A stretch of 64,000 bases of DNA from Opeltia flavorubescens (lineage: Eukaryota > Ascomycota > Lecanoromycetes > Teloschistales > Teloschistaceae): the NCBI GenBank assembly GCA_000442125.1, contig KE546975.1, forward strand, positions 434,001 to 498,000. The letters run 5' to 3'. Every line of letters starts with the position of its first letter. Positions within the stretch are counted from its first letter, which is position 1. Under the pieces are notes generated by a model. That model was not told the origin of the DNA. It was given only the letters and a program-made list of their open reading frames with translations, and did not search any database. Below are positions 1 through 64,000 of the stretch, piece by piece. The translations under genes and the position numbers were made by a program.

Positions 1-1230
1 ATCGGATCGCATCACGAGTAGGAAAACGCCCGCGGGAGATGAGAGAGCCAGTAGAGATCAGTGATGGCGCTCGCGCATATGCAAAAGACGAATGCAAGCG
101 GGCCTATGGCCCTAAAGCAGAAATCCGCGTCGACACAGTCTTTGGGTCTGTAAAGCAGCTGCACAATGTGGCTTGCTGGGTATTTGCAGGAATGTAACGA
201 GTACCTCTACCACATGGGAATTGATGTTTAGGGGAAAGAAACCCTGGTGGAATTGGAGATGGGTGACACCAAACAGACGCGAAAGTCGCTTCCCGCAGTT
301 GCGCAACAGGTCTGGCCTGAACTCCCACGACCGCCTCCACCGGTCGGGAATAGCCGCTGATATGAGATGGGATTGCTCCTACGGCGTTCCGTCACTTTCA
401 CTAACATTTCTATGGTCGAGGTGGCGTGGTGGGGTGGGGCTTCAGGTCCCATGCACTACCTCACTCCTGGATGCATGTGAAAAGCCCAGTCCAAGGGTGC
501 ACGAGAAAGCCAGTCCCAATGAAACAGCTCGTGCATTCCTGAAGAACAAGTCGTTATCTATCAATCGACTCGGTCCACGATCGTGCTGCCGCTTTCCCTG
601 GTTACCAGCAGCAACCGCTCCCTGGATGGACGACTCCAACACCGACGAGCAGACATGAACGAGGACAAGGACAAGGACAAGGGAGGATCGGCTGAAGCAC
701 CACGAGGATCTTCGAGCGTGGCACCAGGTCCGCAAAACTGGAATTCTCCTACCGTGTCCACCTGGCGGATAAGCGCGGGGTCGAGGAGGGATGGGGGGTC
801 TCCATTCGGCGACTAAGAAGGATAGATCGATTGCGGCTCGAATGGCAATTCTTGGAAGGCTCTCCTACACCCTTTTTCACCCGCACCTGCAGACGGCTTG
901 CAGGCAACCTCCGTCAACCGCGAACGGACTGGCGCTCCCCAAGAAACTATGGCTTGGTAATGATACGGACATGGCTCCATGCATCACGCTCCTTTCGTCC
1001 TCAAGCCCCCATTACCTTACTCGCGCGACACCATTCGACATCATTCCAAACTACCCTGGCATGCGAAACTCTCCTCTGGGTTCTCTGACGGACGATGCTG
1101 CATAATTACCATGGCCTTCTGGTCCTTACTATAAGCCCCGATACTGCTCTTGATGCTAACTCCTGTAGCGTGTCTGGTGGACTAGGCACTATCATCGCTT
1201 CATCGATGCTCACCCTCGTTCTCTTCCGTC
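1..1230. other. Upstream intergenic stretch, no confident gene
   Basis: The longest open frame is a 161-codon frame at 173-658 (+). It has no recognisable domain, and overlapping frames of similar size lie on the other strand. I see no intron-joined protein of a known family here. The stretch probably holds the promoter and 5' leader of the glycosyltransferase gene starting at 1231, plus the flank of a gene outside the window. Confidence 0.4.
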
Positions 1231-2733
1231 ATGTTCTCCTGTCCTCGTCTCTTCGTGTCATTGTTGTGAGTCGGCCACTATGCATCGAGCAATCCGTTTG
1301 ACAACCGCTCAACTGATAATGCAAGCCTTTATCGTTATCTCCGTCTCGCGGTGAACCTTTTGGCGTTTTGCATGCATCGCCCAGTTCCTCTACCGGAAAA
1401 CCCGCGTCTGACCTCCCAGAACGTCACCGTTGTAATTCCTTCCCTCCAAGGAGATGGAGGCGAGCTGTGGGAAACCATCAAGAGCATCCTCGCAACAGAA
1501 CCGCATGAGATCATCTTGATAACCGTTGGAGCCCAAGAACAGCGTGCGAAACGGATAGCCAAGGAGCTCAACCTCTCCAGAGTCCGCATTTACAGTGTTT
1601 CTCAGCCCAACAAACGTCGTCAGATGGTTCGTGCCATTCCGGAGATCCAGACCGAGATTACCATCTTTGCCGATGACGATGTTACGTGGCCCTCAACCCT
1701 TCTTCCGTGGATGTTGGCACCCCTTGAAGACAAACGCTATGGAGGTGTTGGTACCAACCAAAGACTTCGGCGCGCTGAGCATCCCAATTTACAGCAGCGG
1801 ATATGGGGCTACTTGGGCGCTCTCTACCTTGAACGAAGGAATTTCGACTGTGCTTCCTGTATGGTCATCGACGGTGGCCTACCGTGCTTATCTGGAAGGA
1901 CCGTAGCCTATCGATCGAGTATCCTGAAGGATCCAGCTTTCACATATGAGTTTACGCACGAGGAGTGGCTTGGCCAGTATCAGCTCAACGCTGACGACGA
2001 CAACTTCATTACGAGATGGCTCATTTCTCACGGCCAGAAAATCTCATATCAGCATCACAAGCAAGCAGAAGTCCTCACCACTCTGGAAGATAACCCCAAG
2101 TTTCTCAGACAGTGTCTACGGTGGTCCCGAAGTAATTGGCGGAGCAACATAACCAGCCTGTTCTGTGACGGTCATATTTGGATGTAAGTCTGGTTGGACT
2201 GTACCCGGGTTACACTGGATTGTTGACACTACAGGCAGGCATCAGCCGTGGAGCACCTACGCTGTTTATTTGACCACGGTGTCCCACTGGGCGCTTGCCT
2301 GGGACACATTCTTGATTTACCTCTTCTTTGACATGGCCAAGTGCTGGCCGAATAATTCACGAGACATGGGCCTAGCGGTCCTTGTAGGCTGGATGTTCTT
2401 GAGCAAGTTCTTGAAATTGTTGGGGCACTATGTCCGGTATCCAGGAGACTTCCTTCTATTACCCGTGTCAATCTTTTTCGGTTACTTTCACGGCTTAATC
2501 AAGGGCTATGCNATGTTGTCTTTGAACGTGGTATGTGCTTCAGCTTGTTCCATAGTCCATACCCCGGCACATACAACCACTGTGAGCAAGATGGTGGAAG
2601 CTAACGGGGTGTATAGACTGCATGGGGTAGCCGTGAGGGCGCCGATGATGACGATGCGTATCGTATGATTCGTGTCAGTCCGAAGCATCAAGAAGGCCTC
2701 GGATACCAGGATACAGTATGCAACACACAATAA
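1231..2733 (+). CDS. GT2 family membrane polysaccharide synthase (Cps1/hyaluronan-synthase-like)
   Basis: Four exons, 1231-1265, 1326-2183, 2239-2530 and 2617-2733, give 433 aa. After a short N-terminal hydrophobic stretch comes a type-2 glycosyltransferase domain: the TVVIPS strand, a DDD metal/nucleotide-sugar motif near residue 128 (FADDDV), an acceptor-side NADDD near 234, and the processive-enzyme QxxRW motif (QCLRW) near 273. The C-terminal part has about three membrane segments, including the YPGDFLLLPVS stretch typical of fungal members, then a WGSREG tail. The family adds sugars from nucleotide sugars to a growing polysaccharide at the plasma membrane; the product here cannot be read from sequence. 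The first exon (12 residues) is the weakest part of the model; it was chosen because GTGAGT, a CTGAT branch and AAG join it in frame to the conserved YRYLRL. One N lies at 2512 inside a transmembrane codon. Confidence 0.8.
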
Positions 2734-2898
2734 ATCACAGCGCCAGTGTGGTGATGCGATGCAGGACCGATCCTCTCGCTACGTTTTCTCCAACTCGTTT
2801 CCATTGGCCGCCACACGCTCAGCCCTAATGCACATCGGCTTGCAGCTAGTGGAAGGTGGCTCTAATTTTGGTGGCTATCTACTGTACTATACTTCGGG

Positions 2899-3161
2899 AT
2901 GATTTACGACTTGATGACGGCGTTTGCTAGATTGGGACTTTGGGAGGAACGGGCGGCACCTTTGATGAAAAAGTCTTTTCTCGAGCGTATCAGCGATCTT
3001 GCGTTGCAGCATCTACACCATAATGTAATGTTCAATCTCCTAGTATTCGACTGGCTGTAAGCACTCTTTAAGAAGTCCTGGCTTTATCCCTTCTCTTGTC
3101 CAGCATAACGGTGGGGTACATGCTCCTGCAACAAATCAGCGTCAGAAAGGGGGTCCGATAG
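2899..3161 (+). other. Small two-exon ORF, possible relic of a membrane acyltransferase-like gene
   Basis: An ATG frame at 2899-3056 joins through a 47-bp candidate intron (3057-3103, GTAAGC..CCAG) to 3104-3161, giving about 71 aa. The text YDLMTAFARLGLWEE resembles, weakly, the region of fungal wax-synthase-like acyltransferases where a GL motif precedes the catalytic segment. It is far too short for such an enzyme (about 400 aa) and the key residues are absent. It may be a decayed remnant or chance. No partner exon was found upstream. Confidence 0.2.
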
Positions 3162-4902
3162 CGAGATGCCTTAGCTCCCGCTTACCATGGTCCACGCTAG
3201 ATACAATGTATCACGGCCAGAACATTTGGTGTGGAGCTGAGTTTACGTGCCCCGTCGAGAGAGGTTCTCGAAGATGAGGAAAAGGGTTTCGGTGATAGGG
3301 GGAGGCGTACTGCAAGTCTTTTGTGAATGACATGGTCTCGGGTGGGACAGCGCATCTGGCATACCGCTGCCATAACTTAATCTGTGTGCAACCACAATCG
3401 GTTCAGCGTGTGCAAGTTGAGAGGCCAGATCAAGATCGATATCAGTACGCCAAGACACGACGATTTCGGTTGGGACGCACGCACATCCCACATCACTAAC
3501 CTAACTCTCTACCGCACGTCATCACTTCAACTCATGCTGAACTACCGATGTACTCATACACGGAAACATAAGTTCCTATCCAGCCACCAACTCTTGATGA
3601 CTAGGCCTACTTCTACAAGAAGGATGAAGGGACGGTAGGAGTACATCCAACTCGGTGAGGAGGATGGAGAAACACTGGTACCCTGTACTTCCAGCGGCTA
3701 CTTCTTAGCCATCTAGCCTATCTTTCCGCTGATCCTTTCACAGTCCAATCACGCGACCAGACCCTTCTCCATCAAATTCCCCACACGACGGCAACATGCA
3801 CAGACCGTCCAGCGCCCCCAACGTACTCAACAAGAGCCTTGACACCCGGTCCCATGTCCTTGTGCGATGTCTTGCATGACCCGCTACTGTGCCCAACGCC
3901 TCCCGGCGCTCACATGACTTGCTATATCGCACATCCAGTCAGAATCTCACTGGTACTGGTAGAGTCTTGCGTTTTCCGATCTGCTACATACGCCATTCCT
4001 GCACTCAACGCTTGAAACAATCCAGAAACGATTTCTACTGGTACATACTGTGGTGTGAGGCATTTAAAGACCCTACTTTCGATCGTCCACTCTCGGCTTG
4101 ACCGCACTTTCGAGCCTCCGTGCAAGTGCTTTTCACTCTTTGGCGGCGGGCAGCCGAGAGGGACGGATATATAACACTGCATGAGTGGCGCTTATACTCC
4201 GAATTCAGTTGATCATATCATGGAGATGCTAAACTTCTAGGAGACCCACGTCCAATACACGTGCTATCCCTTGATCATTGATTCAAGCGGCAAAGCTTGA
4301 GCACAGAATTTCACTATGAAATTCTGACTCTGAGCGTGTAATGGATCGTCTACTAGGTCCGCTCCAGCACTTATGTCGATCAAGCTCTTCAGTGTTTCAG
4401 CAATTAATAATGCCAGTTAATCTGTGAACATCAGCTCGTCAGGTTAAGCCCGAAGCTGGGATTGGCTAATGACAAAGTGAGAATCGTGGTCGTGTCTTGC
4501 ATCCCCCGAAAGTTCAATGCAATTCGGAATCTTCTTCTTATCACCTTTGCCTTTCTTTTCGTATCCGATATGTACAACTAAATTGTATTCAACCGTTGGC
4601 CTTTTTCCCTCATTTTCTTCAGTGTTTTCTTTTGTAAAAAACGGTAGTCGACATGCTTTCTTGCTAACGGGGACGTTCTCCAATAGCAGAAGACCGGTCA
4701 GGACATCATGCTTATAATGTGGCTTTTTTTGGTTCGGTTAGGAAATCCCCTTCTCAGCTATTGCGATTCGTAACAACAGGGCTCGTCATGAAGCTCGCTC
4801 ATCCAAACGAAAGGGAAAACAATAGATAGTCGAGACTCATCATCTGGACTGGGACACACCAACTTCTGATATAACACAATTTTGCCAAATCCCCTGTATG
4901 TG
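3162..4902. other. Intergenic stretch between GT2 and amidase genes
   Basis: About 1.7 kb with only short unrelated frames on both strands. None shows a domain or can be spliced into a known protein. T-rich runs occur around 4530-4640. The right end is the 3' flank of the amidase gene. I see no repeat boundaries or RNA gene. Confidence 0.4.
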
Positions 4903-6854
4903 CTACTCCTCTCCACTCGGACTTATTTCCTCGACTCCCATCCACCCTTTCGCATCCTCCCATCCCTTCGCCCTTCCCACTCTCTCCTCCCCGTGCTTCC
5001 AAGCCCACTCCTCACCACACTTTCCCCACTCCAGCAAGCCCTCCTCATTTCCCCACTCTCCCATCGCCATCAACCCTACCGGCACCTTCCCTTCTTCCCC
5101 TCTTCCGTCCCCATTTACCATACCCACAGGTATCGTGATCGCCGGACACCCGGTGAAATTGGCTAACCAAACATACCTCATACTTCTCAAGCTCATGTTC
5201 GCGTCACTAACCCCACGACTCAGATCGGCCTCGCCACCACTGATTCTCCAACCCGCATTCGGCGTCGTCGGAGTCACAATGAGGAGTCCCGGGTACTGCT
5301 GAAAGAGGTGCGCGAGATGCGACATCAGTAGACTGCGGAGTTTTTGCGCGAGGAGAAGATTATTGGCCGGTGTACGTGCGCCTACGCTGAGGAGCAGTTT
5401 ATTCGATGCTGTCAGAGTGGCTGGTGGAGGGGAAGGAAGACCGCCGCTTATCTCCGAGAGGATGGTCATGGCATGGGCAAGCTGACCAGCGTGCAGATGC
5501 GGGAGAGTGATAGGTAGGGTTTCATAACCGCAGGTAGGGGAAGTATAGTGCGCTATTGCTGCCTCACAGGCTGAGAGTACTGAGGGGTCAGCGGACTCGA
5601 ACCAAGGTTTGCAGATCCCCAGGAACTTTTTCCCACCAGAAGTTGATGTTGATGCGGAAGAGGGTGATGGAGGAGTAAAGAGAGCAGAGGAAGGGTTCTG
5701 AGGGTCTGGGGTGGCAAGTAGACGGTACGCGAGTTCCAAGTCTTGCATGCTCGAGGCTATAGGGCCATGGACGCCGTTCGAAGAGGCTAGGGACAGAGTC
5801 GGCGAGATGGAGATGCGGCCGTGGGAGGGCTTAAGTCCGTAGAGGCCGCAATAGGAGGCTGGAATACGGATCGAGCCCCCGCCGTCTGCGCCGTGAGCAA
5901 TGGGTATTAAACCTGAGGCGACAGCGTAGGCTGAGCCGCCCGAGGAACCGCCGGTGTAGTATTGCGGGTTGTGAGGATTGAGAGGGGTGCCATGGTTGGG
6001 ATTATTATTTGTTGTATCTTTCCCACCATGTTGACTATTAGTCAAAACCTTACGCAATGAATAGGAAAATGGAGTCATAGTTACTTACCTAAGCCTAATT
6101 CATGCATATTAAGTTTTCCAATGATGATTGCGCCAGCGTCTTCAAATTTCTGGATACACCAGCTCGTCCCTCCCTCTTTGCGGGTGAAGTCTAAAGGAGA
6201 GCCCAGGCTCTTCTCATAGCCGTCGAGGTCCAGCTCATCTTTGATAGCTACAGGGACGCCGTCGAGCGGGGAGAGGGGTTTCCCGGCTGCGTAACGTGAT
6301 GTAGAGCCTTCGGCAGCGGCAAGCACTTTCTCGGGGATGATCTGCAGGAAGGCGGTGCTGTGGGATTTCGAAGCGGAGATACGGGAAAGAAGTCCTTCGA
6401 TTACTTTGGTAGGAGTGGATTTTTCAGAATTGTAGAGGCTGGTGTAGGCGGCGGCGGAATGGTGCTGATTATTATATGACTGTGAGGTTTTACTTGCAAA
6501 GGCTCCATTGTTCCGAACCTCCTTGGCAGGATCAAGAAGCCTGATGACGGTAGGATCGTATCTTGGTTCATAGTTATCAAGATCTTTGATCTGACGGAGG
6601 GAACCAAAACCAGTGTTAGTCCAGAGAAAAGAGGATATAAGATTGATCTTTGTCGAGCTAACTTACTGTTAGTCGATCAAGGGAAGTCTAACATGGAAAA
6701 GGAAAGCATACAGGGAACCAATGACTGCTAACGGGAGACCTCTGACGACCGGGTTATTGGCCAGCGGTGCAGCGTAGGAAGATGTTTCTGGGGCTTCCCG
6801 AGGTTGAGGATATCCATAGAATTGGACTTGGTCTTCTCTTTTTGGTGCAGACAT
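4903..6854 (-). CDS. Amidase signature family hydrolase
   Basis: Minus-strand exons 6712-6854, 6089-6657 and 4903-6017 give 608 aa. The introns (54 and 71 bp) carry CTAAC/CTAAT branch sites. An N-terminal anchor-like segment lies near residues 33-55 (PLAVIGSL, then LISSFLW). The amidase signature is complete: Lys about 187 in VAIKDE, cis-Ser about 262 in GGSSGGS, and the nucleophile Ser about 286 in DGGGSIRIPAS, with the 24-residue Ser-Ser spacing of the family. The reaction is hydrolysis of a C-N amide bond; the substrate (fatty acid amides, small aliphatic or aryl amides) cannot be told. It is not a tRNA amidotransferase subunit judging by its membrane-like N terminus and resemblance to stand-alone fungal amidases. 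It is divergently transcribed from the D-lactate dehydrogenase gene, 431 bp away. Confidence 0.88.
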
Positions 6855-7285
6855 CTTAATGAAAAAGCTTATTGAAAATTAAAGTAGAAGGGAAAAGGGA
6901 CAAGGACAACGCAGGTATATCACTTCGGAAAAGCAATTAACAATATAACGGACATGAATATCTACGCCCCTTAAATGCTTAGACTGTAATATTCCTAGAT
7001 GTGAACTTCCAAACACCGTTGACAGGAACCTACGTGAATTTGGCTCTATGTTTCCCTTGTTCAGCTCGCATTGAAGCCCTTATACTCGGCGATGAGTGTT
7101 ACATCTATGTTCAATCGTTCTTACGGAAAGCCAGTCGGTACGAATAGCTCGAAAAAACGGCTTCGGAGCCATTCCGCCTTTTTCGTCATTTCGAAACCTC
7201 GTTTTCTCCGCATGTCCATGGAGACGTGCCAAAGTTCCCCTTTCGAGACCACTTACTTGCAATCGGCACCTCTTCGACTCTGGAA
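6855..7285. promoter_or_regulatory. Divergent promoter region, amidase / D-lactate dehydrogenase
   Basis: These 431 bp separate the ATGs of two head-to-head genes, so both promoters must lie here. No clear TATA box or named operator was recognised. Open frames inside it are short and overlap on both strands. Confidence 0.4.
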
Positions 7286-9219
7286 ATGGCAAAGAAGTCA
7301 CTAATTCCTTCTGTTGAACTTCTCCATGCCTTTGGGAGACCTCCAATATCTCAACAATATCTATACCGAATATCCACGGGAAGTCACCGCGCATTCCATT
7401 TTTCTCGTGTTTCTAGAGAAGAAGAACGACTACAAAAGTCTTTCCACGGGCAACTATACGAGAGTACATCTGAGCGAGTGCAACGTGAGCGCAAAGAGCA
7501 GGAACGCTTTGCCGAACTACGCAATGAAAGCAATAGAGGAAGAAGGGGTGCTATAACAGCTCGTATAGCTCCACGATGACAATGACATCAAGTCATAATT
7601 TTGCTGACCTCTGCAAGTCCTTGTTTCCTCTTCATTGCTTTGCTACTTCCTCGGCACTCAGAAGTATCGCCCCCCATCGCCCAAATCCACCCTTCCCGTC
7701 GGAGGTACTGATCCACCGTACCATAAAACCGGCAGCGCCAATCTACAAGCAGCGTGGGCCGACTTTGTCGATATACTGGGGGAAGAAAACGTCTCGACCA
7801 AGGAAGGAGACTTGCAGTATCATTCTGGCTCGGAATGGTCCTCTTACACTACCAAAGACACCGAGAAGCCCTTTCTTATTGTCTTTCCATCATCAACGGA
7901 AGAAGTTAGTAAAATCGTCAAAATATGCTACGACCGTCGGATTCCTGTGACAGCATACTCTGGTGGAACAAGTCTGGAGGGACACTTCTCGCCCACGAGA
8001 GGGGGCATATGTATGGATTTTCGGCGGATGGATAAGATACTCCAGCTGCATAAGGAGGATCTAGATGTCATTGTTCAGCCCGCTTTGGGTTGGGAATACC
8101 TCAATGAAGAATTGGCCAAGGACGGTCTTTTCTTCCCTCCTGACCCTGGCCCAGGTGCCATGATCGGAGGGATGGTAGGCACAGGTTGCTCTGGCACAAA
8201 CGCCTATCGCTACGGCACAATGCGTGAATGGGTTCTTAGCTTGACGGTCGTCCTTCCAGACGGTACTGTCATCAAAACTCGGCAGCGACCACGCAAAAGC
8301 AGCGCAGGTTACGATCTCACACGTCTATTCATTGGCAGTGAAGGCACGCTAGGTCTCGTGACCGAGGCAACGCTCAAAGTCACGGTGAAACCAAAAAGCG
8401 AGAGCGTAGCGGTTGCGAGCTTCCCCACCGTTCGCGATGCCGCGGAGTGTGTCGCAAGGGTTGTAGGGGAAGGTATCCCCATTGCCGCCATTGAAGTCCT
8501 GGACGATGTCCAAATGAAGTGCATCAACGATGCCGGATCTACATCCAGAGAATGGAAAGAGATGCCCACTCTCTTCTTCAAATTCACAGGTAATCCCTCC
8601 GGTGTCAAAGAACAAATCTCTCAGGTGCAGAAAGTGGCCAAAGCAAAAGGCAGTAAAACCTTTGATTTTGCGAGGAACACAGACGAGGCGCAGGAGTTGT
8701 GGAGCGCAAGGAAAGAGGCTTTATGGAGCGTAATGGCGAAGAGAAGGGATGAGAGCGATCATGTATGGACGACGGACGTGGCGGTCCCGATCAGTAGGTT
8801 GCCTGATATAATCGAGGAGACAAAGGAGGACATGAGTAGGAGTGGGCTGTTGGCGGCAATGGTGGGACACGTTGGGGATGGGAACTTTCATGGTATCCGA
8901 GCCTCCTCTACGCATAATCTATGCAGAGCTCTTATTGACGGATTGTACAGCAATCATCCTCTTCAATGATCGCGAACGTAAAATTGCAGAAGACGTCGTG
9001 CATCGCATGGTCAAGCGGGCGGTTGAAATGGAAGGCACTGTCACTGGCGAACACGGTGTTGGTCTCATCAAACGGGACTACCTGGCCCATGAACTGGGCG
9101 AATCAACGGTCGATGCGATGAGAAAAATAAAACAAGCTTTTGATCCGCTATGCATCCTCAATTGCGACAAGGTCGTCAGAGCGGAGAAGCCGAAGTCAGG
9201 AGAAATAAAGCCATGGTAA
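7286..9219 (+). CDS. DLD1: Mitochondrial D-lactate dehydrogenase (cytochrome), FAD-linked
   Basis: Exons 7286-7562, 7618-8892 and 8951-9219 give 606 aa. The N terminus is basic and Ser-rich like a mitochondrial presequence (RAFHFSRVSR). A hydrophobic stretch at residues 93-105 follows, split by the first intron, as in inner-membrane-anchored Dld1. The FAD-binding PCMH domain starts near residue 150 and contains SGGTSLEGH (about 207), PDPGPGAMIGG, GTGCSGTNAYRYGT and GSEGTLGLV. The C-terminal FAD-oxidase domain has VGHVGDGNFH (about 509), split by intron 2, and GEHGVG (about 550). The enzyme oxidises D-lactate to pyruvate and passes electrons to cytochrome c. Start chosen as the first in-frame ATG; a longer frame exists only with a non-ATG start. 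A glycolate-oxidase-type relative is possible, but the length and presequence favour Dld1. Confidence 0.92.
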
Positions 9220-9788
9220 GTGTAAGAGATGTTGGTCGCCATTCGCTTCGTCCAATGCCTACGAAAAACACCGGTCCATGTCGAAGTACCGATGGCATCA
9301 AGGTCACCAGGACCGACTTTCGATGGCTATTGCTAAAGCCTTCTCAACCGGCTCCCATCCCTCGGGTCAACTCTGAGGGAAAGCAATTTTGGTATGGCCA
9401 AAGGGTCAAAAGAGGGAAGTTGACCTCTCAGTTGAGGATCTGCGGAATACTGGCATTCTCTGTCGACGGAAAACCGACAAACTTGTACCGATACTAGGCA
9501 GAACATGATTAATTTTTATTGCCTTTCTCGTCCTCATTTACGGTCTATCAGGATTCACTCTAGTAAGATCAATCCAAGTTAAAGTCCTGACAAGTGTCTG
9601 ACAAAGGAATATAGCGCCTTTGGTATAAATGGTGGTAGAACTCGAGAAACCAAGAGGAAATTATCCAGAAATGCATTCTTCTATCATTGCCTGTATGAGG
9701 CCAATTTTTGAGGACCACTTATGTTTCTATGCTTGTGGTTGCAATCGGCTTGCCATGCTTTTCTCATGTCTCGTTATCCCTTATTGCC
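9220..9788. other. Convergent 3' flanks of D-lactate dehydrogenase and het-c
   Basis: About 570 bp between two stop codons facing each other. It should hold both 3' UTRs and polyadenylation sites. No further gene is visible; the 119-codon frame at 9629-9988 (+) mirrors the repetitive 3' end of het-c. Confidence 0.45.
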
Positions 9789-12700
9789 TCAGTAATCGTC
9801 ACCGTAGCCCCCACCACCACCGCCATATCCTCCACCAGACTGCTGATATTCTTCACCTCCACCTCCACCTCCACCTTCATACCCCTCATCATCTCCACCC
9901 CCATAGCCCCGGTCTCCGCCCGAATATTCCTCTTCCCTCTCCTCTTCCCTCTCATTGTACTCATGCGCAAGCGCAGCGCCACCAATAGCACCAGCACCAA
10001 GACCCAGAGCAGCTCCACCGAATGCACCCATACCTCTTCGCTCCTCACGAGCTGGCTCTTGTTGGTATCCGCCTCCATAGCCGCCACCGTATTGCTGCTG
10101 TCCACCATATCCACCCGACCCGTAACGTTCCCCGCCTCCATACTCTTGCCGGCCTTCACCGTAGCTTTGCCGACCATAGTCTCCCCCTCCAGACTGCTGC
10201 TGCCCTCCGTAACCTGCACTTCCTCCATACTCTTCTCTCCTCTCTCCATATCCCCCACCGTACTCTTCTCTTCTCTCCCCATAACCTCCTCCATACTCCT
10301 GCCTTCTCTCACCGTACCCGCCACCATACTTGCGCTCTTTCTCCTCGTCGTCGCTTGAATCACTTCCACTACCCTTCTTCTTGTGCTTCTTCTCTTTCTT
10401 GTGCTTCTTCTTTTCACTACTATCTGAATCACTGCCATACTTCTTCCCCTCATGGTGCTCGCTCCGTCGGTAGTACTCGCCCTCAGCATCCCTCCCTTCT
10501 TTCCGGACCTCACTTTGCCACTCACCCGCCGGTCCTTCGAATCTCGTTTCAGTAGACTGCTCGTATCCGCCACCGTACGTGGGGCGAGTATCACGAACGA
10601 ATGTTTCGCCGTAGGCGCCGTATCCACCCACTCCGCTGCGGTCATCTTGTTGGTAGCGCTGATATTCCTGTCTTTGGCCTCCACTTGCATACGTGGTCTG
10701 AGAGTACTCTGCTTGGCCATATCGCTGCTGTTCGCTACCATATTGAGGATGACTATACCCTGTTTCGGTAACAGCCTGCGTGTAATTGCCATCTTCGTCG
10801 TATCTTTGCTTGCCATACGTCTGCTTCTGGGCTTTGGATCCACCGAAAGCATCCCCTAGAAGGTCACTGCCTACGCCGCCCACAATACCACCAACGAGAC
10901 CTCCGATGGCGCCTCCACCGACGGCTTCTTCGGCAAATTTGCCGATGTCGGATGAAGAGCCACCGCCGCCGCTTTGGGAAGGTCTCGTCTTGCCAGAGTA
11001 GCCGCTGTCATACTTTGATTCCCCGGCTAGCGCAGCAGTGATTTCGCCAAGAACACCCCCAGCTGCCAGACCACCAATTGCTCCGGAACTCTGGGCTGTT
11101 TTTGTGGTTGGCATTCCGAGAGGCTTACCACAACCATGACCACTATCATGGACGCCGGGCTTATGGTTACGACCTTCTTCGACTCCATCGCGGCTGAGCT
11201 GGTCACGCAAAATCTGACGCTCGCGCTCGTCCTTCGAACCCCACCATTGCTCGACAACGTTGAACATGAGGCGGCGACCGTCCACTGCGCCATCGCTGCC
11301 ATAATCACGCAGAGAAGGATGATGGAACACGCCATTGACTATGCGGGTGATGGTACGATCAATGTCGATGCGTTCGTCATCCCAGCAGGCAATCAGTTGA
11401 GGAACGACCCACTTGAGTACTTGACTAGCGACCTTTCCGGCTGGTTCATTGAGAATGTTAGAAAAGTGATCTTTAGAGAGCATGGAGTGAGTGGGATCGG
11501 ATGAATAATCATCGCGAAAGACTATTAGCTGTTTTTCTTTGCTGCTTTGGATGATTTCTGAGGAGCCAGTATTGAGCTCAGTCTTGACCTGATTGATGAT
11601 TGGGAGGACAAAAGGGGCAAGGAGGCCGAAGACGAAGATGTTAATTTGCTCTATTTTTCATTAAACCCGGTTTGTTAGGGACATTGCAGATTACATTACC
11701 TTGTAGTTGCTCGATCAAATCAGGGAGAATTGGGATCTTGTCAATAGCTTCCGTGATCGATTGCATCATCTCATCATGCCATTCAAGAATAGGATATATC
11801 TGCCTCTGACACTCTTGCAGATGAAGCGTGAATGCTTCTGGTTCCCGCGGACTTATATGAGTGTTCTGCATCTGTGCTGATTGTGCGTTCATCTGTAATT
11901 CATCGGCCTTCCCAGCTTGGTCTTTTCCCCCAAACAAGCCGCTAGGGACTTGGTTCAACAAATCCTGTAATATACTTGTGTTGTTGCCGTTGTTTTGTGA
12001 TTGTTCAATTGTGCTTTGAAGATCCTGAATCTCAGATTGAGTCGCTTTGTCGGAGAATTCTCCCATGACACTGTGTAGGAAATCCACCCCACCGAAAGTT
12101 CCAGTGATTATCGGAAACACAGACCGTCGATTTTCTGGTAGGGTGATCTGCGTGTTTCGCCCTACATGAGGGAATACGTTTCGTTCTCCGAGCTCGATCA
12201 AGGTCAATTCTGTGTAGTTGGAATGAGCGGAGTAATCTTCGAGGCAATGACACCCAGTCCCAAGGAGTCGCAAAGCCTCGTAGAGATCTGCCTTGTTTTG
12301 ACTTCGAGCATACTGCCTTCCCAATTGGATACTTCGGCCAAAAAGGTTGCGAACCAAGCCAGCCGAAGTGGCTATCCCCATTCCTTCTGACGCAATGTAG
12401 TTCTTAAGTCCTGTTTGAGGGTTGATCGAGAGTTCTCGACGCTCGTCCACCGGTCCTCGAAGTCTCCTATCATATTGTCGAGCATCGATGTTGTCTGCGT
12501 ACTATTGAGGATTAGCAATCGTTGGGGTGAAAGGAGAGACGGTCATTCGACTTGCATACGTCTTTGGGGTTGTCAATGTGTTCTTCCGGTCTGTAGCATC
12601 CAAGCCGTTCGGTCGTGACTTCAAATTCCTTCGTAGCATAGCCAAAGCTCATGAAGCCCAGCACCCAGAGGAGAATTCGGATTGCTTCCGCACTGACATA

Positions 12701-13028
12701 TTTCACGGTACCCACATCAACAGCCTGGCTGTAGTCTCGAAGCCAGTTGCCGAAGTATACCCGCTTGACATCCATCTTGCTGAATTTCTTCCCGCCAGCA
12801 GCGCGGGACATGAGGATATTAAGCAAGGTGTCTTCAATGTCTCCATGACGCCAGTTTTGGCCTTCAATACGGGCGATGGAGGCTAATCACGTTAGATTGT
12901 GATGATTCAAGTCGTTCATGAAGCGTACCGATGTTCCCGGCGCCGAATGCAGACACCGTAGGAGATAACACAGCCACGAGTACAACGCAGGAGAGCACTA
13001 ACGTCAACGTTGGTGTTGAAGAGGGCAT
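9789..13028 (-). CDS. het-c: Het-C heterokaryon incompatibility protein homologue
   Basis: Minus-strand exons 12929-13028, 12560-12882, 11700-12501 and 9789-11650 give 1028 aa. Residues 1-30 form a clear signal peptide (LTLVLSCVVLVAVL). A Het-C core of roughly 600 residues follows, with GAGNIASIARIEG, NWLRDYSQAVD, YASEGMGI-like text and the HCLEDYSAHSN motif. The C-terminal 400 residues are rich in Gly, Tyr, Glu and Lys with tandem GYGERREEYGG units. In Neurospora crassa, HET-C is a glycine-rich plasma-membrane protein whose allelic differences trigger death of fused cells. The allelic specificity segment lies in the region matching about residues 230-300 here. No HET-domain gene (pin-c type) lies beside it, unlike Neurospora. 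Whether it acts in incompatibility here is inference; the family is also widespread without that role. Confidence 0.93.
9800..10420 (-). repeat. Gly/Tyr-rich tandem coding repeats in the het-c C terminus
   Basis: The 3' coding end of het-c contains tandem units of about 12-13 residues, GGGYGERREEY type, three nearly identical in a row around 10240-10330. Looser GGYGG, QQQ and poly-Gly stretches and CCTCCA/CCACCG trinucleotide runs follow. Such tracts vary in length easily by slippage. A Lys-rich, Ser/Asp-rich block (KKHKKEKKHKKKG) precedes them. Confidence 0.7.
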
Positions 13029-13659
13029 TTTGGCTGTATGAGGAGATGTTGAAGCTCCAAACTATTCGAGTTGTGATTCAATAGATATCCGAGCTGAAAG
13101 AAAGACCATGCAAGGAGTATATGAAAGTGTCAGGCTGCATTGGCTCGTTAGGCACTGAAAAGCGGAGGCTGATTCGTTGATCGGATGGCCGCCAATCAAA
13201 ACGTCCAATGCATGAATGCTCGATGACGTACCCCGTGGGTCGTCCGCCTTTGCATGTACATGGATGAGCAAGCTTGGCAAATAAGGACCACATAAGCTGA
13301 AGGAAGGGGGATCCAGAAGACACGACAACTCAGGCTGCACAGTTTGTCATTTTCTAATTCACAATATCCTAATTATGTACTATTTCAGACGTCCTTTCGA
13401 ATCATCGTTCGAGCCTCAGTACGGCTCCCTGCAGCGTCCAAATGCCCAAGCTTCTACGCTGTTGGGCTTCAACGTGAATACCATCATACCGGGTCAGGGT
13501 GAAAGCCTGCCCTTCGTGCTATGTTTTGAGCCATTCTTCTCCCAGCCAAAGCCACGGACCTCAGCTACATTGGCTTATCGAGAATGATTAATGCCATAGG
13601 CGAAGCAGCCAATCTTTATTTTTGCCACCTATCGGTCGTAGAGTCGGCCGTGTTTGTCC
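13029..13659. other. Intergenic stretch upstream of het-c
   Basis: About 630 bp between the het-c start and the stop of the acyl-CoA dehydrogenase gene, both on the minus strand. It holds the het-c promoter and the dehydrogenase 3' UTR. Only short frames without domains are present. Confidence 0.4.
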
Positions 13660-15081
13660 TCATTTGGTGTATTCCTTTTGCAGCAATTTTGCTATAGTCT
13701 GCATTTGGATATTGCTCGTTCCTTCGTAGATGGCTCCGATTTTGCTGTCGCGAAACATCTTCTCTGCAATTCCTTCCCGAACAAATCCCATCCCACCCAT
13801 CCATTCAATAGCAGATCCACTGACACGACCGGCCACTTGCGAGGCAAACAATTTAGCCATAGCTGCGTCTCGAACGAAATCTTCTCCTGCTTCTTTTTTC
13901 CTGGCTGCGTTGTACACGAGGGCACGTGCTGCCGATATTTCGGTATATGCTTGTGCTAACTGGTGTTGCATCCCTTGGAATTCACCGACCAGTTGACCAA
14001 ATTGTTTACGGTCGTTCCAAACGTAGCTGCAGCTTCGTCAGTCGTTCAATTCCGCTCTGGAGTCAGGAATTCAACTACCTTGCCGCATTCTCCCATGCGC
14101 CGAGGGCAAGCCCGGTCATCTGCGCTGCAATACCGATTCTGCCCTCGTTCAATAATCCAATAGCGTACTTGTAACCTTGACCCTCTTCGCCAAGTAGCTG
14201 ATCCCTAGGGATCTCTACGTCGTCAAAATTCACCACACATGTGCTGCTTGCTCGAATACCCAGCTTCTTCTCTTTCTTTGCAATTGAAAAGCCCTTATTG
14301 CTCTTTTCTACTACAAATGCTGTTATACCTTTGTACCCTTTACTTACATCTAGGTTGGCAAAGACAATGAAGAAGTCGGCTTCCATCGAATTCGTTATCC
14401 ACATTTTCGAGCCACTTATTCGATATCCATCCGATGTTTTCTCCGCCTTCGTTCGCAAAGCGAACGCATCCGACCCTGATGCTGGCTCTGAAAGGCAGAA
14501 TGAGCCAACCGTGTTCGTCGCTAGCTTTGGAAGCCACTTTCGCTTGGATTCGGCTGTTCCGTACTTCAAGATAGCAGTATTAACCAGCGTATTGTGCACG
14601 TCAACTAGAACGCTGACACTCGGGTCTACCCTTGCAAGTTCTTCGATGCCCACAATGCCGGCCGTGAAGTTCATGCCAGCCCCGCCATACTCCTCAGGAA
14701 TCTCAATTCCCATGAGACCCTGTTCGAAAAGCTGTTCCACCAACGCAGGATCCATCGTTTCCGCCTCGTCCATTGCCCGTACTTTCGGCAGTATGGTTTC
14801 CTGTGCAAACTTCGATACCGATTCTGCCATCATGGTTTCGACCTCGGACATGTGGCTGATAGGACTTGGAGGTATAACGGTGTCTAGAACATCCGCTTGA
14901 GCTCTAGATGCTGTGCTGGCAAGGAAGCGAGAGCTGGGATATGTTAGGCCCTCAAAGATGCCGGAGGTGAGAATATAGAGCCTGACCGTTGACGTTCATA
15001 CTGAATGCTGCGAAAGTAGGACGAAGGTCTTGCGGCCGAGCCCCGCCCGCACAATCGTAACGTTCTTGAGAATGAGACCAT
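13660..15081 (-). CDS. Mitochondrial short/branched-chain acyl-CoA dehydrogenase
   Basis: Minus-strand exons 15002-15081, 14079-14933 and 13660-14026 give 433 aa. Residues 1-40 are Arg/Ser-rich (VSFSRTLRLCGRG), a good mitochondrial presequence. The acyl-CoA dehydrogenase fold follows: N-terminal helical domain (IPEEYGGAGMNF), middle strand domain (SFCLSEPASGSDAF, KMWITNS), and C-terminal helical domain with the FAD/CoA signature GGMGFVRE. The catalytic base is Glu about 413 in YEGTSNIQ, the position used by short-, medium- and short/branched-chain enzymes rather than long-chain or isovaleryl types. It oxidises acyl-CoA to enoyl-CoA in valine/isoleucine breakdown or beta-oxidation, giving electrons to ETF. 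The intron at 14934-15001 has a CTAAC branch. The exact chain-length class is inferred. Confidence 0.9.
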
Positions 15082-15581
15082 TCCCGAAAAATACATCAGA
15101 CAATTGAGAAGAGTCAGACGAGTAGGACATGGGATTTTCAAGTTCAAAGAAGGCGAAGAATGGTAGATTTGGGCGGAGCCATGTAATATTTACCACTTCT
15201 CCACCGACCTCGGCTGGGTCGATCTGACCGATGCAAGCCGGTGGGTTCCCTATTCAGATCGTTAGTGTTGGCTTACAGTTGGTTGGCATGTGAAATGCAA
15301 AAGTTCGCCTGCCGTTGGCGACGTGTACATGCTGACGACGGTGATACCTGCGTCAGTGTCACAACTAATGGGTGCAGTCGAGACGCTGATTTGCGTGACC
15401 CTTTCTTGGCGGACGTGGGGCCTGGTGTGGTGGAGGGGCAATGAGGCAACGACTGATGGATGTACCTGCAACATTCATTGAAAACTTGATGGTCTCGCCT
15501 AGCCTATGCGATCCTTGATAGATCCATTGCAATCACAAGCACGCGAGTCATCAAGGAATTTACTGAAAGTCACCATTGTAC
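15082..15581. promoter_or_regulatory. Divergent promoter, acyl-CoA dehydrogenase / spartin-like gene
   Basis: Exactly 500 bp between two head-to-head ATGs. It must contain both promoters and 5' leaders. Short frames exist on both strands (for example 15241-15444), none with a recognisable domain. Confidence 0.4.
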
Positions 15582-17254
15582 ATGATGTCAGGTCACAACG
15601 AACCTCAAGTGCTCTACAGCATCAAGAACATCAGTGCCTATCATATTCAGAATGGGCAAGAGTCACCTATCAGCACCTCAGGGCCGCAGACGCTATCACT
15701 GCTGATGGTTCCTACATCCTCTCCATTTACAGGCCTTTCTTCTGCAGACCCTCAAAGCGCAGCACCAGAAGAGGACTTCTACCTTCATCTTCACCTTCCT
15801 CCCGAGCTTGATCTACCACTGCCGGCAACTACTCAGATCTATCATCAGCCTCCCCAAAGCTATCTTATTCCTAGGTGGGACCTAGGTCCCGACAGCGGCG
15901 CATTTACTCGTATAGAATTTCCCAAGATCGGCACCGGACCAGAAAGAGTCACTCAAGAGGATATCGACACCTTTGAAACGATCCTCGCTCAATGTACCGC
16001 TTTTCTTGAGCGCGCAAAGCCTCCAATGGAGAAGGGCCATGGACAGTACAATCCGGCCAGCTATGCCCCAGGGGAAGGCTATATTGGCCATGGACTGGCC
16101 GGATCCAGGCCCGGGCAGATCGTCTTGGTAGACGAGGACAATGGTTCCATCGTGGGTGAGTTAGGAGGTGGTATGAACATCGTTGCAGATTCGAAGGTAA
16201 ACCCTGGATCGAAGTGTATGTCTCAATAAGCTTTTCCCACAACGTTTCCAGACTNACTTTAACTGCAGTACCTGTCGAGATCCAGCTTCCTCAGGAGGGA
16301 GAAGGAAACCAGATTTATGTCAACAATGCATCGGAGGAGTATTTGAAGATGGCACGGCATCCAGCATATAAAGATTCGGCGCTGGTGCAAAACGCTGCTA
16401 CAGCTTCGCGCTTCATCGTCACCACCACAGGATATCTCGCAAATGCAATGACTTCGGGAGCTGATTCATTCACAAAAAAGACGAGACCAAATCCCAAGCC
16501 AATGACGTTCACACCAACAACGCAGGATAGAATCCGAAAGCTCAACAGCGTGACCGGAAGCGCTGTCAAGTTATCCGCGAAAACGGTAGGCCAAGTCACC
16601 AAACACGCCCAAAACGTGGGTGCAACCCTTGCACGGCGCGGAGAACAGAAGAAGAAAGGGTATGACAAAGATGGACGACCTGTCGATAATTATAAGCCCG
16701 GTCTATTGAACAAATCCATGATGGCATTTTCGACTATTGCAGATGGTATTGATCATGCCTCACGGAGTCTCTTAACGTCCGGTTCAACCGCTGCAACCCA
16801 AGTCGTCGGACATCGCTACGGGGAAGACGCCAGGAATGTCGCCGGTTCTGTTGCAGGCGGCATCAAGAACGTTGGTTTGGTCTACGTTGATGCCTCCGGA
16901 GTGTCCCGTCGAGCTATTGTCAAGAGTGTAGCAAAAGGCATGGTATGTAGTGACTCTCGTTGATTGCTTTTCTTTCAACTCACGAAGTGCTAGGTTATTG
17001 GTAAGGCTCCTGGTGGAGGCGATCTCATCGTTGGAGCCGGGGATGGTGGAGCCATTCCACCTGAAGCAATGCCCGAAAATGGTGGAAAAGACAGCGTCGG
17101 AACCCAGAGTCTTACAGGGGCAGAGAGCCAAGTAGCACCCGGTGTAGGTCAGATCGGCTTTGGCAACGCTGCTCCTGGCGCGGTTTCGGGTGGTCTAGGA
17201 GAGCCCATGGGCCACCAAGCCTTGCCTGGACATGAAACGTATGCGAAGAGATAG
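15582..17254 (+). CDS. Spartin/senescence-domain protein
   Basis: Exons 15582-16215, 16269-16942 and 16994-17254 give 522 aa. The N-terminal half (about 1-210) is Pro/Gly-rich and contains the conserved text VTQEDIDTFETILAQ and PGQIVLVDEDNG. The C-terminal half is the senescence/spartin domain: TTGYLANAMTSGAD, KTVGQVTKHAQNVG, a helix-rich AFSTIADGID, and VAGSVAGGIKNVGLVYVDASGVSRRAIVKS split after residue K-G-M by intron 2. A Gly-rich tail follows. Relatives bind lipid droplets or membranes and help lipophagy in animals; the fungal role is not established. The first intron uses GTATGT one base into a codon (phase 1). Its likely branch site CTNAC contains the ambiguous base at 16255. Confidence 0.85.
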
Positions 17255-19143
17255 ACTGAGTTGATATTATAGAGGCATTGAAAGCATGCATTTGCTTCTT
17301 AACATCCTACAGAAAGGATTTTGATATATTTGAATCTACTTACATGACTCCGCTTTTGTTGGAATAGCTTTGGGGTATTACGATTGGCATCGTTCTAGAC
17401 CGTGAGTCATGGCTGCTCCGTCGACGCCATGGTTTGGTGGCGCCGGATGTCCCATTGTACATACCATTAGCTGCACGTCATCAACCCTCCATCAGAGAAG
17501 GGTTTGAAGAAAAGACAAAAGGACAGAGCGTGTACGGAAGTAGCGTAAAAATCTTCGACGCCATATTCTAATGAGGTCTTGGTAGCTCTTACCTACGAAG
17601 AATCCGATTTTGATATAGAACAGATTTTATTAAATGATCATTGACAACAGACTCTCTTGTTCGATCAGCAATATTTTAAAATTTTCTTGCATTGAGGTCG
17701 ACTAGGTATGCAAACGTTGACGTTGAAGATCGATCAAGCAAAATTAAGAGGAAGTTCGAGCTTGAATTAGATTTAAAATTGTCCCCCACGCAGATCCACA
17801 TCCTCCCGAAAATGAACAGGCGGGTCTGGGGTCGTTGATTGGGTCAAGATCCTCGAGGACAAGGAAGCTCGGGAGTCTGGGCTGGGGCAAGCAAGTGAGA
17901 TGATCTGAAACATCTTAACGGCGGCTGACAACGCATTAACATTGGTTTCCCCCCGGATGCTCGACTGTGTATTATTCTTTTCGGTATTGAACAAAATATT
18001 GCACTTCATCAGGTGAGAGTCGCGCGCCTGATGCTGCAAGACTTTTCGGAGGACATAGTGTAGCCAGTGAATAGAGCAGCCGAGACAGGACTTGCAGCCC
18101 TAGCCGCTTCGCTGTAGCTGTTTGAGAAGACTAGAGGCTATGGGTGTGTGCGTGAGGGATGAATGTGGGACTTTCGGCGCAAAATGAGACATGTGCTTTC
18201 TGTGCTGTGCGACTCCGGGATCCATTCGAGGCAATCGAAGTGATCAGCACAACAAAGTATCAATTGAATAACAATATAATATCATCTTCAAAGGCTATGT
18301 GTGGCTTGTAGCGTCCAGGTTCCACTCGACAGAACTTGCCCCTTTCGGGAGACTGTGGGATTTGAGCTTCTTAGCTTCCTCCAAACGCGCCGTAAACGAG
18401 ATTGCCTGACTACTCCGACGAGTGGACGACCCTCAGCACCATACTCTCCAGCGACGAATCCATCACCGCTCATCCCCACCTCCACCCCCTCCCCCCGTGG
18501 GCCAGGCCGCCGAGTCGGCTTCTCGAGGCCCTGTTGTAGCACGGCGTCAACCTCTCAACGACAGCTACCCAGCGTCGTTGCCGACCGTCGTAGCCATTCC
18601 TCCGCGAACCTCTGTGCAGTCCTCCAGCCGGGGCGCTTTTCGGCCCTGTGTTTACTGCCTACATGCGGCTAACAATCACCAATCATAATAGTGTTTCTTA
18701 TACAACATACAGAGTATGTTACATTGCAATCCTACTTGATGCTCCAGAACAGCTGCTTATGATGAACATGTGAACAGCCCTCTACTTCCGCCCAGTAACC
18801 ATCTTCCGACGCAACTCGCCTCCTCCGCTGCCATCAATAATCACTCTAGGTTGCGGATCGTGTCCTACGGTCCCTGCAACACCTACATCTTCGAACCTTA
18901 TCGTCTTCGTTGCCAATACAAGAAAGCTGCTGCAATACAAAACCCTCAAGCAACCTGTTTGTGGGGGAGCGCATAGAACTGCCAGAAGAAGCTGCAGCAG
19001 CATCCTCCTGCAATTATCTGTAGGCTTGGAAATTGAGCTTTCCACGTCTGTGGGTCTAATCTCCACCAGCTTGCAGGATTACGAGCGTTGCGAATCTTCA
19101 CCTTGTTTCAGGTGTTCTGTATAAGTCGGTCTTGACATTGACA
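17255..19143. other. 1.9-kb intergenic stretch before the Kin4-like kinase
   Basis: No coding gene can be supported. Frames at 18288-18672 on both strands are Pro/Ser/Arg-rich shadows of each other with no domain. The last few hundred bases before 19144 are pyrimidine-rich and probably the long promoter and 5' leader of the kinase gene. Confidence 0.4.
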
Positions 19144-22100
19144 ATGTCAGTGGCCTCCCCGCAAATGCAATCTCCTGTAGGTTCGGGTCCGTACGATATT
19201 GACACGCCCGGACCGTCGCGACATCAATATACCCAACATCAGCCTCCCCATTCTGCGGAATCCAGCCGTAGCCATACGACTACAAAACCCCCAAACACAA
19301 CACAATCATCAAGGAGACCATCAAGAAGACCTAGTGGCAACGCTAGCCAGTCGAGCTCGCAGACAACGCCTCAAGGTCAATATCCTTCGCCTGCTAGTAA
19401 TTATCACAGCAGTAGCGGAACCCCTCACGACCAAGAAATGTCCGTTGCGACCCAATTCGCTCCAATGACTTCTACAACAACGACATCGCCAAGTTACGTA
19501 CGACCTCGGAGGGAGCAAAGAACGCAAGTAGAGCAGCCTGGGGGCCCGCCTATCGCACCTCCGCCAAGAACATCATCCAACCAAGGGAGCAATGGGCAAG
19601 CTCCCTTATATAGTAATCCTGGCAACGATCGAACAGCATCGTCATATCAAGCAGGTCGTTCTGCGGATAACCGACAAGCATCATCTCGGAACACTGGTGC
19701 TGCAGACCCAGCACACCGGGCGAATAGAGATGGACATGCTGTTGTAGATCGTGAGCGTGAGGGAAATGCACCCACAGCAGCAACGGCGGCTCGTTCCAGG
19801 CGGAGAGGTCCAACTTCCTCTGAAGGTCCACAGCGTGCCACTAGTACACGAGATCCAGGAGCACCTTCTTCCCCGGAAAATATACAAGGCCGGTCGACGT
19901 CACACGGGGTACTTTCGACTGCTGCAACAAGCGCAAATAGGGGCTTCGGGGATCAAGGCCAGGTCATCAATCGAGTTGTTGTCACAGACCCGGCAGTTGA
20001 TATCATGCGAGAACAGGAGCGATTGGCAGAAGCAATTCCCGGACTTGATATCAGTGGCAATTCGACAGCGGAGAATGTGACTCCAGAACACACCCAGCGA
20101 CGGAGGGATTACTCCTCGTCAGCAACTTCTTCTTCGAAAAAAGAAACTAACTTTGGAGGTTATATACTCGGCAAGACGCTTGGCGAGGGAGAGTTTGGGA
20201 AAGTCAAATTAGGATGGAGAAGGGACGGAAGCGTCCAAGTAGCCGTCAAGCTCATTAGGCGTGAAGCTTTAGGTGGAAACCCAAGCCGACTACCCAAGAT
20301 CTACCGTGAGATCAATATTCTTCGAGAGCTCTCACATCCGAATATTGTTCGTCTACATGAAATGACTGAAACTGACAAGTATATCGGAATCGTTCTCGAA
20401 TACGCATCTGGCGGCGAGTTATTCGACTACATTCTTCTGCATCGGTATCTAAAAGACAACGCTGCTCGAAAGTTGTTCGCCCAATTGATATCTGGGGTTG
20501 GCTATCTCCACAAAAAAGGTATCGTACACCGTGATTTGAAGCTGGAGAATCTCCTCCTCGATCGAAATAAGAACATCATCATTACAGATTTTGGCTTTGC
20601 AAATACATTCAACCCACAGGATCAGCTCGATGAAGAGATCGAGTACAACCTGACAAACCGCGATTTTGTCAAGCGAAAAGGACTCGAGCAAGTACAAGCT
20701 GACGGAAAACGACGTGGAGACTTAATGCAAACAAGCTGTGGAAGCCCTTGCTACGCAGCACCTGAACTGGTGGTGACAGACTCACTCTACACTGGGAGAA
20801 AAGTGGATGTTTGGAGCTGTGGAGTTATCTTGGTATGTCGCTCGATATTGTGTTTTCCGACAGATTGTCTTACCGAAGGTTACAGTACGCAATGCTCGCA
20901 GGATACCTGCCTTTCGACGATGATCCAGCCAATCCCGAAGGGGATAATATCAATCTGTTGTATAAATACATTGTGTCAACACCACTCACCTTTCCTGAAT
21001 ATGTTACGCCTCATGCCCGCGATCTCCTTAGGAGGATTCTGGTCCCGGATCCGCGGAAGAGAGCAGATCTCTTTGAGGTTGCGAGACACAGCTGGCTCAG
21101 CGACTATGCGCACGTTGTCTCTCATGTGACCTCGAGTACTACCACTGTTGGAGAGATTGCAAACACAGTTGTGACTTCGGAACAGCACGAAACTCCCCTG
21201 CTTGCTCGAAGTGCATCTGTTCGAGAGCCGAGCAAAACACAGCCTCCAGCCGTATCCCCAGTTGGTGGTCTTTCTCATCCGGCTCGTGCGGACCTTAATC
21301 AAAGCGCTGAGAAGGTTAAAGGACCCCGTGATCCGAAGCGGAGAACAGTGCAAGTTGAATACGTGCCGCCATCATCTCAGACAGTCCGGGGAGAAGTAAC
21401 ACCAAGCGTTCAGTCACCGACGTTTGCCGATTCACCTGTGGATGTCGCAACAGTTATACCCAAAACAAGAGCACGAGCCGGGAGCCAGGGCCCCGAAGCA
21501 TATCAACGCCAGATTAGTGGGGCTCCTTCCTCGGCCAAACCATTACCCAGAGATCCTTATACAATGCCCGACATGAGGCTAAATGATACCTATCAAGCAG
21601 TTCCCCCCACTGGTCGCACACAGCAACGACCAGGGACATCCCAACAGCAGATGGGTCCACCTGGTCGGCCGACTAAGGATGTACCTCGTTCCACATCTGA
21701 CTCGACCGGCATTTTTGCTCCAACATCCGGCCCGCCAACCACCAGACCAACCACTGGCGGCTCAATGACCTCAACTGGAGGAGGTCGCTTGCCTTCTCGT
21801 GGTAATTCGTATAGCCAGCCACTTGCTCCGACCGTTGCCGCTACTAATGCGCAGGGCCGACTTGCACAACCGAAGAATGGCAAGCAATACCACATATCGG
21901 CCCCGATGTCTCAAGACGATGCTCAGTATTCCGAGGCGTCTATCGGGCGACCAAGTACCCAAGCTTATAGCACTGCACCAACATTGCCGAGTCAGCGGGA
22001 TGGGCGGGGAGGTCACAAACGTTCCAATACATTCGGGAATGTGTTTGGCAGATCGGGCTCTTTGTTCGGTGGCCGTGCTCAAGCCGCGCACGAACAGCCG

Positions 22101-22955
22101 CCAGCAGAGAAGAGGTACCCTCCAACAAGTATGAAAAGCCCGATTGTAACCGATAGCCCCAGGCTTTCTACANAATCCAAACGGTCAACTTCTTTCGGAT
22201 TCGGGCGGAAGAGCAGTGATTTAAAGAAGAGCAATGACATGGCGCGCCAAGATAAACCGAGGAGGTTTTCGTTGCTGCCGGCTTCCTTCTCCTTCAAAAG
22301 TCTCACTGGCAGTTCGAGAGAGCAATCTACGGAAAACATTCTCCCAGTAACGGAGCGAAGGCAGTCCAGCGCTGCTCAGCAAGGTGGCCCGAGCCGAGAT
22401 CCATCTCGTCCGCAAACCATGTCGTATGGCAAGGAACAAAGTCGGTCCAATAGTTATCGAGTTGATGACGGAGGGCATGCAATATACGACGGCTCCCGTG
22501 AGGGTGATCGAGATACGGCAGCGCAGCAGGCAAGGAAATACATTGTAACCCCCGCCGCGGAGCCTCAGCAGCAACAGTATCTACAAAATGACTCACAATA
22601 CATGGCAGAGCCGGGACCGAGGGTACGGAGGGTGGGACCCTCTCTCGTGGGCGAAGGAACGCCAACCGAGTCGGAAATATCATTGGGAATGAACATGAAC
22701 CGAGGGCGATACCCGCCAGGATTCAATAGCTACGAAGACGAGTCGCCACGTAGCTTGACGCAGCAAGGGAAGAGCACACGGGGAGCGGCAGTGTTGCAGA
22801 AGAACAATCGAAAGTTTGGAGATGCATACGAACAAGAGCAGGAACGAGGATACGGCGCAGGAGGGCAGCATGCTGGAAGTTCAGGCGCAGCACGACGGGT
22901 AATGGATTTCTTCCGGAGACGTGGGAGAGCACGAGCAGGAGATGAGCGGGTGTAG
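19144..22955 (+). CDS. Serine/threonine protein kinase, Kin4 type
   Basis: Exons 19144-20832 and 20886-22955 give 1252 aa. Residues 1-330 are Ser/Thr/Gln/Pro-rich and probably disordered. The kinase domain runs from about 338 to 632: glycine loop LGEGEFGKV, Lys about 369 in VAVKLI, catalytic loop HRDLKLEN about 462, DFGFA about 482, then a long insert before the activation-segment TSCGSPCYAAPE. The insert and that segment match fungal Kin4 homologues (S. cerevisiae Kin4, A. nidulans KfsA), which act in spindle-position checkpoint and septation control. The C-terminal 600 residues are disordered with basic/Ser patches and end in FFRRRGRARAG, a possible membrane- or cortex-binding basic tail. 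Start: first ATG after two in-frame non-ATG codons. The domain is intact; the specific cell-cycle role is inferred from family. One N at 22173. Confidence 0.87.
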
Positions 22956-24233
22956 AAGATAGAAGGCGTCGTTGCTACGAGATACCAGCTATGATGGAAG
23001 GGGGGAATCACACAATGAGCTTACAGCCAATTGGCCCATCCATCCTTCCCCCTTCTAGGATAAGATCAGGACGGGGGCTTTGTATACTTCCAGGCGTTGT
23101 TTGATAGGTCATCTGTGACAAGGGCACTTCCAGCGAGGCGTTCTTGTTCCGTAGGTTTCTTCATTACAGGGCTGCATGAGATTCATGGCTTGGAGCTTCG
23201 CGGGGGATGCAAACAAGAAGCTGGTGGCAGAGGGTGGAAGAATGGAGGATAGGCAAAGTGAAGGAGAGATTGGCATACGGGTGTGAAAGATTAGGTACTA
23301 CTTTCTTGGGTGGGGATTGCAGACCTCTTAGGTTGTCGTCTGTAGGAATCCAATTATGAGTGGGTTTTAGACGCCTTGATTTGATGCATTACCCGATCAT
23401 GCCATCCATCAACAGTTTCTTTAACCTCTCAATAACGTCCATGGCAGTGGAAGACGTACGGCTCGTCAAACCTGCATCTTCGGCTCCTGGCCCCTGTACC
23501 CGACGGATTACGGAATGGTGGCCGTGCGTTGAGGCTTGCTGGTGATCGACGTGCTATGTAATGATGCATCTGTGGGGTAAACGACGACTTTGTACCAAGA
23601 GGAGACAACATCCCCACGTAGAAATACCTTCGACTGAGCAGCCCGGCTACAATATGGGCAGAAATTGAAGCTCGAGAAAGACGGGTCCTCTTTTCATTCA
23701 ACCGGCCCGAGAAGCACCGCATCGGATTGAACATTGAAACCACTACTCGAGCACAACATATCGACTCTACAGGACATGAAGATCCTCCGCAAAAGGGCCG
23801 GTTGAAGACCTGCTGGTTCCCGTGTAGCTAAATCAGAATGACGCCGAAAAGACGCATTAGGAACCTCTACCAGAATACCGCTGCCGGCAATTGCTGGTTG
23901 ATCTTTCCTTCTCCATGTCGCCACTACCCAGAACTCCTCTCCTCTCCGACTGACCACCAATCAGATCCGTGCGGAGCTTCGTCATTGGACCTTGAGCTAC
24001 TCCGTACCTACAGCATGGGCCAAGAGCTTTGACGCAGCATGGATTTTCTTGACCTTGGGGACCGCGGGGACCGGATCTCTTTTGCTCTCGAGTCTGCCTT
24101 CTTCTTCTCTTCCTCGATTTTTATTTATCTTACTGCCAGCAAGGTCTTGCCCTCTCTTGGCTGGCTCTACCTCGCCTTTCTTCTCCTTTGTTTGCTCAAC
24201 TGGTCCAAGATCCGACCACCTCGAGGTTTCACC
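22956..24233. other. Intergenic stretch between kinase and GH31 gene
   Basis: About 1.28 kb. Both genes are on the plus strand, so it holds the kinase 3' UTR and the GH31 promoter. An in-frame upstream ATG at 24039 would add 65 hydrophobic residues to GH31; I regard it as leader. No other gene is supported. Confidence 0.4.
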
Positions 24234-27200
24234 ATGTACCGCTATCCTATCTCCATCTTCAATTTCTTCATCTATGTCACCATCTTGCTGAGCAAGACGA
24301 CTCAGGCCCAGAGTCCGGACAAAGATACTGCGAATGCCCCATCCGCTGCAGGTGCAACGGCAGCTCCGCTACCCTCACAGACTAGCCCAGGAGTGATTGA
24401 AATTAGTGGAACAACTACTACGTTCCGTCCTATCTTCACTGTGCCAACGGAGGCTGATGTTGGTGAATCTTTGATTCCAAACATCAACGATCCCAATGCT
24501 ACAGACGCTCAAGCTGCTTGCCCTGGATATAATGCATTGAACGTGGAACGAACGGACCACGGGTTTACTGCAACCCTAAACCTGGCGGGACCAGCTTGTA
24601 ATGTATACGGTACCGACGTCGAAATCTTGAACTTGACGGTGGAGTATCAATCTACGGATCGCTTGTCCGTCCGAGTGATTCCGGCCTATATCGACAGCTC
24701 GAATAGCTCACATTTCATCCTACCAACAGAGCTGGTGCATCAACCTACAGTCGATGCCAATGCAGAGAGCTCTTCATTAACCAGCGATCTGGGTTTCGTC
24801 TGGAGCAACGATCCAACGTTCTCCTTCAGCGTCTTTCGGAAAAGTACAGGGGACATGCTCTTCTCCACCAAAGGAACCAAGCTTGTCTATGAAAACCAAT
24901 TCATTGAATTTGCCTCGACTTTGCCAGAGAATTACAACCTCTACGGCTTAGGGGAGAGCATACACGGGCTCAGACTCGGTAATAGTAGGTCTACCCAAAA
25001 GCAATCGCATCCAAAGCCGCCTAGAATATCTTATTCAATGCTACACCATAAGTTTTTCTATCCATCTCGGGCATAAAATGCCGTCTCTGGTCTCAGGCGC
25101 TGACCGTTGGGAACTCAGATTTCACTAAAACCATGTGGGCCGCTGATGTTGGCGATCCGATTGATCTCAATATCTATGGCTCTCATCCGTTCTACCTGGA
25201 CACCAGATATTACGGAGTTGATCCGTCAACAGGGGTTTTGACACTAGTGACGAGCAACCACACCAACACAACTACCGACTATGTCGCATACTCCCATGGC
25301 GTTTACAATAGAAATGCTCATGGCCAAGAGATACTCCTTCGGCCAACAAACATCACATGGCGTTTATTGGGGGGCAGCATTGACTTATATTTTTATGCTG
25401 GTCCAACCCAGCCAGACGTCACCACAGCGTTCCAGACAAGTGCAATTGGATTACCAGCATTGCAACAATACTTCACTTTTGGTTTCCACCAGTGCAGGTG
25501 GGGGTATGCTTCTTGGCCACAATTGCAAGAAGTGGTCGATAGTTATGAGCGTTTTGGTATACCCCTGGAGAACATTTGGGTAAGCCAAGCGCACTGGAGC
25601 AAGTGGCAAGTTTAGGCTAACGCTACACGCATAGACGGATATTGATTATATGAACCAAGTCAGTCACACTATCGTGGAGCGTATTGTTGCCTTTCCTTAC
25701 TGATCGTAGATATCAGTACCGCGACTTTGACAACGATCCCCTCAGATATAATTACACCGAAGGCAAGAATTTTCTATCGAATCTGCACGCAGGGGGAAGG
25801 CATTACATCCCAATTATTGACTCCGCCATTTACGTACCGAATCCTGAAAATGCTAGTGATGCGTATGTATATTCCGTTGGAGGCTGTATCAGAGCTGAAT
25901 TAATGATAGGTACCCAACCTTCAACCGCGGCAACGACACGCACTCTTTCTTGACTAATCCCGATGGCAGTCTCTACATTGGCTCTGTCTGGCCAGGATAT
26001 ACCGCGTTTCCGGACTGGCTTGGAAGCGGTGCTGGTCCATGGTGGTCAAATGAAATGGTTACGTGGCATAATCTCGTTGCTTTCGATGGTGCATGGATCG
26101 ATATGAGCGAGGTCTCGTCCTTCTGCGTGGGTTCGTGCGGAACCGGCAACATCACCATGAATCCAGTAATCTCTTTCATTCCAATCTCGATATGAAAAAG
26201 CTGAGTTCGAAATTATCTTAGGTACATCCCCCGTTCAGACTCCCTGGGGAACCTGGCGCGGTTATTTACGAGTATCCGGAGGGTTTCAATTTGACCAATG
26301 CGACCGAGGCGGCGTCTGCAGCTTCTGCATCCTCTAGTCAAGTGGCTGCTTCAAGTACTGCCGGTTCTTCTTCGACCATGCCTAACTACCTGAGGACGAC
26401 CCCTACCCCTGGCGTTCGAGATGTCAACTATCCACCCTATGTGATCAACAATGTTCAGGTATAAACGATTGTTCATCTACCAATGTGTTCTTACTAATTC
26501 GTGATTGCGTAGGGTGACCTGGCTGTTCATGCTGTCTCCCCAAACGCAACGCATGCCGATGGGACGGAGGAGTACGACGGTGAGTAATTCTCCGGGTGAT
26601 GGTTCTCCAAAGTAAAATATCGGATGAGTCCCAAGACATGTGCCCGTTCTTTCGATTTAGTCCATGAGGAAATACTGACTCCAAGACTTGCTTTAGTGCA
26701 CAACCTGTTCGGCTTTCAAATCCTCAATGCTACCTACAACGCTTTACTTGCTGCCATGCCTGGCAAACGTCCTTTTATCATTGGGAGGTCTACATTTTCA
26801 GGCGCCGGCAAATGGGCTGGACATTGGGGAGGTGACAACTACAGCCTTTGGGCTTACATGTTCTTCTCAATCCCTCAGGCGCTTAGCTTCTCTCTCTTCG
26901 GCATTCCAATGTTTGGGGTCGACACCTGTGGCTTCAACGGTAACTCGGATGAGGAACTCTGTAACCGCTGGATGCAACTCAGCGCGTTCTTCCCATTTTA
27001 CCGAAATCACAACACCCTCACCGCCAATCCTCAAGAAGCGTACGTCTGGGCCAGCGTCGCTGAAGCTTCACGCACTGCTATGAACATCCGCTATAGCATC
27101 CTCCCTTACATGTACACTCTCTTCTATCTCGCTCACAATACCGGCTCCACGGTCATGCGTGCCTTGNCCTGGGAATTTCCCAACGATCCGTCCCTCGCAG

Positions 27201-27826
27201 CAGCGGATCGCCAGTTCTTCCTAGGCCCAGCCATCCTAGTGACCCCTGTCCTTGCGCAAGGTGCTACCAACGTCTCTGGTGTCTTTCCTGGGGCGGGAGG
27301 GCTTGGAGAAGTCTACTATGACTGGTATACCCTTTCCGCTCAGGACGTCTCATCCCCACGTGCCAACATTACCATCGACGCTCCGCTTGGACACATTCCC
27401 GTATACCTACGGGGAGGATACGTCATCCCCACGCAGGAACCTGCTATGACAATCAGGGATGCGAGGAGAAACCCGTGGGGCGTGATAGCCGCGCTAAGCT
27501 TGGAAGGAACAGCGCAGGGGTCTTTGTACATTGACGATGGAGAGAGTGTAGTCCAAGAGAATGGAACGCTCTTTGTGGAATTCACGGCTAGCGGTAATGC
27601 ACTATATGCTAGTGCGAGGGGCACGTGGAATGATACTAATCCGCTGGCAAATGTCACGGTACTGGGGGTGCAGGAAAGTGTCAGTACTGTGAGCTTGAAT
27701 GGAGCGAGCGTGGATGAGGGGAATGTGCGATATAATGACACGAGCAAGGCATTGGTGGTGGATGGGTTGGGTGGATTGACGAGTGGCGGGGCTTGGAAAG
27801 AGGATTGGGTTTTGAGATGGAGTTGA
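24234..27826 (+). CDS. Secreted GH31 alpha-glucosidase
   Basis: Eight exons (24234-24984, 25119-25579, 25635-25658, 25717-25862, 25910-26165, 26222-26458, 26513-26579, 26697-27826) give 1023 aa. Residues 1-26 are a signal peptide ending in TQAQ; the ATG at 24234 sits in CACCATG. The GH31 N-terminal beta-sandwich contains YGLGESIHGLR and YGSHPFYLDTRY. In the catalytic barrel, the nucleophile is Asp about 525 in AWIDMSE and the acid/base Asp about 694 in HWGGDNYS; FGFHQCRWGY and the exon-3 DIDYM are also family marks. Many N-x-S/T sites fit secretion. It releases glucose from the non-reducing ends of maltose, starch oligomers or similar substrates. Exon 3 is only 24 nt. The last intron (26580-26696) belongs to the repeated intron family described separately. 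One N at 27167 affects a single codon. Confidence 0.93.
26580..26696 (+). repeat. Introner-like element, copy A (GH31 intron 7)
   Basis: A 117-bp intron, phase 1, GTGAGT..TTTAG, branch ACTGAC. It aligns end to end with introns at 50710-50825, 53622-53737 and (minus) 57977-58092. Shared blocks include GGATGAGTCC, AGACATGTG, TTCTTTC, TCCATGAG and CTGACTCCAAGA. Other introns of the same gene are 47-58 bp, except intron 1 (134 bp), which is unrelated. Confidence 0.85.
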
Positions 27827-28075
27827 GAGAAGAACAGAGGAAAGCCCTCGAGAGGAAGGCACATTATAATGATGATGACGATGATGATGTATATTTGGTC
27901 TCACCCAAAAGACCACGATGGATTTCTTACCACCCCTGTCATGCATACGACGCAATACGCCTTTTCCTATTTAGCCGTCCTTGAGCTCCCCTAAGTCATC
28001 CATTATACATCATACACGTCTTATACAATATATTGATTTCCAACCAATAAACCACCTACCAGATTCGTAAACCAG

Positions 28076-30601
28076 TTACTCCGTCTCTTCCTCCCACCTC
28101 TCCTTCTCAGCCTTCATCAATCGCTCCATAACCCCTTCCGCAAACACCGTACCCTTCCCTTTGAATTGCAAGCCCCCGCCCACCTCGCCATCGAAAACAG
28201 GACTGATCATATCCACCCACTTCTGTCTTCTCGCCATCAACTGCCTCGCCAAATCCCCAATCCCAGGCTTACTAACACCCACCGCATCACCGCCCGCGCC
28301 ATTCACGTTGGCGGGATGGGACCCTCCACCCGCACCGCCAGGCCTCTTGATATTCTTCTTCGATTTACCTAGCGTGCGCGTGCGTTTGAGATAAGCTTGC
28401 TGTACCTGTCCGTCCAAGTCGTCGAGAATGGTGCTGTATTCCTGATACGCCATCCGCTCGTTTGCAAATTCCAGGACCCTGGCTTTGCGGGCTCCGTTCT
28501 CAAGGGAGACCCGGCGGAGTTCCTCTTGCAGCATACGAAGTCGTTCTGCAACTTCGTCATCGTAGTGGGCATCATAGTCGGGCTCGCTGTTGTCCGGGGC
28601 CAGGAAACCAATGTAGCGGAGTTCTTGCTTGAGGCGGTCGTCGATGGTGGCGGCGTCCATTTTAATGTTACTATTGGCGGATTGGCGCCAAGACGGAAGG
28701 GAGGACTCAGGCATGTAAGTAGCAGGGGGGAGGGTGGTGGAAGGGGGTTTTGGTCCTGGCTGTTGGGAAGAGGGTTCATCGTTATTATTTTCGGTTGTTC
28801 CGTTCGTGTTGTCGCCATTCAGAACGCCATTAGACATAGGTACGTCACTGTTAGTGGTTGAATTGCCGTTTGATCTATTGTCGTCCGACGGAGAGGGACG
28901 GTTTTCAAACCGCATAGTTGAAAGGAGGCGGTTCAATAATGGGCCATTCGATATCTGGTCGGTCTCGGCGATATCGTCAGTCATTTGCTCGAGGTTACCG
29001 CGGGGTTGATTAGGAGGTAGTCTGTCCTTGTCGCTGTGATTGCTATCAAGGGAGAACTGGCCATCTTCTTCCGCCCAAATTTCAGTGTAATGTCGTTTCC
29101 CCCGTCGTGGCATTACGAACGGCGCGACCCGGTCACCCTTTGGTCGATCAGCATCTGGAATACAGTAACCTTGATGATTTAAACTTACACGCTCCTTCAA
29201 GAACGCCATATCTTCCTCTGTGAGAGGTCGGAGATAAGGGTCGATGTATGCTTGAAAAGTATTCGCATTGACTTGATTCGAAGGTTTTGCGTTGCTGAAG
29301 TCCTTGTCCGGTATGGTACCTGCGATAAGGTGACTTAAGTCGCTGTGGGGAAATTGAGCAACACTATAAATTTCGGCCTTCTCTAGGTCCGTCATGTCGT
29401 CGGTGACTTCACGAATATGGTAGATGGTGGGGTCATCAAATGTGGTGGGATCGGGACCGAATGTTTGGTATTGGGCAATACTAGCTGCTGGAGGAGGCTG
29501 ATGAGACTCGGTAGAGCTTGTTGAGGAAGCTCGAGATTTTCGCGGCGATTTTGGCTCTTCCGTTAGGCGTCCGTTCGTTGGGGATGGGGGCTGTGAGGTC
29601 GACGAAAGGGAGGATGAGCTGACTGCGTCAAGCTTTCGCTTCGGTGAAGATGTGCTTTCTTTAATGCTCTCGACGGGATCTAGCTTTGTGTCAGCAAGTT
29701 CGATCTTTGCCTTGCTCTCTTTCTCGATCGCTTGAAATATCTCCTCTAAAGTCTTTTTGCCGTGATAAGTATTTGCGAACGAGGCCCGACGAGACGAGCG
29801 AAGGCTTGAGCCAAGTAACGATGACCGCTCCATCTCACGACAAGGTAAAGAGAAGATGAATTCTACAGATGGGTGGTATAAGGGGGAAATGGGACGTCTC
29901 TACACGCTTACGCAAACAGACTGGGAAGAGGCTGAACAGGATATACCCGAATAGCTGTCAATCTTGCAGACAGAAGAGAATAGCCACTGCGAATGTCAAT
30001 ATAGTCTCAGTTACTAACCTTGTGGTGAAAGACCCAGTCCGTCCTGCCTCGCCACTCCATGAGCGCCGACTGCCAAGGGTCGCTCCTCCCGGACACTACT
30101 TCGCTCTTTCTTCACCTTTTTAGTCTTGAGACTCTTCCGACCTCTTACTTCCTCGTCCTCGGCCACCCTTTTCAAGCTTGCCTTCTCTTTCTCTTTCTCT
30201 TTTTCTCTCTCCTTTTCCTCTCTATCGCGATTCTCACGCTCCAGCCGGTGGTCATCCTCGACTCGTTCTTTCCGCCGCTTGGAGAGCTCCCGCATACCTC
30301 CATCACAAGTTGTCCCTCTTTCCTCGGCCAGCTGACCTAGCATTTTCAAATTATCGACCATGGAATTCAGGCTAGCAGGATCAGGAATACCCTGACCGCC
30401 ACCATGCTGGTTGAGTAAATGCTCATATGTGACATTGACCGGAACCATAAGATTGCTCAGATCAATATTAAGATAAGCAGTGTGCGAAGGGTTGTTTGAG
30501 CTGATGGGTATGCTAATGTTGGAGATTGGAGTGGTGTTTCGACTTCGAGAGCGGCGGCCATCGCGGCTTTTGGCCTTGCCGGTTCCACTCAATTGTGGCA
30601 T
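28076..30601 (-). CDS. NGG1: Ngg1/Ada3, SAGA histone acetyltransferase complex subunit
   Basis: Minus-strand exons 30019-30601, 29189-29862 and 28076-29137 give 772 aa. The N-terminal region has SRSRNTTP, a conserved helical stretch (MVPVNVTYEHLL, LKMLGQLAEE), then MRELSKRRKERV and a charged coiled-coil-like block. The middle is Ser-rich; FGPDPTTFDDPTIYHIREV and FSNAKPSNQVNANTF are family landmarks. The C-terminal Ada3 domain includes LKQELRYIGFL, DDEVAERLRMLQEELR and LARQLMARRQKWV. Ngg1 links Gcn5 and Ada2 in SAGA/ADA for nucleosome acetylation. Two points on structure: the 51-bp intron at 29138-29188 has no stop and is a multiple of three, so it hides in the open frame; removing it restores LKERGDRVAPF. 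The first intron (156 bp) is long and its acceptor is less certain. Confidence 0.87.
29138..29188 (-). other. In-frame 51-bp intron hidden in the NGG1 open frame
   Basis: The segment starts GTAAGT, has a GCTGAT branch 13 bases before AAG, and encodes 17 residues (VSLNHQGYC..) that interrupt a normally continuous LKER-GDRV stretch. An ORF-only annotation would wrongly translate it. Retention would leave the frame intact. Confidence 0.75.
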
Positions 30602-31293
30602 CCTCAAGTCGATTTCCAGATGTTTTTAAGGAATCATCAAGTGGAAAAATAAAGTCAGTGAACTTTGACGTACAAACGAATCGGATTTGATCGAGATGAT
30701 TCAGTTTTGAGTTTGAGTGTTGTCTTACTGACTCGGAATAGATGAGGATGGATGGAGAGAGGAGAGAGAGAGAAAAGCGGGAAGGTTATGTGATCAGATA
30801 TGGTGGGAACTTGCTCATATTGTGCTTGGTTAGCCGCCCACTGCAACGGTAAGATCCGACAAATGTCTCGCTAGGATCGGCATTTGGTAGGAGGCAGAAA
30901 GCTGAACAGTTCTAATGTTCAGATGCGTAGTTTCGTTGATTGCAAAGCTGATTGGAGAAGAAAATTGAAGATGGAAATAGAGTAGACACAGCTGGAGGAT
31001 AGCTGGGATCCAAGCTGGCTAGGCGATACGGGTTAATCGGGTGTATCCTTATCAGGAACAAGCATTGGATTGACACACGCCGCCACCAGAGAACGCATGA
31101 CGGCTCCGACGGCGTTCCACGTATGTCCCTGTACTCCACCGCGCTCATGCTGTGTTCATTCGGACACCAACGGTTCGTTGCATACACTCGTTCCATTTCC
31201 AAGCACCCTCCCGCCTGATTTGGGTATTCAACTCGAATTATGCGGTATTGGTGTTGATTGTGTAACCTGAGCATTGCGCTCATCTCTATTGCC
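30602..31293. promoter_or_regulatory. Divergent promoter, NGG1 / RING-H2 gene
   Basis: About 690 bp between two head-to-head starts. A purine tract of GAGAGAG type lies around 30755-30777, on the NGG1 side. No other motif was recognised and no gene fits here. Confidence 0.4.
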
Positions 31294-33287
31294 ATGGGTA
31301 CCTATCATCCGTATCACCTTCGGCCGACACACATCTGATCTGCTTTTAGCTGCTTCTTCTATCGAAGCACTTGTCGTTGTCTATGACGATGTCGGTCGTC
31401 CGAGAAGAGTCAATGTATTGATCCCTCACCGCTCAACGTCCTTGTCCTAGACTAATACTTCGTCGTTCTTCAGTCCCCGATAGCATACGAGCGAACTATC
31501 AACGACGGTATCCGAGTCTTGTCAGGCCATACCGACGGCAACACCGACGTGGAAGGATTCCTCTATTTCCCTGATCTGCCAGATGGCAGTTCATGCATCA
31601 ATGAGACGTCCCAGTATATACCACAGAATGTAACGAGGAGGGCCGATGTGCCGGAACGGTTTGACAGCCCACCATTGGTTGCGTTGGCACCTTGGACCTC
31701 TCCCCACTGCGTTCTATCTCTGCTCGCCGCCGTCCAGAATACCGTTACCGCCTTCATTTTCTATCTGCCGGACGACTCTATTGGTATGCCTCCAGAGGTC
31801 AATGATCCTAAATGGAACCTTGGTGATGGCGGGAGCTGGAAAACGAAGAACAAATATCCCGTTTACGCCATCGCTGGGTCATTCGGAGCATCCATCATGG
31901 ATCAGCTTGGGCTGTATTCTGGCGCGCTGCGGGACGCTCCGAATGGCACTTTGCTTCAGGATCGATACGACGCCGGCTACAACGCGCGTATGTATGCTCT
32001 CGTCGAGCTCTTGGAAAGAACATCTTTACCGAGTCTCTGGGCTTTCCTACTTATCGTACTTGGCATTGTTATATCTTTAATCGGAATAACCTCGTGTATC
32101 ATGCACTTATACCAGCGTCGAAAGCGGAATGCTCTGCGTCGGCGCATCCTTCGTGGAGAGGTGGACCTGGAACGGCTTGGGATCAAAAGATTGACCGTAC
32201 CGCAAGAAGCCATTGACCTACTACCACAAGTCGTCTACAGCCCGTCAGAGAAGGACCTTCTCGACCGACCAAAAGATCACATCACAGCCCAATCCGATTT
32301 CCCAGCTCAAGAACCCGATACGGACAAGAGCAACGCAGAGTCAAGCACACCTCTTCCCGCAACCGCCGAATCTCAAGAACCGACTATATCACAAACAACC
32401 ATTACAGCACCCTCGTCAACAGGCCCTCCGACCCTCTCACCACCCGCTACTATTAGGCCTATTCCAAATCAAGGAGGCCTCCGCACCGCCTATGCTCAAT
32501 TCACCTGCCCCATCTGCCTTGATGACTTCATTCCTAATACCACTATCGTCCGCTCTCTCCCTTGTCAACATATTTACCACCCTGAATGCATCGATCCCTT
32601 CCTCCTCCGCAACTCATCCCTCTGCCCCGTCTGTAAATCCAAAGTGCTTCCCAAAGGCTACTGCCCTGCCACCATTACCAACGCCATGGTCCGTCGTGAG
32701 CGCCAGCAGCGGAGGAACAGAGATCGAGTGCGCAGGATTAGGGGAGAGCAAGCGGCCGCTGAACTACCGGTTGCAGCTCTGGTAGAGCCAAGGGGAAACC
32801 GGTTGCTGGCTGTGCAAGGGAGAATGGCGAGCTTCCAACGGCAGTTTGGCAGAGGGCGTCGATCGGCAGGTGTCTCTCAGCAAAATCAGACTCCGGCAGG
32901 ACCTCCGCTCACGGCTGCTCCGGCGCCGGTGGAGATGAGTGATTTTGAAAGGGAGGCACCATTTGGTACCTCTACAGTTTCTGCCACCGCGCCGCCGTCA
33001 TCAGGTACTCCGACTGTGGTGCTTTCCCCTCCTCCGCCAATTGAGCAGCGATCCGAGCAATCTAGTTCGCCGGTGGCAGCAGCAAACACTCGCAGCGAAC
33101 GGGCGAGGAGGAGAGCTAGTCAATTCTTGCGGGAGCAGGAACCGACGGCGGAAGAGCAGGAGAGGGAACGGTGGGCCAGGCTGCCTCGATGTATGATTTT
33201 CTAAACCCCTCTATCCGTCAGTCATATAATACTGACAATCTTGATGTAGGGCGCAAAGCCATCAAGTCCGTCTTTCCCGGCTTTTGA
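31294..33287 (+). CDS. Membrane RING-H2 E3 ubiquitin ligase (PA-TM-RING-like)
   Basis: Exons 31294-31297, 31350-31414, 31474-33190 and 33250-33287 give 607 aa. The N-terminal part (about 1-200) resembles a protease-associated-type lumenal domain with several N-glycosylation sites. One membrane segment lies near 210-235 (FLLIVLGIVISLIGI). After a disordered linker the RING-H2 finger sits near 367-409: CPIC, then C-x-H-x2-H in LPCQHIYHPEC, then CPVC, giving C3H2C3. A basic segment with many Arg and a disordered tail follow, ending KSVFPGF. Such proteins ubiquitinate membrane or endosomal cargo. The first coding exon is just ATGG, in GCCATGG context; splicing at GTACCT to TTTTAG gives MAASSIEALVV in frame. 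This leaves no signal peptide, so the true N terminus could differ. Confidence 0.8.
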
Positions 33288-33756
33288 ATGTCTCGTCACA
33301 TTGCGTTGGGAAGGAAATTTGTAGTATACAGCTGGTTGTATTGTCTCGTGTTCTCAATGTTGGATTGGATTGGCAGCGCTGGCGTTGGCTGGAATCGAGG
33401 GACATGAAAGATGTAAGACTTCAGGCACTTAAGGAGGATGGCAATCTATATATGAGGCGCCATTGTATCTCTTCTGTGCCAGCAATGGATTGTATATAAC
33501 GCAACGTGGTATAGAAGGACCAAGCATTGGTTTTGCATTTCATTTGATCTTACTTGACAGAGCCCAGGGGTATCTATGAGTCATCCTACACATCAAAAGC
33601 TTCGAGTTGCCCTTCCAATTCGTAAGCCCCAAAACTCCTTTTCCTCCAGCCATCATCATGTAAGTATTGGCCTGCCAATGCTTTCAAAGTTCCCTATGCC
33701 CAGATCTAAATTCCAAGGTGATTTCTCTCCGCAGCAAGAACGCCATCTAGTGATCA
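33288..33756. other. Convergent 3' flanks of RING-H2 and Trk genes
   Basis: About 470 bp between facing stop codons. It holds both 3' UTRs. The short frame at 33576-33806 runs into the Trk 3' end and is not supported. Confidence 0.4.
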
Positions 33757-36267
33757 TTACACCCTCTCCGCAGCAGACACCCTCGTCGAACTCCGTTCCA
33801 TCCTAATCAGTGCATCTTCCTCCTCTGCTGCCGCCAAATGTTCCCCTGGTAACAACACGGCCCTATCGATCGTAACGGGCAAACCTCTATGCCGTCCACG
33901 GATCATTACCGCACATAGAATTAATTTACTCAACTTGTGCCAATCACCCGCGAAGCTGTAAGCTTGTGTTGGTAATCCTACCGATAGGCCGACAGTTCCA
34001 TACGCGGAGATCACCTCGAAAATGATATTGAAGACGGAGTAGGTGACGGGATCCTTCTCAAACGACGAGGTCTCTGTGATCGTGATGAAGAGAATGGCGA
34101 GGACAACCCACCAGAGATCGTGAGCGAGCTGGGCGCGGAGTTGTTGCCGGACGAAATAACCTCTCGTCTCTGTGGTGGCCGGTTTGGACGAGGCACCTTG
34201 TGCCGCGACAGTCATGCGGCGTTTAATGCCCGTGATGAGAGCGTCCTTCTTGTTGGTCGTGGATGTTGAGGTCTGTTGTAATTCTGCGCCGTCCGAGGTG
34301 GCGGTCAGTGAGCTCTCGGAAGGCTCACTGGAGTAGATGTCGAGGCTGCGTTCTTCATAGACATTGCTATTGCGCATGGTAATGACGACGGGGTATACGG
34401 AGATGTACATCATGATTACGTAGAGGATTAGGAGCCCGATACGAAGGTTGAGGATTGCCACAACGTAGAAGCCGCCAGAGCGCACGGCAAGAGATTGGAA
34501 GAGTCCATCGAGGGTACGAGTGCCAGCTGAAAGGTTGCTGTAGACGGCTTCGTTGCCTATCTGTAGAGATGAGTCAGTTTTAGGAATCATTTGATGCCCT
34601 TAATTCACGCATTACGAACATTCAGAATTTCGAAGGCTATCCAATCTATGCCATTCAAGCCAAGCAGGGTTGCAAGTAGCCACCATGTATGTCTCGACGG
34701 GAAGAGATTAGTGTAGCATCTCCTAGGATGATCGAGCAGGAAACGAAGTGTGACTCTGTATTCAATCGACTTCTCGTTCTCGGGAAGAAATCGCAATAGA
34801 TTCCAGATGGTCCAAAGGATCAGCCTTAGGAATACGGGGTAGCTGCAGTGGCTATCAGTACATTGATGCGCGAAGCCGATGAACCACAGCCTACCAGGTG
34901 TTGCCAGCCAATATCAAGAGACCAACGGTTAGTAGCACGTAACGGGAGGTTTGGAAAGCAACCATGTTGGCGTCAAGCAGGCTCATTCCTGAATTATTGA
35001 AACCAGAGACTGCGTTGAATGCTCCGACCCACCTTGATCATCATTTAGCATCTTCACTACTTTGGCATTGAGGTTCAAAATACCCACCATGGATTTAAAC
35101 CGTTGTCCTCGGTCAAAATTTGACCGTTCTTTTCTATCCATGCAGCCAGGCCGATGCAACCGAGAAACTGCCAGGCAAAGAAGTACAATGGTACCACAAT
35201 GATCAATATCTCAAGCGCTCGATATTCGACCCCGCCCAGTCGTTCGCGATCGGCAAGGCTGAGGTTTGAGAAGTGGGAATTCCTGCCAATGATGCCAGGG
35301 ATTGAGAAGCGATGCATCAAGTCAGCCTTATTAATGTTCTCGTAGTGTTCCTTTATAGGACTGAGCAGGTTTTCAGGACGTGTAATACGACTAGGATGAT
35401 TAAGAATATCATGTCTTGCTCCGACGCCCTGCATTGAAAGTATCCTTGCAAGAGGGGCGACTTTCAAAGCCGGCGCTGAAGTCTGAGAAAAGGTGACACC
35501 TCTCTTTCGTGTTGTTCCGTTTGGCAACTCAACATGCTCATCATTCTTGTCTTCTTGGGTCGTGTCGCTGTCGGTATTTGTGCCAGCTGTCAACGGCTTA
35601 TGTCTTGTAGCGATTTCATGATCATCCTCTTCAGCAATTGGCGAGATTCTGCTTCCCATCTCCAGATCTTTGCTCTCGATGCCCTCCTTCGCCTGTGGTA
35701 CATTTCTCCTGTGCCTGCCCCTTAGTTCACCATTGCCAGCGTCAAGACCGGTTGGTTTCGTGGACACTGAGTTTGAACGTCGGAATGTCATCTTCCTGCG
35801 CAGAGAGCCCCATTCTTTCTGTTTCCGTTTCTCTTCCTCGACGATTCTCTTGAAACGACGTTCAAATGCCTTCAACCGGACAAAAACGACGGCGATGGAT
35901 ACGAGAATGCTTGATCCCAGAATGATCAAGAGGAAGAGGACGAACTGCTGGAAGGTATTGATTTCGGACAGGTTGACAGTGTTCAAGCCGGTTAAGGTCA
36001 TGGCACTGACGACAAGAAAGAGAGAGTCCACGTAGCTGATACTCTTTGCGGGCGTTGAAGAGCCCCAAAAAATGAGGCTCGCCAAGAGAGAGACTCCAAT
36101 GAAGTAGGCATAGTGAAGAGTGATAAAGTTGATGGGGGGAAGTTGACTGGTGATAAAAGCTAAAGAATGTGATATGGGTTGTGGGAGGTGGAAGCGTTGC
36201 TTCTTTTCTGCCTATCATCAGAGGCGTACAACAGACGACATGAGGACGATTGCAATTCACCAGTCAT
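33757..36267 (-). CDS. Trk-type potassium transporter
   Basis: Minus-strand exons 36261-36267, 35088-36207, 34895-35032, 34616-34842 and 33757-34556 give 763 aa. Paired membrane-loop-membrane units are visible: LFLVVSAMTLTGLNTV (first selectivity loop), a 200-residue hydrophilic cytoplasmic insert, then NPWWVGAFNAVSGFNNSGMS (second loop), DGLFQSLAVRSGGFYVV (third) and VISAYGTVGLSVGLP (fourth). The insert and the VYEERSLDIY motif are typical of fungal Trk1/Trk2. It imports potassium at the plasma membrane, driven by the membrane potential. It is shorter than yeast Trk1 because the hydrophilic loop is smaller. The first coding exon is seven bases (ATGACTG), joined by a 53-bp intron with a CTGAT branch; this makes the start less certain than the rest. 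Confidence 0.9.
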
Positions 36268-37548
36268 ATGGAGTGTGTGCCTGTAAGGCTTGATCTTTTC
36301 GAGGTTCGGTTGCCAGACGTCGAGCAAATGAGTCGCGAGGGATCAACGACTAAAGCGGGATTGGCGGATCGGCAAAGGAATGACAGGCGAGACAGGAAGG
36401 ATGCGGCACGCTCAGGATTTACATGACGGACATGAGAAATGAATAAAGGAACGAAAAAGGTCAAATGCGGCTGACTCGACCTTTCTCGAACAATGACTAC
36501 CGTTGCTGTGGCTTAGCAGCTGTACGAGCGACGGATGTGACATGGTACCAGAATAAGCGAGATCGTGTGGAAGTCAAGCCATAATAATCTACCTACCCAC
36601 TCGATACTCTTAAAAATACGTTTCCCCACGCGAGGAAAGTTAACCGGGATTCCCGTTGTCGCCCTTCTAACACGCGAGAAACGTGTTCACCTTCCTCCAC
36701 GAAGGAACCAGGCAACCTCTCGATAAGAACCCTTCCAATCCATATGCGCGTAACAAGGTAGCTTGCTTTCACCATCACCTCAGCCTCTTGGCTCAGCTGG
36801 TGAGAAATGCATTGGTGGGAAAAATCAGGTCCATTTCCATCGTTGCAAGTTGTTATCGAATGCCCAATATAGGCCCTCCTCAAATTTGATGCCTACCAAA
36901 ACCAACAAACCCTGCCCTTCCCTCTTGGAAATGCAATCCATACACAGTCTCCTCTCCTCCCAAAGTTGCCTTTCCCGAACAATTCACGCCACCCTGCAAA
37001 AAGGCCCCTCTCTTCCGAAACTTACGTCTATCCGCCTTCTTGAGACCCCAGTAGGATTAATCGCCCTAAAAGCCTAACGGAGATAACCTATATTTATTGG
37101 TCTTCCTATACAGACTCGACCTTTTGTCTGACGATGAGGATGATGATAGATCGCAAAGGGGTCGCAAGCTCTCGGCACAGAGTGCTCCTCCTCAAGCGTC
37201 TGAGACATCGATCTATATTCCGTGTTATACTCCACTTGAAACACAAGGACCGTGCGCTACGAAGTGGCGGCGCCGTGGTGTTGTACACGACCAGGATGCA
37301 TAGGGAATCGATTTTGACCGAACTGCTCCATACTGTACGGAGAGCAGGATTTGCTGTGCCTGAGCACACCGACACAGTGTTTCTCCGAACGTCACAATGA
37401 ACGAGCAAGAGTCATGATTGCCATACGGCGAAACGACTCCGAAGCCGAAGGGTCTATATTCCGGCTAGCTTTGCTGCTTCGATGCCGGCGTTGTTCATTC
37501 CAAACTCCTAGAACGTCGGTAATATCTCATAGAATCTTTGAAGGGAGA
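36268..37548. other. Intergenic stretch upstream of the Trk gene
   Basis: About 1.28 kb between two minus-strand genes. It should hold the Trk promoter and the 3' UTR of the methyltransferase gene. Frames of 60-104 codons on both strands (for example 36763-37077, 37106-37408) show no domain and no splice-linked extension. Confidence 0.4.
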
Positions 37549-38901
37549 TCATGGTCTTCGGGCGGTAATGATATGCCTGCAAGCGTTCAATGAGTATCCT
37601 CAACGTCGTGTTGTTGATTATGAAAGGTTGAATGTTCGCAGTCACGTACATGTTATGGTAGATGTGATAGTCTCGTCGATTCATCTCTCTCACAGTCTCT
37701 TCACAGAATCTTTTCACCTGGTCAACCGGCCAGGAAACCGGGGCTCTGGTCAAAGGTCCTAAACTGTATGCTTCGAGGCAATCCATCTCTGCCCATATGG
37801 CCAGGTTCCATCTGGCAAGCGCTCTTTCCTGAGGGTGGCGAGACCAGGTTTGTAGAGGCACACGAATGACCCGTTCCTCAATATCGGTAAATCCTTGCGC
37901 AGCCAGCATGTACGGGGTGGCATGATTGTATGCGATTGGTCGATTGAATATCTCAGTCGCTTGCTTCATAGACGCATACCACCGCCGAATCGTAGCGTTC
38001 TCGGGTAGTGTCCCATCATCGCAGCGCGGCTCGATATCTATTTCAACCTGTTCGAATCGACCAGTCCGCGGCTTTAGATGGCTTGCGTCTCGTCAGCTAC
38101 TCAAGCACGGCAGTTCGGAGAGCAAGGCGGCCAACCGGAAAGTACTACTGTACACTTCATTCCAGTTCGATACGCTACCACAACCTAGCCGAAGGTGGAT
38201 GAGATCGAAAGAGTCTTCTCCAAGGTTCCAGGGACTCTCGTAATCTCGAGGTACCCTAAAGCGGATATTGGGCAAGATTCTAATGTCAATGTTAGCAAAA
38301 TAGGAACAATGTATGGATGAGGACAACATACTGTTCTGGTTGTATGTTCGCAAGGTCCATCCCCCAAATCTGGACCTTTTTGTTAGAATACGTGAACATC
38401 GCGTCGAGTGGATTTCATTTACCTCCGCATCCGGGTATTCTCTGCGTTCCGCTTAGTATCAGCATAGAACTGAATATACAGTGTAAATCAAACTCACGTC
38501 GCCATATCCATGCACCACAATCCTGTGCCGCAGCCTAGATCGAGAACCCGTGGGGGCTCGCCATAGGAAACAAGGGGATACTCGTGGAGTCTTTTCCTGC
38601 GTGCTTCGCGAAAGAGTGCATGCATACAATCCATACGATTTTGCTCTTCCTGAGGCACGGATGTGGCGTCAAGCTTTGGCGCCCTGATCAGAAGAATGAC
38701 ACGTACCTGATCACACGGATACAAGTACATTCCTCGACGATACCCGTGATACTCTCGGCCGTTTTCGACGTGATTGGGGTAATTTGCAAGCATTGTGGTG
38801 ATAGGTCTGCAACAGAACAACAAGACTAACTTTAGCAGAGCTGATTCACAGAAAAATGTCGGAGATCACTAAACTCACCCTCGACTTGCCATATCGTACA
38901 T
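37549..38901 (-). CDS. LaeA-family SAM-dependent methyltransferase
   Basis: Eight minus-strand exons (38879-38901, 38707-38806, 38498-38649, 38423-38441, 38332-38375, 38136-38279, 37650-38081, 37549-37576) give 313 aa. The order of conserved text matches LaeA-like proteins: [27 protein letters not shown] motif [11 protein letters not shown] at 77-86, [56 protein letters not shown], and a C terminus reading HIITARRP. LaeA and its relatives affect secondary metabolism and development in fungi; this protein may be one of the many paralogues rather than LaeA itself. Oddities: a 19-nt microexon, an in-frame 57-bp intron, and one GTTGGC donor. A longer N terminus starting further upstream (ITDWNLLRER) cannot be excluded. 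No biosynthetic cluster lies nearby. Confidence 0.85.
38650..38706 (-). other. In-frame 57-bp intron hidden in the methyltransferase frame
   Basis: Starts GTACGT, ends CTCAG, has a CTTGAC branch-like site, carries no stop and is a multiple of three. Removing it joins YPCDQ to EEQNRMD, the continuous order in LaeA-like proteins. Confidence 0.75.
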
Positions 38902-41163
38902 TCGCTCACGTAAGAGGTTCCAATCGGTGATGATGAGTGAAAGAGGATATGCAAAGGCCGACGATAGAAGGATTCTCTTAGGGGGAAGAAGGAGACGGGA
39001 TCGACAGCGGGAAGTGGTGACCGGGGGTCAAAGATCTTGTGCGACGGTGGGAAAGAAGTCAACGGGCTGAGCAGGAGTTCTATATGTAGAAGTGGGATAT
39101 TGAAGAGCTTAGCAGTGGGATAGGCTGATACTTGGTCAGTCGAGCCAGCAGCCAGTAGCCAAGGGCGTATATGGGGCCAAAGGTAGAGAAGGCTTCTACC
39201 GCGTAGTAGTACCACTGCGCTGTCACCAGACGATAGAGTTTCCTATTTGCGCTGGGGGTTTGGTGGCGGTCTAGTCCGGTCAGATTTTCCCACCTTGGTC
39301 CCAGCAGAGTGGAAGCAATTAAGCAGGGTACCTTTAGCCTTTTCGACTGTGGATAGTGCTGTGGACCCCTGTCACGCCCGATGAATTCCTTGGCTGCTGC
39401 CTTTCAAATTGACTTTGGAAGTTTTCGGCCTCGGTCAGCGTTAGGTCATCGAACCGTCGATGATGAACCCATGGCGCAATGAGCCGGCTTGACTGTGTGT
39501 GCCGCTGTCTGCTTTTAGCAGTGTGGGGTGGCCGTCAAAGAAACTTGGGACGACGTCGATGAGACTAAAAGCGTGCTGTGATCCTTTTGGATCAAAATAC
39601 CGCATAGATCTCACAATGGATTTAAGCGTGGATATCGTAGAAATAAATGTCATTCCAAATGTTCCAAGCCATAAAGTCTCTTTGCTGCTCCCGCGATGGG
39701 AAGTATTGATATCAGGTTGGTGGCAGAATGGCATCGAATCATCGAGATCCCACGGATCTACCCTCCTGCATAAGAGAGTCCCATCAATCATGCCACTAAT
39801 GCCAAACCTGCAGCTTTCGGGAAAGGTGCCCAGCTTCGACGAGGATGTAGCATGCGCTTCCATCAAACTTGACTACGCAGAAGTAGCATTCTCCCCACGG
39901 TACACCCGAGTCGAATCCTCAATTGCCATCTGCAAGGTGCCGGAATGTGAACAGTCTGCTGATCCGGAATCAATGTACACTACTATATCGCTTCGGACAT
40001 GAGCAGGGTCTTGGCCACATGGCCTGTTCCTAATCCCCGCCGTTACTCTGCAGTCGTGTACTGCTAGCGTTAAATTTAAGGGAGGTTTCCTCGAATATTT
40101 TATTGGTCCAGTAGCACTATTCGTATATTCACGATTCAGTAATTCTGGCAGTATGTTCGCTTCGCTTATAACGGATGATACCAGGAGTCCGCAACGTCAG
40201 AATCCCGAGAAGTCGGGGGTAGAGGATCGAATTCAGAAGGTGCATTGGATGAAACCAATATTCTTCCTGCTGTCAGCATGACGTTAACGTCTTCGAGCAT
40301 GGTCGGCGGAAGACGCAACCAAATCTTCGGGTCCCAAGCTGCTGGGTTCCACTACTTTCACCAATATTCGCTAGCTCATCCTGAGCGCCACTCCAGCGAC
40401 CGTTCCCATAGACTGTACAGGTAGGCGGTGATCACCTTACGCGATAGTCATGTTTCCTCGGCCGGTGAAGCCGTTTCGTTTTTAGCGAGGGCGACATTCA
40501 ATGGCTATTACACGACCAGTCCGATAGAGGGTCCTTGATCGACGGATACGGGCTCGACGGGATGCTGTGTGACGACGCGAATGCCGCTCAGACCCGGATC
40601 CATTGAGTAAGACAGATCAGTACCACTCGCAAAACGTGGACATCGTGCCGAGGCAGTTAGCCTCCTGCAACTGTCCTTGGAACGTTATACTTGGTCCACA
40701 AATTGTTGTGGCAGGAGCAACTGCCGAACGTTGCTTGATTATTGGAAGTCGGGACCGCCTGGTGTTACATTATCGTGTTCGGTGGTACAGTGTGTAGGCC
40801 CTGCGTGCTTGAGAAAGTGCCATAGGCAACACATATACTGACAGTCGCATTTCTTACGTCGTGAATGTCTGAACATTAGAGACTGCTTTAATCAAAGTGC
40901 CAGAGGAGCCATTATTGTAGGTTCATGGACCCAATCCATAAGCACTGTAGCTGTGCATGCCAGGTAAAATGAGATCGTCCTGCGAACGGTAGCGAGAACC
41001 TGGTAGATGGAACATGCAGTGAAACATCGGGAGGTAGCTTTGATAGGTATAAAGTGGCTTCTATCTTACTTGCATGTGCAACATCATCACAGGACATCCA
41101 CTAGATTGCGCCGAGTCTCCGTCTCTATGTTATAAACATCTCAAACATCATCTAAACACTTTG
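38902..41163. other. 2.3-kb intergenic region with one ambiguous hypothetical frame
   Basis: This divergent region between the methyltransferase (-) and WDR89-like (+) genes is the largest gene-poor stretch. Two overlapping frames compete at 39441-40002: 167 codons on the plus strand and 141 on the minus strand. Neither matches a family I know, and neither gains from splicing. The rest has only short frames. An in-frame upstream ATG at 41074 could extend the WD40 gene by 30 codons. Confidence 0.35.
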
Positions 41164-42493
41164 ATGAAATCTGCCTATCCGGTGGCTGCATCTGCTCCAC
41201 TACCATCTAACACGTATATCTACAAAATCATACCATCTCATGGAGACACTAAGCTAATATCAATATCGTCGGATGATTCATTACGTTCAATAGATGCGTC
41301 CACACTATGTTTCGACTCGAAAGGCATCGTAAACCATGTCCACACAGGCGTCACTGATCTGAAGGCATTTGGAGAGCACGGTGCTCTGACGGCTGGTAAA
41401 GATTGCAAAGTAAAATACACTGATCTTCGAACGGAGAAACTGATCTTTGAGTTATCAAAAGGTTCGTGAGCTATACTGAAACCAACATCACACAAACCGA
41501 TGAACTGTTGAACAATTATAGGAACCGATTCTCCATTCCTGTCTCTTGCCTTTTCGGACAATCTCATCGCTGCAGGGACAGAACTGACCAACCATGAAGC
41601 ATCTATAATCATATGGTTTGTTTGATTTCTCTTGAGAAGCAATCAATGATTGCATACGGTACAAGTCTGTCTGACTACATACTTAGGGATTGCAGAGCTA
41701 CAAAATGCCACCTACTGGAATTTGTCGAAAGTCACAGCGACGATATCACCAATCTTTCTTTCGATCCTTCCCGTCATCCTTTTCTTCTTTCTGGAAGTAT
41801 GGATGGACTTGTCAATTATTACGATACTTCCATTGCGGACGAAGACGACGCGCTGATCCAGGTCTTCAACCATGGTTCATCAATCGCTCACGCCAATTTC
41901 TTGTCGGATGATGAGGTCTTTGCAATAAGCCATGACGAGATCTTCTCCATTTACGATACGAAAGGTCACCTGCCTGGTGTTGGACATGGTTTGCCTTGCG
42001 CTTTTGGCGATCTGCGACCACAGCTCGGCTGCGAGTATGTCGTCAATCTCGCCAGCCCTGGGTCAAGTAAACCCGTCATTGGAGTTGGGTCACACAGGTT
42101 CACTATCTCGTCAGTTTTAGTCAGAATGAGACTTACTGTGGAGTAGCACTCGCCATCTGGACATTGTGCCTTTACGACGCCAACCGAGATGGACGCTGGA
42201 CAGATCCAATAACATCCGGCTCCCTGGTGCTCATGGAGAAGATATAGTTCGGTCATTGTATTTAAATGGCGATGTGAGCTCCTTGAACCTTATTTCCTTG
42301 GTCAATTATCCTCACAACATGACAGGGCAGCACTATATATACCGCCGGCGAGGATGGGTTGATTAAAGCGTGGCGAGCCCCTGAAGAGGACGACAGCAAT
42401 GCACTAATCGACGGTCCAGTCGGTCACAACAAGAAGCGGAAAAAACATAACGGCCTCGAGAAGGACGAGCGAGCGAGATTTAAGCCGTACTGA
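41164..42493 (+). CDS. WD40-repeat protein, WDR89-like
   Basis: Exons 41164-41461, 41522-41615, 41687-42097, 42147-42273 and 42326-42493 give 365 aa. WD-type beta-propeller blades are visible: ISSDDSLRSIDAST, LIAAGTELTNHEASIIIWDCRA, HSDDITNLSFDPSRHPFLLSG followed by MDGLVNYYD, and TIYTAGEDGLIKAWR. The length (human WDR89 is about 390 aa) and the HGEDIVRSLYLN stretch before the last blade fit WDR89. The C terminus is Lys-rich (KKRKKH), possibly nuclear. WD40 proteins act as scaffolds; no specific function is established for this family in fungi. I prefer the ATG at 41164, next to the first propeller strand, over 41074. All four introns rejoin blades in frame. Confidence 0.82.
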
Positions 42494-43210
42494 TATCGCC
42501 AGGAAGCAAGTCATCATCTCAAAAGCGAGTTTACTCGAATGCAAAGGTTTCATGGCTCTGCGATCTTTCAACAAAAGCCAGAACGAATCTGCTTACCCTA
42601 TTTACCTACTGGGGCGCGGCCGAGTCGGGCCTCAGTCTCGCTATGTCACACCCAAAATGAGGCTTGAGTCAGGAGCCCTCCGTTGTGAGATGGGTCATAC
42701 TTTGCCACACTACCACTGGTGAAGTATTCGCACAAGCATGATTCTGATATTATGGAGGTGTTATGAGGCTTGATGGAAGCTCTTGAAGTAGCCAGATTGC
42801 TCATCAAATCAACCCATGCAGAGACTGTAGGAATCGAGGTCTTAGGTCCCCAATCGCATATCTGATCTGACGAAACGAAAGGAGAATCATTCAGTAGATT
42901 AGCAATAATAGCCTAGCGATCGATCTCAGGTAAGTAGATCTCATCATCAAATCGATGGCTCTCATGAAATAATTCTTTTTCACAATTAGTGGAAGGATTT
43001 CTTTGCGAAGAACATCTAATGAAGCGAAGTGAGGTCACAACTCAGAGATGTGTGGAGGGTGTCAAGTCCCCTATGCTCGATCGACCAAGGGTGCTAGGAT
43101 TCGAGAATTCAGAGAGACACGACTACCGTGGCAGTGTCGACGTTAAAGACGGAATATCTTCGTGCTCACGCCTATCAACACTCTTACAGGATAATCCTCA
43201 AACGAGATTC
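42494..43210. other. Convergent 3' flanks of WDR89-like and oxygenase genes
   Basis: About 720 bp between facing stop codons. The 83-codon frame at 42989-43240 (+) runs into the oxygenase 3' end and has no domain. No gene is supported. Confidence 0.4.
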
Positions 43211-44505
43211 CTACCCGTAGACACCAATCCTCTCGGCTAATGACTTCCACTCATTTGTTCCTTCTACAGCCCCCCCTTCCATTACCGCCGCTTCGTCTCT
43301 CATCGTCGTATCACTCTTCGTGTCTCTCTGCTCCTCCCTTACCTTTCTTAGAATTTCCGGATACCACCTCTCGGCCACGTCCGGATGACTTCTCACTCGG
43401 TTCACTAGAGTCGCTTCTCCTAAATGCCCCCACTTTCCCTTCGTAAAGGTAAATTCGACATCATCCCTTTTATCTACACCCCTTTGCCTCAATATCTCCT
43501 CTCTCATGGCCATGATCTCCCCCGGGATGTCCACGTGTTCGAAGGTTGCATCGTAGCTCACGCCCTGGAAGAAGGGGATACTGAAACGAGGCCCCTCGCC
43601 AGAATCTGGAGATAGAACGCGATGCGTAGTGCTGGCGCAGACGCCGTGGGTGAGAGCTTCCAAACCTTGGCCGATCGCGACGACAAGGGTATTAGGAATC
43701 GGACGACAATCAATCCATTCACCCGAGAGATTCTGAGCTTGGAGGCCGCGGTGATGGGAGGCTTGCAGGAGGTATGTCGTTAGCATGGAATCTTTGTGAG
43801 GACCCACACCTTGCTGAGACTGCTGGTCATTGGGAATGGATGAAACATCTGGATATTTGATAATCTTAACTTTGTGCTGTTGGTCTTCGTCGAAAAACCG
43901 GTCGAAGGCCGTTGCGGGGAGGTGCAGAGCTTCAGCTATAAGCGAGGTGAAAGTGGTCGAGAGGGTGGCCATCTGGCGGATATAAGTTTCGAAAGTCGGA
44001 CGAAACGTAGGCAAGAATTCTGGGTCGGGCCACTGGTTTGGCGACAACAGATTGTAGTATATGGGATCGGATGGCTTTGGCGGCGGATGCGAAGTCGATA
44101 AGTCGATTTGTTCGCGCCTGATCAAATGTTTGAGCCCTAATTTCCAATCATACCTCATGAGATGGAACTCGCCAGTCAGTTTTGAATGCTGTTATTTCAT
44201 TGCCGAGTTTGTTGTAACCTTGAGTCAATGAGCCTTGATGTCACACATATATCTAAGGTCGTCATACCTAGGAAACTCGGGGCATTCTTCATCTGAACCT
44301 CCAATTTCTTTTCCTGGGGTAGATCGAAAAATGCTTTTCCTTGAGTGATAACATCCTCAATCAATGCATCACTAATGCCGATATTCTTAATGTAGAGGAA
44401 TCCGACCTGGAGCAGGGCTTGACGCAGAGACTCCAAGAACGATGATTTCGTATCGGGATTTTGCGCAAGTGAAAGATCTAGGATGGGAATAGAGCTGAAA
44501 GACAT
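43211..44505 (-). CDS. 2-oxoglutarate-Fe(II) dioxygenase, isopenicillin-N-synthase-like
   Basis: Minus-strand exons 44268-44505, 44173-44218 and 43211-44117 give 396 aa. The N-terminal DIOX_N-type region starts IPILDLSLA and includes GFLYIKNIGIS and KAFFDLPQEKK. The double-stranded beta-helix has the iron ligands His about 202 and Asp about 204 in GPHKDS and His about 260 in THRVLSP, with the 2OG-binding Arg about 272 in PRFSIPFF. It oxidises a small molecule using 2OG and oxygen; the substrate is unknown. No secondary-metabolism genes adjoin it, so a general metabolic role is as likely. The second intron only keeps frame and restores TDWREQIDL if read as a GC-AG intron (GCGAGT..GATCAG, 44118-44172); the GT donors available are in the wrong phase. 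Confidence 0.85.
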
Positions 44506-44859
44506 TATGGGTTCACACTGCGACTCCTTTGAATGTGGCCGTATTTGGAGGTTTGTTTTTGACTCCTCATTCTCTCGGTTGGAAAAGGTACCTTTTTCGC
44601 GATTGCGTGATGTGGGGCACCTCCAATTAATTTAGCAATGCTTTCTTGTAGCCAAAAATCAGTCTTCAATTTGGGACGGTATTTGAAGGTCGGTCAACAT
44701 CAGCAGCGCTTATTCAAGGTTTCAGTGGATCGCTTTTATGAGTTTGTAAATCCCATCCTCACATTCCGTACGCACAAGCCTTTGATCGATCGCGGGACGC
44801 CGCAAGCTTCGTCGGTTACCGTTCGCTGGATTACCTCAAAGGCTTTAGAGGGTTTGAAG
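44506..44859. promoter_or_regulatory. Promoter of the oxygenase gene and 3' flank of VPS28
   Basis: 354 bp between two minus-strand genes. The 91-codon frame at 44638-44913 (+) overlaps the VPS28 end antisense and is not supported. No motif recognised. Confidence 0.35.
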
Positions 44860-45721
44860 CTAATTCAAAGTTGCCTTGAAGCCGGCATAAGCGCCTTCCA
44901 TGTCAAAAGCTAGTTGTCGAGCCTCCTCGTCCCCTAGCTCTTCCGTTGCTTTCATCCCGTTTAGTCGTATAAGCCAGCTGATGATTTTGCCTCGATCATC
45001 AAAGTCGGCTGTGGTCACATGGTTGACCGATTGAATGACTTCCGAAAGAAGAGGGTGAAGACTGTCTTTGGAAAGCATATTGAGTCTGAGGGCGTCAAGG
45101 AATGTGATAAAATTTTCCGTGGCTAGTAATATTTGCGAGCCTGTTGCTGATGGTCGTGATTGAGCTGCGTTGCCTGATGTCCCGGCGTTGGAGGCAGAAG
45201 GTTCAATGATCGTTGCTGGGAGGTTGACTCGCAAACGCTCCGTAGCTCTCGGGCATTCAATCTACTATAGCAGATCAGCGGACCATACTGATTTCCTTTG
45301 ACTTCGTAGGCGAGGCTGGTTGGAAATACCTACCTCCCATCTGCTCTTAAATGTTTCCAGATCGACGAATTCTCTAGAGACTGATTCATCCCTCAGAATT
45401 GATTTATACTGATTTAGGAGCCGACTGCAAAGCTCTGTATACTGGGTTTCCGGGATTGAGTCCCTTATGTATGCCTTTTCAAGCCCATCGAGAGTGATAA
45501 TGATGCTATAGACTTCGGCGAGAGAGTCGTACAAGTCTCGTGCGGCAGCAGTTGTGGAAAGTTTGACTTCCTGTAAAAACGTGGTTCAGAGAACATTGTG
45601 ATTGTAGCGGATGAGCAGTCATGCAAACCTCGTCCAAATTAATCGTCGCTGTTAGCGTTGGGTTTGGTATGTAGCTATATGGTGTGGGGGCATAAGAAAG
45701 CTGTCTCGGAGAAGCTGTCAT
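44860..45721 (-). CDS. VPS28: Vps28, ESCRT-I subunit
   Basis: Minus-strand exons 45629-45721, 45334-45570 and 44860-45261 give 243 aa. After a Pro/Tyr-rich N terminus the ESCRT-I core helices contain YDSLAEVYSIIITLDGLEKAYI and FVDLETFKSRWEIECPRATERL. The C-terminal four-helix domain has ATENFITFLDALRLN, HPLLSEVIQSVN, GRGKIISWLIRLNGM and DEEARQLAFDMEGAYAGF, which recruits ESCRT-II (Vps36). It sorts ubiquitinated cargo into multivesicular bodies. Length matches yeast and animal Vps28 (about 220-240 aa). Intron 2 ends TAGTAG, using the second AG; splicing at the first would put an in-frame stop at once. Confidence 0.93.
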
Positions 45722-46268
45722 GTTGTTTCTCTCCACTGATAACGTCGCAACGTAAGTACATGAGCTGAGACGCGCACAAGATTTGGTCGTTACCGTATCA
45801 GCATTGACCATATAGTTGCCGGTTGGTTAATAGAAGTATCTTGCTTTTGGGGCATGCAAATAATGGTTACGTGCGGAGGGATTTTTTGTAATCCTCTATA
45901 AATCAGACCGCTGTATCACAGAGCTTGGCATTCAGGGGTCACCCCGTCACGAGTATGATTTGGAAGAAAGACAAGCTTATTAATTCCACAACATCATTTT
46001 GGATATTTTCAGAAGGTTAGAGAACGGACATGTGCTGTAAAGTTGCGTACCACCTGGCTCTGTTTAATTCTAGATCAGATTATTACAAGTTAGTAAAATG
46101 ACTTTCTATGGTTGCATCTCATCTAAGAAAAACTTGGCTGTAAGAAGTATATATCTATCAGATCTAGTGATCAGCCTGTATTTAGTATTTTGATTGCTGT
46201 GTTTTTTACACATTAGATAGGCAGAATGACAAGTCTGATTCAACACATTCAGCGTGTGCTTAGATAGC
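45722..46268. other. AT-rich intergenic stretch upstream of VPS28
   Basis: About 550 bp, visibly richer in A/T than its surroundings from about 45900. It holds the VPS28 promoter and the 3' flank of the Rok1 gene. No frames of note. Confidence 0.4.
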
Positions 46269-48518
46269 CTAGGATGACATTCTTATCGACTTATCAGCTT
46301 CCTCGTCCTCTATACCTACCCATTCCTCATCTGGGTTTTCTGTCAACGACTGGCGCTGAAGGACTGCGGCAGCTCCCTTCCTGTTGTGCTCTAATTTTCG
46401 ATCATACCCACTCTTAGTGCTGATTCGCATACATCTTGCTGCTTTTCCGTCATCGTCGCCGGTTATGGCCGCCCTTCGAGCTTCGACACCCCTTTGCTTC
46501 AAAGTTTTTCTGCTTTTCTTGGAAACGTTCGGTAAGGCATTCAAGAGCCACTCCTTTGGTGCTCTACCTTGGCCAGCGCCTACTAAATTTTCTTTCTGTC
46601 TCTCACTCGCGGCAATGACGTTGGCCACGTTCTTGACGTACTTGATATCCTCTTTGGTATAAAGAGTTAATGCGACTCCGCCTTCTCGGCCCTGCCTTCC
46701 AGTCCGACCTACCCGATGAATATAGATGCCACTGGTGTTCGGAATATCATAGTTGATGACTCCGTTGACACCACGAAAGTCTACACCGCGAGCGAGCAAA
46801 TCGGTCGTAACGAGAATCCATACCTCGCCTTTCCGAAAGCCTGCCATGATTGCCGCGCGCGTCTTGTCAGATAACTCAGAATGAAGAACGGCAATCCGGG
46901 AGGAACCACCAGCTTCAACTGGTACCTCATAAAGGAGTTCGGAATGAAGAGCTACCGCTCTTGAGATAGTCTGGGTAAATACCAGGAAAGGAGGCTGGAG
47001 CGACGGTCCGCTGGGAATACCACTCACCGCTGGATTGATCAGTTGGCGCAGCGCCATAAGCTTACCTCGTTCTGTAGCACAGTACACAAGCTGATGGGAG
47101 ACATTGGAGACCGCGGAGTCCTTCATGCCAATGACCAAACGAATAATGTAATGCTGCGGGTTCCGAACCGCCAGCCCCAGCTTTCGCTGGCGATCGAGGA
47201 TAAAATCTTGCGCTAGAGATTCGACGGACGAGCCAATGGTTGCTGACCAAAGTGAAGTTTGTAAATTGACATTCTTACAAGAATTCCATATATCAAGTGT
47301 CTGGTGACGGAATAATGGATCAAGCAAGATATCGGCCTCGTCTAGCACAAGATACCGGATGGCAGCTAGCGAGAGTTCAGGCGATGGTGCTACAGCGTGA
47401 AGGAGTAGCATCGGAGTGCTGACAAGGATATCAGCCGTGATGATGGATGACTTCCGAGGCTCATCATATAAGCTGTCATGGATTGCCACCTTAGGCGTGT
47501 CTTTCTTCCCAGCCTCGCCACTCAAAATTCTGTCCGAAAAAACCTTCATGCCCTTCCTCACACGTGATATTCTGATCCCCGTCCCAGACCCAAGCTTTCT
47601 TCCTTCGTTGAGTATCTGGTCAACGAGTTCATGAGTAGGTGCTAAGATGAGGGCCTTGGGAGATCTCCTTTCGACTTCTGATTCCTGTGTGGTCTGAGCT
47701 GGATGATGCTGCTTTCGCAGGCCGTGTATTAGGTGAATTAAGAAAGCTAAAGTCTTCCCGCTCCCAGTAGGAGCAATAGTGAGAAGATCAATCTGAGAGC
47801 GGTAGCATGTAGTGCATCCCTTCGTGTCTTCCAGATGTAAGCCTCGATCATCGTCGCTACCCAATAGGATTGGTATAGCTCCCAGCTGAACTTCCGTTGG
47901 AATTGTATAGCCTTGGGAATCTAGATTGAACAAAAGCTGTCTAGACACGTGATACTCTGGGTCCAAAGAATAGAATGAGTGTAGTGGTCGCGATGTCAAT
48001 TGAATACGAGCTTTTTTTGCATGAGCGCTGCTGTCTTCTGATCTTCGACAAAGACGCTTGTGTGTGCGCTGACACTCGTCGTCATCCCCGGATGCAGCTG
48101 CAAGCAACGTAACTTTAATTCTGTTCTGTTTCAGTACCCTCCTCCATTCTCCTCGATCGAACGTATCGGCGTTCGTGACTACCCCCAAAGGCTCCTTGTG
48201 GCGGCCGATGACATCTTCCGTACTTGTGAGTGTTTCGTCGGATCTCGCAATGTGACCTCCGTCAAGATCAATCGATGTGCCTCTATCCTGATCTATCAAA
48301 GAAAATCGAAGAATCCGAGTGCCATGTGCTGAAGATCTCTTCCGCTTTTTGCCTTTGCCAGAGAGGCTAGCTATCTCACTGAGATGAACGTTCTTTTGCG
48401 AGTCGGTCTCCACATCTTCGAAGCTAACTGCAGAGGGAACTTTCGGAGCCCTTATGACTCTGGACGAAGTAGATTTGGGCAATTTAGTTGACCTTGACAG
48501 CAGCCTGAAAGGATCCAT
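46269..48518 (-). CDS. ROK1: DEAD-box RNA helicase Rok1
   Basis: A single intronless frame of 749 aa. It has a basic, Ser-rich N-terminal extension of about 190 residues, then the helicase core: Q-motif region (GYTIPTEVQ), motif I APTGSGKT at 249-256, Ia-like ILAPTHELVDQI, motif II DEAD at about 393-396, motif III SAT, then HSELSDKTRAAIMAGFRKG, TTDLLARGVDF and motif VI HRVGRTGRQG. Rok1 is needed for processing of 18S rRNA precursor in the small-subunit processome in the nucleolus. An acidic tail follows a basic KSRKTLKQRG segment. Assignment to Rok1 rather than another DEAD helicase rests on the long N terminus and the conserved spacing of PLHSFYSLD before the Q motif. Odd: one of the few intronless long genes here. 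Confidence 0.88.
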   Translation of the reverse strand: MDPFRLLSRSTKLPKSTSSRVIRAPKVPSAVSFEDVETDSQKNVHLSEIASLSGKGKKRKRSSAHGTRILRFSLIDQDRGTSIDLDGGHIARSDETLTSTEDVIGRHKEPLGVVTNADTFDRGEWRRVLKQNRIKVTLLAAASGDDDECQRTHKRLCRRSEDSSAHAKKARIQLTSRPLHSFYSLDPEYHVSRQLLFNLDSQGYTIPTEVQLGAIPILLGSDDDRGLHLEDTKGCTTCYRSQIDLLTIAPTGSGKTLAFLIHLIHGLRKQHHPAQTTQESEVERRSPKALILAPTHELVDQILNEGRKLGSGTGIRISRVRKGMKVFSDRILSGEAGKKDTPKVAIHDSLYDEPRKSSIITADILVSTPMLLLHAVAPSPELSLAAIRYLVLDEADILLDPLFRHQTLDIWNSCKNVNLQTSLWSATIGSSVESLAQDFILDRQRKLGLAVRNPQHYIIRLVIGMKDSAVSNVSHQLVYCATERGKLMALRQLINPAVSGIPSGPSLQPPFLVFTQTISRAVALHSELLYEVPVEAGGSSRIAVLHSELSDKTRAAIMAGFRKGEVWILVTTDLLARGVDFRGVNGVINYDIPNTSGIYIHRVGRTGRQGREGGVALTLYTKEDIKYVKNVANVIAASERQKENLVGAGQGRAPKEWLLNALPNVSKKSRKTLKQRGVEARRAAITGDDDGKAARCMRISTKSGYDRKLEHNRKGAAAVLQRQSLTENPDEEWVGIEDEEADKSIRMSS

Positions 48519-49178
48519 GTGTACCAGCTTATGGTTTTATTTCACTTGACAAACTATCGACAATCGAGCTAAGACGATAAAACGCTAGACCGGCTCGACC
48601 GGGTATCCTTAACCGATGGCCCCCAGCGAACTTGATTGGATATCCGGATTACAAGACACTAAAATGAACATGAAATTGCTGGATCTAGATATTCACACAG
48701 TACTGAAGCAGAAGAGCCGCGGGGGAGCTCTTCACGTCAGAGATGTGCAAAGCTGTCTGATAGATTTCCAGCGCCAAGATGTCAAAATGCTAGTCTTTGT
48801 CTACTCTAATTTGCCGTCAGAATCTTGCTAGGACCTGATAGGTCCAAATTCTTGGCAGTGCGGACGAAATCACCGATATTGCGTGGGATATACCAAAGAA
48901 TAGCACTCCTGAATAGATTTATGATTGAGTAGTCAATCCGGGTTAGGACCTCAACATCACGCAATTTTCCAGGCAAAGGAATTATACATTGAAATGACAT
49001 GGCGCTATCTCAAACTGTTGTACATTATTGTTTGTCTATGATGAAGACTTATGTGCAGAAGAGGAACTCTCAGCTCTGCCAAAGCCGCTGGTCTATCTCA
49101 ATGCTGTGATAACCTCGCCAGGCGTTTATGGAATATGGGGCAGACACGGCTGCGTTAAAGCTCTCGAATGTTCTTTGA
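48519..49178. other. Intergenic stretch upstream of ROK1 with a small hypothetical frame
   Basis: 660 bp between two minus-strand genes. A plus-strand ATG frame of 71 aa at 48616-48831 (APSELDWISGLQDTK..) begins head-to-head with ROK1, about 100 bp away. Another frame of 72 codons lies at 49028-49246. I do not recognise either protein, and found no convincing splice joining them. Confidence 0.35.
48616..48831 (+). CDS. Small hypothetical protein, 71 aa
   Basis: An ATG-to-stop frame without recognised domain. Text is helix-prone in the middle (MNMKLLDLDIHTVL) and looks protein-like rather than low complexity. It may be the first exon of a small gene divergent from ROK1, or chance. No signal peptide or membrane segment. 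Confidence 0.2.
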   Translation: MAPSELDWISGLQDTKMNMKLLDLDIHTVLKQKSRGGALHVRDVQSCLIDFQRQDVKMLVFVYSNLPSESC

Positions 49179-50063
49179 TCAATGATTCTCCTCTACTCCC
49201 TTGTACCCTACAATCTTCATCCTTCCAAGCATCTCTCCAACAGTAAAGAATCCCAGCACTTCGGCAGCAACGACGCCAGCAGATGCCAATTGCTGTGAAT
49301 TGAGATGCCTCATACGTGTGAGAAGATTGCTAGAAGTGGCAGAGCTTGAAGTGCTAGCTCGGTCAAGTAACATCGCGGGATGCCGGACTACGCGCATTAG
49401 GGGCTGTGTATATGCCTGGAAAGCTTGGAGGTTCCTAGATATCAAGTGTCAGTCGAATTTTGCCAGCTTCAGATACCAGTTGGCAGTAAGCCCTTGAGGT
49501 GATTGCATGCTTACGGTGGACTCATCTTCTGTCCTCTGAAAACAATCTTCGACAACTCGAAACCGACCCTCGAATAATAGACTGCTGGAGGTATCAGTGC
49601 TGTTCTAGGGTTAGCGTATCCGCAAGACAATCGTTGGCTGGTTCACAGGTGCCGTTCGAGTTTGACGAGAAGATACTTGGTCAGATGGTGTGAGAGAGCG
49701 CGCCAGCGGTCATGATCAACGCTTTCAAAGGACACTATAAATTCTGAAGAACAATTTATGGAAATCTTCGGTGAACTTACATTCGATGAAGGAAATAAGC
49801 CTACCAGTGCGTCCACCAATCCCTCCTAGTGCACTGGAGACCTTTTGCGCTGCTCCACTGAGGGCTGGTCCAGCGGTCGATGTTACTCTAGATAGGCCCT
49901 GTGAAGCTTTGGAAGTCGCATTGGATGCTGCTTCTCTTGACTTGCTGGCGGTGCTTGCTGCTGCGTCGGTAGCTTGAGAAGTGGTTGAAGCTTGCCGTTG
50001 AGCGCTCAAACGGCTGAAGGCGCGGGCTTGACGGAGCATCAATCGATTCGGTGCGGCGGACAT
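49179..50063 (-). CDS. ATP20: Mitochondrial F1Fo-ATP synthase subunit g
   Basis: Minus-strand exons 49781-50063, 49515-49599 and 49179-49434 give 207 aa. The first 95 residues are Ala/Ser/Arg-rich, beginning with a mitochondrial presequence (NRLMLRQARAFSRLSAQRQ). The subunit g domain follows: FIESLIPPAVYYSRVGFELSKIVF, MSPPNLQAFQAYTQPLMR, and the C-terminal membrane helix with a GxxxG motif (VGEMLGRMKIVGYKG). Subunit g sits in the membrane part of ATP synthase and, with subunit e, supports dimer formation and cristae shape. The first intron is 181 bp, the longest here, with a CTAAC branch; its interior has no resemblance to the 116-bp intron family. The gene is head-to-head with Rab4, 349 bp apart. 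Confidence 0.9.
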
Positions 50064-50412
50064 TTGAGAAGAGTGGCCCCAGATGAGGGTTGAGAAAGAG
50101 CTAAAGTTAGCTGAAGGTCGGCAAAGCTCAGTCGACAAAACAGATTTTCCGCAGGAGCGGCTACGTTCTGATTGGCCCAAAAAGCCTCCGAGACGTATGC
50201 CCACCAAGTTTACTTCAACAACCGCAGATCCAGGTAGGCTTGCGGATCTATCAGTGAAACGTATATGATCTATTGAGATTAAGTATTTGGCTATGGTTCG
50301 ACCTCATTGTGACTCGATGAATACGAATGGCTCCTCACCAGAAGTTGGACTCTTCCTTTGCTGAACGTACAAGCAAGGGCTGACGAATTATCTTGTATAG
50401 GAGCTCGGGAGT
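50064..50412. promoter_or_regulatory. Divergent promoter, ATP20 / Rab4
   Basis: 349 bp between two starts facing away from each other, so both promoters lie here. No TATA box or named motif recognised. Confidence 0.4.
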
Positions 50413-51579
50413 ATGTACGACTACCTCGCCAAGGTAATTCTTCTAGGACCTAGTGGATGTGGAAAGTGCGTTACGCATCAGAGCAGTCACCGAAGACTCG
50501 GGCTCATGTTGCGGCAGATCGTGCCTCCTGCATCGGCTTGTTAAGGATGAATGTATGCCAGATTAAGACATCCTGATTGGTCATTATCCAACTCACTGTC
50601 GACGAGGGAGAATTTTGTCATCTCAGACTATTGGCGTCGAGTTCGCGTCCAAAATCATCAAGGTTGGCACGGGCACAGGGCGCAAACGAATCAAATTACA
50701 GCTATGGGAGTGAGTAGTATTCCAAGCGATGATTGTCTAAATTAAGATATCTTATGAGTCCGGATACATGTGATTGCTCTTTCTGTTTACTCCGATAAGA
50801 AATGCTGACTTCGAAATTTATTTAGTACCGCAGGGACCGAACGCTTTCGCTCCGTCTCTCGATCATACTACCGTGGCGCAGCTGCAGCACTACTTGTGTA
50901 CGATCTGTCTTCTCGTGATACTTTTCTGGGCCTTCCGAGTTTTCTCAACGACGCACGCGCTCTCACATCGCCCGATCTGGTTGTATTGCTGGCTGGTAAT
51001 AAACTGGACCTGACGTCCGAAAACCCTGAAAATTGGCACACCAAAAACACGACACCTTTGACGCCTTTAAATTTATCCAGCCAGCACTCTACACGATCTG
51101 GTGACTTCGGCAGTGCTGGTAGCACAAGACGAGGAAATGGTAGCTTTGGTCATTCTCCACTGCCTTTCAACATGGATACATTTCATACAGCCACATTAGC
51201 AACCGAGGAAGGGCGTCAGGTTAGTCAGGAGGAGGCGGCTCGGTGGGCTTCCAGGTCATCTATTCCCGTATCAAAAGAAGTCAGCGCATATACCGGCGAC
51301 GGTGTCGAAGAGCTCTTCGCGCAACTTGCACGAATCATCTTAACTAAGATCGAACTCGGTGAAATTGACCCGGATGATCCATTGAGCGGTATACAGTACG
51401 GAGATAGCGGTGGTTGGACGGATGATGGCAGTATGAAGAGCGGGACTACGATTGGTGATGGCGGCCGCAGAAGATCTAGGGGACGAAGACAGGGCGGTCA
51501 ATGGCGGAAAGGAATAAGGGAATGGGAAGCGGTGTTCAGGCTCGACAGTCTTGGAAACAGAAGAGGGGGGTGCTGTTAA
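50413..51579 (+). CDS. Rab4/Ypt4-like small GTPase
   Basis: Exons 50413-50465, 50518-50552, 50607-50709 and 50826-51579 give 314 aa. GTP-binding motifs are complete: P-loop GPSGCGKS at 10-17, split by intron 1; switch I/G2 SSQTIGVEF; G3 WDTAGTERF, split by intron 3; RabF text SYYRGAAAALLVYD; G4 NKLD; G5 region SAYTGDGV. The C terminus ends in GGCC, a double-geranylgeranylation signal. FASKII and the overall pattern best match Rab4 (S. pombe Ypt4), which works in endosome recycling. It is longer than a usual Rab (about 210 aa) because of Gly/Ser-rich inserts near 220-240 and 340-end equivalents after G4 and before the tail. Intron 3 (50710-50825) is a member of the repeated intron family. Confidence 0.9.
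50710..50825 (+). repeat. Introner-like element, copy C (Rab4 intron 3)
   Basis: A 116-bp intron, phase 2, GTGAGT..TTTAG, branch CTGAC. By hand count it matches the copy at 57977-58092 (minus) at about 87 of 116 aligned positions without gaps. Shared blocks include TTCCAAGCGATGATT, TATGAGTCC, CTCTTTCTGTTTACTC and AAATGCTGAC. The other introns of this gene are 52-54 bp. Confidence 0.88.
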
Positions 51580-52646
51580 CTTGATCAGAATTCGCGGCTC
51601 AGTCCAGGATGCGGGAAGCATTTATCATGATTTAAACTATCCCGAACTACGCTCCAAGATGGCGTCTCGGACCGTTGGATTCCAAGAACTCGTCGTCAAC
51701 ACCAGGACGGATGCGGTCATGTATTTCTGGGGTCCAAATTGGACCTTCGACACATAGGAGCTGGCACTTGCAGCACTCATACCTCCGAGACGTGGTAAGG
51801 TTTGCTGGAAGATTCGCGCTTTTTGACCCGGTTTCTCCCAGCCATTACAGCATTCCTGATTCTTGTTGGGAGGATAATGTTGAGAAGTCAACAACAGCAG
51901 CATTGTATCAACTGTTCGATATTTGAGGCGCTTTGGGTGCGAGCCGATTGCTAGAACGTACCATAACAAGGGCCGTGACATCGATCTCCATCCTTGCTCA
52001 CTCGATCAGGTAAGCAGGCCACAAACTCCACAAACCCTTTCTATGGGTTTTAGACTGAGTCGAAAAGCTCATGATAACAGGATTATTAGGCTTCAAAGTT
52101 TGTTGATGTCAGGAGGAGAAGTTCAGACAGTCGTTACGGTCATCCTTGAAATTGACTGTCGATTAATGAAAAATGTGATTTTGCAATGAAAGACCCTTTG
52201 CAGCTACAACCAATATTTGCTGCTCACTATCGAGCAGTACTACCTAGTCACACCATTTTAGACTCAGATCCTAATGTAATCACGACCACTCATATCCAAA
52301 TCATAGACTCGATCTTCAACAACCCGTTCATCGTGACCTGTCATTGGAGCAGCCGAGAATCAGAAAACACGATGTTCTTGGCGCTTGCCGCGGCTGATTG
52401 CATCACCAATTGCTCGCTCTGTCCGACTGTTCCCCTCCAGTATCATAAGATCAGTGCTGCGGGAAAAGTCATCTGACTATTTCATCCAATGCTATCACAC
52501 CATTGACTAAGACCAGTACAGTCGAACATTTAAGCAAATTTTCAGCCTCTACACCAGGAGCTTAGTGAGCTGACTTAATCACTAGATTACCCAACAGAAA
52601 GGTGGACGTATATAATATAATTCACCTCAGCGCCGGCCGTCCCTCG
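51580..52646. other. Intergenic stretch between Rab4 and GH2 genes
   Basis: About 1.07 kb. It holds the Rab4 3' UTR and the GH2 promoter. The 114-codon minus frame 51637-51981 and plus frames at 51923-52476 show no domain. No gene is supported. Confidence 0.4.
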
Positions 52647-55600
52647 ATGACGAAACCGGAGCAAATAGCGTCAACGCTCACTGCTATCCCTTTGAATGCT
52701 GGGTGGGTCTTTCGACAGGCTGGCGTGGTCGAAGGCAAGTGGATGCCAGTTTCACAATTTCCCACAAATGTTCATCTCGATTTGATCTATAATCATGTCA
52801 TACCTGATCCGTACATTGCAAAAAACGAAACAGATGTTCAATGGGTCGGTGAGCAGTCGTGGGTCTACAAGACCAATTTCCAGCTATCTACTCTCTCGTC
52901 TCCGCGAAAGGCCGTTTTAGAATTTGATGGCCTCGATACTCATGCCACTGTATTTCTCAATGGCCGAAAGATTATTCAAACAGAAGACATGTTCATTCCA
53001 GAACGTGTAGACGTAACTGAAAATATAAGAATCTCGACCGGGAATGAGCTTGAGATCGTGTTCGAGAGCACTTATCTTATTGGCAAGAAGCTAGTCGAGG
53101 CTCACCCAAAGCACAAATATGGATGTTGGAACGGTACGTATTTTGTAGCGTTGAACGTTCGAACCATCTTAGACAGGCCTCGCAGCTAGACATGACCGAT
53201 CTCATCTTCTACGCTACTTCAAAGCCGTTGACCATATGATGCATGTATTTAGGTGACCCTTCGCGGCTCGCTGTCCGCAAAGCACAGTATCAATATGTAT
53301 GTGGATTCCTAAAATTCATGATGGCCATTGATCGGTGTTTCTAGGGATGGGACTGGGGTCCTGCCCTCTTGACTTGCGGACCGTGGCGACCAATTAGTCT
53401 AGAGTTGTACACGTCTCGCATTGAAGAGCTTTTCTTCATGACGCAAGTCGATAGATCACTCGAATGGGCGGAGATAATTCCAAAGTGCAAGATCGAGGGT
53501 GACGCAACTGAAGTCGAATTCGAGATCTTGTTGAACGGTAAGAAGGTGACACGTCAGATTGTAAGAGTGGTAGGAGGGTTCGCATCTGCTCTTCTAAGGA
53601 CGCAGAAGCCTGAGTTGTGGTGTGAGTAATCTCTGAGCCATAAACCCTCAATGCACAATATTGGATGAGTTCCGAGACATATGGCCGCTCTTTCTGTTTA
53701 CTCCATGTGAAAATGCTGACTCCGAGATTTGCTTTAGATCCAGCAAGATATGGCAAGCAGCCTCTATATGACCTTAAAGCTACACTTTTCGATGAGCACA
53801 ACGTTCTAGACGCAAAGAACAGGCGTTTCGGACTTCGACGAGCAGAAGTCATTCAACGGCAGCTTGATGATGTGGCAGGCACCACTTTCTTCTTTCAAAT
53901 CAATAACATTCCTATATTTTGCGGTGGGAGTAACTGGATTCCAGCAGACTCATTTATTCCAAAGATCAAACCGTCAAGGTATCGAGATTGGATAAAGCTT
54001 GCTGTCGAAGATAATCAGAGTATGATCCGAATTTGGGGTGGTGGTATATTTGAAGAACAGCAATTTTATGATGCCTGTGACGAATCGGGTGCGTGAATTC
54101 TGAGCATCGTCAGTACCGAACAAAAGCTAACACGGCAGGTCTGCCAGGTATCTTGGTCTGGCAAGACTTCATGTTTGCTTGTGGAAATTACCCAGCACAT
54201 GATGGATTTCTAGACCTCGTAAAGCGTGAAGCAACTGCCAATGTCAAACGCTTGCGGCACCACCCGTGTATAGTCATATGGGCAGGCAACAATGAAGACT
54301 ACCAATACCGAGAGACCGAAAGGCTCGAATATGATCCAGGGGATCTGGATCCAAACAACTGGTTGAAATCAAATTTCCCGGCAAGATACATATATGAGAA
54401 AATTCTTGTGGATGTCACTCGAGAGCTGGTTCCGGACACTTATTACCACTATGGCTCACCATATGGAGGCAAAGATACGACTGACCCCACGATTGGCGAC
54501 ATCCATCAATGGAACGGTAAATTATTACGTAGCCAGAGGTTGCTTAGAAAGGAAATGCTGATGGGAGATAGTCTGGCACGGAACGCAAGAAAGATACCAG
54601 GCATGGGACAAGCTCTGCGGCCGTTTTGTCGCAGAATTTGGCATGGAAGCCTTCCCCTCGGTCGAAACCATTGATAGCTACCTCGTAAACGGCAACGAAG
54701 ACCCGGAAAGACACACTCAGTCTTCAATTGTAGACTTCCACAACAAAGCTCTGGGCGGCGAGCGAAGATTAGCGACCTACCTTGTCGAGAATATTCCTTA
54801 TAGCCATTTCCCGTTCGACTACTATATCTACTGCACCCAGCTCATGCAATCAGAATGCGTAGCAACAGCGTTTCGGCTCTGGAAAAGAGAATGGAAAGGG
54901 CCCGGTCGAGAGCATTGCGGTGGCGCTCTGGTCTGGCAAATGAATGACTGCTGGCCTACACAGTCTTGGTCAATCGTTGACTACTACCTGAGACCCAAAC
55001 TTGCTTACTTCACAATTAAGCGCGAACTGGCGAACATTTCTATCAACATGAACAGATCGGTCGAGGAGATTCCAGCGAATGATTACACACATGCGTACAT
55101 CAAAAAAATCCATAAAGTACAGCTCTTTGGCACAAATCTGCATTTACAAGACCGCAAATACTTAGTCCATGTTCAAGCGTGGGACCTCGAAGCTGGAAGG
55201 GCAATTTCAGTAGAAAGTCCTCGTGACCCTGTGGAATTCAACCGCAACCGGAGCACTGAAATCGCCGAGTGTAAGCTCGGAGACAGCAGAGATGAAGCCC
55301 GCATTGTCATCGCCGCGAACCTGCTGGATCTAAATGACGGTAGCAGTGTCGCGCGTTCGGTGAATTGGCCTGAACCCTTGAAGTACGTGCATTTACCAAA
55401 GCCCAAAAATCTTCGCATGGAAATCAAATCTACGGTGAATGGCAACGTTATTGAATTGAAAGCCGAAGTTCCCGTGAAAGGCGTTGCGCTAGAGACAAGT
55501 GGTGCCGATGGAGACAGTGTCGTCCTCGAAGATAACTGTGTCGACCTCTTCCCAGGCGAGACTGTCCAGATAGGGGTAAGAGGCTTAGCAGTAGGGGAAG

Positions 55601-55647
55601 AGCATAGGGTTTCCATGAAGTATCTGAAGGCAGCCGTAGACCTATGA
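52647..55647 (+). CDS. GH2 beta-mannosidase, intracellular type
   Basis: Exons 52647-53133, 53253-53296, 53345-53621, 53738-54088, 54139-54516 and 54572-55647 give 870 aa. There is no signal peptide, as in fungal MndB-type enzymes. The sugar-binding domain contains EFDGLDTHATVFLNG; the join of exons 2 and 3 gives YQYGWDWGP. The catalytic barrel has GGSNWIPADSF, MIRIWGGGIFE, acid/base Glu about 439 in WAGNNED, HQWNVWHG (across intron 5) and the nucleophile Glu about 534 in VAEFGMEAFP, then ALVWQMNDCWP. It removes terminal beta-mannose from manno-oligosaccharides or N-glycan cores in the cytosol. Intron 3 (53622-53737) belongs to the repeated intron family; intron 1 (119 bp) is also long and may be a worn relative. 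Confidence 0.93.
53622..53737 (+). repeat. Introner-like element, copy B (GH2 intron 3)
   Basis: A 116-bp intron, phase 1, GTGAGT..TTTAG, branch CTGAC. Nearly identical to copy A over the 3' half: GGATGAGT, GAGACAT, CTCTTTCTGTTTACTCC, ATGCTGACTCCGAGA and TTGCTTTAG. Splicing it restores ELWYPARYG. The 5' third (positions 10-38) is the most diverged part. Confidence 0.88.
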
Positions 55648-56289
55648 ACTTCTTCTGGGTCGTTGGAGATTGCAGTTGCCCCTAACACCATTCGTGTATA
55701 TGAGATGTCCTAGTCGAACATGTCCAAAGGAACATTCGAAGAATTGACTACCGAATGATTTTCTATCCTTAAACATCCTACTCAAGAATTCGTACATGTT
55801 GAAAATGGCAATTGACTTTATATTATGTAATAGTCGACCCAGTCGGTCTTGTTTTATTGTCGCGAGTATTCTTGCTCGAACCTTCAATCAAATCTCCGCC
55901 GGATCTTGAGTGTCCAAGAGGTTTTCCACCGGCTTGTGAGTAAAATCGTAGAGAGCGTAACTCAAAATCTTACAACGTGTGAGATCTCTAGACAAGGAGA
56001 CAAGCTAGGGATTACAACGTGCCAGTCACAGCAGATGGCATGATCATTATTCATGGACTCTAAGTAAAGTAGCATGTAAAGTAAAAGCTAACAAGAATCG
56101 GCCGTACCCAGTTTCCCTGTGGTAATTTCACCCTGTTGCGCGCTTTACATTGCATCAATGCCTGGGCACATCCTACAGGCTTAATCTGACCTCTCGCATC
56201 GACTGCCACGGGGGTATACGTCCGCGTGCGTTGGGGTGTTTTGAGTCGATTAGAAAGGATCACACCAACTAGCAGTTGTTCCAAATGTC
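55648..56289. other. Convergent 3' flanks of GH2 and GFA genes
   Basis: About 640 bp between facing stop codons. Only short frames. No gene or repeat is supported. Confidence 0.4.
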
Positions 56290-56829
56290 TCATTTCTGTG
56301 CTTTCTCCCACTCCTGAAGCTTTTGCTCAAGCTCATCGGAAAACCTGTCCCATCGCTTTACACCGTCCTCTGCTATCGCATGCCACGCGGGCTTCTGTCC
56401 CAAAAATATATGTTCCGTCACCTGCATGACGGCCCCTTTCAGACTCTCCTCATCGATCGTGCCGGCGGCAATCCCAATGCTTGCACCTCCCCAATGATAC
56501 ATCATCGTTATAGAAGACCCGCAGCTCTTGCACACCGAGCGGGTAGCAATGGACGAAGAGAGCGGTTTGAGTGCGCAATTGGTGGAAGAGATTTCGCTGT
56601 TGCCGTCGGAGGAAGGAAGGAGTTGAAAAGATGAGGTGGGGATATCCGTCCATGCTATGAAAGGAGCGCCCGATAGGCGTTGGCAAGTGATACAATAACA
56701 ATATGTCAAATTCTGTGGTGTTTTTGTGCTCGTATATCGGACAGAGCCGCACGAGCAACCGCCCGTGAAGGCGATGTTAGTAGAAGGTGAATTTTCATCG
56801 GTGACTGCCATGTTGTTTGAGTGGCGCAT
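56290..56829 (-). CDS. GFA-domain protein (glutathione-dependent formaldehyde-activating enzyme/CENP-V-like)
   Basis: An intronless frame of 179 aa. The zinc-binding GFA fold is evident from cysteines C25 and C27 (GGCSCGSVRY), C44, C46 and C49 (CYCITCQRLSGAPF), and C100 and C103 (CKSCGSS). The family was named for an enzyme that speeds joining of formaldehyde to glutathione, but most members, including many fungal paralogues, have no proven reaction. No dehydrogenase partner of the formaldehyde pathway is beside it, so I would not assign that role. The ATG at 56829 is the longest choice; Met7 is an alternative. A helical Lys/Glu tail ends the protein. Confidence 0.85.
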   Translation of the reverse strand: MRHSNNMAVTDENSPSTNIAFTGGCSCGSVRYTSTKTPQNLTYCYCITCQRLSGAPFIAWTDIPTSSFQLLPSSDGNSEISSTNCALKPLSSSIATRSVCKSCGSSITMMYHWGGASIGIAAGTIDEESLKGAVMQVTEHIFLGQKPAWHAIAEDGVKRWDRFSDELEQKLQEWEKAQK

Positions 56830-57328
56830 GAATATTGATGGTTCTACGCTGGACTAGCGGACGGTAGATGTGTAGATTACATGAAGTCAAGGGGGTACTT
56901 TTCATGCGAGGTTAAAGTTGTTGATCGAACGATACTGTAGTGCTACAATCGGGTTGATGCCAAGTGTCACAATTGGAAGACGGCGATTCCAGACGAAGTT
57001 TGGATTGCCAAAAATCTTACAATAGCATCCGAGGGTAAAGACGTCAATGGCAACACCTGTAATGGATGATGCTACAAAATGCCTCTGCAGTGTCATCTGG
57101 TATCTGCTGCTTGAAGCTCATCCAATGCCATTGGTCTTGATGTCGAAGCCAAACCCTTCCACTCCCTGTATATGCAACCGAAAACGGTAGTCCAACGCCG
57201 GGAATTTCTGCTGATAATTGACAAACTTCCAAGCTCTCAGTGCCAAATGGAGAACCAGACTACTAGAGCGCAACCATCAAGAAATGCATGATCAGATATT
57301 CCTTCCATTATCCCTTTCAAATAGTCAA
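56830..57328. other. Intergenic stretch upstream of the GFA gene
   Basis: About 500 bp between two minus-strand genes, holding the GFA promoter and the 3' flank of the Arg/His-rich gene. Short frames only. Confidence 0.4.
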
Positions 57329-58164
57329 TTATCGCCGCCTAGGAACAATTCTCTGCACATGCGGACCATTTCCCGGCAATAGGTCGTCAAAGGAATCATG
57401 ACTGCTCCCGTAAATAACCGGACTTCTACCCCTTCTCCTTCGATCGTAATCCCTCCAGCTTTCACGGTCGTCCGAGTAAATCGATGTACCGGAATGATGG
57501 CGATGATGCGATCTTCCCCGTGATCGACTTCTGCCATGGCGAACGTTACTAGGCATCCGTGACCGCGGCCGCACTTCAATGACGTTTGGACGTGGGTGGA
57601 ATTCTTCAATGCGCTCGATGCCCTCAGGAAGGCCTTCGTGCGGGCGGTGCATTATCCGCGGGTGTTCGTGGTGTGCTATCATGCCCGGCGGAGGAGGTGG
57701 CGGTGGGGGCCCATGGTGTTGATGGGCCATCTCGATTTCATGTCTCCTTCGCTGCTGGTCCTCCCACATCAGACGATGCTGGAGTTCCTGATTCTGCCCT
57801 TGGAGATGACGCATGTATTGTTCTTGCTGCTGGAGAACCAGAGGATCGTGCCTTTCTCGCATCTCTTCGCGGATGGGGCGCGTTTGGTGGAAGGAGGAAT
57901 AGACGAGGGCATGATCATCGGAGGAGCTACGGGTGCTGCTACGCTCGCGGACAAAATTGAGACGCCTTCGACGAGGCTAAGGAGAACTCAGAGTTAGCAT
58001 TTCTGATTAGAGTAAACAGAAAGAGTGGACACATGTCTCAAGACTTATAAGGTAGTTTACTTTGGGGAATCATCGCTCGGAAAGCTACTCACTTCACGGG
58101 GATCATTGGTCCGGGGGTATCGTTCCTCGATCTCTAGACCACCATCTAGCCTTGGCCAACACAT
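57329..58164 (-). CDS. Arg/His-rich hypothetical protein
   Basis: Two minus-strand exons, 58093-58164 and 57329-57976, give 239 aa from the ATG at 58164. I do not recognise the family. The protein is highly charged: an RRRRLNFVRERS stretch, a Gln-rich coiled-coil-like segment (LVLQQQEQYMRHLQGQNQELQHRL), a run of eight prolines before GMIAHHEH, then SRSRGRSHHRHHSG and RRRRGRSP, ending in PRRR. The Arg/Ser pairs recall RNA-binding SR-like proteins, but no RRM is seen. The frame stays open upstream of the chosen ATG for about 37 nt, to a TAA at about 58200, so more exons could exist 5'. Its intron (57977-58092) is a member of the repeated intron family and joins the exons in phase 0. Confidence 0.6.
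57977..58092 (-). repeat. Introner-like element, copy D (Arg/His-rich gene intron)
   Basis: A 116-bp intron read on the minus strand, phase 0, GTGAGT..CTTAG, branch GCTAAC. Shared blocks with the other copies: TTCCGAGCGATGATT, CCAAAGTAAA, GAGACATGTG, CTCTTTCTGTTTACTC and AAATGCTAAC. In this copy AGTAAAC near position 32 can pair with GTTTACT near position 76, hinting at a hairpin. Confidence 0.88.
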
Positions 58165-59201
58165 GCTGGGCGAGAAGCGCCCGGCGTCGTTCGATGCTTA
58201 GAGATATACAGCGAAAAACAAGAATTGGAAGTACGAGCGAGGGAACAAAGTGTCAGATAGCACCTGTTCCGGTAAGAGACGATTGAGATGAAGAAAGTTT
58301 AGAAATGGGGAGACCAAGAACGAAATGGAAAGCAAAAGGATCAGGCAGTGAAGTCGTATACTTAAGTGACAGAGAATCGTAGCAAGGCTGCGCATTACAA
58401 CTAGAGGTGCATGAGGCAGATGGGACAAAGAGCAATTCATGATAAAGAGTGATGGCCGCTTGGATCTAAGTTGCAATACTATCAGCTTGGATGGGCCCCC
58501 CCCCCCCCCACAGTAGCAGGGCGTTTGCGAAGCAAGAGGCTATCCTCAAAGCTTGAAGATTGGGGTCCATGTCGTTACGAGTAATAGCAGAGCCGCGAGC
58601 CTTTCGTGACACGAACCTTTGGCTAAGCCATGATGGCTGATAGACCACTCATGGTTGGGCAGATTTGTGGGAAGCCCTAGGAGGCGAGGGAGGATAGCGA
58701 GGATACATGGAGGATGGATTGTGGCGTTGTTGATTCCTCTTTTGAATGCACAGCCTCGTCAGGCTGACGGAGAGACTCCTTCGGCAGGTTGAATGAGAAC
58801 CTCGAGGATTGATCCGACCATCAGCCACGGATCGCTTCACGCTGATGCTATCATTGATAACACCATCAAATACTGTGACGAGTTCTTCTGAAACACGCTT
58901 GTAATTAAATTGTTTTCTTTCTGAATTGTGATCACGTCGAGGATTTCTTAGTATGAGGACAAGCGCAGTAGCAGAAAGAAGGTAGATGCGTGTCAACAGG
59001 CATTCAAGGCTACGACTATCAGTGTATCAGATGGCAATGTAGACCTAAAAAATCCGACAGCCAAATGCTACAGACCGAGTACTCCCAAGCGCCTCCGCTG
59101 AAAAGAACGTCGGGACAATCGACGCAAGTAATGGTGTATCACTCTCCAACAAGTATTTCGTTTGCTTGAACGCTCACTTGGTTTTCCCAAGCAGGCAAAA
59201 C
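58165..59201. other. Intergenic stretch with a poly-C tract
   Basis: About 1.04 kb between two minus-strand genes. It contains a run of 14 C at 58496-58509 right after GGG. Frames at 58198-58476 and 58649-58996 (-) lack domains, though the former could include 5' exons or leader of the Arg/His-rich gene. Confidence 0.4.
58496..58509. repeat. Poly-C homopolymer, 14 nt
   Basis: A pure C run read directly from the sequence. Length of such runs is unreliable in many sequencing methods and can vary between strains. Confidence 0.9.
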
Positions 59202-60961
59202 CTATTGTTGCCGGTGCAATTCGCCCAATTGCATCTCCTGGTCGATATGCTGATCCATCGTATGCTTGCCAGTAGTTGTCAAAGGGGCTGAATGCCGGCT
59301 CCGTGCTCGAAGTCCAGCTCCAAAGAAGAATAGAATCACTGGGACGCCCATCATTGCGATTGCGATAAACCCAAATACACTATACGCCCATTTGCCTTGA
59401 AGTCCCATGATCATCTGAATGATGACGAGAGGGAGCCACGCAGCAAAGATGATTCGCGTCGTCGCCATTAGGGTAAGCGCCGACAGCGTGCCCCTGGCGG
59501 GATACGCATCGAATATGTATGATACCAGCCCCGTAAGCACTGACATACTCGACCAAACATAGACACCTGTGCCGGTAATAGGGACGAGGTAGTGAAAGGA
59601 CGGTGCTGCGGTGAATCCGACCCAAAACAGCGACCCAACCATTCCCAGGCTTCCGACCATGGCAGGAATCAAGCGATACTCAATTGGTGCCATGTTTGTC
59701 ACGTCTGTACATCTGCTTCGATAATTTGTGACACTCTCGATCAAACTTGCAGTCACCGTTGATCCAAGAGCACCGATTATGGCGGCGATAAAAGCCAACC
59801 CGGCTTGATGTAGCGCGAAAGAGTAGACCAGTCCCAGAACAGCTGGAACAGCGATGAACTATAGGATTGAGAGTTAGTATGGCTCGCGTGCCCCAGATGA
59901 TTTGGACAAGATTCACTCACCCATTGGAAAAGAACAGCAAAATTCAGCGACAGATACAGTGTGACCAGAACGACCACGGGCTCGGTGAGTGCCATTGCCA
60001 GAGGAGTCACAAGCGTGGTTTTCGCCATCTCGCCAAGAGTGACGCCGCTCTCGGCCTTTGCAAGGTTGATCTCGTACCCTCCACGACGAGCTCTTGATCG
60101 TAGTATCTCTCGAGGGTACGTTTCTGGGACGCCAATACCAAGTAGATATGCAGCGACAGTAATCATCAACGTGATGTACTGAGTCCACCGCCAATTCTCG
60201 GCTGACACTACGTAACCCAGAATCAACGGTGCTAGATCGGCTGTTAGCGCAAGTCCCCGAATACGTATGATTGTGACTGACCACAACCGGCTCCAATGTA
60301 GGAGGCGAGGCTTAGAAAGGAGTAGTATGTGACTGTAAGGTGGGCAGACCATACGTCGGCAAAGGTCCCTTCAATTAAGACTAGGCAGGGACCTCCGAAG
60401 AAACCGGCGAAGAACCGACAAACTGCCAGAGCACCAAAGCTATTCGAATATCCGGCACCAAGGGTAAAGAGAGCGAAGAGTGGCAGGCTAACTAAGTATA
60501 CTGGCGAGCGACCGAATTTCTCGCTCAAGTGAGGCGTTAAGACAGGGGCAAAGGCAACGCCAAGGAGGTAAAGAGAGAATCCGAGGGTGGCGACGGTCAT
60601 GGAGACGTTGAACTCTTTCATGATACCTTGGATACCAACGGTTAAGGATGTAATGCCAAAAGCTCTAGGGCACGGTTAGTTTCCTATCCCCCTGGGAGAA
60701 CCAATCTGCTCGGCTCGAGATGATCAAACGGTGGCCATTAAAGACTGCTAGCCCAAACGCAAAGAAAGACCAGGCTTACGTGGAAAATGCAAACGCGGTG
60801 GCAACGGTAGAAGCATATACTTTGCGCAAGAAAGGGAAATTTTGTGGATTGGCAGGATCATCAGCGCCCATTGTGTGGCCGACTGATGGATGCATGGCAG
60901 ATTCCACTTTGGAACTTCTCGAGGTGCTGCCCATGGAGGGATGGTGAAGAGCTGACTCCAT
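59202..60961 (-). CDS. MFS transporter, DHA1 drug:H+ antiporter type
   Basis: Minus-strand exons 60780-60961, 60282-60664, 59921-60231 and 59202-59858 give 510 aa. A 45-residue hydrophilic N terminus leads to DDPANPQNFPFLRKVY, the usual entry to DHA1 proteins, then about 12 membrane segments. Landmarks are the motif-A-like LSEKFGRSPVYLVSL after segment 2, the segment-4/5 stretch CRFFAGFFGGPCLVLIEGTFADVW, a central loop with PETYPREILRSRARR, and a final GVPVILFFFGAGLRARSR. Such plasma-membrane carriers export toxic compounds or small metabolites using the proton gradient; the substrate is unknown. Two TATATAA-type boxes lie upstream on the minus strand (about 61080-61088 and 61138-61146). The first intron is 115 bp but unrelated to the repeated intron family. 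Confidence 0.88.
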
Positions 60962-61918
60962 GGCGGTAAGGATTGACACGACGAAACAGAAACAGAACGA
61001 GTAGGAAAAGTGACACGTTTCGACGTTTAAGGTGGTAGTGATATGTGAGGAAAGCAGTGGCTTGGCTGAACGAAGAACGTTTTATATAATGAACTGACTT
61101 ATGTACATGATAAACGTTGACGGAGGGAAAGTCGTCTTTATATAAATCGAGTGCACACGATGTAAAGATCAAGGAGATAGATTACGAGACGGTGATTCGC
61201 ACTACTTGCTAGGATCAACACTTCGATTCCTCAACATTATCATGCAGCAGAGAACAAGGGTGAATTCTTGGGGGATGGCCTTTGGATGGGCGGCGGCTCA
61301 TTGAGATGATTATGCTTCAGACATGAAGCTTAGCCGCGTCCAGGGGTTTCATTGGAGAGCCAAGACACGCTTGTGCATGCCGTCCGTCGTCCACATCTGC
61401 GGTTGATTAGGAATCTTTGCACCAATGAAAACGCCTCGTAAGACATTGACATATCGTTAACATGGGCTACTTTTTGTTGATCGTAATCTGTCTGGCTGGT
61501 AGTGAACCATTTGAAATGTTGCGTAAGGAATGCTCCTGTTCTTGAATGTTGTCCCTCGTTACTTCATTGGGTTCCTGATCTCTCTGTACAGGATTTGCTT
61601 GTTGACGCGATAGCGCTTGTTGGGGGAAACATGTCAGCAATGACACTGGAGCGACTCTACACCAGCTGAAAGAGGAGGGTGCTTCTCTGCGTGTCCAGCG
61701 CGGACCTCCCTTATAGTCGCCCAGGCCAGTCAGTACCCCTGGACTCTCGCCTATCGATTTTGGACCGGATCGGTTGCAGGCCGGACCTGTTTCGATTGGA
61801 GCGACGAATGAAGGAGTATTTGCCTCAGCAGACCCTTACCTAAACATGTCTTGGTCACTGCGGGATTACCACGGAGGATGAGGCCTGGGGTCCACACGCC
61901 GAAATGTTGTTTCCCATC
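60962..61918. promoter_or_regulatory. MFS promoter region and 3' flank of the Maf gene
   Basis: About 960 bp between two minus-strand genes. Two TATA-like boxes reading toward the MFS gene lie at about 61080-61088 and 61138-61146, some 120 and 180 bases before its ATG. No coding frame of note. Confidence 0.45.
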
Positions 61919-62854
61919 CTACTCCTCGCTTTCCGCTTCTGCGAACTCATCAACAAGATCTTCGTCGTCTTGCAAGACCTTTTCTATGAGCGCCAGGGTT
62001 GGTTTCAAGGGCAATCCGACAACATTGTCGAAGCTTCCCTCTATCCTGTCAACAAGTATGGCTCCTATCCCTTGGATCTAAATGTGTCTTGCAGTCAGCA
62101 TCACATATCAATGTATCTACTAGCAATAGAAGTGGATAGCTGCCTGTTGCCACCTCGTAGCTCAAGTATAGTCTTCAAAGGGGACTCGGAACATGCTTAC
62201 CCCATAGCCTCCTGCCTTGTCTGCACCTTCTCGTGTTCTGACATAAGATGTAATTAAGTCATTGCTGACGTCTTTGCCAAACTTCACCGTGGTCTCCTCG
62301 ACCGTACTTTCAACAGCATAACCGGGGTCCCGTGCACTTGACAAGGGCGCCATGACCACGACGGCCGTGTAAACTTTATGGGAGACCGAGTCTCGCAATC
62401 CTGTCAACATGGCGATATGATCAGCCTCTGACCTCGGCTTCTCTAATATCTGGCCCCCCAGCGATACAACTACGGTATCTGCGGCAATTACAAGTGCTGG
62501 CTCCCCGTCCGGGCTATTAACTTGCGCCCTGTAGACGGTCATGGCTTTCTGGGTCGCAGTCTGGAGTACATATTCGAATGGAGACAGAGTTTTGGGGAAA
62601 GCCTCGGGAACGGTGGATGGAATGACGGAAAGATTGGTAAGACCAATCTGAGCAAGTAGCTGTCTCCGCCTCGGAGACGCTGAGGCGAGTATGATTTTGC
62701 GATCCCGAACGGATGTGAGAAAGGGTAAATCGAGAGGGAGTGGCGCCCGTGGGATAGGTGATTTTGCGGTCGTTACATTTGTGGACAAAGGGGCTGCTGT
62801 TTCGTAACGCGGTGGAGGCTCTACTGGAGCAGGTGTATACTTGACATCAGACAT
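61919..62854 (-). CDS. Maf-type nucleoside triphosphate pyrophosphatase
   Basis: Minus-strand exons 62201-62854 and 61919-62077 give 270 aa. A Pro-rich N-terminal extension of about 50 residues precedes the Maf fold: ILASASPRRRQLL at 55-67 (phosphate-binding SxSPRR), then AADTVV with the catalytic Asp, LEKPRSEADHIAML, SHKVYTAVVV, and DKAGGYGIQGIG, split by the intron, which forms the active-site loop. Family members hydrolyse non-canonical or methylated nucleotides (dTTP/UTP, m7GTP, pseudo-UTP) to the monophosphate as house-cleaning enzymes. The C terminus is acidic. Start: ATG at 62854, since a longer frame relies on a non-ATG codon. The intron is 123 bp, long for this region, and shares short blocks with the repeated intron family. 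Confidence 0.9.
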
Positions 62855-63520
62855 TGCCGGATATGGCTGTGTTGTCCTGTTGTCAACAGGGCCGAAAGTG
62901 CGCACGCACAATTGTTCTGCTTATTATAATCTGACACCTGTGAATGATGTTTTGTCTTCGTCTCGTCTAAAATCGACGATGGATCAATTCTAAGCATTCA
63001 ACTGATATTTGGAAGACTTGGGTAACATAGGGATTATGAGATCTTCATAGATGTGGGAGGTTCGCGCGTAACGCTGTAGTCCAAATTATTGATTACCTGT
63101 AACTGTTCCAACACGATAAATAGCCCAACCGAGGCATGAATTTCTCTCTCGGACTACAGATGCACGCCTCCCCGGTCTCTTCCTTTGACCAGCTTCCTAG
63201 TACCAATGCCGGGATCTGCTTGGTAATAATTGCAATACCTATTAATCATCTTCTAATACCATCTAGATATGATTTGTCCGAACTTAAATGACGTTTGATG
63301 ACGTCCGCGATGGCGGTGGTGATCGTATAAAGTCTCGCCATGTCAGTGCAATTGGCAAATGTCTCCCGTCTACCAACACCATTCACTTTCCTCCGCACTC
63401 GTATTCGCAGCACGTTGCAGACCCGATCCACTCTCGACACATCGTTTATAGATTGTTGATTTCTTTCCGCATCGCTTTTGCCCTCTGTTTTCAAAAATTA
63501 AGCCAATCGCAAGCGCTATC
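62855..63520. promoter_or_regulatory. Divergent promoter, Maf / MDR oxidoreductase
   Basis: About 670 bp between two head-to-head starts. Short frames at 63246-63596 overlap on both strands and have no domain. No specific motif recognised. Confidence 0.4.
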
Positions 63521-64000
63521 ATGGTTCAAAATAAAGGCCTCATCTTCAAGAGTATTCCTGACGGCTGGCCGGTCCCAGGTCAGGATCTGGCAGTAGAAGA
63601 TCAAGGATTCGATTTGGAGGCAGAGCTACCACAGGGCAGCATCACGACTCAGAATCTCTATGCCTCCTTTGATCCCTATCAACGCGGTCGTATGAAGGAT
63701 TCAAACACCAAGTCATATTTTCCACCCTTCAAGATTGGTGAACCGATCACCAACTCTGTCGTAGCCAAGGTCCTCAAGTCCGCAAACTCCAAATTCAAGA
63801 AGGGCGACCTCGTCATAGGTATGATGCCGATTGCGGAGTATTCGATTATTTCGGCCGATACCGCGAATAGCATGGTGAGGAAGTTGGATAACAAACACCA
63901 ACTTGATCTCAAAATATTTCTTGGCGCACTCGGCATGTCTGGACTAACAGCCTACTCTTCGTTATATGCTATTGGCGAGCCAAAGAAGGGCGAAACGATC
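63521..64000 (+). CDS. NADP-dependent MDR oxidoreductase, leukotriene-B4-dehydrogenase-like (5' part)
   Basis: From ATG at 63521 the frame is open for 160 codons to the window end, so the gene is cut off. The N-terminal catalytic domain of zinc-free medium-chain reductases is clear: GWPVPGQDLAVE, YASFDPYQRGRM, PPFKIGEPITNSVVAKVL, FKKGDLVIG, then LGALGMSGLTAYSSLYAIGEPKKGETI, which leads into the NADP-binding fold just beyond the edge. Members (PTGR, curcumin reductase, alkenal reductase types) reduce alpha,beta-unsaturated carbonyls with NADPH. No zinc-binding cysteines are seen. No intron is needed in the visible part. It is divergent from the Maf gene. Confidence 0.85.
   Translation, partial: MVQNKGLIFKSIPDGWPVPGQDLAVEDQGFDLEAELPQGSITTQNLYASFDPYQRGRMKDSNTKSYFPPFKIGEPITNSVVAKVLKSANSKFKKGDLVIGMMPIAEYSIISADTANSMVRKLDNKHQLDLKIFLGALGMSGLTAYSSLYAIGEPKKGETI

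Follow-up and report, generated by a model that had tools for sequence, protein, structure and literature searches.

How new spliceosomal introns originate is a long-standing question, and four look-alike introns in different genes raise it for the 64-kb stretch of DNA analysed here (the window): were these introns copied from one another, or do they owe their likeness to the history of their genes, to a DNA transposon or to a conserved RNA? Our answer, which we hold with a probability of just under nine in ten, is that they are copies from one family of spliceosomal introner-like elements (ILEs) in a lichen-forming ascomycete. The host of the family is a Teloschistaceae lichen mycobiont, not a Dothideomycete.

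Four introns of the window

24900..27826, + strand: host gene of A, GH31 alpha-glucosidase (5' limit approximate)
26580..26696, + strand: candidate ILE copy A, 117 nt, phase 1, in the GH31 alpha-glucosidase gene
50317..51579, + strand: host gene of B, Rab4-type GTPase (4 introns, B included)
50710..50825, + strand: candidate ILE copy B, 116 nt, phase 2, in the Rab4-type GTPase gene at LQLW/DTAG
52569..55647, + strand: host gene of C, GH2 beta-mannosidase (both limits approximate)
53622..53737, + strand: candidate ILE copy C, 116 nt, phase 1, in the GH2 beta-mannosidase gene at KPELW/YPARYG
57329..58200, - strand: host gene of D, Arg/His-rich protein (5' limit approximate)
57977..58092, - strand: candidate ILE copy D, 116 nt, phase 0, in the gene for the Arg/His-rich protein

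The four look-alike introns are real. Checked on the sequence, the coordinates and the lengths of 116-117 nt given in a preliminary description of this DNA stand, as do the GTGAGTA start that it reported for all four (the 3' ends are TTTAG or CTTAG) and its phases of 1, 2, 1 and 0 for A, B, C and D, with frames restored when the introns are removed. The likeness from donor to acceptor that it noted amounts to 67-77% identity end to end in pairwise alignment (A-B 70.7, A-C 76.7, A-D 70.7, B-C 67.0, B-D 75.0 and C-D 70.4%), but its hand count of about 75% for C and D was too high and matches the value for B and D. The block CTCTTTCTGTTTACTC, which it gave as common to the four, stands unchanged in B, C and D and in a variant form in A; the 17-base block CTCTTTCTGTTTACTCC is found at two places in the 34.4-Mb genome, one in B and the other in C. 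Within the window, a model trained on the four copies gives them 98-104 bits, with 10.4 bits for the next best of the 16 matches listed. The host of D is the weakest of the four gene models and lacks a Pfam domain. P0001, the window's own Rab4 product in the database, is the spliced product across four introns.

A dispersed family, its hosts and its sites in relatives

Consensus and pattern searches of the organism's own genome place the element in at least 46 places, a count that is a lower bound: these are GT-AG introns of about 116 nt, alike from donor to acceptor, in mostly unrelated genes. The search for further copies, one of the tests that the preliminary description had set for the family, did not refute it. 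The first consensus found 22 copies (E 7e-40 to 6e-10) and the refined consensus 37 matches, of which two are fragments of a single copy; two 25-base patterns gave 20 and 25 matches, and their reversed controls 0. As a control for contig coverage, a search for the MFS family was poor (9 of 255 candidates scored), and a pattern control was used too. Where other ILEs count hundreds of near-identical copies, this family has at least 46 places, a median pairwise identity of 70% and a single pair at 97.4% (C1:420765 and C8:355669); Dothistroma ILEs are of much lower identity as well, according to the relevant part of PMC4457414. This 97.4% pair, whose flanks do not match each other, we count in favour of recent activity of the family. 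Shortened and truncated copies also exist and are taken as a route of decay.

The copies are canonical GT-AG introns whose predicted excision restores the reading frame. Spliced ORFs were made for 40 of 43 places, the other three having no clear end, and 18 of the 20 that were tested have a Pfam domain running across the junction. In three shortened copies (C3:782545, C1:1392581 and C17:860146) the frame is open even unspliced, so that the frame alone is no proof of their splicing. Judged by the coding frames, the copies lie predominantly in the sense direction, the open frame being longer in sense than in antisense in 35 of 40 copies, with 2 ties and a longer antisense frame in 3. At 116 nt, the element is longer than the 7 regular introns of two genes (47-57 nt).

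The introns could also be alike because the genes or segments around them were duplicated, and on C17 this has occurred: a gene near 860-861 kb is present a second time near 893 kb. C1:723154 and C6:1724357 lie in transporter paralogues, but with their introns about 10 nt apart by eye. Beyond these cases, BLAST of the flanks of 43 of the 46 places (E 1e-3) matched no other genes, and the Pfam families differ, which bears out for most genes the earlier claim that the hosts are unrelated. We therefore regard duplication as refuted for the whole family, a scarcely credible source of the likeness, with segmental duplication holding for the C17 gene copy only. In the terms of the broad definition (PMC9860276), at least four introns in non-paralogous genes are alike to near both splice boundaries.

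Relatives were compared at sites A, B and C through the continuity of their ORFs, a measure biased towards uninterrupted sites because an intron-bearing gene gives split ORFs that rank lower. Under that bias, site A is continuous in 117 of the 120 best database ORF matches (111 of 114 without entries labelled ncbi), site B in 119 of 120 (78 of 79 without ncbi entries and P0001) and site C in 117 of 120 (110 of 113 without entries labelled ncbi). The named best Rab4 matches are Teloschistaceae lichen fungi, and 69 of the 78 site-B ORFs lack the upstream Rab4 exons, as expected of intron-unaware ORFs. By this measure the three sites are new intron positions, empty in relatives. They also supply datable events, site B being empty in one close relative and site C holding the element in one, the source of P0189. 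Intron gain by copying, as proposed in the preliminary description, is accordingly supported as the right reading of these sequences by the unrelated hosts, the extent from splice site to splice site and the uninterrupted relatives at A, B and C. Should the introns instead be old, lost by relatives and made alike by gene conversion between introns, each loss would be possible site by site on the protein data; yet the relatives' ORFs start inside the neighbouring upstream intron and still lack B, and gene conversion that links unrelated genes and stops precisely at both splice sites is not a process known to occur. We consider such a history very improbable.

Insertion sites and structure

The insertions are seamless. 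In the site tests, which drew on 36 of the 42 copies whose ends are defined, no target-site duplication (TSD) appears in any of three registers, AG precedes the donor in only 3 copies, and G leads the base counts of either flanking exon position (15 of 36 each), a weak site tendency. The consensus folds as a near end-to-end hairpin that joins both splice sites (z -2.3 against shuffles), and like fungal ILEs the element combines a stable predicted structure in its consensus with a length above that of regular introns. The symmetry of the consensus has a z of 4.4, compared with means of 1.6 for the 31 full-length copies of the alignment (A2; C19:46076 is in no alignment) and 0.25 for the 7 regular introns, one of which reaches 2.8.

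Such terminal symmetry, equivalent to imperfect terminal inverted repeats (TIRs), would suit a miniature non-autonomous DNA transposon (MITE) that is moved by a transposase and supplies splice sites with its inverted ends, as in algal introners, and most introner families outside ascomycetes show signs of TSDs and/or TIRs, as the introner sections of PMC9860276 present them. The MITE combination of a TSD with a co-opted splice site was not found, however: neither flanking nor internal bases are duplicated in the 36 copies, both splice sites lie inside the element with none borrowed from a TSD, the coding frames favour the sense strand, and two end patterns (up to 3 mismatches) match family copies only, with no longer parent element. 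We judge this origin unlikely. The nested intron in the donor and two-step excision of a [D1,2] sister stwintron are likewise not found; no CAG or TAG acceptor is seen by eye inside the consensus, and hence no nested intron, and a single GT-AG removal restores the frames.

The fold could alternatively mark a conserved intronic RNA, such as a snoRNA or other structured RNA, in otherwise ordinary introns, since the consensus folds better than shuffles. This too is highly improbable, as the likeness extends to both splice sites, Rfam at its gathering score finds nothing in window positions 48000-60000, which hold B, C and D, and pairing in the copies (79.3%) is that expected under neutral decay (79.2 +/- 1.2%). 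Lost at the neutral rate, pairing is not preserved once a copy has inserted, and a maintained RNA structure is not supported. Covariation in the family is weak and mixed: 17 pairs carry double changes where shuffles give 14.2 (72 of 500 reach that number), and the 31 double-change cells, compared with 22.9 (11 of 500 as high), are the only high value among five measures. Two things that are usually mixed are now separate, the hairpin being a trait of the mobile founder that is not maintained by splicing.

Known systems, mechanism and local density

Introner-like elements were reportedly described by van der Burgt in 2012 from Dothideomycetes (Fulvia fulva, Dothistroma and Zymoseptoria). The present family resembles them, as characterized in the portion of PMC4457414 on these elements, in the multiplication of canonical introns through unrelated genes, in a length above that of regular introns, in predicted structure, in several insertions in one attractive gene, and in decay into ordinary introns. 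In contrast to them, its host is a lichen-forming member of the Lecanoromycetes, its copies were found in tens, not hundreds, and are mostly degenerate, and no AG/GY preference was seen; the separation from the Fulvia, Dothistroma and Zymoseptoria ILEs is by description, not by sequence. With the sister stwintrons and type-2 cropped sister introns of Hypoxylaceae and Xylariaceae, as set out in the pertinent parts of PMC8469720 and PMC12403724, it shares terminal inverted symmetry joining the terminal Gs, a wide gap between branch point and acceptor that holds the 3' repeat, and seamless coding-strand insertion with no TSD and with symmetry that fades in diverged copies; unlike the sister stwintrons, it is a single canonical intron of 116 nt (184-207 nt in stwintrons, 93 nt in the cropped intron) in another class. 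Algal DNA-transposon introners, in the account given in part of PMC9860276, are similar in having full-length similar introns in many genes and terminal complementarity but differ from this family, which has no TSD, no borrowed splice site and sense-strand coding insertions. Reported fungal cases lie mainly in Dothideomycetes and Xylariales, going by those portions of the literature, and the literature searched held no ILE reports for Lecanoromycetes; the lichen-fungus family extends the introner phenomenon to another fungal class.

The route that we think most likely, with odds somewhat better than even, is movement as excised intron RNA that enters transcribed exons anew; a DNA mechanism that leaves no TSD would be a less likely alternative. 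The end-closing hairpin would hold this RNA closed and protected; the RNA would then enter a transcribed exon directly in genomic DNA, by reverse splicing into the opened coding strand or by break capture, and be copied into DNA, and the new copy would be spliced out silently before decaying into an ordinary short intron. A wider and tentative proposal, which we consider possible rather than probable, is that an intron in sense orientation, free of TSDs and with a hairpin in its founder, spread in a lichen-forming Lecanoromycete through excised RNA written directly into chromosomal exons, that it persists despite RIP-type mutation of a gene duplicate since its 116 nt lie below the length that is mutated, and that it favours certain chromosomal neighbourhoods. 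If true, an end-closing hairpin would be a common need of fungal intron mobility across classes, from the Xylariales stwintrons to the lichen family. The probable host species, Gyalolechia flavorubescens, has been cultured, and RNA-seq from lichen resynthesis is published (in the part of PMC9232553 concerned), so that splicing and activity are directly testable.

In the C17 gene duplicate, 336 of 433 mismatches are C>T or G>A. Among the element copies the four kinds of transition are about equally frequent (C>T 151, G>A 145, A>G 145, T>C 139), and RIP of the copies is rejected.

The window is itself a local concentration, for 46 places per genome predict 0.09 copies per 64 kb, and it holds four full copies and one truncated copy:

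26166..26221, + strand: putative truncated ILE-derived intron, 56 nt, in the same GH31 gene as A

This intron corresponds to the 3' half of the element, spliced from an internal GT. By profile alone it is weak (10.4 bits; nhmmer E 0.32; no match under default filters), but its alignment scores of 40-49 compare with 18-22 for shuffles, none of 500 being as high, and a regular intron of the same gene shows no such excess; three GH31 homologues read through its site. Local copying as the cause of clustering is rejected, near copies being on average no more alike than far ones (mean identity 0.706 for 24 pairs within 100 kb, 0.699 for distant pairs; permutation p 0.31). Together with the four C17 copies in one gene, which sit on different, weakly supported branches, this fits a regional or gene preference better, although two close neighbour pairs run counter to it, C8:355669/435949 at 90% and C17:860146/891273 at 86%.

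Intron copies in the window and across the genome

The family of introner-like elements (ILEs), introns of about 116 nt that include A-D below, is real and well supported, a known phenomenon in a new host class. We read A-D where the preliminary description had placed them and found the nearly gap-free alignment reported there; pairwise identities are 67.0-76.7%, the value for C against D being 70.4% rather than about 75%. Within the window the copies are:

26580-26696, A, intron in the GH31 gene
50710-50825, B, intron in the Rab4 gene
53622-53737, C, intron in the GH2 gene
57977-58092, minus strand, D, intron in the Arg/His-rich protein gene
26166-26221, fifth copy, 56-nt intron in the GH31 gene that also hosts A, aligning to the element's 3' half from an internal GT

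Excision of each of A-D joins open frames in the phases originally assigned (1, 2, 1 and 0) and, at B and C, restores protein text as had been claimed (LQLW to DTAGTERF and KPELW to YPARYG), while unspliced reading meets a stop within 1-11 codons in the host frames. The gene model around D is the weakest of the set, and its gene has no Pfam domain. Alignments of the fifth copy score 40-49 versus 18-22 for shuffled sequence (0/500 as high), and a regular intron of the same GH31 gene shows no such excess; by profile alone the fifth copy is marginal (10.4 bits; E 0.32), and one further search gave no match. Elsewhere the genome has other shortened copies, 76 and 87 nt long. Truncated copies represent a path of decay into ordinary introns, as proposed for fungal ILEs, a proposal that the shortened copies here fit. 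The GH31 gene also seems to contain, at 25580-25710, two introns separated by a microexon of 24 nt (TDIDYMNQ), a region that homologues, judged by eye, read through without either intron. Single N bases stand at 2512, 16255, 22173 and 27167 of the window, the last inside the GH31 coding region.

We searched a genome of 34.4 Mb in 23 contigs (C1-C23, as distinct from intron C), in which the window is C11:434001-498000. A consensus built from A-D found 22 copies and a refined consensus 37 matches, two being pieces of a single copy. In pattern searches, a 20-base core allowing at most 3 mismatches matched 23 times (its reversed control once), a 25-base 3' pattern 20 times and a 25-base 5' pattern 25 times (0 for either control). 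A profile scan of fetched loci gave 43 places with E values of at most 0.005, to which C19:46076, C12:874291 and C12:1318060 are added, so that the genome-wide search proposed earlier for further copies yielded at least 46 places. Since C17:893576 and C17:893849 sit in a second copy of a gene near C17:860-861 kb, these represent at most 44 separate insertions:

C17:892001-895000 (fetched region L078), second copy of the C17 gene, its ILEs mutated along with the gene

The copies cluster along the genome, 26 of 40 sites having another copy no more than 100 kb away where 8.1 ± 3.3 would be expected, or 14.9 ± 3.8 with the available sequence limited to 17 Mb, and neighbouring copies are on average no more alike than others (permutation p 0.31). 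Genome searches found no copy on C2, C4, C10, C14, C15, C18 or C20-C23; other searches do return matches on C2, C4 and C10. By rough estimate, C2, C4, C10, C14 and C15 from this list amount to about 9 Mb, where several copies would be expected. Five neighbouring pairs lie 22-24 kb apart and four others 77-82 kb (C1, C3, C5, C11, C12), a regularity noticed after the fact that may be due to chance.

Host genes, splicing and intron gain

Comparison of the 600-base flanks of the 43 profile-scan places revealed only two matching sets at E 1e-3, copies within one gene aside. The first comprises the C17 gene and its copy, with C17:891273 a partial relative; the second comprises sugar-transporter paralogues (C1:723154 and C6:1724357) whose introns lie, by eye, about 10 nt apart, possibly as parallel gains at nearby sites. 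The gene at C17:860146-861120 (fetched region L077) is an insertion hot gene, holding four ILEs of different branches within about 1 kb; the partial paralogue at C17:891 kb holds one more.

We constructed 40 spliced ORFs and submitted 20 to Pfam; a domain spans the splice junction in 18 of the 20, including AMP-binding, epimerase, peptidase M19, MFS, NmrA-like, DHODH, P450, SIR2, GH2, GH31, S1-P1 nuclease, CARME, FmdA_AmdA, amino-acid permease, sugar transporter, Ras and fungal rhodopsin domains, and in one ORF a WSC domain immediately adjoins the junction without crossing it. In 35 of 40 copies the sense direction gives a longer open frame across the splice than antisense does (2 ties, 3 reversed); the shortened copies C3:782545, C1:1392581 and C17:860146 are open even unspliced. 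Exon by exon, database protein P0001 agrees with the product that the window's Rab4 gene gives once four introns, B among them, are removed. Because other entries sharing its source label (lgn) resemble intron-unaware ORFs starting inside the intron upstream of B, P0001 would most simply derive from a transcript.

Comparison of these sites in relatives, also proposed earlier, showed that, of the best 120 matches per site, 117 at A, 119 at B and 117 at C have the residues flanking the splice next to each other, a test biased in that intron-bearing species would give split, lower-ranked ORFs. Leaving out ncbi-labelled entries, which may be intron-aware models, and P0001, the window's own product, the counts among these best 120 are 111/114, 78/79 and 110/113. 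True introns do break such ORFs, since 69 of the 78 contiguous entries at B are without the upstream Rab4 exons and 47 of the 110 at C start at MTCGPW or run into GWDWG after a short leader. The best named Rab4 matches are from Gyalolechia ehrenbergii, Seirophora and Caloplaca. P0002 (87% identity) lacks B. Site C, by comparison, is filled in the source of P0189, the highest-identity GH2 match (83%) among the 120 listed: this protein starts MSPETRTHSCRLPNEDLLTPEIHL, then DPARYG, and its leader aligns with MSPETCTRSFRLLQEEMLTPKFT, the translation of the ILE consensus (E 8e-5 in a set of 360 fetched proteins; 0/100,000 shuffles as good), so that C was most likely gained before the split from that relative. 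An insertion of about 41 residues near site A in the GH31 homologue P0264 resembles read-through of a further intron.

Insertion of B through recombination with an intron-free cDNA is disfavoured, as the neighbouring upstream Rab4 intron, where the relatives' ORFs start, is retained about 100 nt away.

Hairpin structure, insertion sites and divergence

In its predicted fold (-25 kcal/mol, z -2.27) the consensus is a single hairpin spanning bases 2-115, with G1 and the final G next to each other and unpaired. Symmetry, scored for each sequence by comparison with its reverse complement, has z 4.4 for the consensus and averages 1.6 over 31 copies; seven regular introns from two genes average 0.25, one of them having 2.8. 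Across the 31 copies 79.3% of cells pair, versus 38-48% with partners slid, and neutral mutation of the consensus to equal divergence gives 79.2 ± 1.2%. Covariation is weak and mixed, with 17 double-change pairs versus 14.2 in shuffles (72/500 as high) and 31 double-change cells versus 22.9 (11/500). As pairing matches neutral decay and declines as copies diverge from the consensus (rho 0.51, p 0.004), the predicted hairpin marks the founder and was not clearly kept up afterwards. The branch-point motif is present in 38 of 42 copies, and in 34 of these its A stands 16-18 nt from the 3' end, a wide gap that leaves room for the 3' arm, as in the Xylariales stwintrons described in PMC12403724.

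In 36 copies, neither exon ends compared with each other nor exon ends compared with intron ends showed more duplication than shuffled pairs; AG stands before the donor in 3 of the 36, and G is commonest at -1 and +1 (15/36 each), a weak tendency. The available text of survey PMC9860276 names Pezizomycotina and describes ascomycete families as lacking TIRs and TSDs; the present family resembles them in having no TSDs and differs from them by its terminal symmetry. We found no lichen species in that text, where a listing in the supplement is possible, and no mention of such introns for lichen fungi either in the titles and abstract openings of the papers listed on introners and intron gain or in passages of PMC11889510. 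As a mechanism, RNA-mediated re-insertion is favoured over DNA transposition.

Identity to the consensus ranges from 56 to 87%, with a pairwise median of 70% and a closest pair (C1:420765 and C8:355669) 97.4% identical, and the copies form a star-like tree whose tips are long and whose inner branches are weakly supported. The second copy of the C17 gene shows a RIP-like pattern, with 336 C>T or G>A changes among 433 mismatches to its parent and GC falling from 0.447 to 0.227. Transitions are balanced in ILE copies, and the element may escape RIP-type mutation by being short.
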